Shown here: piece by piece, positions 1 through 60,109 of the stretch
Position numbering within the stretch: the stretch's first letter is position 1
Layout: each line of letters starts with the position of its first letter
Source: a virus
Direction: 5' to 3' (one strand)
DNA: 60,109 bases
Virus record (IMG/VR): IMGVR_UViG_3300037961_003044
Coordinates: 658-60,766 of that record
Translations under genes and position numbers: made by a program
Notes under the pieces: generated by a model
What the model was told of the DNA's origin: nothing
The model's database searches: none
What the model saw: the letters and a program-made list of their open reading frames with translations, nothing else

Positions 1-150
1 ACAATTCCTCGATTGTTCCCACCAGTGCTGTCGGCGAAATACAGCGAACCATCGTTCCCTGTTCCCGTAAGAATTGTAATGCCGTTGTCGCCACTTTCAG
101 CACCTACAACTAGATTGTCGGCCTTACTGTTGTAACTACCCGGCGAGGCT
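1..150. repeat. Fiber repeat, left copy (pairs with 39514-39663)
   Basis: Compared by eye with 39514-39663, about 7 mismatches fall in the first 137 bases, including one run of 59 identical bases (positions 43-101). Similarity drops sharply after about base 137. Both copies are in the same orientation inside fiber genes, 39.5 kb apart. A second shared block (about 787-960 versus 39702-39870) is closer to 80% identical. Confidence 0.85.
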
Positions 151-1271
151 GTCCCGATGCCGACCGACCCGCCGTTGAAATAGCTGTTGCCGTTGGCTTG
201 GACGCTCACTTGAGCGCCCCCACCGGCTGTATAAAGAAGGAACGAACCGTGTCCCCCAGCATCCTCCAAATTCGACACAATACCCGAACTGGTGCGGGTG
301 ATCATCATCGAGCTGTTAGTAGTGCCAGTTATGTCGAGTTTTGAGCTGGCAGAGGTCGCTCCGATTGCCAGATCACCGTCACTAGTAAGCCTGATACGCT
401 CGCTGTCGTTCGTATAGAACAACATGTTGTTGCCCGTGTGGTAATACGATATGCGGCCTGGTGCGTTTGCCACACCGTCCATAAAATATAGGTGCCCTCC
501 CCCATCTGAATTAGTGGCTATAGTGATGCCCTGATGAGCGTCTGCCCCCGTTCCTACCACCAGCGCATTGGCATTACTGAAGTAGTCACCCGGCGAGGAA
601 TTCAATATGCCGACTCCCGTCGATTCGATTCTCATTCGCTCGGTGAACGAAGCACCAGTCGTGAAAATCAACCCATCGCTTGTGTCAACATTGATAGAGC
701 CGCGCACTGCGCTGGCGTCTTTGAGCTGGAGGTAGGCGCCGCCGCCCTTTTGAAGAATCAGATTGCCGCCAGTGTCGATGGTTGCGCGAGTGATGTTGTT
801 GGTCTTGAAATACAGGTTGTGATTGCTCAGAGGCCCAACGTATGCGCCTGTGTTGTCAGCCTGTAAATGATTGACACAACCACCTGTCGAAGTGGCGGCA
901 ATTCGCGCATTGGCAGCTGTCACATCCAGCTCATACGTGGGCGAGCCCCCTATTCCTACAAACCCAGTTGCACCGTCAATGAGCATCGACTGAGTGTCCA
1001 GCGCACTGGCTACACTCGTTCGGAACACGATGTCGCCACCGACATTGTAGGCATCGATGTAGTAGCTACCGTTCTCAGAGCGGAGAAAATTGCTGGCGTA
1101 GGTGGTTTTGTTGCCACCGAACTCCACGACCACATTCTCGTCAAAATTACCACCGAGCGTTGAGGCTGTAATTTTACGAGTGCCTGACGTTGCGCCATCG
1201 ATGGCAATGTAGTCGTCTGCGTTTGTAGTCGACGTCGTAGTCGAAATATCTTTGATGCGTGTGTTGGCCAT
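1..1271 (-). CDS. Tail fiber protein, module A (3' end beyond window)
   Basis: A partial frame of 423 codons, open to the left edge of the window. The start is an ATG at 1271, two codons after which reads T-R-I-K-D-I-S. The N-terminal segment D-D-Y-I-A-I-D-G-x-x-x-G-T-R-K is almost the same as in the second fiber at 38955-40358, and I take it as the virion attachment part. The rest is a chain of short, glycine- and serine-rich beta units of the form S-P-x-Y-E-L-D-V, N-L-Y-x-K-T-N-N and I-G-T-x-S-P-G, typical of trimeric phage fibers. The last 50 codons in the window are about 95% identical at DNA level to 39514-39663. It is last in the operon 2785-1. Role inferred: receptor-binding or collar fiber; receptor unknown. 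Confidence 0.75.
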   Translation of the reverse strand, partial: MANTRIKDISTTTSTTNADDYIAIDGATSGTRKITASTLGGNFDENVVVEFGGNKTTYASNFLRSENGSYYIDAYNVGGDIVFRTSVASALDTQSMLIDGATGFVGIGGSPTYELDVTAANARIAATSTGGCVNHLQADNTGAYVGPLSNHNLYFKTNNITRATIDTGGNLILQKGGGAYLQLKDASAVRGSINVDTSDGLIFTTGASFTERMRIESTGVGILNSSPGDYFSNANALVVGTGADAHQGITIATNSDGGGHLYFMDGVANAPGRISYYHTGNNMLFYTNDSERIRLTSDGDLAIGATSASSKLDITGTTNSSMMITRTSSGIVSNLEDAGGHGSFLLYTAGGGAQVSVQANGNSYFNGGSVGIGTASPGSYNSKADNLVVGAESGDNGITILTGTGNDGSLYFADSTGGNNRGI

Positions 1272-1276
1272 GGTGC

Positions 1277-1432
1277 TTAATTGTCGGAGTGATCAGCAAT
1301 TGTTAAGTAGTCCCCGTCTTCAGTCAGGAAATTGTCGTTGTCGCTTTCGATTAAAAAATATTCACTGACGACAACGTCACTGTTGGTTGTGGGTGCGAAC
1401 CCGAACCCTGTTCCTAGACCTGCATTGCTCAT
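1277..1432 (-). CDS. Small acidic protein before the fiber gene (51 aa)
   Basis: A 51-residue acidic protein starting M-S-N-A-G-L-G and ending A-D-H-S-D-N. The start overlaps the stop of the upstream 97-residue gene in an ATGA junction, and its own stop lies 5 bases before the fiber start, so it is translationally coupled. Module B has a 47-residue protein in the same place (40364-40507) with the same E-Y-[FL]-[LV] and repeated acidic pattern. That conserved position is the best evidence it is real. Function unknown; perhaps a structural or assembly partner of the fiber. Confidence 0.6.
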   Translation of the reverse strand: MSNAGLGTGFGFAPTTNSDVVVSEYFLIESDNDNFLTEDGDYLTIADHSDN

Positions 1433-1722
1433 GCGTCGTAGGCAGTAATCGCTCCAGTGCTAACCACAATCTGGGTCGCAGAACAGCAACGCCAGGTGCT
1501 ACCTGCTTGAAGAGATATGTTTGTTAAGGTGCCAGTCAGGTTGGGGCTAGTAACGCTGGTTAGAACGGTGCTGGTATGTGCAAAAATATAGCTGAAATTA
1601 CCGTTCAGGGTTCCTGCTCCACTCTGGTAGGTTCCTTTGCTGGACCCAAAATGACCGTCGTCTCCGACTCTGACTGTTCTATAAACGTCGTTATTATCGA
1701 CTCCTGTAATTAGTGATGGCAT
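1429..1722 (-). CDS. Small structural-type protein (97 aa)
   Basis: Rich in Thr, Ser, Val and Gly, and beta-prone. It ends V-S-T-G-A-I-T-A-Y-D-A; the module B protein at 40507-40824 sits in the same slot and ends T-S-G-S-I-V-A-Y-N-S-S-N. This looks like a pair of divergent homologues upstream of the fiber. A copy of the 13-bp site lies 8 bases upstream of its start (1731-1743). I do not recognise the family; a small virion or fiber-accessory protein is the likeliest role. Confidence 0.6.
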   Translation of the reverse strand: MPSLITGVDNNDVYRTVRVGDDGHFGSSKGTYQSGAGTLNGNFSYIFAHTSTVLTSVTSPNLTGTLTNISLQAGSTWRCCSATQIVVSTGAITAYDA

Positions 1723-1730
1723 GAGATGTA

Positions 1731-1743
1731 GGTGTTAGTCACC
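1731..1743 (-). promoter_or_regulatory. Stoperator-like site, exact GGTGACTAACACC
   Basis: Exact 13-bp match in the minus-sense direction, the direction of transcription. It lies between the stop of the 1753-2484 gene and the start at 1722. Confidence 0.6.
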
Positions 1744-1752
1744 TGGAGCAAA

Positions 1753-2484
1753 TTAATAAGTCGAAACTTGCAGCCTGGTGGTTTGCCCCTGTTGGGTGTG
1801 TAGTTTTAAAAGTTCGTGGTCCAGGGCCCCTCTTGCGTCCGACTCTGCTACCCTGGCCCTGTCGAGTTCCCCGTTGTGTCGCAGGTAGTCTGCGTAGGCA
1901 CCTCTGATAAGGTAGTCTGAGAATAAGTATGGAACGGAAACCAAAGACCAATAAGTTGGTTGGGTCTTTGGACTATTGTCTGCCCCTGAGGCTACGTCCT
2001 GGAGGGCTATATAAAAGTTGCCGTGACTGTTGTCATAGACATGGTCGCCTGTGACGTAGGCTTTGCTTTGGCTGTAAAGTTCACCAGCAAACTCTGGTGC
2101 CACTTTGCGAAATTGAATGTAGACCTGAGAGTTGCTGGATGAAATCTGAACTCCGTTTTCACTCAGGTAGTGAGACAGGCTCTGGACGTCTGTGTTTGCC
2201 TTGGGTGACTTGTTCCAGACTGCGAAGACCTCAGACATCTCGGTCTGACCTGCCTGGTCAAGTGCTATAAAGTTGCCTTCATCACCTCCGCTTTGGGTGA
2301 CGGTGCGTTGTTCAGTTACACAGACTTCAGGCCACTTGGCGGCCTCCCAACCAAACCTAATACGTCGACTGACCAAGTCTCTTATGAGTCGCCACTCGGT
2401 TGTGGGTAGCGTGTCATGGTCAATGCCTGCCAGGTTGCAAACCTGCTTGAGGACTGTTCTGTAGTTGAGTGGCCTATGAGCCAT
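1753..2484 (-). CDS. Probable head-tail adaptor or tail protein (243 aa)
   Basis: The start is taken at the ATG at 2484 (M-A-H-R-P-L), two codons inside a longer TTG-started frame; it overlaps the upstream stop by 11 bases. The N-terminus is helical and rich in Trp, Arg and Glu; the middle has aromatic patches such as Y-W-S-L-V-S-V-P-Y-L-F-S-D-Y and a Y-A-D-Y-L-R motif; the C-terminus is helical. This resembles the small tail-adaptor proteins of podoviruses, and its place between capsid and fiber genes fits. The assignment rests on context and size; no decisive motif. Confidence 0.5.
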   Translation of the reverse strand: MAHRPLNYRTVLKQVCNLAGIDHDTLPTTEWRLIRDLVSRRIRFGWEAAKWPEVCVTEQRTVTQSGGDEGNFIALDQAGQTEMSEVFAVWNKSPKANTDVQSLSHYLSENGVQISSSNSQVYIQFRKVAPEFAGELYSQSKAYVTGDHVYDNSHGNFYIALQDVASGADNSPKTQPTYWSLVSVPYLFSDYLIRGAYADYLRHNGELDRARVAESDARGALDHELLKLHTQQGQTTRLQVSTY

Positions 2485-2785
2485 AACCAACCTGAGTCTT
2501 TCCAGTGCCTCCGCTCTTCACACGCAGCTCGGGGTTGTTGCGAGCCATGTATTTTCTGAAGTCGGGGTCCTTCCAAATCTCTTTGCCCTCTCGCTTGGTC
2601 CACTCCTGGTAGACCTTGTTGTCCACTTCCATGACTGGTCGGCCCATTCCATTGATAGAACGACGGTCCTGGTTGTGTTTAGCAATCTCACGTTGTCGCT
2701 GAATGGCTTCAGCGTGACGCCGCTCATGGGAGTCGATGTGAGCTTGGGCGAGTTTGTCTCTAACTTCTTGTGTGATGTCTGACAT
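2474..2785 (-). CDS. Small charged protein after the capsid gene (103 aa)
   Basis: The frame runs further upstream, but the sensible start is the ATG at 2785 (M-S-D-I-T-Q-E-V-R); beyond it the frame reads through a hairpin region. Highly charged, with an H-E-R-R-H-A-E-A-I-Q-R-Q-R helix that could form a coiled coil, and it ends in Gly and Lys. Not recognised. It follows the capsid gene and precedes the adaptor-like gene, so a virion or assembly role is plausible. Confidence 0.55.
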   Translation of the reverse strand: MSDITQEVRDKLAQAHIDSHERRHAEAIQRQREIAKHNQDRRSINGMGRPVMEVDNKVYQEWTKREGKEIWKDPDFRKYMARNNPELRVKSGGTGKTQVGYGS

Positions 2786-2841
2786 AAATCTGTCCCCGTA
2801 AGGAGGGAGAGAGTTTCCCCTCTCCCCCCCAGGAGGTGTGT

Positions 2842-2854
2842 TGCGTGACCAGGT
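2842..2854 (+). promoter_or_regulatory. Degenerate stoperator-like site GGTGACCCACACC
   Basis: 11 of 13 match to the repeated site, here in plus sense. It sits inside a perfect inverted repeat CCAGGTG-N5-CACCTGG (2840-2858), in the leader between the capsid stop and the start at 2785. Confidence 0.4.
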
Positions 2855-2875
2855 GACCCACACCTGGAATTGTTC

Positions 2876-2895
2876 AGAGTTGTTGCAACAACTCT
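2876..2895. repeat. 20-bp perfect palindrome after the capsid stop
   Basis: The palindrome AGAGTTGTTGCAACAACTCT begins at the last base of the capsid stop codon. Its 14-bp core GTTGTTGCAACAAC occurs again at 16693-16706 and 19797-19810. A second hairpin (GGGAGAG...CTCTCCC, about 2805-2826) lies further along the same leader. Possible mRNA 3'-end structure or protein site. Confidence 0.45.
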
Positions 2896-3947
2896 TAGAG
2901 AGCAGGGCTGAACTGTCCGAGACCCTTAGGGTTGCGGACCTGAAGCGTTGCTCGGCCTTCAATCATGATGCGTTCGCCACCACCACGGTCTTCAAAAGTT
3001 TCGACCGTTGGCGATTTCTCCAACCGGACATCCACTTTGTCCATATCGAGCAAGTAGCCTCGGCCAGCTTCTTGGGCGAAGGTAACTCCTGGGCGATTTG
3101 CTCCGATGAAGTTGTCGGCAATGACCTCAACTTGACCAAAGTCACCTTCAAAGATGGTGGTCGTGTTGGTGATTTTGGTTCCGTCACCGTCGTAGTTCAG
3201 GTTGCGTTGGCTGTAACCAGCGGTTGCAATCGTGCGGGTGAAGTCAGTGAATGCTCGGCGAAGAGTTGCATCGCAGAACAGTTTGTAGTCACCAATCATT
3301 CCAGTGTTCGTCCAGATGGTCTGAAGCATGGTTTGAATGTCGGACTCAGTAAGGTCGGCGGTTGCGTCTCCGTTGATTTGACCGTCAGCAGGACGGAAGG
3401 CGGCGGGAACCTCGAAGCCAGAAGCCTGACCAGCCAGGGAACCGAAACCTGCCGTGTTGATTGTGCTATCGCCACGAACCCAAACACCCATTGCACGAAG
3501 CAAGTAAGGGTTGGTTCCGTCGTCTGTGTCGAACTCCTGGTCAGAGAGCATGGTTGTTTCCATGTCTCGGAGAAGTTCAACGCCTTTGACTGCAACTGCG
3601 TTTGCCTTTTCGTCGGCTACACCAGCGATGACAGAAACGTCACCAGCCAGACGTGAAATCATGGCTGCACGTCTGAAGGTCTGGAGGTAGTTGAACAGGA
3701 GGGCTCGGGAACCTGCTGGGTTCTCGTAGTCGCCACCACCGGTCTCGGTGATGTCCTTACCGTCAACAATTCCACCCAGGCTAGGAGATGCATAAGCGTC
3801 TACAGGCCAGTCCATGCGGGTGTTCTGAGGGGTGGTTCCCTTGTTCACAAGGGACATGAAAGGGGTCGCCTTCTCGTCAACCCGTGTCAACAGGTCGAGT
3901 AAGTCTTCACGTTTTGCGACCTGACTGCGTTCTAATAATGATGCCAT
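2895..3947 (-). CDS. Major capsid protein, module A (DUF5309-type)
   Basis: 350 residues, a normal length for an HK97-fold capsid protein. The N-terminal stretch R-E-D-L-L-D-L-L-T-R-V-D-E-K-A-T-P-F-M-S matches what I remember of the DUF5309 / SU10-like capsid family. Later come alternating beta and helical segments and a C-terminal G-R-A-T-L-Q-V-R-N-P-K-G region. It lies 12 bases after the scaffold gene, with a fair ribosome site (AAGGA) before ATG 3947. It shows no obvious similarity to the module B capsid candidate at 40874-42103, so the window encodes two different shells. Confidence 0.85.
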   Translation of the reverse strand: MASLLERSQVAKREDLLDLLTRVDEKATPFMSLVNKGTTPQNTRMDWPVDAYASPSLGGIVDGKDITETGGGDYENPAGSRALLFNYLQTFRRAAMISRLAGDVSVIAGVADEKANAVAVKGVELLRDMETTMLSDQEFDTDDGTNPYLLRAMGVWVRGDSTINTAGFGSLAGQASGFEVPAAFRPADGQINGDATADLTESDIQTMLQTIWTNTGMIGDYKLFCDATLRRAFTDFTRTIATAGYSQRNLNYDGDGTKITNTTTIFEGDFGQVEVIADNFIGANRPGVTFAQEAGRGYLLDMDKVDVRLEKSPTVETFEDRGGGERIMIEGRATLQVRNPKGLGQFSPAL

Positions 3948-3959
3948 ATCTAGTTGTCC

Positions 3960-4937
3960 TTAGTTGATAAATGCCGCTTTGATGAAGTCTCTAAGACCAT
4001 CCTTCGAGCCGGTTTTCATCACACGTTTCTTGGCACTGGCAATAGCTTCTTCCGATGCACTCAGGGTTGCCTTCTGTGCAGCAGGCTTCCCAGGTTGAGG
4101 CGTGGGGTCAGGTGTTGTGTTTGCTACTTTTGCCTTGTTGGCCTGTTCTTGCTCTACGTAGAAGCCAACTAAGGCTCTAGCAAGATACAGGTCCACTTCA
4201 GGCAGTTGCTTAATAGCAGGGTTCGCCTGCTTAACCTGATCGACCCATGCCCGTGCAGGGTTTTGAGGGTCCTTCAGCCATGGGTATTTTTCGGATGCGA
4301 ACTCAAAAGACCGGGTTTGCTCGAGAATCTGTTTCCTTCGCTTGGGTATGTCGCTCTCCCTGGAGAACTCAGCATTGATGCTAAGGTCTTCTAACCAGGC
4401 TTCGACATCGTCGGGCAGTTCTTGCCCAGTGCGATTCTTGATTTCTCCTTCTACCGATTCTGGGTCGCGCCGATAGCGTGAGAGGGCTTTCTTTGCCCAC
4501 CTTTCCGCTTCCAGGGCTTGGTCCTCAAGCCTCTCCAGGTCGTCAAAGCTTGACGCCTCCTGGATGAGGTCTGAAATGCCAGTTTGCGACTGCTCTGCTG
4601 GTTGGCGTTGCTGCTTTTGAAGCTCAAACTGTTTCTCACGCAGGTCTTCGATCTCACGTTGGAGTTCGTTCTTCTGCCATGTCAGTTTGTCAACACGCTT
4701 GCGCCAGGAGTAGTCGTTGTTCGTGTCAGAGTCCGTCTCTGCCTTTGGCTCTTCCGGTTGCGGCAATTCGCCTTCCGTAGCCTCGGGCACAGGTGGTGTT
4801 TCTGCGTTTTGTTCGGAGGGTTCAGAGTCGCCAAGGCTTTGCTTGATCGCCGCTCTTACTGCGTCCATTGCACCAGAATCAGGTAGGTCTTCCACTGTAG
4901 GCTGGTGTTCTACAGTCGTAGTTTTATCGTCGGACAT
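3960..4937 (-). CDS. Capsid scaffold-type protein, module A
   Basis: 325 residues from ATG 4937 (M-S-D-D-K-T-T-T); a TTG three codons upstream is less likely. Typical scaffold composition: a disordered acidic and Pro-rich N-terminus, a coiled-coil centre (K-N-E-L-Q-R-E-I-E-D-L-R-E-K-Q-F-E-L-Q-K), and a basic C-terminus ending K-A-A-F-I-N. Directly upstream of the capsid gene, as expected. It would organise capsid assembly and then leave the shell. Called by composition and position. Confidence 0.75.
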   Translation of the reverse strand: MSDDKTTTVEHQPTVEDLPDSGAMDAVRAAIKQSLGDSEPSEQNAETPPVPEATEGELPQPEEPKAETDSDTNNDYSWRKRVDKLTWQKNELQREIEDLREKQFELQKQQRQPAEQSQTGISDLIQEASSFDDLERLEDQALEAERWAKKALSRYRRDPESVEGEIKNRTGQELPDDVEAWLEDLSINAEFSRESDIPKRRKQILEQTRSFEFASEKYPWLKDPQNPARAWVDQVKQANPAIKQLPEVDLYLARALVGFYVEQEQANKAKVANTTPDPTPQPGKPAAQKATLSASEEAIASAKKRVMKTGSKDGLRDFIKAAFIN

Positions 4938-4998
4938 GCTGTTCAATCGGGTCGCAAGTTACCCTTCACACAGGTCTTGGTGGCGCCTGAGGGGCCAA

Positions 4999-5011
4999 GG
5001 TGTTAGTCACC
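4999..5011 (-). promoter_or_regulatory. Stoperator-like site, exact GGTGACTAACACC
   Basis: Exact match in the direction of transcription, 61 bases upstream of the scaffold ATG and just after the 5054-5311 gene. The leader beyond it has an imperfect inverted repeat (CTTGG...CCAAG). Confidence 0.6.
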
Positions 5012-5053
5012 TAAAGCGAAAAGTAAGAGAAACAGTTTTGGCGTCAAGGGGGT

Positions 5054-5311
5054 CTACTCAGTTTCTTTCGGTTTGTTAGCGTCCTTGAACAGGTTCTCAA
5101 AACCGAAATACATGTCCTGCATCATGGACAGACGCCCAGCCTGGTAGTGTCTTTGGCCGTCGTTGGCATCTGGGGCAGCAGTTGCCAGGGCTTCACCCTT
5201 CATTGATTCGTTGAGAATATAGAGCAGGCCCTGGCGAACAGGGTGGTCCTCGCTCATGGCAAATGCCTGCAACAACTCGGGCGGGTAGCCCTGGAATTCA
5301 TAATCATCCAT
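5054..5311 (-). CDS. Small protein between portal and scaffold (85 aa)
   Basis: Overlaps the portal stop by 8 bases, so coupled to it. Begins M-D-D-Y-E-F-Q-G-Y-P-P-E-L-L, with a helical Y-Q-A-G-R-L-S-M-M-Q-D-M-Y core and an acidic end. A small gene occupies the same slot in module B (43446-43658). Such small proteins between portal and scaffold are common in podoviruses, but I do not know the function. Confidence 0.6.
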   Translation of the reverse strand: MDDYEFQGYPPELLQAFAMSEDHPVRQGLLYILNESMKGEALATAAPDANDGQRHYQAGRLSMMQDMYFGFENLFKDANKPKETE

Positions 5312-7382
5312 TCGGGTTCACTCCTATTCGTCCGATCTGTTTGTTTTGCTGCTGCATCATAGACATATTCAAGTTCTGCGAGAACGACTGGACAAGTTGT
5401 TGGAACTGTTCGTCTCCCTGGAGCAGTTCCTGGTATTTAGGGTTGGAGGCAATGATTTGCTGCATGAACTGCAACTTGATGCCTGCGCTCGGGTCGTTCT
5501 CAACGAAGTTAGGTTGGTTACCCAAGGCCATCAGGGCTACCTGGTTGTTGACGTCGTCAAACATCTTCTTAGTAGCTTCAGCCTCTTCTGTGACCAGTTC
5601 TGTTGCCAGGGTTGGGTCGATAACTTGGAGCTTCTTCCTGATAAGCTTAGTCCTGTCGACGATGCCCATGGTGTCTTCTGGCAAGACAAATTGTGAGATG
5701 GCCTGAAGTTTTTTCTGCACAAACTCGTTGTCTAGTTCGCGAATGTCAAAGTGCAGGCTCAGGTTGTATTTATTAGGGTCTCGAGGGATGCCCATGTTGG
5801 TGCCTGTCACCTGGGCAAAACGTTCATCAGAGTCAAACTTCTGAGTGAGTTCCCACATTCTGCCGACCACTGAAGACATGTGACGCAACCAGCGATGCAC
5901 GTAGGCCTGCTGGTTGAGCTGGGTTTCTACGGGTGGTATGGCTGCGTTGGGCCGACCGAAATACCTGTCTGTCCGAACGGTAATATCGTTGATGAGCTGG
6001 AATGCCAGTTCAGAACCTCGACGAGGTGGTTCCATCCAGGAGATGTCGTTGGGCCTTTGCTCGGCCACCTGGACACCTGGGCCCACTTTAATTCTTTGAC
6101 CGTAGCGCAAGGGCACCTTGAGTGGTGGAAGTATCTCGAAGCTTGATCGGTCGGTCAGACTGTCAGACTGGACCTTGATTTCGTTCTGCCAGGTCTTAAC
6201 AATCTCAGCCACTCCCCTGCTTTCAATAGGGCTGCGACGGGTCTTCTCCCTAGTAAAACATTCAAACGGGTAAGTGTCGCCTGCTTCAGTTACCAGTCGG
6301 TGTTCACCAAAGACCTCCTCTCCTCGAGGGTCTCTCTCCAGGTAAGGAGAGAACACTGTCAGGTAGATGCCAGGCATACCACTGTCAGTGGTTCTTCGAG
6401 AATAGGCATGAACAACCTCTACCAGGTTGCTCTTGTCGTCCATGGTCTCGCTGGTGCCTACCACTGGGCTGACACCGTATTCAAACGTAGACGTGTTGTT
6501 GCCAGCAGTCTTCTTGATGGCTTCGCAGAAGTCTTTGTCCCACTCGCCAGAGGCTGCCTTTTCTTCTATCTCAGCGACCGTGTAAAAGTCCCTCCTGAAG
6601 ATGGCCCTGGCACGTTGCCAGTCGGTGGTTTCAGGCGGGAACAGGACTTCGTGGTAAGGACGGAGTGCAACAATAGATGGCTGGTTCTTAGTCATCTCGG
6701 GCACCTCAAAGGTGGTCTTACCAGTGTTTACAATCTCCCTGATGTGCTTGAGAGCCTTTGTCCTGGTCAGGCCTTTGTTGCCTGCGACCAGGAGGTCAGC
6801 CAGGTATTCCTGCTCGTTTTGCAGGGCAGCGGTTAGAGCGTCAACACTCGGCGGGTTGTCGGCCCCTAAGTAGCCGGTGAGTGTTTGGAGGTTTATTTCG
6901 CGGGGCACCTGGGCATAACAGCGCTCCCAGGTTACATGAAGGACGCTCCAACCATATTGCGCCGCATATTCGGAGTGCAGTTCCAGCTCTTCTTCCCAGT
7001 CTGGCTGCATCAAATTCGATAGCATCCAACGTAGGTATAACCCCACTGCACCAGATGCCTTGCAATCACTTGACTCAACCCCATCAACATTCAGGGCTGC
7101 CTTGGAAACGGCAGAAGTCCCCAGGTTTACCATGAAGTTGCAGACCTCGTCTGCTAATCGAATGCGGGTGTCACTGGCACCTTCCCAGGGAAATGGTTGT
7201 TGGCCAATGTCGGCTGCGTGTTTCTTACCGTCACTGCTTTGACCGTTCCAGAATGCAAACCGTGTGTTGTCTGCTTCCTGGACACGGTTGGTCATTCGCC
7301 GGTCGGTGTGAGCCCTACGGAAGTCTCTCCGCAATTCAGAAATGTTTGGTTCGGTTGTCGAAACCAATTTGTCGGTGTTCAT
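5304..7382 (-). CDS. Portal protein, module A
   Basis: 692 residues, in the range of large podovirus portals. The N-terminus is charged and helical; F-A-F-W-N-G-Q, the aromatic stretch F-P-W-E-G-A-S-D-T-R-I and a V-L-H-V-T-W-E-R segment resemble portal proteins of T7-like and related phages. A long helical, Gln- and Met-rich C-terminus (M-M-Q-Q-Q-N-K-Q) fits a barrel or tunnel-lining end. It directly follows the large terminase (stop and start touch at 7382), the usual head-gene order. It would form the dodecameric DNA channel and the docking site for terminase and tail. Confidence 0.85.
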   Translation of the reverse strand: MNTDKLVSTTEPNISELRRDFRRAHTDRRMTNRVQEADNTRFAFWNGQSSDGKKHAADIGQQPFPWEGASDTRIRLADEVCNFMVNLGTSAVSKAALNVDGVESSDCKASGAVGLYLRWMLSNLMQPDWEEELELHSEYAAQYGWSVLHVTWERCYAQVPREINLQTLTGYLGADNPPSVDALTAALQNEQEYLADLLVAGNKGLTRTKALKHIREIVNTGKTTFEVPEMTKNQPSIVALRPYHEVLFPPETTDWQRARAIFRRDFYTVAEIEEKAASGEWDKDFCEAIKKTAGNNTSTFEYGVSPVVGTSETMDDKSNLVEVVHAYSRRTTDSGMPGIYLTVFSPYLERDPRGEEVFGEHRLVTEAGDTYPFECFTREKTRRSPIESRGVAEIVKTWQNEIKVQSDSLTDRSSFEILPPLKVPLRYGQRIKVGPGVQVAEQRPNDISWMEPPRRGSELAFQLINDITVRTDRYFGRPNAAIPPVETQLNQQAYVHRWLRHMSSVVGRMWELTQKFDSDERFAQVTGTNMGIPRDPNKYNLSLHFDIRELDNEFVQKKLQAISQFVLPEDTMGIVDRTKLIRKKLQVIDPTLATELVTEEAEATKKMFDDVNNQVALMALGNQPNFVENDPSAGIKLQFMQQIIASNPKYQELLQGDEQFQQLVQSFSQNLNMSMMQQQNKQIGRIGVNPNG

Positions 7383-9049
7383 TAGTAGCTACCTATGCTG
7401 GTGGAATATTCCTGGTCTCTTGGAACGTAGATGGGGTCCATGAGTATGCCGTATCTTAGACAGTCAACAGGGTCTTTGCTGGCCCCTTTGTCACCGTCGG
7501 CATTTGTCCAGGTTCTAAGAGAATAAATTAAATTCTTACACGCCTCCGAAACATAGAGTTTGGGTTCATTAAGAACAGACACCTCCTCCGAGAGGTTATA
7601 GGAAAACAAATTGTTGACAAGGGCACAGCTCTCGTCGATGTGGGTCATAGGTGCCGGGGTAAACAACAAACCGTCCTTGGTGACCTCACCTCCTGCGCCT
7701 CTCTCTGGTTGAGAAAGCAAATCAATCAAACTCTGATTGTGTTCTCGCTGACTTAGAACTGCTGTTCTACCTGCCCTGGGGTCAATAAACCTCTCCTGGA
7801 TGCCACCATCAGTCCTCTCAAGCTCTCTGATCAGGTTTCTATATTGTTGTAAATTCCGGCCGCAATCTGCCGTTTGCGCTGGGCCCTTCTTCCCGTCCAT
7901 CTTCGCAGATGGTAGAGCCCACTCACCGTAGTTATCAAAATCAGGCCACTCACGATAAACAAACACGCGACCAAGGTCGTCAACACGCAGCCAAAGCATA
8001 AACCAATTGCGGTCCCCAGGCGTTGGGTCCACCACCAGATAGTTTGTCCCATCTCTTGGAACCTGGTCGGCCTTGACAATATTCCTGTCTGTAAATCGCG
8101 GGAACTTACCAACAATAGGGTTGGAAACATACCCATACGCACGTATCTCAATTTCTTCCCTGGTCCGACCCTTGAGGGTTTTCTCCATGGCATCAAACGG
8201 TGAGTAAGGGTTAAACTCGCTGAAGAACCAAAATATCTGTCCATTGCCTTGTCTTGTCCTTGCTTTGTATGGCATGTGCCCCTTGGGCACTCCTGGTATG
8301 GTTGAAGGTGCCTTGGGGTCTAACAGCTTCCCAGGCCTTGTCTCCTCGATAATGGCACCCTCACAGGCGTCTTTTACGGTTGGTGTATAACCTTCTATCG
8401 GAGTGAAAGTTATGACCATTTTGCCCCTACGTGAGACCAACCTATATTTCAGGGTCTGAACCCAGGCCAAAGGAACAAGTTCGTCCATCCAAATCAGGTC
8501 CAGCTCAGTCCCTTCCAGGTTGGACAGGTCCATCGTGTAATTCTTAAACCAAGCCTGGCTATGATTGACACCGACAAAGGTCCTGTTGGAAAAGCCATTC
8601 TTCTGACTGAAGGCAATGTTCTGGACAGACCTCACATTCTTCCTCTGAGCCTTCCACTGTTGCGGTAGGTAGGCATGGAGGTAGGGTTGCTGAACCTGGA
8701 TGCTGGAGTCATTTGAGCTATGACAACACCACACTGCATATTTGGGGTTGTTCACCATGGCTCTAATCACCCTGGAAGCCATGTATCTGGACTTGCCTGC
8801 CCTGTTACCACCGAAGATGTAGATGATGTCGATGGATGGGTCTTCCATCGCTTTGTCCACGTCCTTCCAGTGGTCAAAAATACCCTCAGTGTTGTGGTGG
8901 TCAGCCCCATACAGGTAAGGGTCAGCCTCCTCTAACCTGATAAGCTCTTCTCTCTTGGTGTAATACTCCTCCAGGGTGCCCTGGGTTGCCAGGGCCTTGA
9001 CCTCAGACTGAGTCGGTATCGAGTAAACAGGGTGTGGTGTCCATTTCAT
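7382..9049 (-). CDS. terL: Large terminase subunit, module A
   Basis: 555 residues. Walker A is G-G-N-R-A-G-K-S at about 80-87, and Walker B is L-D-L-I-W-M-D-E at about 183-190 with its catalytic Glu. A conserved F-T-P motif follows near 215. The C-terminal nuclease half has Y-L-V-V-D-P-T-P-G-D-R with Asp about 341 and a later F-I-D-P-R-A-G. This is the DNA-packaging motor and headful or cos nuclease. It shares little obvious sequence with the module B terminase at 48283-50112. No strong Shine-Dalgarno is visible before ATG 9049. Confidence 0.92.
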   Translation of the reverse strand: MKWTPHPVYSIPTQSEVKALATQGTLEEYYTKREELIRLEEADPYLYGADHHNTEGIFDHWKDVDKAMEDPSIDIIYIFGGNRAGKSRYMASRVIRAMVNNPKYAVWCCHSSNDSSIQVQQPYLHAYLPQQWKAQRKNVRSVQNIAFSQKNGFSNRTFVGVNHSQAWFKNYTMDLSNLEGTELDLIWMDELVPLAWVQTLKYRLVSRRGKMVITFTPIEGYTPTVKDACEGAIIEETRPGKLLDPKAPSTIPGVPKGHMPYKARTRQGNGQIFWFFSEFNPYSPFDAMEKTLKGRTREEIEIRAYGYVSNPIVGKFPRFTDRNIVKADQVPRDGTNYLVVDPTPGDRNWFMLWLRVDDLGRVFVYREWPDFDNYGEWALPSAKMDGKKGPAQTADCGRNLQQYRNLIRELERTDGGIQERFIDPRAGRTAVLSQREHNQSLIDLLSQPERGAGGEVTKDGLLFTPAPMTHIDESCALVNNLFSYNLSEEVSVLNEPKLYVSEACKNLIYSLRTWTNADGDKGASKDPVDCLRYGILMDPIYVPRDQEYSTSIGSY

Positions 9050-9055
9050 TACGTC

Positions 9056-9334
9056 TTAAAACCGGCTCAACTGTCTGGGCCTTCCCTTGCAATACATCCT
9101 CTTGCCCCCAGGTTCGCACCAGACAGGCACCTGGAGCCCTCTTTGGAACCACCGGGCATCACTTACATGGACCAGCCCCAAGTCGGTCTCTATGAGCCTG
9201 CTGTTGAGCGGGTGACCAATGACCTTGCCCACTTTACTCTCCCTGCCTGCCTTCCAGCGGAGGTCAGGTGACTCCAACATGGTTCGTCGTTTGCCCGGTT
9301 TGCCTCGGGTGCGCTTCTTAGGTTGGTCTTCCAT
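9056..9334 (-). CDS. Small basic protein (92 aa)
   Basis: Very basic N-terminus (Q-P-K-K-R-T-R-G-K-P-G-K-R-R) followed by a small beta-rich part with H-V-S-D-A-R-W-F-Q-R and G-G-K-R-M-Y. Six bases before the terminase start. The composition suggests nucleic-acid binding; family not recognised. An inverted repeat that may be an operator lies just upstream (9347-9379). Confidence 0.5.
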   Translation of the reverse strand: MEDQPKKRTRGKPGKRRTMLESPDLRWKAGRESKVGKVIGHPLNSRLIETDLGLVHVSDARWFQRGLQVPVWCEPGGKRMYCKGRPRQLSRF

Positions 9335-9346
9335 GGTCAGTCTGTT

Positions 9347-9379
9347 TTTGACATTTAGCGTCCCCTCTTAAATGTCAAA
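9347..9379. promoter_or_regulatory. Inverted repeat TTTGACATTT / AAATGTCAAA, candidate operator
   Basis: Perfect 10-bp arms at 9347-9356 and 9370-9379, centred 13 bases apart, upstream of the 9056-9334 gene. An overlapping hairpin CCCCTCT (9362-9368) with AGAGGGG (9381-9387), followed on the plus strand by CCCTTTT, could act as a plus-strand terminator. The sequence TTTGACATTTAA also occurs at the promoter at 18807. Confidence 0.45.
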
Positions 9380-9477
9380 GAGAGGGGCCCTTTTGTCATT
9401 TGCTGTGTCTGGGGAGATGCGTTTCAATATCGCTACCCCTGGCAAGTTAGTGACCCCCCCGCCCCCTTGTTTGGTGC

Positions 9478-9490
9478 GGTGTTAGTCACT
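9478..9490 (-). promoter_or_regulatory. Stoperator-like site, 12/13
   Basis: Reads AGTGACTAACACC in the minus-sense direction, between the small-terminase stop (9527) and the 9334 start. Confidence 0.5.
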
Positions 9491-9526
9491 CTTTCGCACA
9501 ATACTTCTTATGTATAATTAAGTGGT

Positions 9527-10042
9527 TTACCTATGATTGTTGTCCTGTAAGGACTTAGGTTCAACGACCTCTGCATCTATGACATTTGAGTCCTTAGTTG
9601 CCCCTTTAATCAGCTCCTGGAGACCCTTCCCATCAATGGAGACAGATGTATGTGCCACAATGGCACTGGGTAAGCCCTGAACCTGGACCTCTTTGTCAGT
9701 CAAGATGCCGATGGCGACGGGTAACTTATCAGCCTTCACCTCATCTGCCTGGACGGCCTCCTTGAACTTGGTTAGGCACAGGTCCCTTGTCTGCCTAAGG
9801 TTGTGAATCAGAGCTTCTTGAGAGTGTGCAGGTAGGTTCTCCTTACTGCTGATACCAGAGACGGTCTGCTGACCTATTCCGAATATCTTGGCTATGCTCT
9901 CATGCCCTATACCCTCTCTGATAGCTCTGACTATGCAGTCGTATCGTTTGGGGTCCTTAGCCTTTATCTGGGTGCCGTCGTAGTTCCTGAGACCCTGGTC
10001 GGGCATTCTCTGATTGAACTGAGTGAGTGACCCTTTAGGCAT
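9527..10042 (-). CDS. terS: Probable small terminase subunit, module A
   Basis: 171 residues. A helix-turn-helix near residues 40-65 (R-E-G-I-G-H-E-S-I-A-K-I-F-G-I-G-Q-Q-T-V) is followed by a helical region and a G-I-L-T-D-K-E segment that I associate with phage TerS-like DNA-binding proteins. It lies upstream of the large terminase, separated only by one small basic gene. It would recognise the packaging site. A transcription regulator is the alternative, but position favours TerS. No counterpart from module B falls inside the window. Confidence 0.6.
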   Translation of the reverse strand: MPKGSLTQFNQRMPDQGLRNYDGTQIKAKDPKRYDCIVRAIREGIGHESIAKIFGIGQQTVSGISSKENLPAHSQEALIHNLRQTRDLCLTKFKEAVQADEVKADKLPVAIGILTDKEVQVQGLPSAIVAHTSVSIDGKGLQELIKGATKDSNVIDAEVVEPKSLQDNNHR

Positions 10043-10172
10043 GGTGGTAAAATGGAAGGAGACGGTTAGAAGCTATCTTCTTCCAACCGCCCTCCCAATT
10101 ATCTGTGTCTGACATCCAACTGTCAAGGGTGTCTAACACCCAATCTAGTCTTGTTCCCTCTAACGTGTTCAT
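10035..10172 (-). CDS. Small hypothetical protein (45 aa)
   Basis: ATG 10172 is preceded by a good ribosome site (AAGAAGG, about 5 bases away), and the end overlaps the terS start by 8 bases. Trp- and Asp-rich, with W-M-S-D-T-D-N-W-E-G-G-W. It overlaps the preceding zinc-finger frame by 50 bases. Function unknown. Confidence 0.45.
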   Translation of the reverse strand: MNTLEGTRLDWVLDTLDSWMSDTDNWEGGWKKIASNRLLPFYHHA

Positions 10173-10305
10173 GATGCCTTCTTTGTAAGACTTTCTTGGG
10201 AACCTTGCAAGAGGGCTGCCTATAACCCCAACCACCGCATGCAGGGCACTGGTCGGGCTCTGGTGTCAGGACGTAGCCCTTGCCATGGCAGATGGGGCAG
10301 AGCAT
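10123..10305 (-). CDS. Small zinc-finger protein (60 aa)
   Basis: Two C-x-x-C-x-G-x-G units (C-P-I-C-H-G-K-G and C-P-A-C-G-G-W-G) form a DnaJ-type zinc-binding knuckle in the first 27 residues; the tail is basic. The ATG at 10305 overlaps the upstream stop in a TGATG junction. Phage early regions often carry such mini zinc proteins; partner unknown. Confidence 0.55.
   Translation of the reverse strand: MLCPICHGKGYVLTPEPDQCPACGGWGYRQPSCKVPKKVLQRRHHEHVRGNKTRLGVRHP
10128..10140 (+). promoter_or_regulatory. Stoperator-like site, 12/13 (GGTGTCTAACACC)
   Basis: Plus-sense orientation, opposite to local transcription, about 85 bases upstream of the terS start. It lies inside two small overlapping frames, so less certain than the boundary sites. 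Confidence 0.35.
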
Positions 10306-10643
10306 CAGTCAAACCCTATCATGGGGCCCTGGAAGATGCTCTTGAGAGCTGCCATGCCGTTGTAGTCACCGTTGAGGCAAATCAGCACCAGCTCTGCCTG
10401 CTCCAGGACGTAGGCTCTCTGGCGTTCGTAGCCTGGTATGATTTCTGGCTTCCAGGTAGATGGGTCGTTTTCGTCTTCCTTGGAAACTCCTGACCATGGT
10501 CCTGCCACCTGGCTTAGGGCATGCTTGCCTCGGTCACCTACCGGGCTGTAGATGGCCATCATCATTTGGTTATTGGGTTCGTCATACCATTGGGCAGTGA
10601 CTCCTCCTTCATGTTTTAGTAGCACTGTCGGTTTCAGTAACAT
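10305..10643 (-). CDS. Hypothetical protein (112 aa)
   Basis: Compact, mixed alpha/beta, with W-Y-D-E-P-N-N-Q and Y-S-P-V-G-D-R-G near the N-terminus and a helical C-terminal half. The start overlaps the upstream gene by 35 bases. Not recognised; part of the early small-gene cluster between the nuclease and terS genes. Confidence 0.5.
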   Translation of the reverse strand: MLLKPTVLLKHEGGVTAQWYDEPNNQMMMAIYSPVGDRGKHALSQVAGPWSGVSKEDENDPSTWKPEIIPGYERQRAYVLEQAELVLICLNGDYNGMAALKSIFQGPMIGFD

Positions 10644-10818
10644 TCGTATGTCCTTTCGTTCTTAGTTTGTTGTTCTCGTTCCAGGCATGGGAGGTTGGCA
10701 TACCTCGCTTCCTGAAGAATTCATCGCAGGCCTCATCAAGCCGGGTGAAGAACCCCAGCTCAAAGTAGTGACCAGCGTCCTCTGCATCTATCTGTTCAGG
10801 GCTCTCGTCGTTTGTCAT
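10609..10818 (-). CDS. Small acidic hypothetical protein (69 aa)
   Basis: Starts M-T-N-D-E-S-P-E-Q; acidic N-terminus, an F-F-T-R-L-D-E-A-C-D-E-F-F helix and a Thr- and Lys-rich tail. It overlaps the nuclease stop by 4 bases (ATGA type). Function unknown. Confidence 0.5.
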   Translation of the reverse strand: MTNDESPEQIDAEDAGHYFELGFFTRLDEACDEFFRKRGMPTSHAWNENNKLRTKGHTNVTETDSATKT

Positions 10819-11285
10819 AAATCTATCAATTCCTCTCTCGCCACCTTGTAGACCAGGCGACCGTGCATTGGTTCCAGGTTCCGGTCCTGCTGCACCTGCT
10901 CGGTCGGAATGAAACCGATGATGTGGAAGTCATACCCGTCTGCCTCCACCAACACCATCAGGTCAGTTTTATGAGGCTTGTGGTTGGCTATTAGGTTGCC
11001 TCCTTTCACTGGGGTTGTCTTAACGTCCACCGTCCTGCCATCACGTAGGCAAGCGTCTGCCGTGCATGGCCCTGAACTGTCCAGGTCAGGCCATAGGTTG
11101 TAGGCCTTGCAGAAAGCAAGCTCTCCAGCCACGCCTGCAACATCTGCCTTTTCTCGGGCACCTGGTTGGTCGTCCAGGTGCCCCATCTGATCGTTGGTCC
11201 TAGTGGGGCCGGTCACTCTGATACGCTCGACTGCCAAGTGTTGAGCCAAGGCCGCTTCCGATGGGGTCAGTTGTATTGTTTTCAT
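10815..11285 (-). CDS. PD-(D/E)XK-type nuclease (156 aa)
   Basis: Candidate active site: E55 in G-V-A-G-E-L-A-F-C-K, then D77, then D87-V-K89 in R-T-V-D-V-K-T-T. This spacing fits small restriction-like or resolvase-like endonucleases. A separate Hjc-like resolvase lies at 16673-17044, so this one may have another role such as DNA degradation or genome processing. The N-terminus overlaps the dNMP kinase frame by 86 bases; a 13-bp site lies 16 bases upstream of its ATG. Confidence 0.6.
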   Translation of the reverse strand: MKTIQLTPSEAALAQHLAVERIRVTGPTRTNDQMGHLDDQPGAREKADVAGVAGELAFCKAYNLWPDLDSSGPCTADACLRDGRTVDVKTTPVKGGNLIANHKPHKTDLMVLVEADGYDFHIIGFIPTEQVQQDRNLEPMHGRLVYKVAREELIDL

Positions 11286-11772
11286 CTCTCAGCCTGGCAA
11301 CGGTGTTAGTCACCTCTGCCAGTAATTGTTCAACACCTCCAGTGTTAAGCACTGTTGCATCCGCAATGACCTGGTCTACTGAGGTCTCTGAGACATGGTA
11401 GTCATCCACCCAATCGTTGGATGGCCTGGTAACTCGAATTACCCTACCTCCATGGTCTCTTACCCAGTCAGCCTCGAAGGGGAATCTGAGGTCATCCACG
11501 ATGACCAAGCCTGGGTCAGGCCCGACTCTCTCCTCGAGCTGGTCAATGAATACGTATTTGCCAAACTTGAGCTTGAGAGACTCTCCCAGGGCCTGCATGA
11601 CAGGCCTTACCATCTCCTTGGGCGTCTCTTCCAGGGGCCCGAATATACGCTCAACGTGCTGCTTGATCGGGGTCGCGAAGCTTTCCCTCCTGGCTTGCAA
11701 GACGTTGCAGATATGCCTGGCTGCCGTGGTCTTGCCTGATCGTTTCTTTCCTACAAACGCAATTAATTCCAT
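11200..11772 (-). CDS. Deoxynucleoside monophosphate kinase
   Basis: 190 residues. P-loop G-K-K-R-S-G-K-T-T at 8-16; then V-I-V-D-D-L-R-F-P-F-E-A-D-W-V near the middle, the hallmark D-D-x-R-x-x-x-E segment of phage T4-type dNMP kinases, followed by R-V-I-R-V-T-R-P and a conserved H-x-S-E. It would raise dNTP pools during replication. The last about 35 residues have no family pattern and overlap the next gene by 86 bases; a stoperator-like site falls in this tail (reading V-T-N-T). Confidence 0.8.
   Translation of the reverse strand: MELIAFVGKKRSGKTTAARHICNVLQARRESFATPIKQHVERIFGPLEETPKEMVRPVMQALGESLKLKFGKYVFIDQLEERVGPDPGLVIVDDLRFPFEADWVRDHGGRVIRVTRPSNDWVDDYHVSETSVDQVIADATVLNTGGVEQLLAEVTNTVARLRDENNTTDPIGSGLGSTLGSRAYQSDRPH
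11302..11314 (-). promoter_or_regulatory. Stoperator-like site, exact GGTGACTAACACC
   Basis: Exact match, minus-sense, 16 bases upstream of the nuclease start at 11285, inside the 3' end of the kinase gene. Confidence 0.6.
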
Positions 11773-11957
11773 GCTCGCTTTCCCGGCTCAGGTTGCTCCT
11801 CTTCTTCCCCTTCCTGACCGGCTTCGAAGTCGGCGTCTTCTGTCGCCACCATGGGCAGCGTGAATAGTAGTTTACCCAGTTGTTCTGGGGTTCTGGCTTC
11901 ATAGGCAATGGTTACCTCGAAGCCCTCAATTGAGTTGTATTGTAGAGTGATGTCCAT
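11763..11957 (-). CDS. Small acidic protein (64 aa)
   Basis: Begins M-D-I-T-L-Q-Y and ends with a run of Glu and a short basic tail (P-G-K-R-A-W-N). It overlaps the kinase start by 10 bases and follows the helicase stop by 2 bases. Possibly a helicase or kinase partner; not recognised. Confidence 0.5.
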   Translation of the reverse strand: MDITLQYNSIEGFEVTIAYEARTPEQLGKLLFTLPMVATEDADFEAGQEGEEEEQPEPGKRAWN

Positions 11958-11959
11958 GG

Positions 11960-13327
11960 TTAGAATATAGGTTTGTCGACTGTTACTTCCTTCTCCAGGG
12001 GCTCAAAGACCCCATTGTATTTGGTCCATTGCAGACCTGCCTTACCTTCGGGCCCATGACGGTTCTTGCGAACAATTAAGTTTGTAAAATCGGGGGCACC
12101 CTCAACATCAGGCTGGTGCATGAACGCTACCATGTCCGAGTCCTGCTCAATCGAGCCAGACTCACGTAGGTCAGCCAACCTGGGCTCTGCGTCTGGTCCC
12201 CTGGTTTCTATCTGACGGTTCAACTGTGAGAGAACCAGGAACGGTTTCTCAGTCTCCATGGCAGCACACTTTAGTTGCCTTGAGATGAACCCAACCTCAT
12301 TGACCCGGCTATCGTATCTCTTGCCTGAGTGAATGAGTTGAATGTAGTCGACAATGAAGAAGTCGATGTCCTTCTCCTTGACCAGTCTCCTGGCCTGGGC
12401 CCTGATAGCTGACACGGTCAGGCCTACATTGTCCTCGATGGTAATGGGCAGGGCCATGGCTGCCTTGGTTGCTTCCACCATCTTCTCAATGCCTCCTGGA
12501 ACATCTCCTGTCTCGAGGTATCGCCTGACGTCCAGCCCACTGCTGGCCGAGATGACCTTGGCAGCAATTTGGTTGAACGGCATTTCAAAAGACCAATAGA
12601 CCACTTTTTTGCCCCTGAGAGCCGCCTGAACGGCCAGGTAGATGGCAAAGGACGTCTTACCCCTGCCAGGCCTTGCGGCGAGCGTATTCATGCTCCCAGG
12701 CTCCATCTGGAGCAATCTGTCAATTGATGGCATACCAGTGGGAATGCCTTTGTTCGGCTTCCCATTTGGCCAGGCTTCTCCCATGTCATCCAGGACCTCC
12801 GACCAACCCTCTTTCTGAGACCTGAGAGTGCTGGCATTGGTGGTGACATCGAAAAAGTGCTTCTCCATTTCTGCCAGGATGTCTGGTGTAGGAATGGTAT
12901 CGTCGTTCACTTTGGTGATACCGTCGTAATACCTGAGGAACACTCGCCTCCTGACCTCCATGTCCTTGAGCTTGGGCATCCAATATTTGTAGTTCTCAGA
13001 AGTGGGTGCCTGTTCAATAGCACTCATGAGCCACATAAGGCCTCCACCAACCTCCTGGGCTACGTTGACCTCGTTGATGGCCAAAGATGCGTCAGAAAGC
13101 TTCTCAAGGGCCTTCCAGGCCTTCCTGGTTAACTCATGGTGGAACAGGTCAATGGAACCACCCTCGTCAAGAACTTGCTCATAGGCACCCAAGACACAAC
13201 AACCAATGAGAGCCTGCTCTGCCTTCTCATCTGCTGGTATTTCAACAGGGAGGGCCATGATGGTGTGCTCGTTCTTCCGCTTCTGCTCGAGCCACTCCTG
13301 CTTCTTGGCATCGATGATTTCAGCCAT
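11960..13327 (-). CDS. dnaB: Replicative DNA helicase, DnaB type
   Basis: 455 residues. The N-terminal DnaB domain is recognisable by E-K-A-E-Q-A-L-I-G-C-C-V-L (about 34-46) and F-H-H-E-L-T-R-K-A. Walker A is A-R-P-G-R-G-K-T at about 218-225; the Walker B region is F-F-I-V-D-Y-I-Q-L-I, followed by an S-Q-L-N-R-Q motif and R-x-S-G-S-I-E-Q-D-S-D. Hexameric 5'-3' helicase for phage replication. Its start overlaps the initiator stop by 8 bases, so loader and helicase are co-translated, as with lambda O/P. Confidence 0.92.
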   Translation of the reverse strand: MAEIIDAKKQEWLEQKRKNEHTIMALPVEIPADEKAEQALIGCCVLGAYEQVLDEGGSIDLFHHELTRKAWKALEKLSDASLAINEVNVAQEVGGGLMWLMSAIEQAPTSENYKYWMPKLKDMEVRRRVFLRYYDGITKVNDDTIPTPDILAEMEKHFFDVTTNASTLRSQKEGWSEVLDDMGEAWPNGKPNKGIPTGMPSIDRLLQMEPGSMNTLAARPGRGKTSFAIYLAVQAALRGKKVVYWSFEMPFNQIAAKVISASSGLDVRRYLETGDVPGGIEKMVEATKAAMALPITIEDNVGLTVSAIRAQARRLVKEKDIDFFIVDYIQLIHSGKRYDSRVNEVGFISRQLKCAAMETEKPFLVLSQLNRQIETRGPDAEPRLADLRESGSIEQDSDMVAFMHQPDVEGAPDFTNLIVRKNRHGPEGKAGLQWTKYNGVFEPLEKEVTVDKPIF

Positions 13328-13814
13328 TGCAAACCTCCCTCCACTGACGGTCTTCCAAAGTAGGCCCAGAACCTCTCATTGCCTGACCTGCTTTGTGAAC
13401 CAGAACAAACACCTCTTCCCTATGGTTAGTTCCCTTGATTAGTTCTTTATTAGTTCTTTGATTAGTTAGTGTCCCCGAAATGAGACACCTGGTGTCCCTA
13501 GAATGAGACACTTCGTGTCCCTGAGATGCGACACTACGTGTCCCTGAAATGAGACACTTTCGCTGAATTGGTTTGCCTGAGTCAGTCACTTTGAGGGTGG
13601 TTTTTCTGCCCTTTGAAGACCGGGTCACCCAGCCTGATTTGATGAGCTGGTTGAGGTGCCGGTAGAAGCTGTCCTTGGACATGCCCAGGGCCTGGGCGAT
13701 GGCCCTCTTAGACTCCCAGCAGGCACCTCTCATGGCAATGTAACAGTAGATTGAAAACTCTTGAGAGTTGAAGCCCTGGTCAAATAGCCAGGACGGAATA
13801 AATGGGGTTTTCAC
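13320..13814 (-). CDS. Replication initiator-like protein with iterons inside its gene
   Basis: 164 residues. The N-terminal half holds a winged helix-turn-helix (S-K-R-A-I-A-Q-A-L-G-M-S-K-D-S-F-Y-R-H-L, about 34-53), as in phage O/RepA-type initiators. The centre is encoded by four 23-bp DNA repeats and so reads as a low-complexity, frame-shifting peptide (C-L-I-S-G-T recurs). The C-terminus has no clear fold and may contact the helicase encoded just downstream. The layout mirrors lambda, whose origin lies inside gene O. Whether this protein binds those iterons is inference. Confidence 0.7.
   Translation of the reverse strand: MKTPFIPSWLFDQGFNSQEFSIYCYIAMRGACWESKRAIAQALGMSKDSFYRHLNQLIKSGWVTRSSKGRKTTLKVTDSGKPIQRKCLISGTRSVASQGHEVSHSRDTRCLISGTLTNQRTNKELIKGTNHREEVFVLVHKAGQAMRGSGPTLEDRQWREVCNG
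13469..13560. repeat. Four tandem 23-bp iterons: candidate replication origin
   Basis: Copies begin at 13469, 13492, 13515 and 13538 with exact 23-bp period. Each has the inverted arms GTGTC and GACAC separated by 10 bases, with a variable last three bases. Next to them, at 13436-13468, is an AT-rich stretch with repeated TTGATTAGTT and TTATTAGTT that could unwind. Because 23 is not a multiple of 3, the repeat is kept as DNA and not for its peptide. Confidence 0.75.
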
Positions 13815-14119
13815 TTACGCAACACTTTCTTCTTAATTGTTTCACTAAGTTGTTGGCCAGGGGCACCGCATGACCTGAGACCTTGCTGGAAGCTTCTGAG
13901 CTTCCCTGGGTCTCTCTCGCCTGCGTCTAGTTGGGTCTTGACGTAGTCGACGTAGCGAGTGGCTTCAGCGGCATCGTGAACCTCCTGGATGGGGCATGTG
14001 GGAGGCAGGGTGTAGCCCTCCTGGGGAAACCAGATTTTCGTGGCATAGAGATGCTTCGCCAAAACCTGAATGAAACCAGGCAGCTTGCACCATGCCTCCC
14101 TTACCAGAACTCGTTTCAA
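13811..14119 (-). CDS. Hypothetical replication-region protein (102 aa)
   Basis: The chosen start is a TTG at 14119 that overlaps the upstream stop (TTGA). An ATG at 14173 would add 18 residues and a longer overlap. Helical, basic, with W-F-P-Q-E-G-Y and R-Y-V-D-Y-V-K-T-Q-L-D-A-G. The stop overlaps the initiator start. The position between a RecE-like nuclease and the initiator suggests a replication or recombination accessory role; unrecognised. Confidence 0.45.
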   Translation of the reverse strand: MKRVLVREAWCKLPGFIQVLAKHLYATKIWFPQEGYTLPPTCPIQEVHDAAEATRYVDYVKTQLDAGERDPGKLRSFQQGLRSCGAPGQQLSETIKKKVLRK

Positions 14120-14946
14120 ACCGAGTCGTAGATGTTTAGGGTTAATGGCTCGGTCGGCGTGTAGCCGGGCCATGCGTTGAGGTCCAGGCAGGACTTCAGC
14201 TTTGAGTAAGCCTCGTCAAGCTCGGTGTTAGCCATCAGCAGGTCGTGCTTCGAGAACCGATACACCGATGCGGTGTAAGGTGGTTCTGTTTCCACGACTG
14301 CCCACAACCAATCACTGATCGGGTAGCCTGCCTTGTGGGCAATGCGTCGGTAGTTGGCCTCCTGCCAGTGATACTTCAGTCGCCTCGAGGTCATCTTGAA
14401 CTCCCTGGGAGAGCTTCCACCCTTCCTGGTAGTCTTGATGTCCACGACCGTTCGTTCTCTGCCAATCGAGTAAAGGCAGTCAATGCGACACTTCGCATCG
14501 ACACCCTTGACGATGTTCTTGGCGAACACGCTCACCTCGGTCTCTCCCTCCTCGAGGCACTCACCGACCATTGGTTGGTCCATCAGGTTTTTGTGCATCG
14601 CCTGAATGGCCTCGAGGTCTTCCTCCTTGATAATGGTCACTCCCTTGTTGGCCTGCTTTGCCCACCATTCTTTCGATGCCTTCTTGCGTTTGTCAGAGAA
14701 CTCGTCAGGGCAGGTCGCCACTTCAGCAGTCCACCTGTCAGGCTCGAGGGCATACATGTGGTAGAGCCTCCCAGTCCTCATTGAAGTGGTATCGAATGAA
14801 GAATACTTCCCGGCCATTTTCTGCTGGAACTCATACGGGTTACCGATGCCTTTAAGGTCACTGGTGGAGAGGGCTGAGTCGGCCCGGTAGACCGACTCAG
14901 CTACGCCATTAAATAGACCTTCCTGAAACTCAGAACGGAACGTCAT
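14116..14946 (-). CDS. RecE-like PD-(D/E)XK exonuclease
   Basis: 276 residues from ATG 14946, with a strong ribosome site (GGAGGAG) upstream. Early S-T-S-D-L-K-G-I-G-N-P and T-G-R-L-Y-H-M-Y motifs, then the catalytic core C-R-I-D-C-L, T-V-V-D-I-K-T-T and H-W-Q-E-A-N-Y-R: the pattern of the exonuclease VIII/RecE and DUF3799 family. It would resect double-stranded ends for annealing recombination or trim concatemers. Followed upstream by an SSB-like gene; no clear annealing protein (Red-beta or RecT type) is visible. Confidence 0.75.
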   Translation of the reverse strand: MTFRSEFQEGLFNGVAESVYRADSALSTSDLKGIGNPYEFQQKMAGKYSSFDTTSMRTGRLYHMYALEPDRWTAEVATCPDEFSDKRKKASKEWWAKQANKGVTIIKEEDLEAIQAMHKNLMDQPMVGECLEEGETEVSVFAKNIVKGVDAKCRIDCLYSIGRERTVVDIKTTRKGGSSPREFKMTSRRLKYHWQEANYRRIAHKAGYPISDWLWAVVETEPPYTASVYRFSKHDLLMANTELDEAYSKLKSCLDLNAWPGYTPTEPLTLNIYDSV

Positions 14947-15547
14947 CGACAATGGTCTCCTCCTGGTTTGTTGGTTCGGTGTTAGTCACCTGTGCCTGAT
15001 AGGTATCAGAGGCCAGGATGTCTTCCCGTGCCCATGCTGGAACTTTGTCCCAGTTCTTAGGGTGGTCTTCGATGTTGTAAGACCAAGGGGTGACACTCGG
15101 TTCTGGACACTCAAGGCCCTTAGGCAGTGAAGACAGTCCAGTGATTTTGTCCGTCGTCTTGCCTGAGTCATTGGTGACATGCTGGACCGATGCCAGGCAT
15201 GGCTGACCCAGGACGTTCACCAGATCGAACTTCACCAGTTCCTCTGCCGTAAAGGCGCGACCTCTCCATGACTGGAGATGGTTCCTCAGGGTAGCCTTCT
15301 GGGAGAGGCTTGCCGTGTAGGTCACGCTCCTGCCAAGTGGCTGGGGCCCGTCCTCCTCTTTGAACACTGCCGTGTGTTCGGGGAACTCAAATGTCAGCAA
15401 CACTCGAGTTCGTTTCTTAACCGTGCCCTGCCACTCCGAGTCAGCAGTGCCCAAGTCGATGATGCTGATGCATCGAGCCACATGGTTACCCTCTGGCACC
15501 ATGGTGCGTTTCTTGGCGGTTTCGTTCATTCCTATTGTTAGTCCCAT
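14930..15547 (-). CDS. Phage single-stranded DNA-binding protein
   Basis: 205 residues. Starts at ATG 15547 with the ribosome site AAAGGAAC. The N-terminal V-P-E-G-N-H-V-A-R-C-I-S-I-I-D-L-G-T and T-F-E-F-P-E beta strands fit an OB-fold, and the last residues D-D-V-P-F form the acidic tip used by SSBs to recruit partner enzymes. It lies next to a RecE-like nuclease, the usual pairing. The C-terminal tail overlaps the nuclease start by 17 bases and contains a 13-bp regulatory-type site. Confidence 0.7.
   Translation of the reverse strand: MGLTIGMNETAKKRTMVPEGNHVARCISIIDLGTADSEWQGTVKKRTRVLLTFEFPEHTAVFKEEDGPQPLGRSVTYTASLSQKATLRNHLQSWRGRAFTAEELVKFDLVNVLGQPCLASVQHVTNDSGKTTDKITGLSSLPKGLECPEPSVTPWSYNIEDHPKNWDKVPAWAREDILASDTYQAQVTNTEPTNQEETIVDDVPF
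14978..14990 (-). promoter_or_regulatory. Stoperator-like site, exact GGTGACTAACACC
   Basis: Exact match, minus-sense, 31 bases upstream of the RecE-like start at 14946, inside the 3' end of the SSB-like gene. Confidence 0.6.
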
Positions 15548-15829
15548 TTAGTTGTTCCTTTCTGTTTTGTTGTTGTTGTTTTCTGAGTGTGGGTCACTCG
15601 GTTTCTCGGTCACCTCGACCGAAAGTTTCTTGGCACCCTGGAGCCAACCCCTGGCAATGCGTCTTTGCATTCTCGCCTTCCTCGCACGTCTGATTTCCTC
15701 ATGCGACACGTAAGGAATGGGGTCTGTTTTAATGGGTTCCATTGGCTTGGGTTTAATGACGTCCTCCTGGTCGACGTAAGCATTGGCTTTATCGAGTCCT
15801 CGGTAGGAGATGTATTGATATGCGTCCAT
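15548..15829 (-). CDS. Hypothetical basic protein (93 aa)
   Basis: Starts M-D-A-Y-Q-Y-I-S-Y at ATG 15829, which touches a 13-bp site with no spacing. The frame is open further upstream, but that part runs antisense-like through the RlpA gene. Lys- and Pro-rich middle, an R-R-A-R-K-A-R-M-Q-R-R basic helix, and an Asn-rich tail. Possible nucleic-acid binding; not recognised. Confidence 0.5.
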   Translation of the reverse strand: MDAYQYISYRGLDKANAYVDQEDVIKPKPMEPIKTDPIPYVSHEEIRRARKARMQRRIARGWLQGAKKLSVEVTEKPSDPHSENNNNKTERNN

Positions 15830-15842
15830 GGTGTTAGTCACC
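15830..15842 (-). promoter_or_regulatory. Stoperator-like site, exact GGTGACTAACACC
   Basis: Exact match. It abuts the RlpA-like stop and the ATG at 15829; nothing resembling a Shine-Dalgarno separates it from the start. Confidence 0.6.
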
Positions 15843-16232
15843 TCATTGCAGAATTTGGTAGTCGACGGTGATAAGACCTGCCTCCTTCTGAGCCAGTTCC
15901 TCGAAGGCTGCCCTGGCCAAGTCCAGCTCACGTCCCTCAATGAAGGGGCCCCTGTCGTTGACTCGGACGATGACTTTGTTGGGCCCATTCTTGACCAGAA
16001 GCCTAGTTCCGAATGGCAAGGTCTTATGAGCTGCCGTGTATTCATCAGGGCTAAACACTTCGCCATTGGCCGTGAGACGTCCCCGGTATTTCTCTCCATA
16101 CCAGGAAGCCACGCACTTGTGCGTCTTAGGTTGTTGTTTCACAACGATGATGTCCTTGGACACTTTGACTTGTTGTGGTTCCACGCAGCCCACCAGGACT
16201 GCAACGATGATTGTTAGTAGTAGTTGTTTCAT
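15843..16232 (-). CDS. RlpA-like lytic transglycosylase lipoprotein
   Basis: 129 residues. Signal peptide with lipobox L-V-G-C (Cys16), so an anchored lipoprotein. Then a complete double-psi beta-barrel: A-S-W-Y-G at 42-46, G-E-V-F (E58), A-A-H-K (H69), F-G-T and R-V-N-D-R-G-P-F (D93). E58, H69 and D93 match the acid, His and Asp used by Pseudomonas RlpA to cut peptide-free glycan strands. No SPOR domain. In a phage this could aid lysis or alter host septal wall; no classical endolysin is obvious elsewhere in module A. Confidence 0.8.
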   Translation of the reverse strand: MKQLLLTIIVAVLVGCVEPQQVKVSKDIIVVKQQPKTHKCVASWYGEKYRGRLTANGEVFSPDEYTAAHKTLPFGTRLLVKNGPNKVIVRVNDRGPFIEGRELDLARAAFEELAQKEAGLITVDYQILQ

Positions 16233-16257
16233 GTTGTTGTTTGTAGTTTGTTGGTGG

Positions 16258-16665
16258 TTAGAATTTGCTGGCTGACAAAGACATCTTCAGTGAATGCTCA
16301 AGGGTTCCTTGGCGGGTCTTTTTACCCAGCAGGTATTCCTTGGTGATACCCAGGTTTCTCATGGTGCGCTCGGCGTCTAGGACCAGGTGCCCATGCGGAC
16401 CACGCTTGGTGGCAGCCTTGGGGTCTGCTGAGAAATCGTATCGAGTCCTCCTGGCTCTTCTGCGTCGCTTTTTCTCCGACAGAAATGACGATTGAATCAT
16501 GGTTGCTCCACCGGTTGACGGTGCTGGTTTAGCCTGCGCTTTGGGCTCGGTAACTACCTCAACATTGACGATGTCAATTCCTTCGACCATGCCCAGGGCA
16601 GTGTATGCGTCTGAGGCTTTTGTCAGGTCGACGTTCAGGGTCATGCTTAGTTTCACACTTTTCAT
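16258..16665 (-). CDS. Hypothetical basic protein (135 aa)
   Basis: Three parts: an N-terminal mixed domain (K-L-S-M-T-L-N-V-D-L-T-K), a Pro- and Ala-rich linker, and a strongly basic C-terminal half (E-K-K-R-R-R-R-A-R-R-T-R) with G-P-H-G-H-L-V. DNA or RNA binding likely from charge alone. Eight bases separate it from the resolvase gene upstream. Confidence 0.5.
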   Translation of the reverse strand: MKSVKLSMTLNVDLTKASDAYTALGMVEGIDIVNVEVVTEPKAQAKPAPSTGGATMIQSSFLSEKKRRRRARRTRYDFSADPKAATKRGPHGHLVLDAERTMRNLGITKEYLLGKKTRQGTLEHSLKMSLSASKF

Positions 16666-16672
16666 TTTGTTT

Positions 16673-17044
16673 TCATGTGTTGTTGTTTTCTCGTTGTTGC
16701 AACAACTCCTCGAGTTGCTGTAAATCGCAGCACTGAAATAGCAGTAGTAAATCGTCGGACTTCAGAAAGGAGACCCAGGGCTGGTGGTTTGCCTTCCAGG
16801 AGACCACTGGCAACTCATAGACTTTGGAGTCACCTATTGCCTGGGCGAGCCAGTCCCTTATCAGGGCCCGTTCGCAGTTCTTCACCTCCCAATGAATCGG
16901 CAGTGCGTCACAGGTCACGTCAGGGCTATCGCAGCCCTGCTGGCTCTGGTGGAACCCGGTGCGCTTGGACTCATACCCAAACTCAGCCAGCTTCTTTACC
17001 CAGGCTCTTTCGCCCCTAGCCCCTTTCTGCCGTGCGTTGGTCAT
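16673..17044 (-). CDS. Hjc-like Holliday junction resolvase
   Basis: 123 residues from ATG 17044. The pattern K-G-A-R-G-E-R-A-W (E12), S-P-D-V-T (D42) and W-E-V-K-N (E53-V-K55) is the PD-(D/E)XK core of archaeal-type Hjc and related phage resolvases. It would cut four-way junctions before packaging. The C-terminal tail is Gln-, Glu- and Asn-rich and contains one copy of the GTTGTTGCAACAAC palindrome. It overlaps the upstream gene by 4 bases. Confidence 0.7.
   Translation of the reverse strand: MTNARQKGARGERAWVKKLAEFGYESKRTGFHQSQQGCDSPDVTCDALPIHWEVKNCERALIRDWLAQAIGDSKVYELPVVSWKANHQPWVSFLKSDDLLLLFQCCDLQQLEELLQQRENNNT
16693..16706. repeat. Palindrome GTTGTTGCAACAAC, copy 2
   Basis: 14-bp perfect palindrome, the core of the element at 2876-2895. 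It lies in the 3' end of the resolvase gene. Confidence 0.5.
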
Positions 17045-17289
17045 AGCAGGACCTTGGCCCCTTTCGATTCGATGACGTGGGGCTCTGACCGACTGATGCA
17101 GCATTGCCCGTCAATCTCGGCTACGTAGTTTCTCAACCCTAACGCACTGGCTGAGTTCATGCGCTTGGCCTCGAGCTGGCACCAGGCAACATGACTTATC
17201 GTGCCGTATTGGGTGGGCATCATCGTGTCCTTGCTACCCCAGTGGGTAACCTGCTTTGGTAGTATTTTTGGTTGTGCTTTGTATTTCAT
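17041..17289 (-). CDS. Small hypothetical protein (82 aa)
   Basis: Start taken at ATG 17289 (M-K-Y-K-A-Q-P), since the longer frame begins inside a 13-bp site. Cys and His present but no clear finger (W-C-Q-L, Q-C-C-I). First gene of a leftward run and overlaps the resolvase start by 4 bases. Unrecognised. Confidence 0.5.
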   Translation of the reverse strand: MKYKAQPKILPKQVTHWGSKDTMMPTQYGTISHVAWCQLEAKRMNSASALGLRNYVAEIDGQCCISRSEPHVIESKGAKVLL

Positions 17290-17304
17290 AAGAAACTCAA
17301 GTCT

Positions 17305-17317
17305 GGTGTTAGTCACC
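17305..17317 (-). promoter_or_regulatory. Stoperator-like site, exact GGTGACTAACACC
   Basis: Exact match, minus-sense, 15 bases upstream of the ATG at 17289. Confidence 0.6.
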
Positions 17318-17376
17318 TCTATCAAAAAAGTTCAAAAAATTTGTCAGGCTGATTTCTGTTGCAAGTCCGGCGAAAG

Positions 17377-17389
17377 GGTGTCAAACACC
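17377..17389 (+). promoter_or_regulatory. Stoperator-like site, 11/13 (GGTGTCAAACACC)
   Basis: Plus-sense. It is a fuller palindrome (GGTGT...ACACC) in the short gap between the 17289 start and the 17455 stop. Confidence 0.4.
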
Positions 17390-17454
17390 TAATATGCCAA
17401 GTCAACGCGCACCGGGTAAAAAGTGTCTTGCAGCCTGGTTGCCAGATAAGCTGC

Positions 17455-17664
17455 TCACTCGATGGAAACGTCACTGCCTCCTAAAGGGGGAGACTCAGAC
17501 TGATCGTCTAACTCGGCTTCTCGAGAAAGACCTGAAGTCTTCGCCCAGTCGGCGGCCATCTCGAGGTTAGATTTTAGCAAGTCATTCAACATGTCTTTCA
17601 CTTCCATCTCAAGCAATGCTGCTGCCCTCGATGCCATCGCAGTTTGTTCAAAAGTGAGTTCCAT
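17455..17664 (-). CDS. Small helical protein (69 aa), first gene left of attP
   Basis: Mostly one amphipathic helix (A-S-R-A-A-A-L-L-E-M-E-V-K-D-M-L-N-D-L-L-K), then an acidic Ser-rich tail. Begins the leftward early operon. A 13-bp site lies 5 bases before its ATG and a TATAGT hexamer (minus strand, 17689-17684) just upstream of that, so it could be tightly repressed. Size and position would suit an excisionase or small regulator, but no helix-turn-helix is visible. Confidence 0.5.
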   Translation of the reverse strand: MELTFEQTAMASRAAALLEMEVKDMLNDLLKSNLEMAADWAKTSGLSREAELDDQSESPPLGGSDVSIE

Positions 17665-17669
17665 AATTG

Positions 17670-17682
17670 GGTGTTTGTCACC
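17670..17682 (-). promoter_or_regulatory. Stoperator-like site overlapping a likely leftward promoter
   Basis: Reads GGTGACAAACACC (12/13). It lies between a -10-like TATAGT and the ATG at 17664, at the expected transcription start. A weak -35-like TTGTCA is 20 bases from the -10, so the promoter itself is tentative. Confidence 0.5.
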
Positions 17683-17822
17683 TACTATACGACAGAAGTC
17701 TTAAAAGGGTGACAAATATTTTCTAAGGCACCTGATTTTTTTTCGGCCATTACAATTTTCGACTTATTTTATACCACCCCATGGACAAATACTGACCAAC
17801 CCCAATAACCCAGGAGGAAGAA

Positions 17823-18776
17823 TTGCACCACAATGGCATTGTGGGGGTCAGGGGTTCGACTCCCCTCGGCTCCACCAAATTTAACTCAGTAGAACCAGAC
17901 CTAATTCTCTCTACCCAGGACCGTGAAGTTGTCCAGGCAATGTGGGAGAACGGAGTCTCGCTTGCCCAGGTTTGGTCCGAATGGCGTCGTTTGTATCTCG
18001 CTTCGCCCCAGCAAGTCAACACTTGTTTCAAATTATTTTTGAAGCACATCAAAGACTCGGGCAGGTCCCCCCAATACTGCAAAGAGTTCGGCTGGGTGCT
18101 TAACAAACTCGGTCTCTACATGGACACCGAGCTTCCCCTCTGCCAGGTCACCACAAAAAGTTGGTGGCGCTCTCTCGATGCAATGAGGGCTGGAAACACT
18201 GTTCGAAGGAAGGTCTCGGTGTTTCTGAACTGGTGCCTCAAGCAAGGGTTCATCAAGGAACCCATCCACATTCCAGGCAAGCCATCCTATCCTGAAGGAG
18301 ACATCGAGGTCCTGACCAACGACGAGGTGTCCTCGTTAATCAAAAGCTGTCCATCAGATTTACTAGGTCACCTCTGGCTCTGTTTGTGCATGGGTTTGCG
18401 AGTTGCTGAAGCGTCCAGGGTGGAGCATCTGAAAGTGACTGCGACCCACCTGGTGGTCGGTGCCCAGGCTGCCAAGACAAAAACCAGACGTGTCCTGGAC
18501 ATCCCTGAACACCATGGACACTACACCCAGTTGATCAGGCCTCAGATAAACCTCAGGAAACGCATGGAGGCTCTCAGGCTCAAGGCTGGTCTCAGCCGAT
18601 GGCCCAGGAACTGCATGAGGCATACGGCAGCCTCACATTGGTTGAACCGATTGCAGTCAGCCGAGTCCGCTGCCCTTCACCTGGGCAACTCCCCCGTCAT
18701 GCTTCACCGACATTACAAGGCTCTGGTTACCCGGCAGGAGTCTACCGAATTTTTTGACCTCTGGGTTGCAGTCTAA
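17823..18776 (+). CDS. int: Tyrosine recombinase (integrase)
   Basis: 317 codons from TTG 17823, which has a strong ribosome site (AGGAGG, 5 bases upstream). Catalytic residues: R193 in G-L-R-V-A-E, R266 in N-C-M-R-H-T, H272 in S-H-W-L and the nucleophile Y298 in H-R-H-Y-K. Two usual His positions are Asn (N263 and the L-G-N-S box), a variant I associate with verrucomicrobial integrases. The first about 19 codons are read through the tRNA-derived attP, so the start lies upstream of the crossover and would be lost on integration. The next in-frame ATG is codon 40. Confidence 0.88.
   Translation: MHHNGIVGVRGSTPLGSTKFNSVEPDLILSTQDREVVQAMWENGVSLAQVWSEWRRLYLASPQQVNTCFKLFLKHIKDSGRSPQYCKEFGWVLNKLGLYMDTELPLCQVTTKSWWRSLDAMRAGNTVRRKVSVFLNWCLKQGFIKEPIHIPGKPSYPEGDIEVLTNDEVSSLIKSCPSDLLGHLWLCLCMGLRVAEASRVEHLKVTATHLVVGAQAAKTKTRRVLDIPEHHGHYTQLIRPQINLRKRMEALRLKAGLSRWPRNCMRHTAASHWLNRLQSAESAALHLGNSPVMLHRHYKALVTRQESTEFFDLWVAV
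17828..17877 (+). other. attP core: 3' part of tRNA-Ala(GGC)
   Basis: Anticodon stem CCACA/TGTGG with 7-base loop ATGGCAT (anticodon GGC at 17835-17837), 5-base variable loop, T-stem AGGGG/CCCCT with loop TTCGACT, acceptor strand CGGCTCC, then ACCA. The acceptor strand carries the T that makes the G3:U70 pair of tRNA-Ala. No acceptor 5' strand or D-arm precedes it, so this is not a working tRNA but the phage attachment site, used to rebuild the host tRNA 3' end on integration. Confidence 0.85.
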
Positions 18777-18807
18777 AAAACTTTTTTTAACTTACTTATT
18801 TAATTGT

Positions 18808-18836
18808 TTGACATTTAAATACCGATAGTGTTTATT
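18808..18836 (+). promoter_or_regulatory. Rightward promoter for the plus-strand block
   Basis: Perfect -35 TTGACA (18808-18813), 17-base spacer and -10-like TTTATT (18831-18836), about 50 bases upstream of the 18888 gene. The bases TTTGACATTTAA at the -35 match one arm of the inverted repeat at 9347-9379. Confidence 0.55.
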
Positions 18837-18887
18837 ACTTGTGTCGGGCGGGAATGAACCCACTGGCAACAACAAGAAAGAACAACA

Positions 18888-19205
18888 ATGAAAATATCAG
18901 ACAGTCAAATTAAAGACCCCGTTGTTGAAAAAGTTGAAGACATATTTACATACCTTATTTGGAAATATGACATCAAATACATGGATGAAAGCGTGTATTC
19001 AGGAGTTCACAGTTACCGATACAAAGAAAACGGCAGCTTGCTTCAAGTGGTGTTTGAGGACGAAAACATACAGCCACTTCTTTTGGGGTATGGGTCTAGC
19101 AAAGTTCAGGAAGAACTGTCCAACCAGTTACGCATCCAAGGCTGGAAAGTTAATTCAAGCTACGGCCCTGTTCTGTTGTTAGAACGCAATTCAAGCCTAC
19201 TGTGA
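18888..19205 (+). CDS. Hypothetical protein, first after int (105 aa)
   Basis: AT-richer and Lys/Tyr-rich compared with neighbours (Y-L-I-W-K-Y-D-I-K-Y-M-D-E). Mixed alpha/beta with a short hydrophobic C-terminus (P-V-L-L-L-E-R). It has its own promoter. The distinct base composition suggests separate acquisition, as with morons in temperate phages. No family recognised; a lysogenic-conversion gene is possible. Confidence 0.55.
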   Translation: MKISDSQIKDPVVEKVEDIFTYLIWKYDIKYMDESVYSGVHSYRYKENGSLLQVVFEDENIQPLLLGYGSSKVQEELSNQLRIQGWKVNSSYGPVLLLERNSSLL

Positions 19206-19213
19206 CTAACACT
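19201..19213 (+). promoter_or_regulatory. Stoperator-like site, 11/13, plus-sense
   Basis: Reads TGTGACTAACACT, overlapping the stop of the 105-residue gene and 16 bases upstream of ATG 19230; oriented with local plus-strand transcription. Confidence 0.45.
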
Positions 19214-19229
19214 TCAGAAAGACAAAGCG

Positions 19230-19826
19230 ATGACCAAGACCCAGACAGAGAAATTCAAATTAGGGAAGCAGGCCCAGGAAGCTTGGGACAAGCTTCAGGA
19301 AACCCTCGATGGCAAAAGGGGCGGGAGGGAGCAGAAGACAGAGCTTGCTCTCAAGGCCATGGCTCAAGCGTTTGACCGGAACGAGGTCTACAAGAGGCAC
19401 TACAGGACAACTAAGACCAACCTCAAAGGCATCGTCTACAGGGCCCTTCCCTACGTGCGTCCCAGGGGAGAGAAGGCAATGACCCCTCGGCAGTTGCGCT
19501 TGAATGTTAGAGGTATGGTGACTCAGTATCTGCAAGACAACACTGAATACACCGACCGATACATCATTGAGACTATGTCCAGGGTGTTTAGAGAAATCGA
19601 CTTGGTTGAAAACCCAGAGCTGGTTCTCAGCAGAAAGCCATCTCCCAAGGAGAACAAGGCAGCCAAGAGCCTGCTTGCCACTGTTCGCAAAACTTACAAA
19701 GGAATGAGCCTGGAAGAGCTTGCCAAGCTACTGAGAGCAACCTCCACCCTGGCAGCCAAGACGGCCAAGGAAGAAGAGGCCCTGAAGCAAAGCAAAGTTG
19801 TTGCAACAACTAAGAAAGCAGCATGA
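19230..19826 (+). CDS. Basic hypothetical protein (198 aa)
   Basis: Lys- and Arg-rich throughout. Helical N-terminus (A-Q-E-A-W-D-K-L-Q-E-T-L), a central R-P-R-G-E-K-A-M-T-P-R-Q-L-R segment, a Y-I-I-E-T-M-S-R-V-F-R-E helix and a Lys-rich tail encoded partly by the third GTTGTTGCAACAAC palindrome. DNA binding looks likely. It overlaps the next start by 4 bases, so it and the ribbon-helix-helix protein are made together. Confidence 0.55.
   Translation: MTKTQTEKFKLGKQAQEAWDKLQETLDGKRGGREQKTELALKAMAQAFDRNEVYKRHYRTTKTNLKGIVYRALPYVRPRGEKAMTPRQLRLNVRGMVTQYLQDNTEYTDRYIIETMSRVFREIDLVENPELVLSRKPSPKENKAAKSLLATVRKTYKGMSLEELAKLLRATSTLAAKTAKEEEALKQSKVVATTKKAA
19796..19811. repeat. Palindrome GTTGTTGCAACAAC, copy 3
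   Basis: 16-bp perfect palindrome (AGTTGTTGCAACAACT) in the 3' end of the 198-residue gene. Confidence 0.5.
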
Positions 19827-20008
19827 AGAAACGAGGTAGAGGTGCCCCCAAGGGCTCGCAAAACGCAATCAAACTACCCGGCAAGCCTGCTACCTGTTCG
19901 GTGGCAGTGCGGTGCCGTCCAGAACAGAAGGAGCAGTGGATGAAGAAAGCCAGAGCCAAAGGCATGACGCTCTCCTCCTGGGTGTGTGAGTCGCTGGACA
20001 GGTGTTAG
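19823..20008 (+). CDS. Ribbon-helix-helix DNA-binding protein (61 aa)
   Basis: Basic N-terminal arm (K-K-R-G-R-G-A-P-K-G-S-Q-N), then a strand C-S-V-A-V-R-C-R and two helices P-E-Q-K-E-Q-W-M-K-K-A-R-A-K-G and T-L-S-S-W-V-C-E-S-L: the MetJ/Arc/CopG layout. Such dimers grip short palindromic half-sites, which would suit the GGTG-N5-CACC sites; one of those overlaps this gene's stop codon. It is the best candidate in the window for the scattered-site regulator. That link is inference. Confidence 0.65.
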   Translation: MKKRGRGAPKGSQNAIKLPGKPATCSVAVRCRPEQKEQWMKKARAKGMTLSSWVCESLDRC

Positions 20009-20013
20009 CCACC
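20001..20013 (-). promoter_or_regulatory. Stoperator-like site, 12/13
   Basis: Reads GGTGGCTAACACC on the minus strand; spans the stop of the ribbon-helix-helix gene, 16 bases before the radical-SAM ATG. Here it opposes local transcription. Confidence 0.45.
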
Positions 20014-20029
20014 TGTCTAAAGTTGATTG

Positions 20030-20950
20030 ATGAAAGATGGACTCTACTGTTCAGCAGGCATGGACATGTTCTCAATCGGCAGCGAGGGAGACGTCCACCG
20101 ATGCAACACCCTGGTGCTTCAGAAGGAACATAGCCTGGGGAACATTTTTGATAGTAACGTCCACGCAAACCAAGCCTACTCCTGGTGCCCTGTCCAGAAG
20201 TGCGAGCAGATATGCGACCGTCACTGGTCGTCTAAGAAAGTCATCTCAGATGGGGCTGAGAGCGACAACCAGGGCATCCAGGACCGCAATGCTTACAACG
20301 GGCTGAAGAAGCCTTGTAGCATCATCTGGGCCCCTTCCTGGAAGTGTAACTACAACTGTCACTACTGCGGTCTGCCCAAGGACACCAGGAAGACCACTGC
20401 CGATCAGTGGGTCCAAGCATTTGAACGGTTCATTGCCTGCAATGAATTTGATGGAGGCCTGCTGCACACCAATGGTGGAGAGCCATTGTTCTACGATGGC
20501 ATTGAGAAAATATTTTCCTTCATGGCATCGAAGGGTTTTGAAATTTGCCTGACCACCAACCTGTCCTCAGACGTTTGGAAGAAGGTGGTTCATGCTGCCC
20601 CTCCAGAGAAGTGGAGAAGCATTAACTGTTCTCTGCATCCAACAGAACCCAAGTTCTCCTGGGAGGTTTACTCGGGCCGAATTCTTGCCCTCAAAGCCCT
20701 GGGCTACCCAGTAGCCATGAATCTGGTTGGTCACCCGTCACAAATCATGCTGGCACCTCAGTATGCAAAGTTCTGCAAAGATGCTGGCATCGTGTTCTCA
20801 CTAATACCGATGATCGGTAAGTTCGATGGGTTTGACTTCCCCACGGTCGCAGACTACCCCAAGGCCATGAGGAGAATTATTGAAAGCCTCTGCCCTGAGA
20901 CGTTGGACGATAGCAACAAGTTTTACGAAGGTGCCAGGGCTACAAGCTGA
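20030..20950 (+). CDS. Radical SAM protein with N-terminal SPASM-like segment
   Basis: Start ATG 20030 (a TTG lies just before). The core has C106-x3-C110-x2-C113 for the 4Fe-4S cluster and SAM, followed by the G-G-E-P motif. Unusually, a SPASM-like auxiliary-cluster segment comes first: C7 in Y-C-S-A-G, C25 in V-H-R-C, then C53, C58 and C62. SPASM normally follows the radical SAM core, so this may be the remnant of a longer protein or a separate subfamily. The C-terminus overlaps the convergent glycosyltransferase by 11 bases. Substrate unknown; peptide or glycan modification is possible. Confidence 0.75.
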   Translation: MKDGLYCSAGMDMFSIGSEGDVHRCNTLVLQKEHSLGNIFDSNVHANQAYSWCPVQKCEQICDRHWSSKKVISDGAESDNQGIQDRNAYNGLKKPCSIIWAPSWKCNYNCHYCGLPKDTRKTTADQWVQAFERFIACNEFDGGLLHTNGGEPLFYDGIEKIFSFMASKGFEICLTTNLSSDVWKKVVHAAPPEKWRSINCSLHPTEPKFSWEVYSGRILALKALGYPVAMNLVGHPSQIMLAPQYAKFCKDAGIVFSLIPMIGKFDGFDFPTVADYPKAMRRIIESLCPETLDDSNKFYEGARATS

Positions 20951-21935
20951 ACAGGAAGTCTTGCCACTTCTTCCTGATGACATCCGCACCAAACGTCTTC
21001 CTGGCAGTTTCCACTTGGTGTTCTGATATTGGCTTGAGCCAGTCGATGTCTTTGTTGATTGCTTCCTCGAGCTTGTTACCAAGTTCCTCGGAGTCCTTGC
21101 AAAGTTGATAGGGCTTCAGCAGTCCTGGTAGCGCAGTCTCCCACCCAGGGTTACCAACCGAGAATATCGGAACGCCTGTGAACATCGCTTCCATCAGTCC
21201 CAGGGTGTATGGTGCCGGGTTGGTGCCCCCATACCAGTAGGCCCGGTGATCGGCCAATGCCTCGAGCAACTGAGGGTATGGTGGACAACCTGCGTTGCCG
21301 TCGATGCCTGAGTTGCCCTTGCCGTAGAGTCGCCTGCTGACCTTCCTGGTTGCGATGTCCCAGCACTTCTTCCTGCACCCTTTGGCCCTGGTTCTGAAGT
21401 TGTTTGCGATGGCTGCCACTTTGAGCAAGCTACCGTTCCAGGGCTGAAAGTCTTCCTGGTATTTGCCGAATGGAATGATGGCATCATGTCCCTGGTAGTG
21501 TTCCCTTGCCTGGAAGCCTGACCAGTAGCGGACAAGCTTCACCCCAGCTTCCTTCATGCGTTTGAGGTGCCTGAGTTCGTCAGTGGGAGGTGCCTGCCCG
21601 ATGTCTCTCCAGATGACATGCTTGCCCTTGAACACGTCCAGGTTGTTGTCGATGAACTTGTATTGGTGCATGACCACTATCACATCGAAGGGCTCAACAG
21701 CTTTCTTAGAGATGTGACACTTGTGGTCCTTGCCAGCAGGCACTGGCATGTTGTTCCACCTCGAGGCCCACTTCCTGGGAACGTCCAGTCCAAGACCTGG
21801 TCTTAGCTTACAGCCTTTGCCAGGCTTCCAGTATGCCCCAGGGGACATCACTCTGACTCCAGGGATGTCCGAGAAAAGTCTCAGCTCATCAAACTCCAGG
21901 GACTGGTGACAAGGCAGGTAGAGCAAATTCAGCAT
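20940..21935 (-). CDS. Glycosyltransferase (GT4-like fold)
   Basis: 331 residues from ATG 21935 (M-L-N-L-L-Y-L-P-C-H); a longer frame begins inside the palindrome at 21953-21973. GT-B features: H-V-I-W-R-D-I-G in the first half and, in the C-terminal domain, W-Y-G-G-T-N-P-A-P-Y-T-L-G-L-M-E-A-M-F-T-G-V-P, the E-x7-type nucleotide-sugar loop. Cys- and Lys-rich insert in the middle. It may glycosylate host surface or virion components. Convergent with the radical-SAM gene; a second, different glycosyltransferase is at 36539-37567. Confidence 0.75.
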   Translation of the reverse strand: MLNLLYLPCHQSLEFDELRLFSDIPGVRVMSPGAYWKPGKGCKLRPGLGLDVPRKWASRWNNMPVPAGKDHKCHISKKAVEPFDVIVVMHQYKFIDNNLDVFKGKHVIWRDIGQAPPTDELRHLKRMKEAGVKLVRYWSGFQAREHYQGHDAIIPFGKYQEDFQPWNGSLLKVAAIANNFRTRAKGCRKKCWDIATRKVSRRLYGKGNSGIDGNAGCPPYPQLLEALADHRAYWYGGTNPAPYTLGLMEAMFTGVPIFSVGNPGWETALPGLLKPYQLCKDSEELGNKLEEAINKDIDWLKPISEHQVETARKTFGADVIRKKWQDFLFSL

Positions 21936-21956
21936 ATGCACATTTTGCTGTTGACT

Positions 21957-21969
21957 GGTGACTAACACC
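21957..21969 (+). promoter_or_regulatory. Stoperator-like site, exact, within an 8-bp-arm palindrome
   Basis: Exact GGTGACTAACACC in plus sense. Here the arms extend to GACTGGTG and CACCAGTC (21953-21973), the most complete palindrome of the set. It lies between -35-like and -10-like hexamers of a possible plus-strand promoter and 21 bases upstream of the glycosyltransferase ATG. Confidence 0.6.
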
Positions 21970-22090
21970 AGTCATAAAGTTACCTCGCTTGTCCGGTAAC
22001 CTGTTGTTATCGGGGTAGCAAGCTGGGTTTGCGAAAACGCAGCACTGTCTTGACTTGGCAGACGACAAATACGTTTGATTCATAGCGACA

Positions 22091-22137
22091 AAACCCTCTC
22101 CCCATGCTGTTGGATGCAAAGTGGGGGGAGGGTTTTT
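22091..22137. terminator. Strong bidirectional intrinsic terminator
   Basis: 14-bp stem, 22091-22104 with 22122-22135 (AAACCCTCTCCCCA against TGGGGGGAGGGTTT, one G-T pair), 17-base loop, T-tract on both sides. It ends leftward transcription from the polyvalent-protein gene and could end a rightward small RNA. Confidence 0.8.
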
Positions 22138-22237
22138 GTTTGGATGTGGTTCGCTCACCCAGTTGCCGATTTCTTCTCGCGACACCGCATTGGCAGTCGT
22201 CGGCTGTGTGGGCGCACCGTTTATTTGAGCGGAACCA

Positions 22238-25200
22238 TTAATTGTTTCTGAGTTTGTCCAGGTGGTCCTGGGCTTTCTCTACTGAGTTGAAGACAGGGCC
22301 CACTCGCCTGCCCTTGTCAGAGTAAATTCTTACCCCTGCTCTGCTGGATGTCTGAACTGCCCTGAAGCCGTAACCGTCCCGGTAGATGGCTCCACCTCGG
22401 TTGTTTAGTTGTCGGACTGGGGAGAACCTTGCTGACGTTCCTCCTCTATCATTCGGAACGCTTCCTCTATTACTGCGTCGGTTTCCGAGTCCCGCATCTG
22501 CTGCGACATCAGGCGGGATGCTTTCAACAGCATCTCTGCGTCCGTTCTGTTTGATGTAAGCTTGGACACCTGTGAGCTTTCTGGCTTTGTCATAGTCTCT
22601 TACGTCTTTTTTAAGTTTGTCAATTTCCCCTTGAGCCAAGTGCGTCTTGATTAATCGTTCTTTCTGCAAGAATGAAATAATATTCTCGGCATGAGACAAC
22701 TGACGTGCTGGTCTTCCAGCAGGGAAGTAAACATCGAAAGCCTCATCAAAGGAAGCCTTAAAGGCACCTATGTTTCCGGTCCAACCGTTTTCGTCCCACA
22801 CATGTTTCTCACCAAACCACACGATGGCCTGGAGGTCATCTGGGTTTAGCCCCAGCTTGCTTGCTGTGTGTCGAAAAACTACTTGGGAAACTGCAAAGTC
22901 CTGGTTGGTTACTGCCCCTTCACTTTTTGGCTGAATTCTCCACTTCTCACTGAAGGGCTCATGAGTAAGTCGGCGCATGAGCCTGGCCGCCCAAACGTCA
23001 ATGGTTGCTTCAAGAGACGCCCCTCCTAAGTTCATTGCAAACTGAGGTGTCTTGGGAGTGACCTTGTCGACCAGCCATTTCTCAGCCATGGCCTTCAATG
23101 CTGGAAGACTGTTCTGACCATATTGCTTACCGTTAGCCCTGACCGGTGTCAGGTTGTAATGCTCTATCCAACGCTTGGTCATGGCAGCAGGCGTCATTTT
23201 GGCAGCCTCACTTCTGGAAATTATTTTTCTCCTAACCATGGTCTCATAAAGTTTGCCGTCTTGCAGAAAACGATACATCTCGTTGTAGCTCTTAATCTGC
23301 CTTTTGAAGTCACCCTTCTGATACCTCTTCATCAACTCTGCTGCGTAGATGAAGTTATTCTCGACTGGTGTCTTTGCGCTGGTCGCCCCAAGAAGGTGAG
23401 TAAACATCTCCGCACCTTTACCAAAGACTTTCTTAATTGCCTTGTTCATGCGGGAATACCACCCCATACCGTCTGTGACTCCTGGGTATTGAATCAGCCG
23501 ATTGTATTCTTCAATAAACAAGTTGGAGAGACCTTCAATCGCCCCATTGTCAATCAGTTCCTTGATGCGCCTCTTCGCTTTCTGAGTGACGTCGTAGTGG
23601 ACGTTGTCCAGGTCGTAGTCCTGGACGTTTCCTCTGGGGCCTCCCTCCCATTGCTGGAAGAACGGTGAATCAAGAATGCCGTAGTCAATGGCTTGATGAA
23701 TGGGCTTATCTTTTTTACCTTCTTCGACTTTCTTGTAGCCGGTAATTTCTATTTCGAGTGCCCTTGGGTCGTCAGACTTTTGGAAACCCAGGGGCCTGCC
23801 CTGGTCGTCAGTTCTACTCGGAGAGAACCTCCTACCTGGAACGCTCTTGGTAAGCACCCTGCCCTTGGGCTTGTCCAGGACAGTGTTGGTCTCATAGGGC
23901 TCTTGGTAAATTACAGGGTCCTCCATGGGGTAGCCCCACTTGCCCCCCGGGCCAAAGGCAAACTCTGAATTGTCCTGCACCAGGTGCTTGTCTATGTCAG
24001 CGTCAAACTCGGCCTTGGTCTTGTAGAATTTAGGTTCGCCAACGGTGACCTCCCCTTTGACTTTCCCTGAACCCTTACCTGTAGTCTCTATAAGCTTCAC
24101 TCTGCGCCCTACGAGGCTGTTTAAGGTAGGTTTAGCCCTTGTCTCTATGGTTTTACGTCCGCTGAGAATGAGGTCCGCAAAGGGCATGTCAGGCTCACTC
24201 TTCACGTTGAAGCCTGGCAGGTTGTCGGCATCTGCTTTCTTGGGCTTAGTTGCTACCAGGAGGTTCCCTCGCTGGGTGACGTTGCCAAAGTATCGGCTTA
24301 TCTCTTTGACGTAGGACTTGGCATTCAGGTTGTTTTGGTAGCCTGCTTTTGTGGGGCCGCCCTTCCCACTCCTGTTGCCTTCGTAAATTAAGAAGTATGC
24401 TTCTCCATCAAGCTTGATGGCGTCGGCTGCCTGGGCAATGACTTTGTGCCTGTTGCCGGGTTCCTTGATGACGTTGAGAACATTGTTGACCGTAGCAGTA
24501 TCGGCTCCACCGTCCGCAATGGTGTTAGTCACCTGGTCGTTGTGTTCCTGGCTTCTGTTGAATGGGTCAAAGATGTAATTTTTGACGCCTTTCTTGGCCA
24601 AGAAGTTGGTAGCGTTATCAAACCTACCACCACCAATGTCTGCGTTGATAGTTCCCCTCTCCCACTTGACCCTGCCAAACGTGGCTGGTGTCTTGGTGCG
24701 GTTAATGGAGGTCTCAGCAGAGGTGTATTCTTGGCTCTTTGGTGTCTTCCAGAGGTCTCCTCGTTTGACGCTATACCTGGGGACACCTTGCCCTGATACC
24801 TTCGAGTTAATGTCCTCGTTGAGTGCCACGTAGTTGGCCCTGAGGTCTCCCTGGAGAGTCTTTTGCTGAACCTGTAACGGTTTACCCTTGGAGTCCTTGG
24901 TCTGCTTCCAGAGCTTCAATCTGGGGAGCATCTCATCGTAGAACCCTCTCATGCCCTTACCACCTAGACGGAGGTCGTCTCCCTCCAGGAGGGCAGACCT
25001 CATTCCTTCTTCACCCTCCATATTGTCGAGGGCACGTTTGGTCATCTCTTTCCCAATGTGGTCCTGCAACTTTTCTTTGGTCATCCCGTTGTCAACTCCC
25101 CTGAAGACGTCTTCCCCAGGAACTCGAACCATTAATTCATAGGTGCCATCATCGTATTCAATGACCTCCATTCCATTTATCTTGTTACCGAGGTCATACC

Positions 25201-28200
25201 TGGCGTTCTGCGTTTCACCAGTTGTCCAAGCGATAGCATCGTAGCCCTCGTCAGCAGCAAGCTTGAGCATTCGCTTCATCGAGAACTCAGGCCAGGACTT
25301 CTTGAAGGGGGCGTTGGGGGTTCTGCCAGCACTTCCTTCTATTACCTGAACTTCCTGGCCAAGCCTCTCTACGTTTGCAGCGTATCGCTCTGCCTCCAGC
25401 CTGGTGTCAAACGATGGCCCGAAATTTCCAGTCCTGGTGTTTCTGGTTTTAAACGATGGCCTAGTGTAACCACTCTCTCTCCCCTCCTGATGCCAGTCAG
25501 ACTGAATTTCCTCCAGGAACAGAATCTTCTCACCGTCTGGTCCTATTCGGTCGTTGTGGCGAACGTGAGCGATGATGTTTTCTTGGTCGAAGTGGGAAGA
25601 GGTGTAAGGGCCAAAGCGAGAGTCAAATTCTTCAGTGGCAAGCCTCCTTTCAAGCTCAGTGTATTCGGCACTTTCTTCTGAGGTGGGGTTCCTCCTGTTA
25701 AATATTTCTGTCAGCTCATCGTATCGAGCTTGAAGCTTGCTCTCAGGGTCTGGAAGCGTCAGCAACCTCTCGGTGTATGTCCCTGGCTCTGCCCCCGGTT
25801 CTGTGTATTCAGAAAATTTGGTGGCAGACCCTTCAGGGTCGGCTTCGTGACTAATTGCAAATCTACTCTTGAACTCCTTCGACAACATATCAACCAGAGC
25901 ATCTCGCGCCCCCTGCTCGGTAGTGAAGTCGTTATACCCTGGGGCATAAGGAAGAACCAACTCATCTGGTTCATCAACTTTCGTGATTACAAAGCTACCT
26001 TCTTTTATACCGTAACCCTCAAGAGTTTCTGGAGGCAGGTCGGCAGCCGATAAAATCTGATAGCCATCTTCATCGCGCATCACCAAGTCGAATTGTTGGT
26101 TTAGCGCAGTTTCCGCTTCTTCAAAGGTGGGGTAAACAGTGTCATCAAACATGTTCCCTCCTTGGCTGTCTGTAATTGTGTAACCAGATTTGGGTGACAC
26201 CTCCGTCACCTCCACCATCTCAATCTGGTTAGCCTTGATGAAGTTCAAGACATCTTCTTTGGTGGTGGTTGGGTTGTCTTTCAGGAATGTGTCCAGGCCA
26301 ATGTCCTCGAGTTCCTCCTTCTTGACCCCAGCCTTGTCCATGGCTTTCAGGAACTGTTGAGCGGTGCCCTTCTTCTGCTGCATTCCCTCGATGGCCTCCT
26401 GGGCCTTGGAGAACATGCCCAGGTCATCAAGCTGTCTTTCTGGTGCCTCTGGTGCCCTGGTAGGGCTGAACATCTGCTTGGCCTTGAGGTGGTCAAATGG
26501 GCCCATGCCAAACGGTGTCCCGTTGGCACTGGTGTCTCTCAGGGAGGCTATGCGCTCAATGCGGAGGTTCTTGTAAATTCGGTTCCCACTGTTCTTGTCC
26601 CAGGCAGAGTAGAGTGGGTTGATAGTTTTGTTGTTCGCCTGGAACAGAGCATTGATGATGTTGTGCTGCTTTGTTGTCAGCCCTTTTTCACCTGAGATGT
26701 TGTTGCGGTGATTGTCTAGGTATTTCTTGGCGTCTTCCAGGAAGGCATCAACGTCGTTGTTCCAGGGCTCCAGCTTCTTGGTGTCTCTCCAGGCATTGAC
26801 CCTGCCTCTAACGTAGTTTAGGTCGATGACTCTAACATTGACGTTCCCGTTGTTAGTGATGAACCACTCATGAGGAATGTAGTCGACCTCGGTTGCAGGA
26901 ATGTCCCCACTGTTTCTGGTTAGAGAATTCATCCAGGTGTCATCTCCTAAAGACCTGGTTCCAATGCCAAAGTAGTAGGAACGAATTGGTCTGCCGTCAG
27001 CAATGGCCTGGTTGACCTCGTCAATGGTGCCCCTGAAGTTCTCCATCATTGGGGCATCAGAATACTTAGACTGAAGAAACTTGCCTCGGTATTCGTTCAA
27101 GCCTTTCTTGATGTTTCCTGCGTCGTCGTATTTGGGCTTTAGAGTAACCTCTGAAACAGATGACTCGGTCAACTCTGGCTCCAGAGCCTGCTTAACTTCT
27201 TTCCTCCTTTGCCGGGCCCTCTTCTTCAGTTCCTTCTTGTTTTTGGCTTTCTTCCTGGTGCCCTTCTTGCCTCCACCCTTTGAGCCACTGTCGGAGTCTT
27301 GAGGTCCCTTGCCCTTGCTTGGGGGAGTGTCGGGGACATCATCAAAATACTCTTTGCCAACACCGTCCCAGTTGACTCCGTCATCAGTGGAGTCTTTGTT
27401 GAGCTTGGTGGTTTTCTCTTTTCCCTGCTCAAGTGCCTGGTATTGGCGGTTTAGGTTTTGAGCATACTTTTTATAGGACTTCGACAGATCAGACTTAGGG
27501 TCAATGTCGATGTTGAAAATGTTGTCGGCACCATCTTTGGGTTTTTTAAGAAAGCCAAGACCGTCCATGCCCTCGCCACCCTTCATGACGTCCAGCATTG
27601 AAAGGGCAGTCCCTTTGGCTTCAGTCCAGGCTTGAGTCAAACCTGTGCCAACGGTTTGTCCTAACGGTGCTGCTGCCCTCTGAACGGCAACCTTGAGTTT
27701 GCCTAGCTTAGAGTTGTTCCTGACGTAATTGTGAAGGCCCTGGCCAGTAGAGACCGACATGAAGTTCTCAGCAAACATTTCCCTGACAACCCAGTCCTGG
27801 TCTCCGTCATTTAGAAACTGTCTATCGAGTTCTCTAACTCGCTGAGTTATCTCATCGTCGGTCGGCTTTCCTCGCTTCTCGGCTTTGAGCATCTGCTCTG
27901 CGTATGACTTCTTCAGCTCATCGAGGTTGTATTCCCTAGCAACCTGGTTGCGAACAGTCCTGGTGTCTACCAGGCCACTGTCCCACATGGCTTCACCGAC
28001 CTCATGCAGAACGGTGTCCCCAGGGTTCTTGGAGTCTGCATTGACTACTATCTCTTTGCTTTGAGAGTCGTAAAAACCGTCAACACCTCTGCCCTTTGTT
28101 ATCTTGGCAAACTCTTCGCCCGACAAGACCTTGATGTCCACCCTGCCTCGAAGCATCTCAGATGCAGTAGCCAGGTTCTCTAGGGCTTTCCTGGACGAGG

Positions 28201-29584
28201 CTCGGAGGTTGCCAGAGGCTTTGTCGACCACCTCCAGGTTGGACATGTCAACAAGCATGGCCAGGGCTTCTTGGTCGCCTTGGTGCCTGCTAACAAAGTC
28301 ATTGATGCTGCCCTGCATTTTGGCTGCATCTCGTTGGCCTGTGATGGTGTCTATAGCACGTCCACCAAGGCCGCCCAGCCCACCTGTGAGGCCTGCGGCC
28401 AGGGCTCCAGCCTTAGCACCCTCGGTGCCTTCTGCAAAGCCTCCCAGGGCTGCGCCAGCAGCAGAACCGTAGGCCGCACTGCGACCAACGTCTTTGGCTA
28501 AACTAAGTGCCGCATCGCCCCCCATTCGGCTTGCTCTGCCTGCTGCTTTTCTTACGCCTTCAGGCAGGGCCATGTTCTTGGAGTTTCTCTCCAGGGGGCC
28601 CATGTTGGTTGGGAACTCTGGCAGTTCGTCGATGGACTTGGTAAGAACTGACCCGGCAGGGCCAATTCTTTCGGCAGCTTCTAATGCAATTCTGCCACCC
28701 ACTGAACCAGGAATGTTCCTGGAGGCTCCAGCAATGGTGGCTACATTTTTGAGTTGCCTATACTGGTCAGCAGCATTGGGAAACCGTTCTGCGAGGTTGT
28801 CTGCAATTGAGTCAAACCTTCTTCCAAAGACTTCACCAGCTTTGCCAACCATCTTGCCAGCACCCCTAAGGGCTTTGCCCTCCAGTCGGGCTATCTGCTT
28901 GCCAACACCTTTCCTGACTAAGCCAGAGGTAGCACCACCGACCACTGTTCCAATGTCGGTAACGTAGCTGGCACCCTCGGCCAGGGCTGGGTCAACATCA
29001 ACGTCGTCAGTTTGTAGGCCTTCTAAGACTCCGTAGCCTGCCAGGTGGTCAATCAGGTCTTCTTCACCCAGGCGAGCTTTCTCCCGCATGGCTTCCAGTT
29101 TCCTGATTTCTCTCCAACCCCTGAAACGCTCTCGGGTCATGGCTTCGTCCCTGGTAAGCCTGTCTACACCTTTCTGATAAAGAATACCCAAGTCTGCCGT
29201 GCCTCTGAGGGCACCTTCTCCAATGGAATTAACTATCTTCTGAAACTCTCCTTCAGCCAGGTTGGCGGCAAATGCTTTGCCTCCGTCGTAGAGTTCCCCA
29301 AACATGGTCTTGCCAATTTCGATAGCATCGTCCATGCCGAAGCTTTGCTTCTCCTGGGTCTCTAACCATTCCTTCCATTGCTCATAGGCCTGATCGGTGT
29401 CACCAGGGACAAACGTCAGGTCATCTAGCCTGGAGGCTGAGTCGCTAGCTACAAAGTCCAAGCCAGAGTAATCAGAGGCTTGAGCTTCGCTCGGGTCAGT
29501 GGGAATAAAATCAAAGTCCCCAAGGTCTTTCTGAGGACTTTGCTCTGCGCTTGTTGGAATGAAGTCTAACTCCTGACTTGCCAT
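22238..29584 (-). CDS. Giant polyvalent ejection-type protein (2448 aa)
   Basis: In order: four short repeats of the type D-F-I-P-T / D-F-V-A-S / T-F-V-P-G (about 1-70); helical part with glycine-zipper hydrophobic stretches (about 365-410); a zincin-like H-E-V-G-E (about 525-530); a Lys/Arg-rich linker (about 770-790); I-L-F-L-E-E-I-Q-S-D-W-H (about 1355) and A-W-T-T-G-x-x-Q-N-A-R-Y-D (about 1460), marks of large polyvalent phage proteins; a methyltransferase-like motif A-D-I-G-G-G (about 1650) with I-F-D-P-F; an ASCH-like domain at M-P-F-A-D-L-I-L-S-G-R-K-T-I-E-T (about 1805); and a conserved phage domain (about 1950-2290). Probably injected with the DNA to protect it early. Counterpart: 50115-54713. 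Confidence 0.75.
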   Translation of the reverse strand: MASQELDFIPTSAEQSPQKDLGDFDFIPTDPSEAQASDYSGLDFVASDSASRLDDLTFVPGDTDQAYEQWKEWLETQEKQSFGMDDAIEIGKTMFGELYDGGKAFAANLAEGEFQKIVNSIGEGALRGTADLGILYQKGVDRLTRDEAMTRERFRGWREIRKLEAMREKARLGEEDLIDHLAGYGVLEGLQTDDVDVDPALAEGASYVTDIGTVVGGATSGLVRKGVGKQIARLEGKALRGAGKMVGKAGEVFGRRFDSIADNLAERFPNAADQYRQLKNVATIAGASRNIPGSVGGRIALEAAERIGPAGSVLTKSIDELPEFPTNMGPLERNSKNMALPEGVRKAAGRASRMGGDAALSLAKDVGRSAAYGSAAGAALGGFAEGTEGAKAGALAAGLTGGLGGLGGRAIDTITGQRDAAKMQGSINDFVSRHQGDQEALAMLVDMSNLEVVDKASGNLRASSRKALENLATASEMLRGRVDIKVLSGEEFAKITKGRGVDGFYDSQSKEIVVNADSKNPGDTVLHEVGEAMWDSGLVDTRTVRNQVAREYNLDELKKSYAEQMLKAEKRGKPTDDEITQRVRELDRQFLNDGDQDWVVREMFAENFMSVSTGQGLHNYVRNNSKLGKLKVAVQRAAAPLGQTVGTGLTQAWTEAKGTALSMLDVMKGGEGMDGLGFLKKPKDGADNIFNIDIDPKSDLSKSYKKYAQNLNRQYQALEQGKEKTTKLNKDSTDDGVNWDGVGKEYFDDVPDTPPSKGKGPQDSDSGSKGGGKKGTRKKAKNKKELKKRARQRRKEVKQALEPELTESSVSEVTLKPKYDDAGNIKKGLNEYRGKFLQSKYSDAPMMENFRGTIDEVNQAIADGRPIRSYYFGIGTRSLGDDTWMNSLTRNSGDIPATEVDYIPHEWFITNNGNVNVRVIDLNYVRGRVNAWRDTKKLEPWNNDVDAFLEDAKKYLDNHRNNISGEKGLTTKQHNIINALFQANNKTINPLYSAWDKNSGNRIYKNLRIERIASLRDTSANGTPFGMGPFDHLKAKQMFSPTRAPEAPERQLDDLGMFSKAQEAIEGMQQKKGTAQQFLKAMDKAGVKKEELEDIGLDTFLKDNPTTTKEDVLNFIKANQIEMVEVTEVSPKSGYTITDSQGGNMFDDTVYPTFEEAETALNQQFDLVMRDEDGYQILSAADLPPETLEGYGIKEGSFVITKVDEPDELVLPYAPGYNDFTTEQGARDALVDMLSKEFKSRFAISHEADPEGSATKFSEYTEPGAEPGTYTERLLTLPDPESKLQARYDELTEIFNRRNPTSEESAEYTELERRLATEEFDSRFGPYTSSHFDQENIIAHVRHNDRIGPDGEKILFLEEIQSDWHQEGRESGYTRPSFKTRNTRTGNFGPSFDTRLEAERYAANVERLGQEVQVIEGSAGRTPNAPFKKSWPEFSMKRMLKLAADEGYDAIAWTTGETQNARYDLGNKINGMEVIEYDDGTYELMVRVPGEDVFRGVDNGMTKEKLQDHIGKEMTKRALDNMEGEEGMRSALLEGDDLRLGGKGMRGFYDEMLPRLKLWKQTKDSKGKPLQVQQKTLQGDLRANYVALNEDINSKVSGQGVPRYSVKRGDLWKTPKSQEYTSAETSINRTKTPATFGRVKWERGTINADIGGGRFDNATNFLAKKGVKNYIFDPFNRSQEHNDQVTNTIADGGADTATVNNVLNVIKEPGNRHKVIAQAADAIKLDGEAYFLIYEGNRSGKGGPTKAGYQNNLNAKSYVKEISRYFGNVTQRGNLLVATKPKKADADNLPGFNVKSEPDMPFADLILSGRKTIETRAKPTLNSLVGRRVKLIETTGKGSGKVKGEVTVGEPKFYKTKAEFDADIDKHLVQDNSEFAFGPGGKWGYPMEDPVIYQEPYETNTVLDKPKGRVLTKSVPGRRFSPSRTDDQGRPLGFQKSDDPRALEIEITGYKKVEEGKKDKPIHQAIDYGILDSPFFQQWEGGPRGNVQDYDLDNVHYDVTQKAKRRIKELIDNGAIEGLSNLFIEEYNRLIQYPGVTDGMGWYSRMNKAIKKVFGKGAEMFTHLLGATSAKTPVENNFIYAAELMKRYQKGDFKRQIKSYNEMYRFLQDGKLYETMVRRKIISRSEAAKMTPAAMTKRWIEHYNLTPVRANGKQYGQNSLPALKAMAEKWLVDKVTPKTPQFAMNLGGASLEATIDVWAARLMRRLTHEPFSEKWRIQPKSEGAVTNQDFAVSQVVFRHTASKLGLNPDDLQAIVWFGEKHVWDENGWTGNIGAFKASFDEAFDVYFPAGRPARQLSHAENIISFLQKERLIKTHLAQGEIDKLKKDVRDYDKARKLTGVQAYIKQNGRRDAVESIPPDVAADAGLGNRRSNRGSVPNDRGGTSARFSPVRQLNNRGGAIYRDGYGFRAVQTSSRAGVRIYSDKGRRVGPVFNSVEKAQDHLDKLRNN
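24521..24533 (-). promoter_or_regulatory. Exact stoperator-like site inside the polyvalent gene
   Basis: Exact GGTGACTAACACC, minus-sense, encoding V-T-N-T within the methyltransferase-like region. L5 has intragenic stoperators, but this one may be chance or codon-driven. Confidence 0.35.
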
Positions 29585-29588
29585 GTCA

Positions 29589-30911
29589 TCAATTTGGTTT
29601 GCCTAACCTATACTCCTTGAGCTTGCCATTCGTCATGATGCGAACCGTTTGATCTGGCTTCACTTCCCCTTTATCTCTCGCCTCTCTTGCTTCCTGTAAT
29701 GAAGTAAAGACGCTAGTTGCTTGGAGGGAAAACTCAGGGCCGCCTGAATACTTATCAGGAAGCCCAAACCCTTTACCGTATTCAACGGTCCTTGACCTCT
29801 CCATGTTGGCCGAGTCAACGTATGACTTTGCTGCCTCCCTTGCTGTCTGGAGTAATTTGAACCTAGTGTCATCAGTTAAGAACTCACCCGTAATCGCTTT
29901 GTTTGCCTGGTTAACGAAAGCCTGCATGAGCCCACCTGCTCCTGCTGCCGCTTTGAACTCACCCTCCCTAACAACTGACTGAGGGTCGAGAGACTTCATG
30001 AACGTAAACACAGCAGCAATATCACCAGCACCTTCAAGCTTGTCAGAATTAAAGACTACGTTCTCCAGGTTGCTATATTGAGACTGAAGTTGCTTGAAAG
30101 TCTTAACCGGCTCAGAAGCGTTTAAGCTTTTGAACAGGTCCATGGACTGCTTGGCCTGCTCTTCAGTTAAACCTCCCCTTTGTGCTGCTGCCTGAACTTC
30201 AAGTTGGTGCTTGTTGGTTAATGCTTTTGACTGAGCGTCCAGGTATTCCATGTTCTTTTTCCTGTAAGCGTCCATGCTCTCATAGCTGGACTGAGCCAAG
30301 GCATCTTTTTGCTCATTCCTCTTCGCTTCAACGATAGCTTGCATGGTTGCCATGTCTGCCCCAGCAGGGAAGTCTCGGTCAACACCCTGGGCAAATGCAG
30401 TGGCTTGCTTCCTGTCCATAGCAACTTTGGCCGCACCTGGGGGGACTGCGTTGGTTGATTGAAATGCATTGAGTGCTGCTTGATGGGCTGGTTGTCCGCT
30501 TAATAAATTGACGTCAAAAGCATCTTGAGCAATGCCCTGACTTATACCTCTTTGGGTGACCTGATTCCCCAGTTCTGCCTGCTTGATTTTGGCGTCATAC
30601 AACTGAAGCGACTTCTTAAACAACAGGTTCTCGGACATTCCCTCAAGCTCTGGGAGCCCCATGTCGTCAAGGCTGCTGGTGAATTGTTTTACCCACTCAC
30701 CGTCTGTCCCTTCAAAGTTGTCTGGCTTGTAATCTTCAGCAAACTCCTTTAACTGAGACCTAAGCTTCTTGCTCCTGCCTCGGGCCTTAATTGCTCTGCC
30801 TATGCCTTCGCCAAACTTCTCGATGCCCCTGGCGAGGTTTTCGCCAGATCGGTCGACCATGTAAGGCTGAACGATGCCTTGTCCTGTGTAGCTTTGTTGT
30901 GAAAATGACAT
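29589..30911 (-). CDS. Internal virion protein, module A (440 aa)
   Basis: Helical, Gln-, Lys- and Ala-rich, with no Cys: typical of podovirus internal or ejection proteins. N-terminus V-Q-P-Y-M-V-D-R-S-G-E-N-L-A-R-G-I-E; central coiled-coil runs; small C-terminal domain with P-D-Q-T-V-R-I-M-T-N-G-K. Four bases before the giant ejection protein, and the same slot in module B is taken by the 319-residue protein at 54715-55674. Role by position and composition: core or ejection complex. Confidence 0.65.
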   Translation of the reverse strand: MSFSQQSYTGQGIVQPYMVDRSGENLARGIEKFGEGIGRAIKARGRSKKLRSQLKEFAEDYKPDNFEGTDGEWVKQFTSSLDDMGLPELEGMSENLLFKKSLQLYDAKIKQAELGNQVTQRGISQGIAQDAFDVNLLSGQPAHQAALNAFQSTNAVPPGAAKVAMDRKQATAFAQGVDRDFPAGADMATMQAIVEAKRNEQKDALAQSSYESMDAYRKKNMEYLDAQSKALTNKHQLEVQAAAQRGGLTEEQAKQSMDLFKSLNASEPVKTFKQLQSQYSNLENVVFNSDKLEGAGDIAAVFTFMKSLDPQSVVREGEFKAAAGAGGLMQAFVNQANKAITGEFLTDDTRFKLLQTAREAAKSYVDSANMERSRTVEYGKGFGLPDKYSGGPEFSLQATSVFTSLQEAREARDKGEVKPDQTVRIMTNGKLKEYRLGKPN

Positions 30912-30912
30912 T

Positions 30913-31992
30913 TTATGCTGACTGGAGAGAGTTAATCTTGCTGTCCATGAACTTCCTGATGGCTGGCTTCAACCACTCATTCTTGGAAAGCCATTGGGCA
31001 AACCGTTCGCCATGCTTCATGTAAAGCTTCTTGAACCACGCCGGGCCAATGTTGAAGAGCCATCTTCTAAACATCATCCACCTGGGGTTGTCGTTTCCGT
31101 AGACTTCCCTGGCAACCCAACAACCAAACAGTGCTGCAAAGCCACCGGCTTCACCTGCTGCCCCTGCTGTTTGACCAGCCGCACCCAGAGCTGCCCCTGC
31201 GAGGGCAGTGCGGTTATTTGCTGCTGCAATGTTCGCATTCAGTTCCCCTGCATAGTTGTTAGCAAACAGGCTGCCTGCGTATGCAGACTCTGGGTTGAAC
31301 ACGTTTCCAGGGTTAAAACTTTGGCCCTGCCCAGCAATCATGCCTGCCTGACCGGCGGTTAACCCAGGACGTCCGAGGATGGCCATGAAAGGGTCTTGTG
31401 CGGTCGCCGCATTCATGCCAGCAATCTGTTGGGCAAATGCCTGACGTCGCCTCTGAAGCTGCTCTGCTTGCAGTCCTTTGACCAATGCCTCTTGGCCTAC
31501 GTCAGCCATACCAAAACCCATACCTCTTGATGCCTGGGCAGACCTGACCTGTTGCTCCATCTCTCGAGCCAGATCGGGCGGCAAGCTTGCGCCTGCCTCG
31601 AGGTCAGTCATGGCCTGGCGGTTTAGCTCACTCATCAGTGCAGCCTGTTCTGGGTTAGCGGCCCTGAATGCTTCAGTAGCTCTGACGCCCAAGTCCTCGA
31701 CGTCTTGAATGTCAGCCTCCCTGGCCACTCGTCTTGCATTGGCTTCAGCTTGGCCTAGCCTTGGCATGACGTCTTGCTCATAAAGCTCAAGGAGCCCAGG
31801 CTGACCGTCCTTGCCCATCATGACCTCTCGCAAGACTCGGAGGTCTAGCTGTGCGTAAGCAGGTCTGCCAAATTCGTCAGAGGCCTCTGCTGCAAACTTG
31901 TCTGGTGCCAGGTCAATCTGCGCTTGTTGAGTGTCCCTTGTCTCCTCTGCATAGTTGCGAGGTTTAGGTGGGTCAGGTGAATACATTCCCAT
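30913..31992 (-). CDS. Internal or tail-channel protein, module A (359 aa)
   Basis: N-terminal helical region with D-P-P-K-P-R-N-Y-A-E-E-T, a long Ala/Gln-rich helical middle (Q-A-G-M-I-A-G-Q-G-Q), a glycine/alanine hydrophobic stretch, then a distinctive C-terminus C-W-V-A-R-E-V-Y-G-N-D-N-P-R-W with P-A-W-F-K-K-L-Y that I have seen conserved in many podovirus proteins of this operon. The module B counterpart (55679-56512) keeps the Ala/Gly part but lacks this C-terminal domain. Confidence 0.6.
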   Translation of the reverse strand: MGMYSPDPPKPRNYAEETRDTQQAQIDLAPDKFAAEASDEFGRPAYAQLDLRVLREVMMGKDGQPGLLELYEQDVMPRLGQAEANARRVAREADIQDVEDLGVRATEAFRAANPEQAALMSELNRQAMTDLEAGASLPPDLAREMEQQVRSAQASRGMGFGMADVGQEALVKGLQAEQLQRRRQAFAQQIAGMNAATAQDPFMAILGRPGLTAGQAGMIAGQGQSFNPGNVFNPESAYAGSLFANNYAGELNANIAAANNRTALAGAALGAAGQTAGAAGEAGGFAALFGCWVAREVYGNDNPRWMMFRRWLFNIGPAWFKKLYMKHGERFAQWLSKNEWLKPAIRKFMDSKINSLQSA

Positions 31993-32419
31993 AATAATTG
32001 TCCTTTTGATATTCCCTGTGTAGGGAAGTAAATTCTCTCAATGATTTCCATCCACCGCACAGGTAGACGCAGGCAAAGATGACTTCGTGATACTGGCTCT
32101 TGAGAACGTCTGAGTGACACTGTTGCACTTTGTTCTCACTCTTTTCCCATTTGTTAGCGTCCAGCCATGCATTACTGGACATGATGAGGAGGGGCATCAG
32201 GAAGGCCCGGTTGGCTTGGTAGAAAGGGTTCCCCGACACAGCCATCATCCAGGCTAATTGCATTTCAACAATCTCTTCATCTGAGATGTCTTTGTCCCCA
32301 TCAACAATGTCATCAATCTGGTGCGACCATTTGGCAAACAGCTCCACAAAGTCCCAGGCCTGTTCGTTGTTATTTGTCAGGCGCAGGAAGTCGGGCTTTA
32401 TGGAGGTGTCAAATTGCAT
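31973..32419 (-). CDS. Conserved-type phage hypothetical (148 aa)
   Basis: ATG 32419 overlaps the fiber stop by one base, and the 3' end overlaps the next gene by 20 bases. Helical, Trp-rich, with W-S-H-Q-I-D-D-I-V-D-G-D, an Asp-rich motif that could bind metal, and C-V-Y-L-C-G-G-W. I recognise the general type from tail operons but not a function; it may be a small enzyme or virion protein. Confidence 0.5.
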   Translation of the reverse strand: MQFDTSIKPDFLRLTNNNEQAWDFVELFAKWSHQIDDIVDGDKDISDEEIVEMQLAWMMAVSGNPFYQANRAFLMPLLIMSSNAWLDANKWEKSENKVQQCHSDVLKSQYHEVIFACVYLCGGWKSLREFTSLHREYQKDNYYGNVFT

Positions 32420-33732
32420 CACTTCCAAGCGTAGAGCTTGAACTTTAGGCCACTAAGCACCCCACTGTTAATACCATTAGTGAACGCGGTAAGCTTATTC
32501 GTTGAATTGTTCCCTAGCCAAACAGGGCTTGGAACTTGGCCTACATGGCCCAACTGCACATTTAGCCTAACCTGAGACGTGGTAGAAACGGTTTGGACCA
32601 GGTGCCATTCACTGCTACCGAAACTTCCTATGAGGTTAGACGTGTCAATTTCTTGGCCTGATACAAGGCCCAGCTCGCTAATATCGCTTGTGGCAACAAA
32701 CACTGATCGGACGAGCTTAGGGACACTGCCTAGACCGTGATTAAAAACCACCTGCCTGTCTGCTGCTGTGGTTGCAAAAATGTAGTCACCAGCAGACCCT
32801 GAAGACAGGCCTGAGAAGTAGTAACCAGGGTCGCTGGTTAATGGGCCTGCGTTGGTTCCAGAGGAAGCAAAACCTGATTTCCAGGCTCGAACCTTGAACT
32901 TAAAGTTTGCCAGAACAGCACTGGTTGCTTCGACTTGTTGGCCTGAGCTTTTACCCTGTATACGCAGACCAGAACCCCTGTCTGCAATTACATTGTATTG
33001 ATACTGAATTCTGACTTTCTGAGCGGAAGCGTCGTAAATAACCAGCACAGCATTTCGGTTTTGGTTATATGCTGACCAAAAGTTGTGACCGAGTTCCAGC
33101 TCATCTCCAGCAGCATACCCAGTTGCAGCATCGCTCGTCTCGCAATACAGGGTTACTCTGAGGTGTTCAGGTGAATAGGCGGCACCAGTTCCATCGACAA
33201 TGCTAACTTCCTCATAACCATCGTTTGCCCTTATGTGTTCAGCGTTGTTCGACGTGTAAAACGTGTGCTGAGAAATCGTGACAGGCTTATCTATCCACTC
33301 AATGTTGCCAGAGCTGTCAGTGGTTAAATATTTGTCATTACCATTTGTGGTAATGTCTGTGTATGGCACTGAACCGAGGCCAGTCTGAGAAGCCCACTCA
33401 GGGTCTGCCCCTTCACCCTTAGTCCTGAGGAAATAACCATCCGTCCCAGGGGGAAGCGTCACTAAGTCACTGTTGGCATCGTAATAAAGAATCTGACCGT
33501 GTGTTCCCTGGGTAAGCTTTGACAAGGCTAGGTTGTGGTCATCAATTTTGGAGTTGATGTCGATGCTTGAGGCCAACTTCTGGGTGGTTACAGCACCGTC
33601 TGTTATCTCAGATGAATCAACCAAGCCATCTAGGGTGATGCCAGGGGTTCCAAGCAGGTTGAGCTTGGAGTAAGTGACTCTTTCACTGGCACTGAACTGG
33701 TAGCCAGGTTGAACGTCGAATGTGATAGCCAT
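32419..33732 (-). CDS. Second tail fiber or receptor-binding protein, module A (437 aa)
   Basis: N-terminus F-S-A-S-E-R-V-T-Y-S-K-L-N-L-L-G-T-P-G resembles the anchor of podovirus tail proteins. Then G-A-V-T-T-Q-K-L-A, D-G-Y-F-L-R-T-K-G type fiber repeats, and two related beta domains, one ending N-F-K-F-K-V-R-A-W-K and the other L-K-F-K-L-Y-A-W-K, suggesting an internal duplication of the receptor-binding tip. It lies downstream of the propeller-like tail protein; a likely host-range determinant. Confidence 0.65.
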   Translation of the reverse strand: MAITFDVQPGYQFSASERVTYSKLNLLGTPGITLDGLVDSSEITDGAVTTQKLASSIDINSKIDDHNLALSKLTQGTHGQILYYDANSDLVTLPPGTDGYFLRTKGEGADPEWASQTGLGSVPYTDITTNGNDKYLTTDSSGNIEWIDKPVTISQHTFYTSNNAEHIRANDGYEEVSIVDGTGAAYSPEHLRVTLYCETSDAATGYAAGDELELGHNFWSAYNQNRNAVLVIYDASAQKVRIQYQYNVIADRGSGLRIQGKSSGQQVEATSAVLANFKFKVRAWKSGFASSGTNAGPLTSDPGYYFSGLSSGSAGDYIFATTAADRQVVFNHGLGSVPKLVRSVFVATSDISELGLVSGQEIDTSNLIGSFGSSEWHLVQTVSTTSQVRLNVQLGHVGQVPSPVWLGNNSTNKLTAFTNGINSGVLSGLKFKLYAWK

Positions 33733-33736
33733 ATCT

Positions 33737-34318
33737 TTATGTTAATGTGCTGCCTTCAGCCGATGGAATATACCACTTGCTGCTGGTGTCATGGACGAAT
33801 ATTGCGAAGTTACCAGAGGACAAAGTGAGTGACTGATCGAACGGGTAGTCTTCCCAGTGAGTGCTAGTGATGGACACGTTCATGTTTGAGTTAGACTTGT
33901 TAATGCAGATTTTCAGACCGCAAACACCAACAGTAGGTTCTGGCATGGTGAATGTCCCACCAGAACCGTTGAAAATAGAAACGACGTAGTCGTTGGTGAT
34001 GGTGTTGGTCTCAACGCTCAGGAGGCTCTGTAGGAACGTGACCGGGTTTGCAAGCCTGATGGTTGGGTTGCCACCTTCGCCATCAAAGTTTGTCCAGCCA
34101 AGTCCTGACGATGACAGGAACCTCTTGATGGTTGCGCCACCAGAACCGTCGAGCTGAACAAAGCCTGCTGTCCCGCTCAGTTCATCGATGGAACGCATGT
34201 TTCCACTGGCATAATTCAAGTGTTCCAGGGAGTCGATAAACTCTGTCCTGGTTACAGTGGTGTTGCCCACCGGGGCGTTCACCGTGTCTACTGAGAAGTT
34301 CTTTGTAGAATCTGGCAT
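33737..34318 (-). CDS. Tail fiber-associated structural protein (193 aa)
   Basis: Ser-, Thr- and Asn-rich, beta-prone: F-V-Q-L-D-G-S-G-G-A, F-N-G-S-G-G-T-F-T-M-P and a C-terminal S-S-K-W-Y-I-P-S-A-E-G-S. Two bases from the 740-residue tail gene and 4 from the fiber gene. Probably an adaptor or short fiber. Confidence 0.5.
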   Translation of the reverse strand: MPDSTKNFSVDTVNAPVGNTTVTRTEFIDSLEHLNYASGNMRSIDELSGTAGFVQLDGSGGATIKRFLSSSGLGWTNFDGEGGNPTIRLANPVTFLQSLLSVETNTITNDYVVSIFNGSGGTFTMPEPTVGVCGLKICINKSNSNMNVSITSTHWEDYPFDQSLTLSSGNFAIFVHDTSSKWYIPSAEGSTLT

Positions 34319-34319
34319 A

Positions 34320-36542
34320 TCAAAGCATGGCGTGTCGGCCCTCTCGGCGTTGGCCGCCGATGGTGCCTGTAGTTATAGAATGAATTCTTATGCGTCCTTC
34401 CAGGCCTTCAAACTTGATTTGGAAGTAAGAGCCCCGTTGGTCAACTCGCAGTTTGTGGGTGTAATACTGATGGAGGTCTAGGACTGTTCCTGTTGAGCCA
34501 AGGACGGTCCCTCCGTTTGGCTCAGTAGCGTCCAAGATGACTGAGTAGTCCTCCCTGCCCTGGCGTTCATGGTCATCAGTTGTGTTGCTGATGTCCCAGT
34601 CCTCTACGGCAAACGTCATGTATTTGGTTCGGTCTGGGAAAGTGTAAGAGGTGTCGTCCAGGAGGACAGATTCCTCGCTGACACCATCCATGATGGCAGT
34701 CACTCGATACTTAGGGTCCCAGGTAGAGACAAATACTTGAGCGTCCTGCATTCGTCGGCGGTTGCCTGACTCAAAGCCATAACCCCTGGTTGTGACCATG
34801 AACTGAATTTCACTGTCCTTAACCATGACCTTCTCAGAACAGATAACAGTCACGTATGGGTCATCTGCCTTGATGAGCATTGGGGTCGAGTTAATGAACC
34901 TGACACCGCAATCAAGTGCGTTCACAGAGTCAGTGCTATGAGTCCAGCTTCCGTCTGAGTAACCCGTGTAAAGATTGTCGGCAGCCTCCATGCATGGGTC
35001 TAGTTCAACGTCGCCCATGTTCCAGACACCGTCAGAATCAGTGATTCCAGTTAGAGGGTCTTCAGCAATAAAGTTGGTTCCATCAGTTATGTTGTCTCCA
35101 TCGCTCTCGACCAGTGGGTTCTGCCTGGTGCCGTAAACCTCTGTTCCACCGTTGACTTGAACCTTGTTTCCAATTTCTGGCTGACCTGTCAGGAGGACGT
35201 CACAGGAGTAACCGTTCTGCTCCTGCTTAATCATCTCGGTCTCACCATACTCGTAGAGACCGACGACACCTGTGTAGTCGACGTAGTAAAGGCTCTCAGT
35301 GCCCTGGAAGTCTGCCACAAAGAAATACTTAATTTTGATGGCATCACCTTCGTCGTAGCCTGCCCAGGCTTTGTTGAGAAAGTCGTAAACCAACACCGCA
35401 TTGTTCTGCTGCGAGCCATCGAGGGGGACGCTCAAGTAATATTTGTTTTGCCAGTAGGCAGCACACGCAGTCTCCTTGGCAACCGACATGTCAATACGGT
35501 CGATGACTGGTTGTATCGGTGTGCTGGCGGGCTCTGAGACTCCTTGCAGTTTGTTCTGCTCTGTTTGCCTCAAAGATGTGACTCCCCTGGGGCTAAGGAA
35601 CCATAAGTCACTTCCAGTGTTGGCAACCGACCTGGGCCCCACCAAACCAAACTCAGTAGTGACCTGGTCAAGAACTGCGTTTGCGTTCCAGTCACCTACC
35701 AGGTTTGAGACTGCGTAGATGCTGGTCTCTTTAAATACGACAACCGTTGAGTCGTTGAATTTGAAGAGCCTTTGGATGTCGTCCGAGTCACCCTGGTTGA
35801 TTTTGAACGAAGCGTAGACAGGGTCATACGACGTATAGTCAAGTAGGTCTGAGACTGCGACATGGTCAGCCTTATAACCCACAGCAGGTGTGTGAGGAAC
35901 GAGCAAACGGTTTCCGAAAAAGAGGGTAGATTTGCTGTTTGGTATGTTTTCCGTCCCCCCTGCCCCTGACGCCGCTGGTGCCTCAATGAAGCCTTCTTCA
36001 AAATTAGTCAAAACCAGGTGACTGTTTTCGTTGCCCCTGGAGAGAATGCACTTGTCGAAGGCCTGCGTAAACCAATACAGGTCTTCGGTGTTAGTGTCTT
36101 GGTAGAGTGTTGAAGGCACTGTCAGAGGGACAGAGCATTTGACTGGCACGGCATTGTTGCCTGGGCGCAGTCGGTAAATTGTGATGGTGGTGTTGTCGAT
36201 GGATGATGCGACCAAGACCCAGTCGACACCGTTGGGGTCGTTCCAGACTCCTACCCCAAAGACCTTGCCAAAGTTGCCTCTGACAATTCCCTGGAAATTA
36301 ATGTCTCCCTGGTCCCAATTGATTGGCCACTCCCACTGGTCCCTGATGTCAGTCCAGCCGACAGGCATAGTGCCCTTCCTGGGCTCTGCTACACCGAATC
36401 GGAAACGTGCGTTCCTGGCATCAGAAACGAAGCCAGGCCTGAGGAGGTGAGGACTGGTCCGCATGTCCACCCCAATAAACCCATTATCACCGTCCGTCTG
36501 GGGGACGTCGTCGTTGATGGAGTAATTTCTATGCTGCCTCAT
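34320..36542 (-). CDS. Large tail protein, propeller-like, module A (740 aa)
   Basis: N-terminal F-I-G-V-D-M-R-T-S-P-H-L-L-R-P-G-F-V-S-D-A-R-N-A-R-F and a conserved R-K-G segment also occur, more divergent, in the module B protein at 58219-60039 (N-L-H-P-R-L-L-Q-P-N...). The middle is built of Trp- and Asp-rich beta blades (W-F-L-S-P-R-G-V-T-S-L). This pair forms the best-supported homologues between modules besides the fibers. Likely the tail nozzle or hub below the portal. Start overlaps the glycosyltransferase by 4 bases. Confidence 0.65.
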   Translation of the reverse strand: MRQHRNYSINDDVPQTDGDNGFIGVDMRTSPHLLRPGFVSDARNARFRFGVAEPRKGTMPVGWTDIRDQWEWPINWDQGDINFQGIVRGNFGKVFGVGVWNDPNGVDWVLVASSIDNTTITIYRLRPGNNAVPVKCSVPLTVPSTLYQDTNTEDLYWFTQAFDKCILSRGNENSHLVLTNFEEGFIEAPAASGAGGTENIPNSKSTLFFGNRLLVPHTPAVGYKADHVAVSDLLDYTSYDPVYASFKINQGDSDDIQRLFKFNDSTVVVFKETSIYAVSNLVGDWNANAVLDQVTTEFGLVGPRSVANTGSDLWFLSPRGVTSLRQTEQNKLQGVSEPASTPIQPVIDRIDMSVAKETACAAYWQNKYYLSVPLDGSQQNNAVLVYDFLNKAWAGYDEGDAIKIKYFFVADFQGTESLYYVDYTGVVGLYEYGETEMIKQEQNGYSCDVLLTGQPEIGNKVQVNGGTEVYGTRQNPLVESDGDNITDGTNFIAEDPLTGITDSDGVWNMGDVELDPCMEAADNLYTGYSDGSWTHSTDSVNALDCGVRFINSTPMLIKADDPYVTVICSEKVMVKDSEIQFMVTTRGYGFESGNRRRMQDAQVFVSTWDPKYRVTAIMDGVSEESVLLDDTSYTFPDRTKYMTFAVEDWDISNTTDDHERQGREDYSVILDATEPNGGTVLGSTGTVLDLHQYYTHKLRVDQRGSYFQIKFEGLEGRIRIHSITTGTIGGQRREGRHAML

Positions 36543-37567
36543 TTAAAGATGCCTGCGTTCACCAGGGCTTGGTTGAGCATTTTGTTGCTGTTGTCCCAGG
36601 AGAAGGACATTGCCCTCTCACTGGCTCTCAACGCTTTCTCGCACCTCCTGGTTTGGTAAACCTCACGCATCCTATCAACCAAGGAACTGAGCTTGGGTTT
36701 TGCCCAAAGTCCTCCGTTGTCGTAGTGGTCTCCTGCCTTGGTTAAGACGTAGTCGACTGGGTAACCAATCTCCTCATTGAACCACTCACTTATGCCCCCG
36801 AAAGGGACGCATATCACACTTCTCCCCGTTGCTGCTGCCTCCTGCTGATGCAGCCCCCAGCCCTCACCATAGGAGGCTGAGACCAGGCAGTCTAGCCCTG
36901 CATACCAGGAAGCCAGTTGAGCCCTTGTCCAAAACTCCTTCTTAACCAGGACACGTTCATCATCGATGTCCAGGTCAGGGTCATCAGGGTGCATCTTAAC
37001 CAACAACCTGACGTCCTTAATGCGTTTTGGAAACGCCTTCCTCCAGGCCTCCAGGACGTCTCTGAAGCCCTTTCGGCAGCCTCCTGCTGCTGTCCTACCA
37101 GCAGTCCCGAAAAGGAACACGTCCTTCTTTTTAGGGGGCCTGTAGTGGAACACAGAAGTGTCAATGCCCAGGGGCACCTTCACCATTGGCCGCTTAACAC
37201 CCTGGGCGTTCCAGCAACCTATGTTCCAATTGCTGGGTGCCACAATCAGGTCAGATTGGTTCAGGTTAATGACTGCCTCTTTGTGAAGCTTGGTAGACTC
37301 CCACATCGTATTGTAAACGATGCGCTTGTTCCCTGTCGGCCTAAGGGTTGGGCAATGAATTATCATCTCCCAGTCCTCCTGCTGGTGTTTGTTCACCAGG
37401 CTCTCGTAGACCACCCTGGGTATGGGTGCCTTGCCTTGCTCCATCGTAACCGGGAAGAGAGCAACCTCTCTGCCCAGTTTGGTCATTCCTTCAACAACCC
37501 TAAAACAGTGTAACGAATAGCTTGAATAGCCATCGACCACCCCACGAATCACACACCTTTTCTCCAT
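36539..37567 (-). CDS. GT4-type glycosyltransferase
   Basis: 342 residues. N-terminal domain with V-D-G-Y-S-S-Y-S-L-H-C-F-R-V-V-E-G-M, linker V-K-V-P-L-G-I-D, and C-terminal motifs F-G-T-A-G-R-T-A-A-G-G-C-R-K-G-F and G-E-G-W-G-L-H-Q-Q-E-A-A-A-T-G (the E-x7-E donor loop). Inserted between lysis-type genes and the tail operon. It could sugar-coat fibers or change host polysaccharide to block superinfection. Not closely alike to the other glycosyltransferase at 20940-21935. Confidence 0.8.
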   Translation of the reverse strand: MEKRCVIRGVVDGYSSYSLHCFRVVEGMTKLGREVALFPVTMEQGKAPIPRVVYESLVNKHQQEDWEMIIHCPTLRPTGNKRIVYNTMWESTKLHKEAVINLNQSDLIVAPSNWNIGCWNAQGVKRPMVKVPLGIDTSVFHYRPPKKKDVFLFGTAGRTAAGGCRKGFRDVLEAWRKAFPKRIKDVRLLVKMHPDDPDLDIDDERVLVKKEFWTRAQLASWYAGLDCLVSASYGEGWGLHQQEAAATGRSVICVPFGGISEWFNEEIGYPVDYVLTKAGDHYDNGGLWAKPKLSSLVDRMREVYQTRRCEKALRASERAMSFSWDNSNKMLNQALVNAGIFK

Positions 37568-37573
37568 AAATTA

Positions 37574-38041
37574 TCATCGACTCAACTCGTTTAGTATCGC
37601 CTGAACCAGCTTCTCAGTGTTGGCCAGTTTCTGTTGGGTCTTGGCATCATTCTTAATTGATTGAGCCTTGTTTGGGTCTAGCTTAGAGAGTTCCTGCTTG
37701 AACCTCTGAGCTGTTAAAATTCCTGACTTGGCAGCCTCCTTCCACCTCCTGGAACGCCAGTGGGCCCCTGCTGTTAAGAGGCCCAGGAGGGCTGTTGCTG
37801 CTGCGCCAGACCAAGGGAAGGGTGCGACATCACCAGCAACCTGAACTCCGCTGGAGACTATAGGCCTGAGAACCCAACCGTTAGTGCTTACCACTTCCAT
37901 CTGCACTCCCTCAGGAGTTGTGATGGTGTTGGTGCTGGTTACAGGGTCGTAGAGTGCGTTGCCAATCGCCTCTGGCATCTGACAACCTGACAAGAGCCAG
38001 GCAACGGACATCAGGGCTGCAATTTCAATCGCTTTCTTCAT
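37574..38041 (-). CDS. Phage lipoprotein, possible spanin (155 aa)
   Basis: From ATG 38041, with ribosome site GGAG. Signal peptide and lipobox L-L-S-G-C (Cys20), then a periplasmic part, one hydrophobic span (A-A-A-T-A-L-L-G-L-L-T-A-G-A, about 80-95), a basic stretch and a C-terminal helix with coiled-coil character. A lipid anchor plus membrane span recalls unimolecular spanins, though the span is central, not at the end. It overlaps the holin-like gene by 17 bases, as lysis genes often do. Confidence 0.55.
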   Translation of the reverse strand: MKKAIEIAALMSVAWLLSGCQMPEAIGNALYDPVTSTNTITTPEGVQMEVVSTNGWVLRPIVSSGVQVAGDVAPFPWSGAAATALLGLLTAGAHWRSRRWKEAAKSGILTAQRFKQELSKLDPNKAQSIKNDAKTQQKLANTEKLVQAILNELSR

Positions 38042-38222
38042 TGTGCTTTTCTCCTTTGATAATTTTGGTCCAGACGACCACACACTTGCCCATCATGTAG
38101 CCAGCAGTGGCGAGTGCTATTCCTAGCCTCGCCCAACCTTCCATTCCATCTGCCCAGGACACCGTCCAACCGATAGCCCCGATGCACAAGAATCGGAGTG
38201 CATCAGTAGCCTCGTTTGCCAC
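38025..38222 (-). CDS. Holin-like small membrane protein (65 aa)
   Basis: Two hydrophobic segments (F-L-C-I-G-A-I-G-W-T-V-S-W and L-G-I-A-L-A-T-A-G-Y-M-M-G) with a short loop, and a charged tail (K-I-I-K-G-E-K-H-N-E-E): the shape of a class II holin. The overlapping downstream lipoprotein supports a lysis cassette. No lysozyme or amidase gene is next to it; the RlpA-like enzyme at 15843 is the only wall enzyme I see in module A. Confidence 0.55.
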   Translation of the reverse strand: MANEATDALRFLCIGAIGWTVSWADGMEGWARLGIALATAGYMMGKCVVVWTKIIKGEKHNEESD

Positions 38223-38239
38223 CCTTTTTACTCCCCTTT

Positions 38240-38587
38240 TTAGGCATCATTAGTCTCAACTTCAGGCTCTGGCTCTGCTGCTTCCCATGGCTTACCCACC
38301 GCAGTGGTAGGGTTCAGCTTTGAGTCAAGCACCTGGGCAAGCTGTCCTTCGATTTGTGCAACTTTGACGTCGGTCAGTGCTTCCTTGACCCAAGCAACAA
38401 CGATGTCTTCCGTGAGGTTTTCAAACGGCACAAAGTCAGGCGACTGTGGGTCAGGGACTAGCTGCTGTGAGCCATAGGCAGAGACGGTCTCATCACCCTC
38501 GGAGGCAAACACGCGATAGTGAGCTACGATCACTCCACCGTCGGCGAGCTGTCGTTCGAGTTGTTCGATTTTCCAGTTGGTAGTCAT
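38240..38587 (-). CDS. Small phage protein, paralogue of the next gene (115 aa)
   Basis: N-terminus W-K-I-E-Q-L-E-R-Q-L, then Y-R-V-F-A-S-E-G-D-E-T-V-S-A-Y-G-S, a pattern I recall from short proteins of marine podoviruses. Helical C-terminal half with an acidic tail. The preceding gene (38596-38904) has the same W-N-I-Q start region and acidic tail, so the two look like a diverged pair. Virion role possible. Confidence 0.55.
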   Translation of the reverse strand: MTTNWKIEQLERQLADGGVIVAHYRVFASEGDETVSAYGSQQLVPDPQSPDFVPFENLTEDIVVAWVKEALTDVKVAQIEGQLAQVLDSKLNPTTAVGKPWEAAEPEPEVETNDA

Positions 38588-38595
38588 TGGTAAAT

Positions 38596-38904
38596 TTATT
38601 CAGTTGGGGTTTCGTCAGCGGGAGCGTCTGATGCTCCATCAGTTGCTGCTTCTTCAGCAGCAGCTTGTTCAGCTTTGTGAGCCTCGTAAGCCGCTCTGGT
38701 GTCTGCATCCCACGCACCGTTCGCGACATCAACCACACGCTGGGGTTGGTCCGTCAAATCGGAATCTGGGTCGAGGACGTAGCGATGAAACGATTTACCC
38801 GAAACGGGTTGCCCATCTTCGACGAATTGCGTTGCCTCGCGGCACTGTATGTTCCAGCCGACAATTTCAATTTTATCGACTGAGGTTTCTTTGGTAATTG
38901 CCAT
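38596..38904 (-). CDS. Small phage protein with acidic tail (102 aa)
   Basis: Begins M-A-I-T-K-E-T-S-V-D-K-I; contains W-N-I-Q-C-R-E-A-T and a very acidic Ala/Glu/Asp-rich C-terminus. First gene after fiber 38955-40358; a hairpin CCCAATC-ATCC-GATTGGG (38928-38945) lies between them. Confidence 0.55.
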   Translation of the reverse strand: MAITKETSVDKIEIVGWNIQCREATQFVEDGQPVSGKSFHRYVLDPDSDLTDQPQRVVDVANGAWDADTRAAYEAHKAEQAAAEEAATDGASDAPADETPTE

Positions 38905-38954
38905 AATGATTTTAGTTTGTGGTCCGTCCCAATCATCCGATTGGGGTAAATTGT

Positions 38955-40358
38955 TTAGGCGGCAATGTAGCTGATATTGATGTGCAATTCCTCGTTGCCA
39001 CTAAAATCGGCAGCAGTTGTTCCGCTGGATAGGCTGGTAGCATCCGTTGAGCATATGTAGGCAATACTGCCTCCGTTAGCCACAAAAGCTCCGTAGGTGT
39101 TTAGGTTGCTTGCTGCCGCTGAAATGAGAACCGTTCCAGCAGTGCGGTGTTGGTTTGACCCTCCAACTGCGAACGGTAAATTCAGCTGAACATAAGAACC
39201 CACTGGCGAGCTAACTGCGCTGACTGCTAGTTTGCCGGTGACGGTAACCAAGTTGCCAACTTTGACATAAGCCAGCGTGTTAGTGCCGCTGTCTACTGTA
39301 ATCGTTCCGCTGGTGCTGGGTGTCAAAGTAGCTGTGTAGAGACCTTCCTCATACGCATCGAGGGTAGACCCTGAGCTGAAATCAATGCCCTTGCCGGATG
39401 TGCCAATTTTTAGACTGCCCTGCAATACTTCGAGGTCACCGCCATCCCAAATTTTGGCGCGTATTCCACCGCCAGCACCTAGCTGCAAATTATCGGCCAC
39501 ATGATTGTAAGCGACAATTCCTCGATTGTTCCCACCGGTGCTGTCGGCGAAATAAAGCGAACCATCGTTCCCTGTTCCCGTAAGAATTGTAATGCCGTTG
39601 TCGCCACTTTCAGCGCCTACGACCAAATTGTCAGCCTTACTGTTGTAACTACCCGGCGAGTCTGACCCGATGGCGACTCGGCCCTGTGAGTCGATGGTGG
39701 CACGGGTGGTGTTGTTGGTCTTTAAATACAGGTTGTGGTTGCTCAACGGTCCAACCCACGCACCCGTGCTATCGGCTTGTAAGTGATTGACCACTCCGGC
39801 GCTACTGGTGGCTGCGATTCGCGCATTGGCGGCTTGCACGTCCAGCTCATACGTGGGCGAGCCTCCGATGCCGACCCTTCCAGACCCGTCCACGCGGAAC
39901 TTACTGGTGCCATCGTCACGAACATCAAACAGGTAGTTAGGAGCAGACCCAAGGACATTGACATACATTGGGTTTTTGTCGGTCGTCTCGACCACCAAAG
40001 CATTGTCTTGGTCGTTGGTCAGTGTGGTTTTGCCATCAGCCTCAAGCTGCCCCACCGAAACACCTGCTGAGTCCTGAAACGCCATCGTTCCAAGCTGGCC
40101 TGACATCGGAACCTCGTTTGGTGCAGTGCCTACGTCTGGCACTTCCAAGTTCAGCTTGGAGGTGTCTACACTAGCTACATCGGACAAATTATTGGCCTCT
40201 TCTAGGTAGTCACCACTGACTCCTGCACTGACCTGTGAGATCAGATCGTCCTTGTCCATTTTACGAGTACCTTGGCTGGTCCCGTCTAATGCAATGAAGT
40301 CGTCACTAGCGAACGTAGTCGCTGTGTTGGTGATTTCTTTAATCCTTCTTGTGGCCAT
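38955..40358 (-). CDS. Tail fiber protein spanning the A/B junction (467 aa)
   Basis: Complete fiber. Start M-A-T-R-R-I-K-E-I, then S-D-D-F-I-A-L-D-G-T-S-Q-G-T-R-K, the same attachment motif as the left fiber. Middle S-P-T-Y-E-L-D-V-Q-A-A-N-A-R-I and S-P-G-S-Y-N-S-K-A-D-N blocks are shared with it, the latter at about 95% DNA identity (39514-39663). The C-terminal domain (V-D-S-G-T-N-T-L-A-Y-V-K-V-G-N-L-V-T-V) is a compact beta domain. If the window is a cointegrate, this gene is a hybrid: N-terminus from phage B, C-terminus from phage A. Confidence 0.75.
   Translation of the reverse strand: MATRRIKEITNTATTFASDDFIALDGTSQGTRKMDKDDLISQVSAGVSGDYLEEANNLSDVASVDTSKLNLEVPDVGTAPNEVPMSGQLGTMAFQDSAGVSVGQLEADGKTTLTNDQDNALVVETTDKNPMYVNVLGSAPNYLFDVRDDGTSKFRVDGSGRVGIGGSPTYELDVQAANARIAATSSAGVVNHLQADSTGAWVGPLSNHNLYLKTNNTTRATIDSQGRVAIGSDSPGSYNSKADNLVVGAESGDNGITILTGTGNDGSLYFADSTGGNNRGIVAYNHVADNLQLGAGGGIRAKIWDGGDLEVLQGSLKIGTSGKGIDFSSGSTLDAYEEGLYTATLTPSTSGTITVDSGTNTLAYVKVGNLVTVTGKLAVSAVSSPVGSYVQLNLPFAVGGSNQHRTAGTVLISAAASNLNTYGAFVANGGSIAYICSTDATSLSSGTTAADFSGNEELHINISYIAA
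39514..39663. repeat. Fiber repeat, right copy
   Basis: Direct repeat of 1-150. Position 1 aligns with 39514, giving an offset of 39513 bases. Beyond about 39650 the two fibers diverge. Confidence 0.85.
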
Positions 40359-40363
40359 GTCGT

Positions 40364-40507
40364 CTAGTCAATTTGTATCAATAGGTTGCCTTCAGAATCA
40401 ACCAAATACTCCCCGAGGTCGGTGACCAAGAACTCATCGTCACCTGGCTCTGGGTTACCCTCCAAGTTAGGTGCCTCGGAAGGGAGTATTAGTTGAAGAG
40501 TGTTCAT
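40364..40507 (-). CDS. Small acidic protein before fiber (47 aa)
   Basis: Begins M-N-T-L-Q-L-I-L-P and ends N-L-L-I-Q-I-D; Glu/Asp-rich with E-Y-L-V-D-S-E-G. The start shares one base with the upstream stop (TGATG). Positional and compositional equivalent of the 51-residue protein at 1277-1432. Confidence 0.6.
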   Translation of the reverse strand: MNTLQLILPSEAPNLEGNPEPGDDEFLVTDLGEYLVDSEGNLLIQID

Positions 40508-40824
40508 CAGTTGCTTGAGTTATACGCAACGATGGATCCACTAGTCAGGGTCACAGAATCAATCTGCCCCATCAAAAGCTGCCCAGCAGCTAAAGTCATG
40601 TTTGTGATGCTGATGTCCTGTCCGCTCATGGATGCAACGATCGTTGCCTCGCAAGCTTGGATGGCACAAAACGGACCAGCGTGTGCGCTGGTGTCGTTGT
40701 AGTAATCAAACCCGTACTTGCCCATAGACTGCTCTTGGTTCAGAGCCATCTTGCGCTGCATGACGGATTCGTTGTCAGCGGTGGTTACTAAGTTATCTCC
40801 GTAGAGTCTGCTGGGGATTGCCAT
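40507..40824 (-). CDS. Small structural-type protein (105 aa)
   Basis: Start taken at ATG 40824 (M-A-I-P-S-R-L-Y); the longer frame reads through the hairpin at 40836-40859. The N-terminal half is polar (Q-R-K-M-A-L-N-Q-E-Q); the C-terminal half is beta-prone and ends T-S-G-S-I-V-A-Y-N, like the 97-residue protein at 1429-1722. The function is unknown; it pairs with the fiber genes in both modules. Confidence 0.6.
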   Translation of the reverse strand: MAIPSRLYGDNLVTTADNESVMQRKMALNQEQSMGKYGFDYYNDTSAHAGPFCAIQACEATIVASMSGQDISITNMTLAAGQLLMGQIDSVTLTSGSIVAYNSSN

Positions 40825-40835
40825 AAATTCAAAGA

Positions 40836-40859
40836 GGGCGGGGGCCGAAGCCCCCACCC
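40836..40859 (-). terminator. GC-rich hairpin after the capsid gene
   Basis: Perfect 10-bp stem with TTCG loop in minus sense (GGGTGGGGGC-TTCG-GCCCCCGCCC), followed by a weak TCTTTGAATTT tract. It lies between the module B capsid stop (40874) and the next ATG (40824). Likely a partial terminator or 3'-end stabiliser that enriches capsid mRNA. Confidence 0.7.
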
Positions 40860-40873
40860 GTTAATAGTTAGTC

Positions 40874-42103
40874 TTATGAACAGGTCACGGTGGTCAGTGT
40901 ACCCAACTGACAACGCTTGAACAGAATCATCAGACCTGCGGAGCGGTTGGCTCCAGGCTTGGCTGCACCAGACATTTCAGCAATGTGGCGACCATTCTTG
41001 TGGAATGGATCGTAGCCACTGCCGTCAGAAGCACAGGCTTCAGGTCCAGTGATGAACTGCCAGTCACCCATGTAGGACTGAGGCTCCCAACGGGTGCTGC
41101 CTACTTGGTTGTCAGGACGTACCCAATCCCAAGTCATCACGTCTGGGCTAAGGACAAACGCTGCTTCGTAAGGAGCAGTAGCAGTGTCCAAGTAGCTTGG
41201 GTTGATGTCTTGGTAGGTCGTGCTTTTTGCCCCGGTCACGTTAGCGAATGTGTTCACACGCTCGTACGTACCAGTTCCGCTGTTGTAGCTAAAACGAGGA
41301 GGCAATGGGTTGATGATGTGCCTGTAACCCTTGATGGCGGTGTTGGCACCCAGACGACGGAACAACTCGCTGTTCATGGATCCCTGACGGAGATCGTCAC
41401 GGAACTGAGAGTTGTTCAGAATGATCGCCTGAGAGGCTTCCATACCGAGGTACAAGGAGAACAAAGGTCCACCGTTGTCGAGGCTAACAAACCCATTGGA
41501 ATCAGGGTTGCTTGCTCGTTTGTGGATCAGATGCACGTAGGCTTTGTCCAGAGCTTCCTGAGTCAGATCACTGACAGCTTCGTCCAGAGTCAGAGAAGCA
41601 CCAGCGGCACTGATTGGGAATGCAGCGGTCATAACAGCCTTGGGTACTTTGTCGTAGTACTCCTTCATCAGCTTGTTATCCAACTCAACCTGCACCAGCT
41701 TGGTCAGCTCTTCGACATACCCATCCAGAAACTGAGGGGCAAGATGCTCGAAGTTCAAAGAGTCTTTGCAGAGCAAAGGTCCGCGCATCTGGAAGTGGGT
41801 TGGCGAGTAGGTATGCTCCTCGAAGCCTACAGTGTAGTCCTCGAAGTTGTACGCACAAGCATCCGTGATAGAAGTGTTGGCACCACTACCGCTAGTGCTG
41901 TAGGCGTCCCAAGTACGCTCATCCGTAGTAGGATAAGAGTTACCCATTTCAAACACAGACTTGGTCAAACCAACGTGTTTCGGAAATTCCCCACGGGGAA
42001 TGAGATTGCTCCAAATAGAGCTAAAAGAGGCGCGACGGTAGATTTCGTCTCCGAGATGCTCTGTCGCCACTCTGAATGCGTCATAAATTGAACCGCATGC
42101 CAT
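40874..42103 (-). CDS. Major capsid protein, module B (409 aa)
   Basis: N-terminus M-A-C-G-S-I-Y-D-A-F-R-V-A-T-E-H; mixed alpha/beta with W-D-A-Y-S-T-S, a long helical middle (L-T-K-L-V-Q-V-E-L-D-N-K-L-M-K-E-Y-Y) and a D-W-Q-F-I-T-G-P-E-A-C segment. Identified by length and by following a scaffold gene; it has its own promoter, a good ribosome site (AAGGA) and a terminator hairpin after it, as for a highly made protein. Not similar by eye to the module A capsid. Confidence 0.75.
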   Translation of the reverse strand: MACGSIYDAFRVATEHLGDEIYRRASFSSIWSNLIPRGEFPKHVGLTKSVFEMGNSYPTTDERTWDAYSTSGSGANTSITDACAYNFEDYTVGFEEHTYSPTHFQMRGPLLCKDSLNFEHLAPQFLDGYVEELTKLVQVELDNKLMKEYYDKVPKAVMTAAFPISAAGASLTLDEAVSDLTQEALDKAYVHLIHKRASNPDSNGFVSLDNGGPLFSLYLGMEASQAIILNNSQFRDDLRQGSMNSELFRRLGANTAIKGYRHIINPLPPRFSYNSGTGTYERVNTFANVTGAKSTTYQDINPSYLDTATAPYEAAFVLSPDVMTWDWVRPDNQVGSTRWEPQSYMGDWQFITGPEACASDGSGYDPFHKNGRHIAEMSGAAKPGANRSAGLMILFKRCQLGTLTTVTCS

Positions 42104-42234
42104 AGTATTTTGTCCTTTCTTAGGAGTTTACACGATTAAACGACTCCCTCTGAAGAGGCAGTCCCTAGTAGTGCTTGGCGGCGACCCGAGCATTTCGCCT
42201 ATGAGGAAGACGAACTCCTCCTACGTCTGGCTGA

Positions 42235-42262
42235 ATTAGATCATATTTATGCTTGTAGTCAA
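42235..42262 (-). promoter_or_regulatory. Promoter of the module B capsid gene
   Basis: Minus strand: -35 TTGACT (42262-42257), 16-base spacer, extended -10 TGA-TCTAAT with hexamer at 42240-42235 (5/6 match). It starts directly after the scaffold terminator, and the 5' leader is about 130 bases. Confidence 0.6.
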
Positions 42263-42263
42263 T

Positions 42264-42297
42264 AAAAAACCCGCCCTCCGCAGTGCAGAGGACGGGT
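42264..42297 (-). terminator. Terminator after the module B scaffold gene
   Basis: Minus-sense stem CCCGTCCTCTGC with GCGGAGGGCGGG (two G-T pairs), 3-base loop, then TTTTTT at 42269-42264. Confidence 0.8.
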
Positions 42298-42312
42298 CGG
42301 GTTTGGTATGGA

Positions 42313-43440
42313 CTACGAACCCGTATTCGCCAGGACTGTCCTGGTGAAGTATCCAACGCCACCGTCTGACTCGGAAGCTTCAGTGTAGCCTGAAGTTCCC
42401 GACGGTTGGGCGTTCTCGTATGCCTCTAGCTTCTCAGCCATGGCTTGTCGCTCGGCTTCGCTTCGAGCCAGTGCTTCCACGTAGGCTTTTTCACGGACAA
42501 GCGAGGTTTTGCCAATACCAGCCAAGAACGCTGTTTGCACAGTTTCTTCCTCGGTCATTGGCTCGAACAACACTTTTTTGGTGTATGACAACCGTTCACT
42601 GACCTGTTTGTTGTGGGTGTCTTCGCCATCTTTGAGCGAGAACAACTCAGGCATTTCCTCCTGTGCTGTCTGTAGACCCAAGTGGTACAGTTGCTCGGTA
42701 GCCTTGGTCTCAGCCTCGCGTTGTTGTTGGACCTGCGACTCCTTGGACTGTCGCCACTCCTCAACCTTGGACTGGGCTGAGGTTGTGATCTCTTCGACTG
42801 CCATGTTTGCGGTGTCCACTCGGTCCACCAATGTCCAGATCCTGCTAGACACACCTGGGCCTACGTCCTCTAGCATATCAGCCAAAGCCTTGTCCCGAGC
42901 CTCGGGAGTCATGCGTAGCACTCGCTCGATGCCTTCCAAGCTTGGTGCCAGCCGTTGGATGCTTTTGGCAGATTCCTTGATCTCAGACTCAACTTTGTCC
43001 CTAGCACGTTTGACTTCGGGACTACGTAGGATGTCTAGCTCGGCAACTTGGTTGGCTAGTTCCTCACGCTCAGACTTAATCCGTTCGTAATCGTCCAAGT
43101 CGAACTGCTTCTTGGCACCTTCTAGTTCAGCCTTGAGGTTGTCTAGTTGGGACACAAGGTCTGTCCTAGTAGCCTCCGAGTCCTTGAGTCGAGTTTCGAT
43201 CTCTTTCTTGGACTCGCGCAGAGCTTTCCAATTGGTTTTCTGTTCGTCACTAAACCCTTTCAGGTCTTCCTCTGGTTCAGACTCAGGAGCCTTAGCGGGA
43301 GCCTTCTTGGGTTCCTTGGCTGGTTCCTTAGCTTGTGGTTCGGGAGCGGGTGCCGTGTCCTGAGTCTTTGGTTCAGGAGCATCGGTGGACATGCTCTCCA
43401 TGACTGCCTTACTAAAAGGCGTTTCTGGTTCGTCACTCAT
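42313..43440 (-). CDS. Capsid scaffold-type protein, module B (375 aa)
   Basis: Disordered Pro/Glu/Lys-rich N-terminus, then a long coiled coil (T-R-L-K-D-S-E-A-T-R-T-D-L-V-S-Q-L-D-N) and a charged C-terminal part ending V-L-A-N-T-G-S. Upstream of the capsid gene with a terminator and promoter between, so scaffold and capsid are regulated separately. Same architecture as 3960-4937 with little visible identity. Confidence 0.75.
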   Translation of the reverse strand: MSDEPETPFSKAVMESMSTDAPEPKTQDTAPAPEPQAKEPAKEPKKAPAKAPESEPEEDLKGFSDEQKTNWKALRESKKEIETRLKDSEATRTDLVSQLDNLKAELEGAKKQFDLDDYERIKSEREELANQVAELDILRSPEVKRARDKVESEIKESAKSIQRLAPSLEGIERVLRMTPEARDKALADMLEDVGPGVSSRIWTLVDRVDTANMAVEEITTSAQSKVEEWRQSKESQVQQQREAETKATEQLYHLGLQTAQEEMPELFSLKDGEDTHNKQVSERLSYTKKVLFEPMTEEETVQTAFLAGIGKTSLVREKAYVEALARSEAERQAMAEKLEAYENAQPSGTSGYTEASESDGGVGYFTRTVLANTGS

Positions 43441-43445
43441 TTATC

Positions 43446-43658
43446 TCACCTTTCGTCAAATGTCGCTTCCAGTTCTCTTGAGTCCTCCTGAAGATATTGA
43501 AGCGACAAAAGCTTGTTCAAACATAAGTAGTATCCATCCTCAAGACTTGCCAGCCTTAATTGCTCCTCCGTACTGGCGTTCAAGGGCAACTGTATCAACT
43601 GCTTGGGTGTTTCTCTTCTCAGGGTTTCCAGGATACGAGTCATCTCCGGTGTGTTCAT
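43446..43658 (-). CDS. Small protein between portal and scaffold, module B (70 aa)
   Basis: Start chosen at ATG 43658 because of the ribosome site AAGGAAG just upstream; the frame is open to 43772. Contains Y-Y-L-C-L-N-K-L-L-S-L-Q-Y-L and an acidic tail. It occupies the slot of the 85-residue module A gene at 5054-5311. It overlaps the 3' end of the glycosidase-like gene by 119 bases (233 if the long start is used) in another frame. Confidence 0.55.
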   Translation of the reverse strand: MNTPEMTRILETLRRETPKQLIQLPLNASTEEQLRLASLEDGYYLCLNKLLSLQYLQEDSRELEATFDER

Positions 43659-44964
43659 CAACTTCCTTGTCTGCGAAGTCAGTTCCTGTGACTTTGTCCA
43701 CTCGGGCGATGGGATGTATTCTACCGGAGCCTTTTGCTGTAGCTGTATAGGGATCTTTTTTCTTTTGAACATAAGATTTCATTAATGCCAACAAATCACT
43801 GTGCGGGATCTTGATCCATCCACTCTGGAAGTCATTGACCCCGAACACAACGAAGTGTTCTTGTTTGTCCTCGTCATACAAACTCCCACCAGGGAATATG
43901 ACCAGAGGAAACTCTAAAATTCTGTGGTTGTTCTTGCTGCCATGCAACAACGGTATCGTCGTCGAGCGAGTAATCCTGAACGGTGGTTTAGCCTCGAATG
44001 CATAAGCCCCCATATAATACCTACGCCGACCATGCCACCACGGAGTTGAACTGTGGAAGAACGCAAAGTACTCGTCGCCAATCCTGATAGGATTAGACCC
44101 GCCACGTCGTTCTCCGTAGAACCATATGTCGTTTTCCAGCTTAGTGCTGTACTCCTCAACCGCGCTGGCGGCTGAGTCACACTTGACCACGACGTGCGGC
44201 TCCATGCTGTACACCATGTGCAACTCTCCTTCGTGCAAAAACCAAGCCCAGTTCTTTTCGTGCCCAGTGTTTGACGGCAAGTCGTGACCGTTTTTGCCGT
44301 ATTGAGTGTGGTTTATACCTAACAAGTTCCAGTCTAAATCCAACACAGCCATCGCTTGGTGTGCATAGGTTTTGCCTTGTATGAAGTTACAACACGTCAT
44401 CAACAATCGGTTGCCGTTCTGTAGGATCCTAGGATCTTCCCATTGCTCCAATCGACTGCTACCCAACGGCATCGGTATGTCAGCTTTCGACGAGTAATCT
44501 ACTTTCGTGTCGTCCAGACGGTACCTAGTCAGATGACTGAACGAGTCATACGGAGGACGTTTGTTCGGATCGATTTTGCAGTTGCGGACGATCAACCAGC
44601 GTTCCCCTTTGACCTCGATGACAGATGGGTTGAACAACATTCTGTTGTCCTTGCCATACGGCAACTCGAACACCTCGCAATCCCAAGGTACTTGGTCTTG
44701 GAACGCTGGTATGTCTTGCTCGTACTGAAACAGTATCTTTTCGATACTGTCGTTGCTCTTGTTTTGTATGCGGCGAAACTCTTGGAGATGGTCGTTGATC
44801 TCCTCGATCCGATCGTTTATGGCTTCAGCACGTCGGTTTAAATCTGCCTCAAAACTCTTGACTCTAGCGTATGCATCCAGCACCGATTGGGCATCGGGGG
44901 ATATGTTCGACTTGAACCAAAGCTTTAATTTTTCTTTCCAAACCGTTTTTGATAAACGCCACAT
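43540..44964 (-). CDS. Glycoside-hydrolase-like five-bladed propeller protein (474 aa)
   Basis: The N-terminal 90 residues form a coiled coil (R-R-A-E-A-I-N-D-R-I-E-E-I-N-D-H-L). The rest shows repeated blade signatures of GH130 and related mannoside phosphorylase/glycosidase folds: M-L-F-N-P-S-V-I, W-E-D-P-R-I-L, G-G-S-N-P-I-R-I and W-W-H-G-R-R-R-Y-Y-M-G, with Asp at blade ends. Likely acts on a mannose- or hexose-containing glycan. The coiled coil suggests oligomerisation or attachment. It is inserted between portal and scaffold genes, where no enzyme is expected. Start overlaps the methyltransferase by 40 bases. Confidence 0.6.
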   Translation of the reverse strand: MWRLSKTVWKEKLKLWFKSNISPDAQSVLDAYARVKSFEADLNRRAEAINDRIEEINDHLQEFRRIQNKSNDSIEKILFQYEQDIPAFQDQVPWDCEVFELPYGKDNRMLFNPSVIEVKGERWLIVRNCKIDPNKRPPYDSFSHLTRYRLDDTKVDYSSKADIPMPLGSSRLEQWEDPRILQNGNRLLMTCCNFIQGKTYAHQAMAVLDLDWNLLGINHTQYGKNGHDLPSNTGHEKNWAWFLHEGELHMVYSMEPHVVVKCDSAASAVEEYSTKLENDIWFYGERRGGSNPIRIGDEYFAFFHSSTPWWHGRRRYYMGAYAFEAKPPFRITRSTTIPLLHGSKNNHRILEFPLVIFPGGSLYDEDKQEHFVVFGVNDFQSGWIKIPHSDLLALMKSYVQKKKDPYTATAKGSGRIHPIARVDKVTGTDFADKEVDEHTGDDSYPGNPEKRNTQAVDTVALERQYGGAIKAGKS

Positions 44965-45548
44965 ACGTTCGAGGTTTTTAGTTCAGTCAGCTTGTCGCAC
45001 TTCAGCAGCAATAGTTCGCGGGCGTTGTCGGTAGTAGACCAGTCTTCGTCGTCGAAGTACACAATGCCACCATCTACCACACGATCTACCCACATGGTCA
45101 CATCTCGGACTGAGTCCCATCGGCTGTGGTTACCGTCTATGTGTAGGACATCAATGTCGCCTTCGATCGCAGAATAGGCATCGACCATACTCATCTGGCA
45201 CAGTCGGACGTACTTGTCTAGCTTCAGGCGTTCGCATGTCGTCTCGCACTCACGTTTGATGCCTTTGTAATCGAGGTTACGCCACCAACTAGCGTTGGTC
45301 ACATCGCTGTTATCTACAGCAGGTGCGGGTGCCCAAGTGTCTACCCCATACACAACCGAGCCTTTGGTGGCTCGTTTAGCTAGAGCAAGCCCGAATGCTA
45401 TCAGGCTACGCCCAGCGAAAACCCCAAGTTCTACACAAACTTTGGAGTTCCTAGAGTAAACTGTGTCGAATATGTGGTTTGCTTTGGCAGGATCGCACCA
45501 ACCGTTCATCGTTGGCACGATGTTCAGAAGTTCGGCCTTGTAGTCCAT
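44925..45548 (-). CDS. Class I SAM methyltransferase (207 aa)
   Basis: Motif I V-C-V-E-L-G-V-F-A-G-R-S-L at 37-49, followed by V-V-Y-G-V-D-T-W-A-P (acidic loop Asp). A D-V-L-H-I-D-G-N-H-S segment near 135 and Y-F-D-D-E-D follow: the Methyltransfer_24 / macrocin O-methyltransferase-like pattern, usually small-molecule or sugar O-methylation. With the adjacent glycosidase-like protein this suggests a two-gene glycan-modifying insertion in the head operon. Confidence 0.7.
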   Translation of the reverse strand: MDYKAELLNIVPTMNGWCDPAKANHIFDTVYSRNSKVCVELGVFAGRSLIAFGLALAKRATKGSVVYGVDTWAPAPAVDNSDVTNASWWRNLDYKGIKRECETTCERLKLDKYVRLCQMSMVDAYSAIEGDIDVLHIDGNHSRWDSVRDVTMWVDRVVDGGIVYFDDEDWSTTDNARELLLLKCDKLTELKTSNVCGVYQKRFGKKN

Positions 45549-45579
45549 AACAGAACCACAAGGCCAAACTCAAAGATTG

Positions 45580-47811
45580 TCAAACCTTATTTTGGTTCCT
45601 GATGGTATTGGCTGTCAGGGCATCCTGTAGTCGCATCTGATGCTCAGTTCGCATACGGCTCAGTTCCATTTCGTTCTGGGCGCGTTGTTGGCTAATAGAC
45701 ATCTTCTGCTGGGCCTCAGCTTGCTTGATCTGAGTCTTCGGATCCAGTCCCTGCTGAACCATCTGGGCCTCTTGAGCTGCCATGGCTTGCTGTTGTTCTC
45801 CCGCTTGAGCTTGCTCCAACAGTCCTCCAAGTTCTTCCATTTGTTCTTGGAGTCCCTCGAATCTCTGGCGCAACTGCTCGAACTCAGCTTGGCGAAGAGG
45901 ATCGTTAGCAATACGTTGCAGATGTTGACCCGTGTGTTGGAGGACAGCCATAGCATACACTAGGATTTCCTGCGGATCACCACCCTGCTGTATGGCCGCG
46001 AGACCCTCTGCAACCGATGCCATGTGAACCCCAGCGTGAACAACATCATTCTGAGTATCGGTCAAAATGACCTCGTTGCCAACCCTCATGCTTCCGTTCT
46101 CTTGGGTAGCATCCCATTCGTGATCCTGCAACGTCGTCGCAAGTCGGTTGGCTGGATTGTACCGCTGGACCATATCGAATCCTGCTGTGGCCGCGATGAA
46201 ATCGTTGATTAGGTTTTCACGACCGCCTTCAGGCAACGAACCAGCCAGTGATCCCAACAACGACTGCAAGGTCTGGGTCCGCAAGAAGTGACTTCCTTGG
46301 CCAATAGTCCGAGTCGCACGGACAGTGCAGAACTGCAACACGTTGTCGGGCACACCTTGGGCAGCTAGTTTTTTCCTGAACACCCGAGCGGCTTTGGCTG
46401 TGTCGCTAAAGCTGTTCAACTTGCCAGTCAGTGCCCTTCGGAATCGTTCTGCGTACCAGCTGTCAAGCTGCTCGAAGTACCGTTGAATGCCAGTCTTGGT
46501 CAGGACAGACTGTTGGTTCACAGTCGAAGCAACCTCGAACGCAGTTCTGGGGTTGCCTCTGGGTTGAGCTACCTGTGGCCTGAACTGCGACAGGTTGGCT
46601 TGCAGTTCGGAGTCTAGCTTGGACGACACAGAAGACGCTGCCTCGATAGCCCCGCCGACTCCGTTGAAATTCATTGGCTCGAAGTTAGACTTCCAGATCG
46701 TGAACGGTCCCATACTGACCATCGAGTCAGGCGTTGCGGTTCCGGTCTGTTGGTTGCGTAAATGCAACGAAGCCATCACGAACGCATTGTCTACCAACGA
46801 GTTGGTCAGGCGTTCTTTGGTCCACAGAAACGGGAACATCCGTACACCGATGCCTTTGATCGAGTGATACGTGCCGTCGCCACGATCTAACATGAACGGG
46901 CACATGACTTGGTTCCAGTCTTTGTACTTGCGAACCTTGCGGTACAAGAACCCAAAGTCATGATCCAAGTTAACCCAGACCTCAGTGATCCCGCCTTCCT
47001 TGTTGTCCTTGTTAGGGAACTCCTTGAAAAACAACCGGGCTACGTTCACAACTTGGTCTGGACTGGTGTACTCTAAGTCGTTGTTGCGGATAGCTTGTTG
47101 CTGACGTTCCCAGTCTTTCGGGTACACAGCAAACTCATCGGTGGCTCGTAGGATAGACTGCCTGACGGCGTCAACGTCCCAACCAACCTTGGAGGCTACG
47201 TCTGGTTCGTTGATGTACCTGTACAACTCGGCTGGCGTGAACACCTCTCGGACCACACACTTGGTCCATCGGTTCATGTCCGATGGCTCGTTGTTGGCCA
47301 AAAACACGCGGTCGTGTTTCTTGGGGTAGGTGACCCAGTCATCCTCGCGTTCCCACAACATAGGCCCACTGCCGTACAAAACCATTTCGTGCTGGCTCAA
47401 CTGGGTGCCGTAGTCCAGCGAAGGATCTTGGCGTTGCAGGTCATCAAACTCTTGAGTTAGGATCTTGCTCCACTGAGCATCCTGGTCAGGGTTTCCAGAA
47501 TCGCACTTAATCGTAGCGTACGTGGGCACCTCGGCAAACAGGTCGTAGTATGCAGTCAACGATGTCTGCAAAAACGACAGTGCTTGGCCAGAGTTGAAAT
47601 TACTCCTGTACTTCTGTCCTGCTCGGGCTAAAGCATCGGATGAGTACGGTGGATTACCGTCGATCAGTCCTTTGACCCTAGTGTTTCGGTCTACACGTCT
47701 GTCGTTCTGATCGATGACATCTTCAGCGATTTGACGGGCAACAATCGGATCGTTAACCCTTGTGCTGGGCACAGATCCGTTTTCATTCAAGTTCAATAGT
47801 TCGTCGTTCAT
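45580..47811 (-). CDS. Portal protein, module B (743 aa)
   Basis: Start at ATG 47811, overlapping the upstream stop (ATGA); a frame 10 codons longer reads into the zinc gene. N-terminal N-P-P-Y-S-S-D-A-L-A, Y-G-S-G-P-M-L-W-E-R (a portal-like wing segment), T-E-V-W-V-N-L; long helical C-terminus, Gln- and Met-rich, fitting a portal barrel. Follows terminase and a small zinc protein, as in several podovirus genomes. Distinct from the module A portal. Confidence 0.8.
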   Translation of the reverse strand: MNDELLNLNENGSVPSTRVNDPIVARQIAEDVIDQNDRRVDRNTRVKGLIDGNPPYSSDALARAGQKYRSNFNSGQALSFLQTSLTAYYDLFAEVPTYATIKCDSGNPDQDAQWSKILTQEFDDLQRQDPSLDYGTQLSQHEMVLYGSGPMLWEREDDWVTYPKKHDRVFLANNEPSDMNRWTKCVVREVFTPAELYRYINEPDVASKVGWDVDAVRQSILRATDEFAVYPKDWERQQQAIRNNDLEYTSPDQVVNVARLFFKEFPNKDNKEGGITEVWVNLDHDFGFLYRKVRKYKDWNQVMCPFMLDRGDGTYHSIKGIGVRMFPFLWTKERLTNSLVDNAFVMASLHLRNQQTGTATPDSMVSMGPFTIWKSNFEPMNFNGVGGAIEAASSVSSKLDSELQANLSQFRPQVAQPRGNPRTAFEVASTVNQQSVLTKTGIQRYFEQLDSWYAERFRRALTGKLNSFSDTAKAARVFRKKLAAQGVPDNVLQFCTVRATRTIGQGSHFLRTQTLQSLLGSLAGSLPEGGRENLINDFIAATAGFDMVQRYNPANRLATTLQDHEWDATQENGSMRVGNEVILTDTQNDVVHAGVHMASVAEGLAAIQQGGDPQEILVYAMAVLQHTGQHLQRIANDPLRQAEFEQLRQRFEGLQEQMEELGGLLEQAQAGEQQQAMAAQEAQMVQQGLDPKTQIKQAEAQQKMSISQQRAQNEMELSRMRTEHQMRLQDALTANTIRNQNKV

Positions 47812-48281
47812 ACCGTAGCCTCCCATTTGTCGTGGGGACATTTCTCAGTTGCAACATGCAGTTTAACACCCGTGCAGCCGCATGATCCGCACCTACCTAT
47901 ACCAAAGGCAGATTCCCCGTTCCAGAAAGAACATTCCATGCAAGTATTCCTACGCTCCAGTAGTTGCTCCTCAGTGACCAACGGGAATCCTTTGCTGGTC
48001 CACTTGGACAAGGCGTACGCTGCCTTGGACAGTAACTGCGACCACGTAGGCGGTTCAGTATGTCTACATCGTACCTCTTGGTCTTGAACTGGCATGCGCT
48101 CGCATATCGAGTCCATTATCACTAACTCCAAGTTCTTGGGCGGGATCTGGTCGATGCTGTGGTAGTGACTTCTGACGTTGTTGACTAGATACTGAAAACT
48201 AGTGGCACTTATGATTGTGCCTTCGACTTCGTAGTCCCAGCCCTTGGGAGGAGTGGTGTCGGTTTGATGTAGTACTTGCAT
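47808..48281 (-). CDS. Zinc-ribbon protein between terminase and portal (157 aa)
   Basis: C-terminal Cys pattern C-M-E-C...C-G-S-C-G-C...C-P-H-D-K-W forms one or two zinc sites; N-terminal part mixed and not recognised. Coupled to the portal by a 4-base overlap. Similar Cys-rich genes sit next to terminases in other phages; exact role unknown. Confidence 0.6.
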   Translation of the reverse strand: MQVLHQTDTTPPKGWDYEVEGTIISATSFQYLVNNVRSHYHSIDQIPPKNLELVIMDSICERMPVQDQEVRCRHTEPPTWSQLLSKAAYALSKWTSKGFPLVTEEQLLERRNTCMECSFWNGESAFGIGRCGSCGCTGVKLHVATEKCPHDKWEATV

Positions 48282-48282
48282 G

Positions 48283-50112
48283 TTAAAGTGGCGCGTCTAA
48301 GTTGTCGAATTCACCGCCGATGTCGTCGTATATGGCCCCAGCATACTCAGCGTACTCGTCTTTGTCTTGTTCACGGATGTGATCGCCCACAAACACTCCG
48401 ATGCCGCTACGCTTGGCGACCTCTGTCAGGATCACAGTGCAGTCAGCGATGTCAGGGGACATGCCGTACACAGACTTCATGTCTCGCTTGGTCTGGAGCT
48501 TGATCTTGCGTTTCTCGTCCTCAAACTCCCGCGAACAAAACTCCTTGGCTGTCCAAGGGTCGATGCCACGTAACTGTCCAGCTTGTAAGTACTCCCTAGC
48601 CGTGAACCATAACTCAGTCACACGTCGGTCGTAGACCTCCTTGGCTGGGCGCAAGTCCTCGCTGGACACAGGCAGATCACTAGGTGCCCCACCAAACTCG
48701 ACACGAACAATCGCTGGCGACCATTCCTTGGCTAGAATGTCAGCTAAACCACCGCCCTCACCGCTGGCGTCAATCCCGAAGTCCTCGGGCCTGCAACCTC
48801 TGTCATCACAACGCGACTGAATCTGCGATGCCAACTGGTAATGCACAGGCTCACTGGAAGCAGCGTCAATTTCAAGCTCTTCGTACATGTCCAGTTCGAT
48901 CCCAGGTTTGCCGTCCTCGATAATACCAATCTGTGCGAACCGTAGTACAGCACGGTCACCACCACCGAATGCAGGGTCACATGCACCGATGACCTTGATG
49001 TTCCGTCGGAACACAAAGCCTAGATGCGCGTCCATCTTCGCCAGCAACGGTTCGTTGAACACGGTCTTCAAGACACCACTTGGTGCCCAGAACCCACGAT
49101 AGAACTTCCAGAACAACGGTGACTCTGGTCCGTACTTACGACGTGAACCCTCCAACTGATGCTCAGTCATCAGGTACTTGTACGTCGTCTTGCCAGCTAT
49201 GATGTTCGGGCTACGCTCCGCGTCAAACCGCACACAGTACCCAGGCTCACCGTTCAACTGGATTTTGGTTTCCCAGTCCTCGGTTTCTACGTTTACTGAG
49301 TTCCACCCGTCCTTGGGTTCGCTGAACTTGCCATGAGGATCAAAATGACTGTTCGGGTTACCGATGACCAGCATCTGGAACTGTTCACAACCTGCGTACA
49401 GGTTAGCCGTCGCATCAAAGATCGCTTGCGGTGTGTCCGTGGCTTCGTCGATTACGATCAGCACTCGGCTTGTATGGATACCCTGAATGTGACCAACCGC
49501 TGCTGCGGTGTTGCCGTCCTTGACGGCCAGACCGAACACAGCGTTTTTCTCGTCGCCTTTGACTGCTTGCCACACTGTCTTGGAGTCCACCATGTTGCCC
49601 GGTGGATTCCATTCCATCGATGCGTACAGCTTCTGGACCTCGCTCCACATACGTTTGCGGAGCATGCCTTTAGTAGTCGATGTCAGCACTGCTGCACTGA
49701 CATCTGGTTGGCAGATCCACCACACAGTGCTGTACAACGCACCAGCGAAGGTCTTGCCTGAAGCAGCACAACCAGTCCATGACACGAACTGGTTGTCGCA
49801 GAGTGACTGGATTTGTTTCTCCAGCCACATGTTCCATTCGATCTTAGGCCACAGGATGGATACGATGTTTCGGAAGTTATCAAACCGTGTGCATCTGGCT
49901 TTCTGTAAGCCTTGGTAATGCACGAACGACAACATGTCGTACTGCAACTGCGTGAACCCTGGGATTACCTCAAACCCGTAGGTCTTGAGCTGATAGTCTT
50001 TGGACTCGTCAAGTCTCTTGATCAAGTCACCCATGGCAGTGCTGTTCGCTATCTGCCGTTGTCTGGCCTCAAGCTTTTTCTTCTGAGCTTGTTTGGTCAG
50101 AGCCTTTGCCAT
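48283..50112 (-). CDS. terL: Large terminase subunit, module B
   Basis: 609 residues. Walker A G-C-A-A-S-G-K-T at 114-121; Walker B V-L-I-V-I-D-E-A at 217-224; coupling motif V-I-G-N-P-N; RNase H-like nuclease G-A-C-D-P-A-F-G-G-G-D-R near 375 and F-G-I-D-A-S-G-E-G-G-G later. A second packaging motor besides 7382-9049, from a different lineage (different P-loop, A-A-S-G-K-T). Its small terminase is not in the window. Confidence 0.92.
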   Translation of the reverse strand: MAKALTKQAQKKKLEARQRQIANSTAMGDLIKRLDESKDYQLKTYGFEVIPGFTQLQYDMLSFVHYQGLQKARCTRFDNFRNIVSILWPKIEWNMWLEKQIQSLCDNQFVSWTGCAASGKTFAGALYSTVWWICQPDVSAAVLTSTTKGMLRKRMWSEVQKLYASMEWNPPGNMVDSKTVWQAVKGDEKNAVFGLAVKDGNTAAAVGHIQGIHTSRVLIVIDEATDTPQAIFDATANLYAGCEQFQMLVIGNPNSHFDPHGKFSEPKDGWNSVNVETEDWETKIQLNGEPGYCVRFDAERSPNIIAGKTTYKYLMTEHQLEGSRRKYGPESPLFWKFYRGFWAPSGVLKTVFNEPLLAKMDAHLGFVFRRNIKVIGACDPAFGGGDRAVLRFAQIGIIEDGKPGIELDMYEELEIDAASSEPVHYQLASQIQSRCDDRGCRPEDFGIDASGEGGGLADILAKEWSPAIVRVEFGGAPSDLPVSSEDLRPAKEVYDRRVTELWFTAREYLQAGQLRGIDPWTAKEFCSREFEDEKRKIKLQTKRDMKSVYGMSPDIADCTVILTEVAKRSGIGVFVGDHIREQDKDEYAEYAGAIYDDIGGEFDNLDAPL

Positions 50113-50114
50113 GA

Positions 50115-53100
50115 TCAGTACCCAGCGGCGTTAGCTGCTTGAGCGGCTGGAGTAGTAAGATCTCTGGAAAGTCTACCCCCACCTACTGTAGCGGTTATGT
50201 TCTTTTGCCAACTGTCTAATTGTTTCCTAGTCAACCCAGGGACATGCTTCAGCGCACCTACGTACAAGTCTGAATATTCTTTTGCTATGGCTTGTATCCT
50301 AGCGTCTTCTTTGTCCTGAAGAGCTTTGGCCTCTTCTGGTTTACCCGCTGCGATGAGTTCGTCGATGTCTCGCTTCGGCACGATGCGTTTGGCTTCGCGT
50401 AACCTGCGCTCGAAGTTTTGCATCTGACCGCGTAAAGCTCCTTCCCATTCGTACCCGTAGGTTCGTACACCCATATAGCTATATAGCTCTTCTTGCACAG
50501 TATATTCTCTCCCAAATGGTTTTTTCCCATCAGAAAGAATACGAGGTAGTTTCACGCCTAAAGTCTTTGCGATCCCAGGGGCTACTACATACCCCGCAGC
50601 CAAAGCTCTTGCTTTGGCTTGGTCCCAAGCAGGTAATTCTTCGTTTGCTACCTTAACACCTCTGGCTGGATCATAGTTATCCAATAAAATCTGGAACGCC
50701 TGTAACAACGGATGTCTACCACCTACTGTTCGCTGCAAAGCGATTAAACTGTTTTTAATACTATCCGAAAGAGATTCGCCACGCATAGCAGCTTTAAACG
50801 GTATCCCTAATAAAGCATCGGGCATTACATACGACAACGGGGTATAAGCGAATCCGTCTTTATCAAATTTGACTACGGCTACTGACTGGTCTTGGTCCCA
50901 CTCAGGCAAAAGATTCGCTATAATCCAATCGCCAGCCTCGCTAGTATATTCGTCATCGTTGGATCCAATAGCACCCATCAACGCTTCCAAGATAGTGCGA
51001 CCAGCAACCACCGCAGACGCTATTCCTAGAGCCCCTGTCACAGCTCTTCTAGTACCCCTAGATTTTTCAACGGGATTAGAAGATGACATTTCCAAAGAAG
51101 CTATAGCGGCTTGGTTGTAGGTGTTCCTAACCAGCTCTACCTGCCAAGATATAAACGCGTTGAGTAACGAAAAAGCACTAGCTTCTTTGATCGAAGGTGC
51201 AATCGTAGCAGTAGTTGGGGTAGTCGCGACTGTTTTCTTGGCAGCAATCGACATAACCTCATCCATTGTTGCGTCGGGATTAGATGCAGCTTCGCCTAGT
51301 GTCTCAACCAAGAAAGCGTTCATCTTGCCAGCTTGGTCCCCGCCACCATAAATTTTAGTGAGAGCCTTGCTAATCTCCTTCAGACCTTTCATCGGACCGA
51401 AGGCTTCAAGAGTCTTTTTATCTAACCGTTTTCCCATTTCAGCCCACATACGTTTGGCTGTAAGGTCTTTCAGCAGATCGTTCTCCCTTTGGTTTACCAG
51501 TAGCTCTTCAATAATTCGTAGGTTGACTACGTCGTTTAATGCCCCGTAACGATAGGCAAGGTCTTCCATCAGAAGACTGTTGTCTTCTATCAACTTGACT
51601 GGGTCTTTCAAGAACTCAGAAGCTTTTGTATTTACAAACTCTTCTTGGGATTCCAAGGAAGGAGGAGGAGTTCCTTGTTTACGAAGCTTTCTGTTCTTGA
51701 GCAACAATCCAGCAGCTTTAGCATTTATCTTGACCTGATCAGGTAAACTAACTCCACGTTCTGCTATAGCAGCGGAGGGCCATAGTAACCTGCCTTGCCT
51801 TGCCTCGTTATATACAGCCGCAATGTACTGAGTAGAATAGGCCGCTGGGTTTAGAACTACTAGGTTGTACTTGGTTATCCCAGCCAATCGTTTGATAGCA
51901 CGTTTAACGAAACCAAGTTGCTCGGATGAATTGTGTCTAATGAAAAATGATTGAAGCTCTTTGGCATAAGCCTCGGTAGTATACAACGGCCTCAACGAGG
52001 GGTATTTTCGTTTGCTTTGAATACCTAAAGCAAAATTATTGTCAAATACCTGCTGGGTAAACCCTTTGGACTTGTCTACCTCATGAGAAGCCATGCCCGA
52101 TTCTACCAGCAATTCAGCTAATTGGTTTTGCATTTGAAAACCCATTAGCAAGTTGATTTGCTTATCGAGAGTTATTAGAGTGTTAGTCACTGGGTCTTTA
52201 ATCTCCCCGAGTAACTCACGCATAGGTTTGGAAAGTTGTTTACGCTTATAAAGCAACCTGACTGGAACCCCGTTTACAGCAGTTAAACCGATGCTCCAAG
52301 CAAAAGCCTTGTCTCGATCAGTAGTAAGCTCCAATGCGGTTTCCATAGCTTGCTGCTCAGTCATTGGACTAGCAGGGTGTTTCTTGTTGTAAGAGTCTCG
52401 AATGTCTTTGACCGCAGCGTCTTTTATGGACTTAGGTATAGTGTTCCAGTTCCAGTCGTAAGCCTTGTTGAAAACTTTATAACTTCTAGTCAGGTACTCG
52501 CCTATACCCTGCTCGAAGGTAGGCAAGTTCTTTTCCGCTACCAACCCAGAATCAACCATTTTCTGAGTCAGAAAATCGATCATCTTCCTAGCTTGGTCCA
52601 CAAACTCGACCGTCTGCTTGGCTAGTTGCTTGTCAGCGTCGGTTACCACATACGTCGGACCTCTGTGGGCAAACAATCGTTTGGCAAACGAGTCTAAGTC
52701 TAGGTTTTTAATTGCGTTTTTGTCCCTCAGCAAAGCGTCTATGGGGGCTATGTCCCGCTGATCTGATGGCAAAACTTTGCCTTGGGCATCCTTGAAAACA
52801 TTGGACAATGTGGTTTCAAACCCATTCACCAATGTAGCAACATTGTTTTTGAGTCCCGAAGCTTGAGTTCGCAAGAAGTTGGAAACGCGGTTGGCAGCGT
52901 CTGTGGCTTTACCCCCGAATAATTTCTCACGTACTTTATCGCCAAGATTAAACAAGCCCTCGATATTGAACTCTATTTTACCGTCTTTGTAGTTCAAGAA
53001 CGGCCTAAGCGAAGGATCCACTATACCAGCAGTGGCGAACCCGGCACGTTCAGCAACCGGATCTGTTTCAGGATCAACCTCAAAGGGGGACTGCTGTTCG

Positions 53101-54713
53101 GCTTCGATATTCGATACGACCTCCTGCTCAGAAGCTTCGAGTGCAGCCTCCGTAGCTTCCTGACGTTTGGTGTCAACCTGTTGTCGTTTGGTATCCAGCT
53201 CCTGCTGCTTGGACTCCAAAGCTGCGGTAGCCTCGGTAGTAGGTTCAGCTTCAGCTTGAGTTTGTAGTCGCTGGACCTCAGTGGTTAGGGCATCAAGTTC
53301 CAAGTCCAGGTCTTGGGCTTCTTGGATAAGAGCGTTGACTTTGTCTGGTGGGACAGGAGTTGTCTCCTCTAATAGCTCAGATCGTCGGGCCTCTACTTGT
53401 TGGCGTTTAGAATCTAGTTCCTTCTGTTTGGTTTCCAGCGCAAGCGTAGCTTCAGCAGAAGGCTCTGTTTCAGCTTGGGATTGAAGTTGGCTAACTTCAG
53501 ATTCCAGACCCTCAACTTCCAAATCAAGATCTTGAGCCTCTTGGATAGCTTCGCTAGGTGAAGTCTCTCTGGTAGCAGATTCCAGTAACTCAGCTCGCCT
53601 AGCCTCGACCTGCTGTTGTCGGGCCTCAAGTTGCTCTTGCGGAGTTTGGGGAGCAGTAGGTAACTCAGGTGCTGTAGCGAGGATTTCCTCCTCGGTTCGT
53701 CCACCTGTAATAACGTCGGCTGGCTCTGTCGCAACAGGAACCGGACCCGCCTCTTGGGCTGCTGCATCGGTTTGTGGAGTTGTGGTTTCCTCAGCCTGCG
53801 GTTGAACCCTGCCTCGGTATCGACCCCCAAAAGCACTTGCCAAGAGAGACAACAATGCACCAGTGGTCCCTCCAACAACAGTTGCCTCTTCAAAACCCTC
53901 AAACGTACCTCTATCGGGGTCGTAACCTAGCTGTTGAGCAGTTACGTTTTGTAAAGCAGACTGCAAATTCTCCTGGGCAATTTCTTCTGCCCCGCTAATT
54001 GCGGCATCGAGTAGCTTTTTCTTAAATCCTACAGCTTGGCTCCCTGGAATCTTGTTTAGGATTTTGTTTAACGGAACTATCTCCGTCAAACCTACACCCG
54101 CACCCATAAGAGCTGCCCGTAAAGCAGTGTCTTCACTTGCACCAGAGCGTTTGGCGTCTTCGTAAAACTCGTTAGAAGTGGCTGCGGAACCTAACAGCGC
54201 AATGCTAGTGCCTGTTACCCCAGCAGTTTTACCTAAAGCACCCCCGGCCAAAAATCCAGCCGCCGATCCTAGACCTTGTCCTATTTTAGCTGTCCAAGTT
54301 TCCCGAGCTTGCTCATCGATAGGGAATTTCTCCTCGGCAGCTTCTCTTAAAAGTTCTCCGAGCTGGTAAGTTACAAACTCTTCAGGAGGAGTGTCTTTGT
54401 CACGAAGTTTGTCTAGCCCAGATGCACCCAAAGCTATTGACTTCGGAACCGAGGCAAACACATCGAGCGCACCTTTTATGCCAGATTTTAAAGCTACCTC
54501 TCCAAATTCAGCTACTTCGGCTACGGCAGTTGCACCAAGGGCTGGGTCCATTTGACCCCTAAGAACATTCTTATAATCTTCCCTGAACTCAGGATCTTCC
54601 TGTAAGAATTCTTTTTGAGTGGATCCAATAAACTCAATTAAATCCTCATCAGACTCTTGCGAGAAAGCGGGTTCTACTTCTCTGAAAAAAGCAAGGACAT
54701 CTTTAGTAGCCAT
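50115..54713 (-). CDS. Giant internal/ejection protein, module B (1532 aa)
   Basis: N-terminal acidic helical part (F-S-Q-E-S-D-E-D-L-I-E-F), a glycine/alanine zipper region (G-S-A-A-G-F-L-A-G-G-A-L-G, about 150-300), a Pro/Glu linker, then coiled-coil repeats of about 72 residues (Q-Q-V-E-A-R-R-[AS]-E-L-L recurs, about 365-515). A long helical C-terminal half has no catalytic motif I recognise. Equivalent in place to the 2448-residue protein of module A but without the metallopeptidase, methyltransferase or ASCH parts. It probably forms the channel for DNA ejection. Confidence 0.65.
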   Translation of the reverse strand: MATKDVLAFFREVEPAFSQESDEDLIEFIGSTQKEFLQEDPEFREDYKNVLRGQMDPALGATAVAEVAEFGEVALKSGIKGALDVFASVPKSIALGASGLDKLRDKDTPPEEFVTYQLGELLREAAEEKFPIDEQARETWTAKIGQGLGSAAGFLAGGALGKTAGVTGTSIALLGSAATSNEFYEDAKRSGASEDTALRAALMGAGVGLTEIVPLNKILNKIPGSQAVGFKKKLLDAAISGAEEIAQENLQSALQNVTAQQLGYDPDRGTFEGFEEATVVGGTTGALLSLLASAFGGRYRGRVQPQAEETTTPQTDAAAQEAGPVPVATEPADVITGGRTEEEILATAPELPTAPQTPQEQLEARQQQVEARRAELLESATRETSPSEAIQEAQDLDLEVEGLESEVSQLQSQAETEPSAEATLALETKQKELDSKRQQVEARRSELLEETTPVPPDKVNALIQEAQDLDLELDALTTEVQRLQTQAEAEPTTEATAALESKQQELDTKRQQVDTKRQEATEAALEASEQEVVSNIEAEQQSPFEVDPETDPVAERAGFATAGIVDPSLRPFLNYKDGKIEFNIEGLFNLGDKVREKLFGGKATDAANRVSNFLRTQASGLKNNVATLVNGFETTLSNVFKDAQGKVLPSDQRDIAPIDALLRDKNAIKNLDLDSFAKRLFAHRGPTYVVTDADKQLAKQTVEFVDQARKMIDFLTQKMVDSGLVAEKNLPTFEQGIGEYLTRSYKVFNKAYDWNWNTIPKSIKDAAVKDIRDSYNKKHPASPMTEQQAMETALELTTDRDKAFAWSIGLTAVNGVPVRLLYKRKQLSKPMRELLGEIKDPVTNTLITLDKQINLLMGFQMQNQLAELLVESGMASHEVDKSKGFTQQVFDNNFALGIQSKRKYPSLRPLYTTEAYAKELQSFFIRHNSSEQLGFVKRAIKRLAGITKYNLVVLNPAAYSTQYIAAVYNEARQGRLLWPSAAIAERGVSLPDQVKINAKAAGLLLKNRKLRKQGTPPPSLESQEEFVNTKASEFLKDPVKLIEDNSLLMEDLAYRYGALNDVVNLRIIEELLVNQRENDLLKDLTAKRMWAEMGKRLDKKTLEAFGPMKGLKEISKALTKIYGGGDQAGKMNAFLVETLGEAASNPDATMDEVMSIAAKKTVATTPTTATIAPSIKEASAFSLLNAFISWQVELVRNTYNQAAIASLEMSSSNPVEKSRGTRRAVTGALGIASAVVAGRTILEALMGAIGSNDDEYTSEAGDWIIANLLPEWDQDQSVAVVKFDKDGFAYTPLSYVMPDALLGIPFKAAMRGESLSDSIKNSLIALQRTVGGRHPLLQAFQILLDNYDPARGVKVANEELPAWDQAKARALAAGYVVAPGIAKTLGVKLPRILSDGKKPFGREYTVQEELYSYMGVRTYGYEWEGALRGQMQNFERRLREAKRIVPKRDIDELIAAGKPEEAKALQDKEDARIQAIAKEYSDLYVGALKHVPGLTRKQLDSWQKNITATVGGGRLSRDLTTPAAQAANAAGY
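53150..53640. repeat. Tandem coding repeats of about 216 bp
   Basis: Two and a half imperfect copies inside the giant ejection gene; the Q-Q-V-E-A-R-R type segment falls near 53600, 53395 and 53180. Encodes the coiled-coil repeats. Confidence 0.6.
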
Positions 54714-54714
54714 C

Positions 54715-55674
54715 TCAAGGATTCATTCTTTGTTTTCGGTTTCGATATCGATCCAACAAGGATAAACTGCTTACTAAAGGAGCAGGTAATGATAAGTTTC
54801 TTTGATCCGCTATCTCACGAAGCCATGTCAAATTAGACTCAACAGCTTGACGCTCTTCTTCGTCCGTTACGGTTTTTGATTTCTCAACCAATCCCAAATA
54901 TCTACGTTGAATCTCATCGTCATCCATCCCTCTAAAAGATTCGGTGGCGTCATCCTTTTTGTTACTGAGGAATACTTGACCTACGTTAGGAATAGTTAGA
55001 TTCACGCCAGTAGCCTGCGGTTGGGCTAAAAGTTCTGCACCCAATTCAAGCCTAGCTTTAGACTCACGCATGCCAGCTAGGGTTTCTAGCTCCTGCTTTG
55101 CCGTGAAATAGTCCTTGGGTACGTTTTCTTCGGTGAAACTATAAGTGGCCATCAGTTCAGCCTTAATGTCGCGATACTCAGCAATTCGTTCTGCTTGTTT
55201 CCCAGCCAGAAGCTCGTCTTTGAGTTTCTTAACCTGCTGCTGACCGCTTAGGCTCATCCCTTCAGGTGCCCGATATGATCGAACGGCTGCTATATCGCCA
55301 TCGTTCATCAAAGACTGTAGTTCCTCGCCAGCCGTCCGATAACCGTTGTTATCGTTGATCTCTTGCTCAAGCTTTGCGCTCAACTCAGCATTGTCGAGAA
55401 TCTGGTTTTGAACTTTAAGATTGTACTCTTTTTCCCGAATGCTGTTTTGCAACGCATAGTTAGCCGTTTGCATCCGCAACTGGTCTTGACGCAGTCGAGT
55501 CTCGGCTGGCGTTGCTGCCCTAGCTATGGCAGACATAACAGTCGCAAACCTACCGGGAACATCGACATCTTCACCACGTTGAGCGCGTTCCATCAACGTG
55601 CGTCGTCGCTGGCTGGCTTCCATACCAGTGCCGATGCTTTCAAAGAAACTTAAAAATGGATTGTCTTCTGCCAT
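54715..55674 (-). CDS. Internal virion protein, module B (319 aa)
   Basis: Helical and charged, N-terminus N-P-F-L-S-F-F-E-S-I-G-T-G, with long coiled-coil runs. One base separates it from the giant ejection gene. Counterpart by position of 29589-30911. Confidence 0.6.
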   Translation of the reverse strand: MAEDNPFLSFFESIGTGMEASQRRRTLMERAQRGEDVDVPGRFATVMSAIARAATPAETRLRQDQLRMQTANYALQNSIREKEYNLKVQNQILDNAELSAKLEQEINDNNGYRTAGEELQSLMNDGDIAAVRSYRAPEGMSLSGQQQVKKLKDELLAGKQAERIAEYRDIKAELMATYSFTEENVPKDYFTAKQELETLAGMRESKARLELGAELLAQPQATGVNLTIPNVGQVFLSNKKDDATESFRGMDDDEIQRRYLGLVEKSKTVTDEEERQAVESNLTWLREIADQRNLSLPAPLVSSLSLLDRYRNRKQRMNP

Positions 55675-55678
55675 AACT

Positions 55679-56512
55679 TTATCCTCCCATCATTGATGAC
55701 CCTATATTGCCCAAGAACCTTTTAAAAAATCCAGGTTGTGCAGTTCCACCGCCAGATCCATAGCCTAAACTAGGCCCCGCGTAACCTCTAGGTAGACTAT
55801 ACTGAGGTTGATACGGAGGTGTACCTCCATCGAACATAGATCCTCCCATCTGAGATCCCATTTGGGCACCTGCTGGACCACCTATGGCAGCTCCTATAGC
55901 AGAACCTGCTACCTTTGCACCTACCGAAGCTAGGCCCTTAACCACAGGATCAGGAGCTGCTTTGGCTTGAGCTGCTGCCATATCGCGCCGTAACTTAGCG
56001 TCCCGCTCGGACCGAACGAAGTCAATACGCTGCCCTGGGGTCAAAAACATGTTTGCAACAGACTGCTGCTGAGGCATCAACGATCGCATCGAAGCCAACA
56101 TCTGAGCAGACTGATTCATGGCAACGTCGGCACGTTGCAAGCTAGTCAGACCTAGGTTACGTAGTTCGCCGAACGTAGCAGCTTGACTTCCTCCATACCC
56201 ACCCTGTCGCGCCTGTGCCACCGAACGGTCTATGATAAATCGCTGAACGTCCTCTGGTAACTCACCCCGCAAGCCAGCTTGGATGTTCTCCGTCTGTAGC
56301 TTGATATTTTCCCGAGTACCCGGTGCAATCTGTTCCAACACCGCCAACGCGGTTTCAGCATCGGCTTCGGCTATCGATCGAGCTACGCGCTTGCCCTCTG
56401 GCATGCGCTGCTGAATCGACCTAAACGCTTTGTCTATCTCAGCATCAGGATCGATCTCCTTGAACTTAGGTACCTTTACCTTTGAACCGAATATGTCTTT
56501 TAAGAATCCCAT
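55679..56512 (-). CDS. Internal or tail-channel protein, module B (277 aa)
   Basis: Begins M-G-F-L-K-D-I-F-G-S-K-V; Ala/Gln-rich helices, then G-S-A-I-G-A-A-I-G-G-P-A-G-A-Q-M-G, a glycine-zipper, and a Gly/Pro/Tyr-rich tail. Counterpart of 30913-31992 by place and by the Ala/Gly stretch, but without its C-terminal W-V-A-R-E-V-Y-G domain. Confidence 0.6.
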   Translation of the reverse strand: MGFLKDIFGSKVKVPKFKEIDPDAEIDKAFRSIQQRMPEGKRVARSIAEADAETALAVLEQIAPGTRENIKLQTENIQAGLRGELPEDVQRFIIDRSVAQARQGGYGGSQAATFGELRNLGLTSLQRADVAMNQSAQMLASMRSLMPQQQSVANMFLTPGQRIDFVRSERDAKLRRDMAAAQAKAAPDPVVKGLASVGAKVAGSAIGAAIGGPAGAQMGSQMGGSMFDGGTPPYQPQYSLPRGYAGPSLGYGSGGGTAQPGFFKRFLGNIGSSMMGG

Positions 56513-56516
56513 TGTC

Positions 56517-57524
56517 TTAGATTATATGTGGCATGCTACCCGCACCCCAAGTTTCAGCCTCGACCCGCAACGGCTCGACGTTTGATGTTCCTTCATAATG
56601 CAACAACTCTACTTCCAACAGTCGCACAGCTTCCTGCATGTACTGTGCAGCCTCGCCTCGGTTCTGTTGTTCCTCAAGTTGAATAGCCTTAGCTGCGTTC
56701 TTGATCGCACCGTACTCCTCTAGGAGCAACCAGTCGGTGTCTTGTCGCACGTCGATGTGGTCGAGCTTGACGACCGCCCGAACCACTCGCTTATTGGTAA
56801 GTGGGTCTCCGCTACCGCACACATACTGCGGTGCGTCTCCGAGTCCTGGGATAACACTCCGTCGATAGCTTGGGAGGGTTTCATCTGCTTCGTAATACCC
56901 GATCGGCACGACGACTGCGTCCTTAGTAACTTTTGACAAATAAACCGGGCCGTTCGTAACTGGTTTCTGTACTCCAGTAATCGCAGTAAAAATACTGCTC
57001 GACCCTGTAACCGTGGTGCTAATGTCGATGTACTCTCCGTCAACCCATGTGGATCCATCCTGTGTTCTGATCCAGTTCCCGTTTTCATCGTATCCCTGTA
57101 CTAGTAGTTTTGCCCCTGCCGCTTCGTCCACGCCGCTGTAAACCTGCAACGTAGACTGAAAATCATTCATGTCATCGTACACACAAGACCGACCACGATC
57201 CAACAACTGCAACTCGCTGGAGTTGCCAGTCGTGCGGATGCCGTACCCAGTCTGCAAGTACTCGAACCATCCGTTCCGAAGTGTGATCGGATGTTCGTTT
57301 ACCGCTAGTGCCTCAATCGAAGCAACCTGCCTTGGCCATGTCAGGCATCCGTCCGAGCCTACACAGATCTGGTAGGTCTGAAACGTGCCCCAGTACAGAC
57401 CTTGCTTGACTAGACGCGAGTGCGCCTCGTTCACAAGTTGGGTGAACTTGTTGTCACTCGGACATAGCCCCAGAAAATCAGGTAGCCCTTTGGTCTTGAG
57501 TTCGCCTAGAGTCAGTCTGCTCAT
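56517..57524 (-). CDS. Probable head-tail adaptor-type protein, module B (335 aa)
   Basis: N-terminal helical part with L-V-N-E-A-H-S-R-L-V-K-Q-G-L-Y-W-G-T, then beta-rich central domain (Y-I-D-I-S-T-T-V-T-G-S-S), and a helical C-terminus (E-E-Y-G-A-I-K-N-A-A-K-A). This organisation is common in podovirus adaptor or tail-tubular proteins. It may correspond to 1753-2484 of module A, though there it lies after the capsid gene. Confidence 0.5.
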   Translation of the reverse strand: MSRLTLGELKTKGLPDFLGLCPSDNKFTQLVNEAHSRLVKQGLYWGTFQTYQICVGSDGCLTWPRQVASIEALAVNEHPITLRNGWFEYLQTGYGIRTTGNSSELQLLDRGRSCVYDDMNDFQSTLQVYSGVDEAAGAKLLVQGYDENGNWIRTQDGSTWVDGEYIDISTTVTGSSSIFTAITGVQKPVTNGPVYLSKVTKDAVVVPIGYYEADETLPSYRRSVIPGLGDAPQYVCGSGDPLTNKRVVRAVVKLDHIDVRQDTDWLLLEEYGAIKNAAKAIQLEEQQNRGEAAQYMQEAVRLLEVELLHYEGTSNVEPLRVEAETWGAGSMPHII

Positions 57525-58222
57525 GATGCTGTGTAGTAAACTCTACCCGTACGTTTCAGGAAGAACACTCCGTAGTAAGGGTTCAACACGTTAAACGGAC
57601 TCGCAGTGTGTTTAGTAGGATCGGACTGAGCCATGTTCTGAACTCGGTCGTTGCCCAACGATCCGTCGGAATTAGTAAAGTTACCTTCACCCGGATGGAG
57701 CGATCCACCGCCGTTGGCATTGGCGTGATAGTACACATCGTGGTTGTGGATCGGCAGGTTTGATTCTTCCAACGTAGATGTAGTAGATCCTCCCGTGGAT
57801 TCCACGGCGTAAGTGTCGCCAGCACCTATTGGGAACTTGTTCTGGATAGGTTCAAAGATTTCCCAGAAAGGTCCGCTTGTGGCAGATACGGTGCCTGCTG
57901 TGCCTCCGTCCAGAGTGTTCACATCAGAACTCGACCCGTAAAACGGAATCAGTCGCTTGTCCCCAGCAGGAACCGGATGTGGCCATCTCCAAGATCCGTC
58001 GTTGAAAATCCACTGACGAACCGGGTTTCCATTAGCAGTTGTCTGTATCCAAAGCTTGTCTAGATCTTCAGATCCAGGTGCTGTTTCACTGATGATGTAT
58101 TTTAGACTGCCCTCTGCAAAATAGGCATAGCTGTTCCTAGCCATGTCCTCGAATAATGATTGCCACGTCGAGTAACAATCAGAAGGAAGAGTGCCGGGGA
58201 TGATCGGTAAATTAGTACTCAT
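57521..58222 (-). CDS. Tail collar-domain fiber protein (233 aa)
   Basis: The C-terminal half has the tail-collar pattern N-L-P-I-H-N-H-D-V-Y-Y-H and ends N-V-L-N-P-Y-Y-G-V-F-F-L-K-R-T-G-R, as in short tail fibers of many phages. The N-terminus reads I-P-G-T-L-P-S-D-C-Y-S-T-W. Overlaps both neighbours by 4 bases. Likely a short fiber or receptor-binding protein of module B; module A has different fibers in this place. Confidence 0.7.
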   Translation of the reverse strand: MSTNLPIIPGTLPSDCYSTWQSLFEDMARNSYAYFAEGSLKYIISETAPGSEDLDKLWIQTTANGNPVRQWIFNDGSWRWPHPVPAGDKRLIPFYGSSSDVNTLDGGTAGTVSATSGPFWEIFEPIQNKFPIGAGDTYAVESTGGSTTSTLEESNLPIHNHDVYYHANANGGGSLHPGEGNFTNSDGSLGNDRVQNMAQSDPTKHTASPFNVLNPYYGVFFLKRTGRVYYTAS

Positions 58223-60039
58223 ATGCTAGGGTAGTCATTCAATGGACAAGTCGTGTCCGTAGTCTGTGTTGCAGTAGTCGGAGGACATGCTTCGTATATG
58301 TTCTCGTTCTTTTGTTCAGCGAAAAATCTAATCAAGTCCACTTTGGCGTACCCTACGCCTTTCAGACGAAACTGAAAAGCGTAACCTTCGTTTACGGGTT
58401 TCTTGGGGTCAATATCCTCGCAAGTGTTAGGAGGATAAGCCACACTCCTACGAGGACGATAGGAAGGACGATACTCATAAAGCCCGAGACAATCAGTATC
58501 ACCAGAGCATTGCTTAATCTTCGCATCTTCCTGCCATGTCTTCCATAAGTTCCAGTTAGGCGAGTCATCGGGTCTTACGTACAGTGTCAAATCAACCTGA
58601 CCCTTGACCTCTCGCATCCATGTCTCAAATCTGTCCATGCGTTTCTTCTCGAACGGACTGTCGAAGGACAACTGTCTGGTTTCAAAGAACCATTCGATGC
58701 CTTGGTGTGCTGTGCCAGTGTAGTCTTGCGTAGCTGATGGATCGATTTCCCACAGCTCGATTTTGTCAGAGTCGCTCAACGCAATTATAAAACATCGCTC
58801 CACACCATCGAACTCACCGTTCACCAAGTGCAGTACGTTCAAGCCTGTCCATAGACCGTCGTACGCAAGCGGCGATTTGACTCGTATGCCGCTGACTGGG
58901 TTAAAATCCAAACTGACAATGCCTTGATGAACCACGCCTCTGGTCTTACGTCGGCCTATGCAGGTATGCAACAGTCTGTTGCCGAATGTAACGCCGCTCG
59001 TAAATTGCAACAACCTAGGATCGTCGTAGTCCAAGGCTCGATCGACCTCAGCACTGATAGGTGTTATGCCGGGATCATTGAAATCACGACGCGCCAAGAT
59101 CAAAGACCGTATCCCGTCCGATGATCTGAAGTACAAGTCACCGTTCACATTGGTGACTGTGTACGGACCAACTGCACCAGACGGTGCCACCAGTCGTTGG
59201 ACTGGGTAGGTCAGTTGTTTCCAAACTGTTCGGTCTGTAGGGACCGTAGTCGCAAACGCACTATTACGTGTGAACACAATCAAGTCGCCTTCGCCCACAC
59301 CTGTGTCCAAGGCCGACATGACTGACAACGCAGTGATCGGACCCGCATTGGTCGGTGTTGCAAACGAACCACCTTCGTTCAGGTAATCGTTCTCAGTAAA
59401 CTTCAGAACTGCGTCGATCCTGTTGATGTACGCATTGCCGCTGGATGAACCAACCAAGTCACCCGCTGCATACTGAGATCCACTAGCAACCCACAGTCGT
59501 CCGTTGCCATACGCACCTACAGACGACGAGGGTACCTCGGATCCGTCAGTAGCTGCTCGTCGGGACTCAGCTCGGTTGTATATGATCGGCGCACTCTGGT
59601 CGTCTTGGATGACCATCCAACGCTCGGCTTGCTCAAACGTGACCAAGTCCTGCTTGCTGCTGTTCAAGTCTCGCTGGCTGCTGTCTACTGGAGATATGGG
59701 AGTCACATCCCTGACAGAAAAACTACTGTCAGGTTCAATCGAAAAAATCCTGCCGCCTATTGACAGCAGGAGTTCACCTTGCCCAGAAGATCTGCGATAG
59801 TACGCAGCTCCCTGAAACTTAGCGTTAGCGTTTTGAAAATTAGCCTCAACGTCAGTTGCAAAGTCCAGTGTGCGTTTCACAAACCCAGGTCGTGGACCGA
59901 TGGATCCACCACGCATCGTACAGTTCACAGCCCATGCAGTTTGGTTGGGCTGCAACAAGCGAGGGTGAAGGTTGGAATCACAACCTCCCTCAAACGAGAC
60001 CTGCGCGTCTCCTTGTACTCTGGGTTTGGTTTGGGCCAT
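58219..60039 (-). CDS. Large tail protein, propeller-like, module B (606 aa)
   Basis: N-terminus G-G-C-D-S-N-L-H-P-R-L-L-Q-P-N-Q-T-A-W-A-V-N-C-T then R-P-G-F, parallel to the module A protein at 34320-36542. Trp/Asp-rich beta blades in the centre (Y-F-R-S-S-D-G-I-R-S-L) and a C-terminal beta domain with four Cys. Tail hub or nozzle by analogy. Confidence 0.6.
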   Translation of the reverse strand: MAQTKPRVQGDAQVSFEGGCDSNLHPRLLQPNQTAWAVNCTMRGGSIGPRPGFVKRTLDFATDVEANFQNANAKFQGAAYYRRSSGQGELLLSIGGRIFSIEPDSSFSVRDVTPISPVDSSQRDLNSSKQDLVTFEQAERWMVIQDDQSAPIIYNRAESRRAATDGSEVPSSSVGAYGNGRLWVASGSQYAAGDLVGSSSGNAYINRIDAVLKFTENDYLNEGGSFATPTNAGPITALSVMSALDTGVGEGDLIVFTRNSAFATTVPTDRTVWKQLTYPVQRLVAPSGAVGPYTVTNVNGDLYFRSSDGIRSLILARRDFNDPGITPISAEVDRALDYDDPRLLQFTSGVTFGNRLLHTCIGRRKTRGVVHQGIVSLDFNPVSGIRVKSPLAYDGLWTGLNVLHLVNGEFDGVERCFIIALSDSDKIELWEIDPSATQDYTGTAHQGIEWFFETRQLSFDSPFEKKRMDRFETWMREVKGQVDLTLYVRPDDSPNWNLWKTWQEDAKIKQCSGDTDCLGLYEYRPSYRPRRSVAYPPNTCEDIDPKKPVNEGYAFQFRLKGVGYAKVDLIRFFAEQKNENIYEACPPTTATQTTDTTCPLNDYPSI

Positions 60040-60109
60040 TATACGTCACTCAGACCAATTTGGTTCCATTGGTAGGCTGAGGTAGTAGAGTTGTACCAAG
60101 CTCTTAGCG
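60039..60109 (-). CDS. C-terminal fragment of the next gene upstream
   Basis: An open frame from the right edge ends in TAA overlapping the ATG of the 606-residue gene (TAATG). The visible residues, R-A-W-Y-N-S-T-T-S-A-Y-Q-W-N-Q-I-G and a short end, look like a beta-rich tail protein. Only 23 codons visible. Confidence 0.4.
   Translation of the reverse strand, partial: LRAWYNSTTSAYQWNQIGLSDV

Follow-up and report, generated by a model that had tools for sequence, protein, structure and literature searches.

The 60,766-base linear virus record studied here is very probably an assembly chimera, in which the complete genome of one phage (A) has been joined to part of the genome of an unrelated phage (B), presumably from one sample. 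Our analysis concerns the window, that is bases 658–60766 of the record (60,109 nt), in which the initial annotation had seen two complete phage head/tail modules linked through fibre genes, as either a cointegrate of two phages or an assembly product. Read literally, the record would point to a phage replicon carrying two capsid systems; it serves better as a caution that fibre cassettes common to unrelated phages can fuse genomes in assembly.

The parent record starts with a 647-base piece, followed by exactly 10 N (record 648–657), which we take to be the assembler's placeholder, and then by the window, which itself contains no ambiguous base. This gap adjoins window base 1, and the left edge of the fibre repeat is thus a gap in the longer record. 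An N run of equal length (10) is also present in G009, another of the searched records. The direct repeat of fibre sequence about 39.5 kb apart, as previously described, is real, and the features at the two fibre loci are as follows.

1–164, unstranded: fibre repeat, left copy, starting directly after the 10-N gap
39514–39677, unstranded: fibre repeat, right copy, direct, 94% identical to 1–164 at a spacing of 39,513
774–959 with 39690–39875, unstranded: second, weaker fibre repeat, in which BLAST merges two weaker stretches (78%)
38884–38962, unstranded: possible self-closing point of A, 79 bases equal to record 1–79, comprising a fibre gene end, intergenic DNA and the start of the next gene
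39427–39509, unstranded: match to the end of the left piece, 83 bases identical to record 565–647
38084–40506, minus strand: fibre cassette at the A/B junction, with 38240–38587 and 38596–38904 (fibre-adjacent), the fibre 38955–40358 and flanking intergenic DNA

Taken separately, the weaker direct repeats are 774–875 with 39690–39791 (81%) and 892–959 with 39808–39875 (85%). All of these direct repeats fall within two fibre genes, 3–1271, which is open leftward, and 38955–40358; inverted repeats of at least 30 bases were not found in the window. The left copy becomes longer once the 657 extra bases are counted (record 481–821 against window 39343–39677, 93%), record 1–87 matches window 38884–38970 at 97%, and the sequence between record 1–87 and 481–821 diverges. 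The longest exact runs measure 83 and 79 bases, followed by runs of 59 and 53; the 83-base run stops where the small left piece stops, and the 79-base run begins at the start of the record. The 647-base left piece is thus an alternative fibre C-terminus, and at both of its edges the sequence is the same as in the right-hand fibre locus. Because record 1–79 recurs at window 38884–38962, A can close on itself, and the resulting circle, made up of record 1–647 and the window up to about 38.9 kb, would measure 39,540 nt with the 10 N counted in. The geometry given in the initial annotation, with fibre repeats bounding one full 39.5-kb unit, was correct.

Judged from its predicted genes, phage A is most likely a tailed, integrase-bearing phage with a circularly closing genome of about 39.5 kb.

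3–1271, minus strand: fibre gene of phage A, N-terminal part, whose reading frame continues past the 10 N in record 1–647
2895–3947, minus strand: major capsid protein of phage A (Pfam SU10_MCP, PF17236, 7.6e-42; PHROG 1328)
3960–4946, minus strand: probable scaffold of phage A (position; weak Pfam match under cut-off, E 0.012)
5304–7382, minus strand: portal of phage A (profile against PDB, E 4.4e-4; present in 23 of 34 records)
7382–9049, minus strand: large terminase of phage A (Pfam Terminase_6N, weak, E 0.0016, under its cut-off)
11960–13327, minus strand: DnaB-like helicase of phage A (family match)
14116–14952, minus strand: exonuclease VIII-like protein of phage A (family match)
17823–18776, plus strand: integrase of phage A (family match, 1.4e-8)
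22238–29584, minus strand: giant protein of phage A, 2448 aa, partly matching DUF7178
34320–36542, minus strand: protein of phage A with an amidase-like match (PHROG 5107)
37574–38083, minus strand: final gene whose word usage is clearly that of A, with homologues in A-type records and in G001

The A module thus contains an SU10-type major capsid protein. SU10-like phages have a prolate podovirus particle. The portal profile matches the PDB entry 'Probable portal protein' over 164 positions, and a relative of the A terminase in G015 (46–49%) matches PHROG 2 at 1.3e-12. An O-like initiator match also lies within A, and the giant protein may be an ejected virion protein. The 'propeller' tail proteins named in the initial annotation were not identified in the library searches run. 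Against phage records, the A terminase gave four matches, the best being 31% to Phage C75C1. With respect to the host, a single-protein search of genomes with this terminase returned no match, and a search with an alignment picked up two MAG contigs, labelled Pedosphaera and Verrucomicrobia (40% and 37%), matches too weak for either to be named as host.

Several A-type records hold one genome each: G006 (39,759 bp), G013 (39,773 bp), G011 (41,988 bp) and G010 (44,230 bp). The latter two have 127-nt identical ends, and the portal gene of G011 is divided across its ends. G006 is collinear with window 1239–38243, with some interruptions; it ends in the gene adjoining the fibre, and its fibre starts near base 1,179. 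G013 starts and stops inside one fibre gene with compatible frames, and G019, with 99.8% identity to window 436–10438, also breaks off within the fibre. G006, G013 and G019 accordingly have a record end at the fibre locus or inside it, and the fibre is internal in G010, G011 and G012.

Phage B is most likely a tailed phage unrelated to A and is incomplete here, again as predicted from its genes. The record stops after 60039, leaving B present as about 20 kb, so that of the two complete phages originally proposed one is cut off at the record's end.

40507–40857, minus strand: small gene of phage B, 61% to G001, flanked by the probable capsid gene and the fibre gene
40874–42103, minus strand: probable capsid of phage B (position only; 84% to G001; no family match)
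42313–43440, minus strand: probable scaffold of phage B (position only)
45580–47841, minus strand: probable portal of phage B (position only)
48283–50112, minus strand: large terminase of phage B (PHROG 2, 1.8e-21)
50115–54713, minus strand: virion protein of phage B, 1532 aa (PHROG 22602, 8.7e-9)
54715–60039, minus strand: further genes of phage B, with PHROG virion structural or tail matches for 58219–60039 and 57521–58222

The assignment of B to the tailed phages follows from its large terminase, which matches 19 phage records at 21–31% identity, covering 25–77% of the protein. The portal, scaffold and capsid of B gave no useful family match, PDB profile searches with the portal and the capsid likewise returned nothing useful, and AlphaFold models of these two proteins (mean pLDDT 40 and 31) were unusable. 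Of the two modules proposed earlier, the two large terminases, the A capsid and the A portal match stand, and the remaining B head proteins are assigned by gene position only. No homology was detectable between the two terminases (hhalign probability 0.6) or between the A portal and the probable B portal (0.4), which argues for two lineages and rules out duplication of one head module.

The genes from 40507 to 60039 match those of G001 in the same order, with the alignment passing through the ends of G001 (47,383 bp). One gene of G001 is in frame across these ends through a VTEAAP repeat, and it is on this end-crossing gene that the circularity of G001 rests, since its 48-nt identical ends, considered as evidence for circularity, turned out to consist of a tandem repeat of 18 bases. 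Ten further G001 proteins that were scanned include matches to DNA polymerase (PHROG 17, 1e-84), helicase, exonuclease and integrase, none of which occurred among the 13 B-part proteins scanned. The fibre of G001 (621 aa) comes directly after the homologue of 40507–40857, and the right-hand fibre of the window therefore occupies the fibre slot of B.

Word usage changes between the two parts. Correlations of 4-mer usage were 0.92–0.95 among four A pieces and 0.77 between two B pieces; between A and B they dropped to 0.38–0.47 in all eight piece pairs, compared with a minimum of 0.54 (in G018) among 42 within-record control pairs from eight other records. Different phages can correlate highly, as do G013 and G001 (0.82), and a high value is no proof of a single origin because A and the unrelated G001 reach about 0.75. 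When each stretch was left out of the training for its own score, all 21 A stretches were A-like and all 13 B genes B-like; the scoring omitted both giant genes and a few small ones. Scores within the fibre cassette are mixed: the A fibre 1–1271 is neutral (−4), 38240–38954 leans towards B, and the intergenic region 40359–40506 (148 bases), on the B side, scores A-like. The join falls somewhere inside the cassette 38084–40506, in sequence common to both sides, as seen from the 79- and 83-nt exact runs. Since the shift in word usage begins at about 38.2–38.5 kb, to the left of the fibre, a join exactly at the repeat originally described is disfavoured, and it may sit left of that repeat, within 38084–40506.

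Markers of the two phages were not found together in any other searched record. In 34 records including ours, 7 carry the B marker 56517–57524 and 23 carry the A portal, and only ours has both; in an earlier set of 20 records, the B terminase was found in 7 (one of them, G018, a weak 26% match) and the A terminase in 14, again with both in ours only. Many searched records are fragments, and absence from any single one says little. In a table of the main genes in 16 records, which as displayed omits G019 with its near-identity to part of A, the B genes 40507–60039 are confined to B-type records. The A genes 1429–37567 occur there in A-type records, apart from partial matches of 25–40%; these exceptions are G001, with partial matches to the giant protein (39%) and the integrase (25%), and G018, a third phage type, with 27–40% matches to five A genes. 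Parts of the two genome types thus occur separately elsewhere.

We propose the following course of events. Two phages with related fibre cassettes would have been present in the sample, and assembly would have had to place two fibre N-termini and two C-termini linked by short identical stretches. A should have closed at its 79-base end overlap; instead the assembler may have continued through the common fibre sequence into B, and the remaining fibre allele, with the other C-terminus, would then have been put on the far end of A across the gap. We infer that the error arose in assembly rather than through recombination. A chimera is favoured by the N gap at the left repeat together with the exact self-overlap of A, by the A-type relatives with one genome each and the separate B-type genome, and by the lack of any other searched record with both markers together with the change in word usage across the cassette. 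On the question raised initially, cointegrate or chimera, these observations favour the latter, and nothing specific for a two-capsid replicon was found. Some points speak against a chimera: the right-hand join has no N gap, and the exact overlaps (79 and 83 nt) fall short of the 127-nt identical ends seen in G010 and G011, so that they should not have collapsed if the assembler used only words as long as 127 nt.

A genuine crossover in the fibre would produce almost identical sequence, and a real cointegrate of two circular phage genomes, formed by a single homologous exchange within their fibre genes, with hybrid fibres at both junctions, has to be weighed. It would account for a fibre repeat flanking both sides of a single 39.5-kb unit and for both fibres being open frames, and the exonuclease VIII-like gene of A could serve such recombination. 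We nevertheless consider it highly unlikely in view of the N gap lying exactly at the left junction, the difference in 4-mer usage between A and B and the restriction of both markers to 1 record of 34; that B spans only about 20 kb compared with the 47.4 kb of G001 counts less against it, the record being a linear fragment. Slightly less credible still is that fibre-gene recombination physically joined A and B in nature, giving a replicon equipped with two sets of head and packaging genes; if so, the cointegrate could be packaged in virions of two types, or could resolve to give hybrids whose fibres have been exchanged. The lowest probability goes to tandem prophages A and B in a host chromosome. 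Integrase matches in both A and the B relative G001 would fit such an arrangement, but the integrase region of A is uninterrupted, aligning collinearly with G006 over 17783–18768 and 19994–21935, the A/B join is located in the fibre, the window has no tRNA gene, and no host gene appeared among the 40 window proteins (a subset of the ORFs) scanned with PHROGs.

A refinement compatible with an assembly chimera, to which we give about an even chance, is that B is a true recombinant with an A-type fibre cassette and that the artificial join is to be placed farther to the left or within that cassette. The N-terminus of the fibre in the B slot is 71% identical to A-type G006 over 110 residues and 39% to B-type G001 (residues 1–73), and the cassette is compositionally mixed. 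Such recombination alone, however, fails to explain the record, and a complete B genome of this strain was not found. For comparison, the N-terminus of A's own fibre is 64% identical to G006 over 39 residues, and the homologue of 37574–38083 in B-type G001 (48%) lies downstream of the fibre.

A passage of the benchmark by Roux et al. (2017; PMC5610896) reports chimeric contigs, usually making up less than 5% of contigs of at least 10 kb. The record resembles the chimeric contigs of viral metagenomes described there in that one contig holds parts of two distinct genomes; the criterion of that study, a match to a single input genome over 95% of the length with 90% identity, is not formally applicable here. 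Another IMG/VR record, G017 (3300010970_000150; 88,287 bp), is similar in that each of its 44-kb halves carries an A-family terminase and portal, and it has a direct repeat at a spacing of 44,423. It differs in that its halves are related to each other, with an exact repeat of 2,311 bases and ends that have 55 bases in common.

The real biology that remains lies in the fibre DNA, identical stretches of which are carried by two phages, presumably from one sample, whose head genes are unrelated. The fibre locus points to a mobile host-recognition cassette, as its gene matches may indicate; cassette exchange of this kind is already known, and the identical stretches suggest a recent exchange of host-recognition parts between phages with overlapping hosts. 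Alteromonas phages A5, V22 and P24 (PMC10579305) are described as distantly related phages of different morphology that have a fibre and a chaperone in common. The likeness lies in a fibre and a downstream small gene common to phages otherwise unrelated. A5, V22 and P24 are isolates compared as proteins and their small gene is a chaperone; the present case concerns 79–83 identical bases in uncultivated phages, and the small gene here is only putatively alike. A search for third-party contigs crossing the junction found none with a 31-mer from the 83-nt run and one, of 13 kb, with a 28-mer from the 79-nt run, which among the window proteins given matches only the fibres and 38596–38904. The fibre protein itself found two relatives, in G018 and as one 23-residue match, and the other fibre C-terminus (record 1–647) found 31 distant ones, most at no more than 36–49% and one at 64% over 22 residues. 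In all seven further loci (L109–L115) the homologue of 38596–38904 comes after the fibre match; the stretches examined there gave no matches to B core genes, and one locus, L113, has 33–35% matches to three A genes.

The fibre cassette at the junction of phages A and B is of mixed composition, as judged by 4-letter word usage scores across window positions 38240-40358, which comprise the fibre gene and the small genes beside it. Homologues of one of these small genes, 38596-38904, follow fibres at other loci as well, and the other, 38240-38587, had no match in any of the 16 records displayed in the gene-by-record table.

Further genes of the two phages are:
20027-20950, phage A, radical SAM domain protein close to the integrase (PHROG 1802, 2.4e-7)
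36539-37567, phage A, glycosyltransferase (PHROG 2170, 2.1e-29)
43540-44964, phage B, weakly matching glycoside hydrolase family 130 at 7.5e-6, slightly short of the Pfam cut-off
44925-45548, phage B, methyltransferase-like gene adjoining 43540-44964

In G001, a relative of phage B, the gene for a large virion protein contains an in-frame 18-base tandem repeat (VTEAAP), and it is at this repeat that the contig terminates.

Another record, IMGVR_UViG_3300010970_000150 (88,287 bp), contains a tandem pair of related phage genomes. It carries two terminases, two portals and an exact direct repeat of 2,311 bases with a spacing of 44,423, and its termini are identical over 55 bases.

Follow-up and report, generated by a model that had tools for sequence, protein, structure and literature searches.

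Phage-specific 13-bp repeats at gene borders of uncultured phages and a candidate ribbon-helix-helix-like regulator

Described systems with dispersed regulatory sites

Stoperators have so far been a hallmark of one actinobacterial phage group. Known ribbon-helix-helix (RHH) regulators of the CopG, Arc, ParG and AmrZ type act, to our knowledge, at one or a few operators, and the literature searched on RHH regulators yielded no dispersed stoperator-like set. The C1 repressor of phage P1 is not, as far as we know, an RHH protein. The sites described here lie in a stretch of 60,109 nucleotides of viral DNA (positions 658 to 60,766 of IMG/VR record IMGVR_UViG_3300037961_003044), referred to below as the window.

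The stoperators of the Cluster A mycobacteriophages L5, Bxb1 and TipsytheTRex (PMC3029335, PMC6550527, PMC9283540) resemble these sites in being 13-bp near-consensus sequences that recur a dozen or more times in a genome, for the most part at gene borders, and are biased in orientation with transcription. In both systems a subset lies at promoters and the consensus is phage-specific, tracking the repressor, here apparently in three specificity groups. The site letters overlap too (GGTG..T..CA). An earlier note on this DNA was right that the L5 sequence differs, but the L5 consensus GGTGGMTGTCAAG (PMC3029335) agrees with the window site at 8 of 13 positions and, at 9 of 13, with GGTGACTGACACC, the spelling at one border of a relative. 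The L5-type repressor is a monomer with a helix-turn-helix (HTH) and a stoperator domain, and reads an asymmetric site in one orientation (PMC3029335, PMC6550527, PMC9283540), whereas the candidate here is a 58-aa RHH-like protein and the sites are near-palindromic and flip between relatives. Among the early and regulatory genes scanned, no match to a gp71-type repressor was found in PHROGs, Pfam or NCBIfam. On the best reading, the window system operates in the manner of the L5 stoperators without belonging to that system, because its likely repressor has another fold.

The earlier note knew of no such system outside actinobacterial phages, which is too strong. MrpR (YopR), a master repressor of lysogeny in the Bacillus phage SPbeta, binds a short 15-bp element, SPBRE, at numerous intergenic locations in a single prophage (PMC10516654), but it has a tyrosine-recombinase fold, its reported peaks lie in promoter regions, and element and host differ. 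P1 C1 likewise is a single repressor of a non-actinobacterial phage that binds operators near several promoters (PMC8198154); unlike the system here, it uses the corepressor Lxc and its repression is promoter-linked. The dispersed, asymmetric intergenic motifs of the Nostoc cyanophages A-1 and N-1 were suggested by their authors as possible stoperators (PMC4916379); no regulator was named, and they are likened to the present sites by description only. Start-associated sequences (SAS) of Cluster K mycobacteriophages share a 13-bp length, a GG...CC outline, an orientation and a position just before genes of the non-structural arm, but they contain AGGAG and stand 3-7 nt from start codons (PMC3203893), whereas the present sites lack AGGAG, vary in their left letters and are widely spread in distance. 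At the level of the half-site, AmrZ reads two short GG/CC elements around an A/T-rich linker (PMC3325190), and GGTG-ACTAA-CACC would suggest the same layout for a protein of the same predicted fold.

The 13-bp repeat set and its placement

Eight exact copies of GGTGACTAACACC are present in the window, at 1731, 4999, 11302, 14978, 15830, 17305, 21957 and 24521, all as the earlier note had reported. Six of its near matches were also verified (9478, 10128, 17377, 17670, 19201 and 20001), while one placed at 2842 begins at 2852. The outline GGTG-N5-CACC occurs 15 times against 1.68 +/- 1.40 expected from dinucleotide shuffles (maximum 5), and none of 100 shuffles reached the observed count; the comparison with shuffled sequence proposed in the note thus bears out the enrichment, although its count of 13 needs correction. 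A length of about 13 bp was upheld as well. The repeat set is genuine, and a coding artefact is ruled out.

Strict sites number 12 in 1.3-22.2 kb, where 0.035 are expected, with one each in 22.2-40.4 kb and 40.4-60.1 kb. The phage's own 22-40 kb are without sites, as is the matching part of the relative G007. The lack of sites outside 1.7-25 kb, remarked on in the note, is nevertheless partly trivial, since 40.4-60.1 kb belongs to another phage; a chimeric join is suspected at about 40.4 kb, and a run of N stands to the left of the window.

Within the virion region, the site at 1731..1743 (minus strand, GGTGACTAACACC) lies 8 nt upstream of gene 1429-1722, and the same border carries a site in the relatives G001 (GGTGACTGACACC), G007 and G010. 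The site at 4999..5011 (minus) is upstream of gene 3960-4946, which comes before that of the major head protein, and is closely preceded by TTGACG and a T-rich -10-like stretch; it is kept in G001, G003 and G004 with a TTGACA/G -35-like element. The site AGTGACTAACACC at 9478..9490 (minus) falls between genes 9527-10042 and 9056-9334, in the same place as in G007 (38291). Upstream of gene 9527-10042, which encodes an HTH protein, GGTGTCTAACACC at 10128..10140 (plus) is reversed relative to transcription; it is also reversed in G001, G002 and G004 but forward in G003. Two sites fall in the 3′ ends of genes: 11302..11314 (minus) in the dNMP kinase gene, where it encodes an in-frame V-T-N-T and stands 16 nt before the start of gene 10815-11285, and 14978..14990 (minus) in gene 14930-15547, with the exonuclease gene beginning 25 nt downstream. 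The site at 15830..15842 (minus) immediately abuts the ATG of gene 15548-15829, and that at 17305..17317 (minus) heads the leftward (lytic) transcription unit, about 15 nt upstream of an ATG at 17289.

Around the integrase, a palindromic site, GGTGTCAAACACC at 17377..17389 (plus), lies 4 nt upstream of the start codon of the gene here called RHH-A and is a putative autoregulatory operator; the same sequence precedes RHH-A in G007, G010, L061, L063 and L068. The site GGTGACAAACACC at 17670..17682 (minus) stands 5 nt before the start of a second small gene, RHH-B, and just downstream of TATAGT. Further on, TGTGACTAACACT at 19201..19213 (plus) overlaps the stop region at the end of gene 18888-19205 and lies ahead of 19230-19826, and GGTGGCTAACACC at 20001..20013 (minus) is part of an extended palindrome where 19823-20008 stops, upstream of the radical-SAM gene. 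At 21957..21969 (plus), GGTGACTAACACC lies reversed, within ACTGGTG-N5-CACCAGT, upstream of a gene annotated as 20940-21968; in G001 and G003 this border has a site in forward orientation.

The placement at gene boundaries described in the note is borne out by 47 of 62 sites lying at most 40 bp from a gene border, against 11.3 expected. Its claim of orientation with transcription holds as a bias (44 co-directional, 18 opposite, in six phages) but not strictly, since one and the same border, as at 10128 and 21957, can carry the site in either direction in different relatives. Distances to start codons range from 1 to 149 nt, many sites being 0-30 nt upstream. In G010 (18157-20018) and G007, sites fill gaps of 10-30 bp within operons, and the TAA/TGA of the site often doubles as the stop codon of the upstream gene.

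Chance, or a constraint from coding V-T-N-T, is a negligible explanation for the set as a whole and is refuted as such. The note had considered that conservation might be confined to places encoding V-T-N-T; this is not so, because most sites are intergenic. In addition the spellings change in concert across borders, and the V-T-N-T at the kinase border becomes V-T-D-T in G001, matching the genome-wide consensus TGACTGACACC of that phage. The constraint probably does account for three matches. The copy at 24521..24533 (minus), which encodes V-T-N-T within a gene of 2448 aa, probably arose by coding coincidence and is not a site, because G001 and G002 read GGTGGCTAACACC there and not their own motif; the matches at 14224 (M-A-N-T) and 52179 are probably of the same kind. 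The sequence GGTGACCCACACC at 2852..2864 (plus), after the capsid gene, is probably a separate element, because it lies within an extended palindrome, CCAGGTG-N5-CACCTGG, and does not follow the phage-specific cores, its own core being the same in phages whose motifs differ.

The note had also called for a search in related phages. An unbiased 13-mer search of seven relatives (G001-G004, G007, G008 and G010) placed a variant of the motif among the highest-ranking repeats, and first in most; the same search found none in the distant relatives G011-G013. The cores are phage-specific, being TGACTGACACC, TGACCMACACC or TATGACTAACACC, the last in G007, G010 and L061. Sites differ by 0.58 mismatches within phages, as against 1.67 when one border is compared between phages (p = 5e-5), so that the variants change in concert. 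G007 and G008 retain GGTGACAAACACC at virion-region borders, and the cores of G004 are mixed.

RHH-A and the integrase region

RHH-A (17394..17570, plus) is a 58-aa RHH-like protein and the proposed repressor; its open reading frame had been overlooked in the earlier note. For the RHH protein mentioned there, the obvious gene 19823-20008 (RHH-C) is the poorer candidate, being absent from the site-bearing G001. Every phage that bears sites and has its integrase region sequenced encodes an RHH-A of 58-67 aa beside the integrase, with at least one site directly upstream, and searches with it match only loci of the same phage clade. Outside the overlap with RHH-B, codon differences are 140 synonymous against 5 non-synonymous, which supports coding. 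No convincing match was obtained in Pfam, NCBIfam or PHROGs, and an hhalign comparison with CopG was not significant. Foldseek matches of the predicted structure are overwhelmingly RHH proteins (ParG, CopG, Arc, PutA, MazE/VapB), the best single E-value, 0.67, being not significant. Helices are predicted at 18-31 and 35-49 (to 62 in L063), and the monomer models are without a strand. The ribbon-helix-helix assignment of RHH-A is a prediction from this fold similarity.

The site spelling appears to track RHH-A. At residue 13 of the predicted DNA-facing strand, A goes with TA cores, S with TG cores and G with CA/CC, residues 11 and 15 being invariant; this match comprises three specificity groups only, and descent partly confounds it. 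By its main genes the window phage is the sister of G001/G002, and the TerL and integrase trees group it with them, while the RHH-A tree places it beside G007/G010. For RHH-A, a grouping of the window with G001 and G002 is rejected (AU p = 0.005), although joining it to all of G001-G004 is not (p = 0.63). Conversely, holding the window with the G007/G010 group is rejected by TerL (0.001) and integrase (0.011) and was not significant for DnaB, RusA and the exonuclease (p 0.09-0.11). Only three small RHH-like genes are nearer to G007/G010 than to G001/G002, and the site core of the window goes with RHH-A rather than with the ancestry of the main genes.

RHH-B (17455..17664, minus) is a small open reading frame antisense to RHH-A, with 116 bp of overlap, and a possible counter-regulator. 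An antisense frame overlaps RHH-A in all ten phages examined, and the G008 homologue of RHH-B shows weak similarity to DUF6290/TacA1. The tyrosine integrase (17823..18776, plus; phrog_1, 1.4e-8) contains within its 5′ end, at about 17843-17877, an attP-like tmRNA 3′ end (Rfam tmRNA, 2.9e-8). An integrase with an attP-like match to a tmRNA gene is the pattern of a temperate phage, and this family of uncultured marine phages is probably able to lie dormant in its host. A scan of genome contigs for the integrase gave one Rhodospirillaceae MAG contig, identical to an IMG/VR contig. The 27-nt attP-class sequence is present in 26 of 289 genomes of that MAG's class, including the MAG's own phage contig, and this search picked out no single host. 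No near match for the first 24 kb was found in the phage collection, and the nearest protein matches are distant (integrase, 25% to an Akkermansia phage; TerL, 31% to Phage C75C1).

Possible functions of the sites

The sites probably belong to an autoregulated repressor that governs lysis and lysogeny, most likely RHH-A, and serve it as dispersed operators and as stoperator-like elements. The possibility that they are ordinary operators only, each marking an RHH-A-repressed promoter with elongation left unblocked, is one that we take seriously but doubt. Promoter-like sequence with its +1 inside the site was found at 12-13 of 64 sites, where about 3 are expected, and above the level of site-free gene starts (p = 4e-7); 4999 with its orthologues, and RHH-A in G007, show this arrangement clearly, and T is enriched at -10 to -7. 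Part of the set may therefore be ordinary operators, as about a fifth of the sites overlap promoter-like sequences. At about 80% of sites, however, the promoter is no better than background, and the sites in the short intra-operon gaps of G010 and G007 also speak against this reading. Another phage protein as the binder is unlikely. In the window type a site precedes the start of RHH-B, and this gene also departs from genome ancestry, but in G001-G004 it is of another type, with no site seen before it. The HTH protein of 9527-10042 is flanked by sites on both sides and conserved in all, but is rejected because it follows genome ancestry (89% to G001, 42-45% to G007/G010) and not the site core; RHH-C is unlikely, as G001 and G002 bear sites but lack it.

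A function in RNA, as an SAS, an extended Shine-Dalgarno sequence or a small hairpin, is very improbable. The orientation bias, the many sites shortly before start codons, the possible pairing of GGTG with CACC and the likeness of GGTGA to part of an extended Shine-Dalgarno sequence would all fit. Hairpin and Shine-Dalgarno readings are nevertheless rejected because TATGACTAACACC, in G007, G010 and L061, destroys the stem and the GGTGA match alike; a Shine-Dalgarno-like AGGAG stands apart from the site at 14978, 18 of 62 sites are reversed, and the start distances are too scattered for an SAS with its 3-7 nt (PMC3203893). Still less probable is a role in DNA maintenance (partition, replication or packaging). 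It would suit ParG, a plasmid partition protein, being the top fold match and the sole RHH protein in a weak sequence search, and a DnaA-box-like TTATTCACA that some relatives have close to the early site; yet the sites stand singly at gene borders with a directional bias rather than in clusters, the PHROGs scans made returned no ParA-like protein, and integrase and attP favour integration.

Under the favoured stoperator-like reading, binding, repression, a block to elongation and lysogeny are proposed as follows. One phage-encoded DNA-binding regulator, most likely RHH-A, would recognise the 13-bp elements, dispersed over gene borders in the lytic transcription unit's promoter-proximal part and in the integrase operon, its gene being divergent from the lytic unit and adjoining integrase and attP. 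Two RHH dimers would bind per site, one at the invariant half ACACC and one at the looser half GGTGA (TATGA in some relatives); both halves are strong at the RHH-A gene (GGTGTcaaACACC), which would allow autoregulation. In the lysogen, RHH-A on sites at promoters whose start site they overlap would act as at operators, and on promoterless gene borders it would form stoperator-like roadblocks, so that lytic transcription is kept off. Specificity may have drifted or been swapped between phages along with RHH-A, giving separate immunity groups. A spelling that differs by phage and tracks RHH-A suggests a genome-wide 'stay silent' switch. More tentatively, this may be a second, independently evolved stoperator system, in which a tiny autoregulated RHH repressor, encoded opposite a small antisense-overlapping partner gene, halts elongation throughout the lytic unit in marine temperate phages, with site sets re-spelled wholesale on repressor exchange.

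If true, the same anatomy in an unrelated clade with a different repressor fold would mean that the strategy evolved more than once. How a whole set of sites can be re-spelled upon a change of repressor is an old puzzle for multi-site regulators. With its several natural specificity groups (TA, TG and CM cores) and one phage whose repressor departs in ancestry from the rest of the genome, the clade makes the re-spelling of a dozen sites testable. The concerted drift of short repeats between relatives may also offer a sequence-only route to immunity systems in uncultured phages.

Site set and composition of the record

The 13-bp site GGTGACTAACACC is present in the window in eight exact copies (1731, 4999, 11302, 14978, 15830, 17305, 21957 and 24521), all of which were confirmed as the earlier note had reported them. 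The outline GGTG-N5-CACC, for which 13 occurrences had been counted, is found 15 times, as compared with 1.7 in shuffled sequences, and a stricter degenerate form occurs 12 times in 1.3-22.2 kb (0.035 expected). A near match placed at 2842 actually lies at 2852. The match at 24521 is probably a coding coincidence and not a site, since the equivalent sequences of related phages G001 and G002 differ from their own motif and break the rule of a phage-specific motif. The window has another dispersed element as well, GTTGTTGCAACAAC, a perfect palindrome of 14 bp that is found near gene 3′ ends in three exact copies (2879, 16693 and 19797), with 0.35 expected even with two mismatches; in the related phage G003, five exact copies of the 13-mer GTTGTTGCAACAA were grouped with this same element.

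The window forms part of an IMG/VR virus record 60,766 bases long. As far as about 40.4 kb, its genes are matched by homologues in the same order in a clade of ~40-kb uncultured phages (G001, 39.8 kb; G007, 42.0 kb; G010, 39.8 kb); we infer the label “marine” for these phages from the metagenome/MAG source of one relative. Genes at 40.5-60.1 kb have no homologues in that clade. Region 40400-60109 is syntenic with L082, an unrelated 47-kb contig (47,383 bases), carries a second large terminase gene (48283-50112) and shows no enrichment of sites, and an N-run lies immediately left of the window. Judged by gene content and synteny, this region belongs to a different phage. From these features, the record probably joins two phages, either through chimeric assembly or because they are neighbours; the junction may fall within the tail-fibre gene at 38955-40358. 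The right third is therefore unfit as a control region, and the near absence of sites noted outside 1.7-25 kb holds for the phage's own 22-40 kb, as it does for the matching part of G007. A gene at 22238-29584 encodes 2448 aa; its only matches are a weak one to DUF7178 and two to unknown PHROGs, and the product may be a large polyvalent virion protein that is injected.

Spelling and placement of the sites in related phages

The earlier note had suggested a motif search in related phages, and these have the motif, each in a spelling of its own. Relatives were retrieved by DnaB and capsid, and all 13-mers were counted with one mismatch and no prior motif. A variant of the site heads the list of repeats, or ranks near its top, in seven relatives (G001, G002, G003, G004, G007, G008 and G010), the top site-like 13-mers having 7-10 copies versus 3-4 in shuffles; in three distant relatives (33-35% capsid identity) no site variant is among the top 13-mers of the same search. 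The core is GGTGACTAACACC in the window, GGTGACTGACACC in G001 and G002, GGTGACC[AC]ACACC in G003 and G004, and TATGACTAACACC in G007, G008, G010 and L061. At nine orthologous borders sites differ by 0.58 letters within a phage versus 1.67 between phages at the same border, and shuffling of phage labels within borders gave 1.48 (p = 5e-5). It is difficult to account for such concerted change other than through selection for the binding of a single phage-specific factor.

By placement statistics that are rough, with mechanical gene calls in the relatives and related phages that are not independent, 47 of the 62 sites in six phages lie no more than 40 bp from a gene border (11.3 expected), 42 lie outside open reading frames (5.1 expected), and 44 run in the direction of the nearest gene, the other 18 in the opposite one. 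Thus boundary placement and a mostly co-directional orientation stand, a strict orientation does not, and the coding of V-T-N-T, weighed in the earlier note as a rival source of the motif, does not account for the set. In G010 and L061 sites repeat at consecutive gene junctions, their internal TAA or TGA often doubling as the stop codon of the upstream gene. A sigma-70-like promoter that places the transcription start inside the site is found at 12-13 of 64 sites (about 3 expected), examples being the site in front of RHH-A in G007 and, in four phages, the one preceding 3960-4946. With promoter-like sequence at about one fifth of the sites and a run rich in T at -10 to -7, the set resembles a mixture of operators and of gene-border sites that lack a promoter. 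A DnaA-box-like TTATTCACA, possibly an origin or promoter element, is near the site heading the lytic unit in G002, G004 and G010. The cargo that follows the integrase differs among relatives (window 20027-21968, G002 12418-15618, G007 25078-27129), with a radical-SAM protein and a glycosyltransferase-like gene in the window and different radical-SAM and transferase-like genes elsewhere; sites still flank each.

The candidate binding protein and its apparent exchange

RHH-A (17394-17570, + strand), a previously overlooked open reading frame of 58 aa, is flanked by the lytic unit, which is read leftward, and the integrase gene, which is read rightward. Homologues of 58-67 aa adjoin the integrase in every clade phage with that region available, including G004, where the initial gene call missed it. 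The sites and RHH-A occur together, at least one site being directly upstream of the gene; the palindromic GGTGTCAAACACC takes this place in the window, G007, G010, L061, L063 and L068, a few bases 5′ of the start codon. The frame is coding, with 140 synonymous versus 5 non-synonymous codon differences (summed over pairs) in its non-overlapped part. RHH-B (17455-17664, - strand) is antisense to it, the overlap being ~100-130 bp in most of ten phages (67-200 depending on ORF choice), and the antisense partners are of two unrelated-looking types. The window type has its own site and could, as speculation, be a counter-regulator. At 17823-17877 the integrase reading frame starts within an attP-like copy of the tmRNA 3′ end, GGGGTTCGACTCCCCTCGGCTCCACCA, and integration may therefore change the integrase 5′ end.

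AlphaFold models of RHH-A (mean pLDDT 74 and 83) display a short N-terminal segment and then two helices, and Foldseek matches are overwhelmingly ribbon-helix-helix proteins (ParG, CopG, Arc, PutA, VapB, MazE). As no single E-value is significant and searches of sequence libraries gave no convincing match, we infer, short of proof, a ribbon-helix-helix fold. The strand pair of such proteins enters the DNA major groove, and in a hand alignment with ParG and CopG strand positions 11, 13 and 15 are predicted to face DNA. Position 11 is always C and position 15 always W; at position 13, Ala, Ser and Gly occur in exact agreement with the predominant cores TA, TG and CA/CC, respectively, i.e., three specificity groups in one clade. 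AmrZ reads two short half-sites flanking an A/T-rich linker (PMC3325190), and a reading of this type would suit the GGTG-ACTAA-CACC of the window sites.

The window phage adjoins G001/G002 in trees of TerL (support 97/97), DnaB (92/98), integrase (91/99) and exonuclease (74/82), and of the ~30 genes compared, almost all have their closest counterparts in G001/G002 or, in a few cases, in G003/G004. Only RHH-A, RHH-B and the accessory RHH-C (19823-20008) are nearer G007/G010. RHH-A rejects a clade of the window phage, G001 and G002 (p = 0.005), and its tree groups G001-G004 to the exclusion of the window (100/100). The left letters GG of the window sites are those of G001-G004 and the core TA is that of G007/G010. 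Since the core and RHH-A share this affinity, the core appears to follow RHH-A and not genome ancestry, and the window phage would represent a natural exchange of the RHH-A region.

Known systems and a proposed mechanism

The stoperators of Cluster A mycobacteriophages are dispersed border sites with a promoter-associated subset and a consensus that varies with the repressor (PMC3029335, PMC6550527), and the clade's sites have the same anatomy on all three points. The L5 consensus GGTGGMTGTCAAG is not identical to these sites, as the earlier note held, yet by hand count 8-9 of 13 letters are in common. No L5-type repressor was found in these phages, the candidate repressor has another (predicted) fold, and orientation is less strict than in L5, whose sites lose function when reversed (PMC9283540); hence the set, which by analogy would work like a stoperator system, is not filed as a member. 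The view that no such system is known outside actinobacterial phages goes too far, as SPbeta MrpR/SPBRE and P1 C1 have dispersed operators; for Nostoc cyanophage motifs the same kind of system was suggested earlier, itself only a proposal.

RHH-A quite probably binds the 13-bp sites. Its adjacent integrase and tmRNA-like attP argue for a lysis-lysogeny role, and RHH-A would, with somewhat better than even likelihood, act as an autoregulated repressor of that decision. More tentatively, promoterless sites might block elongation in the manner of stoperators.
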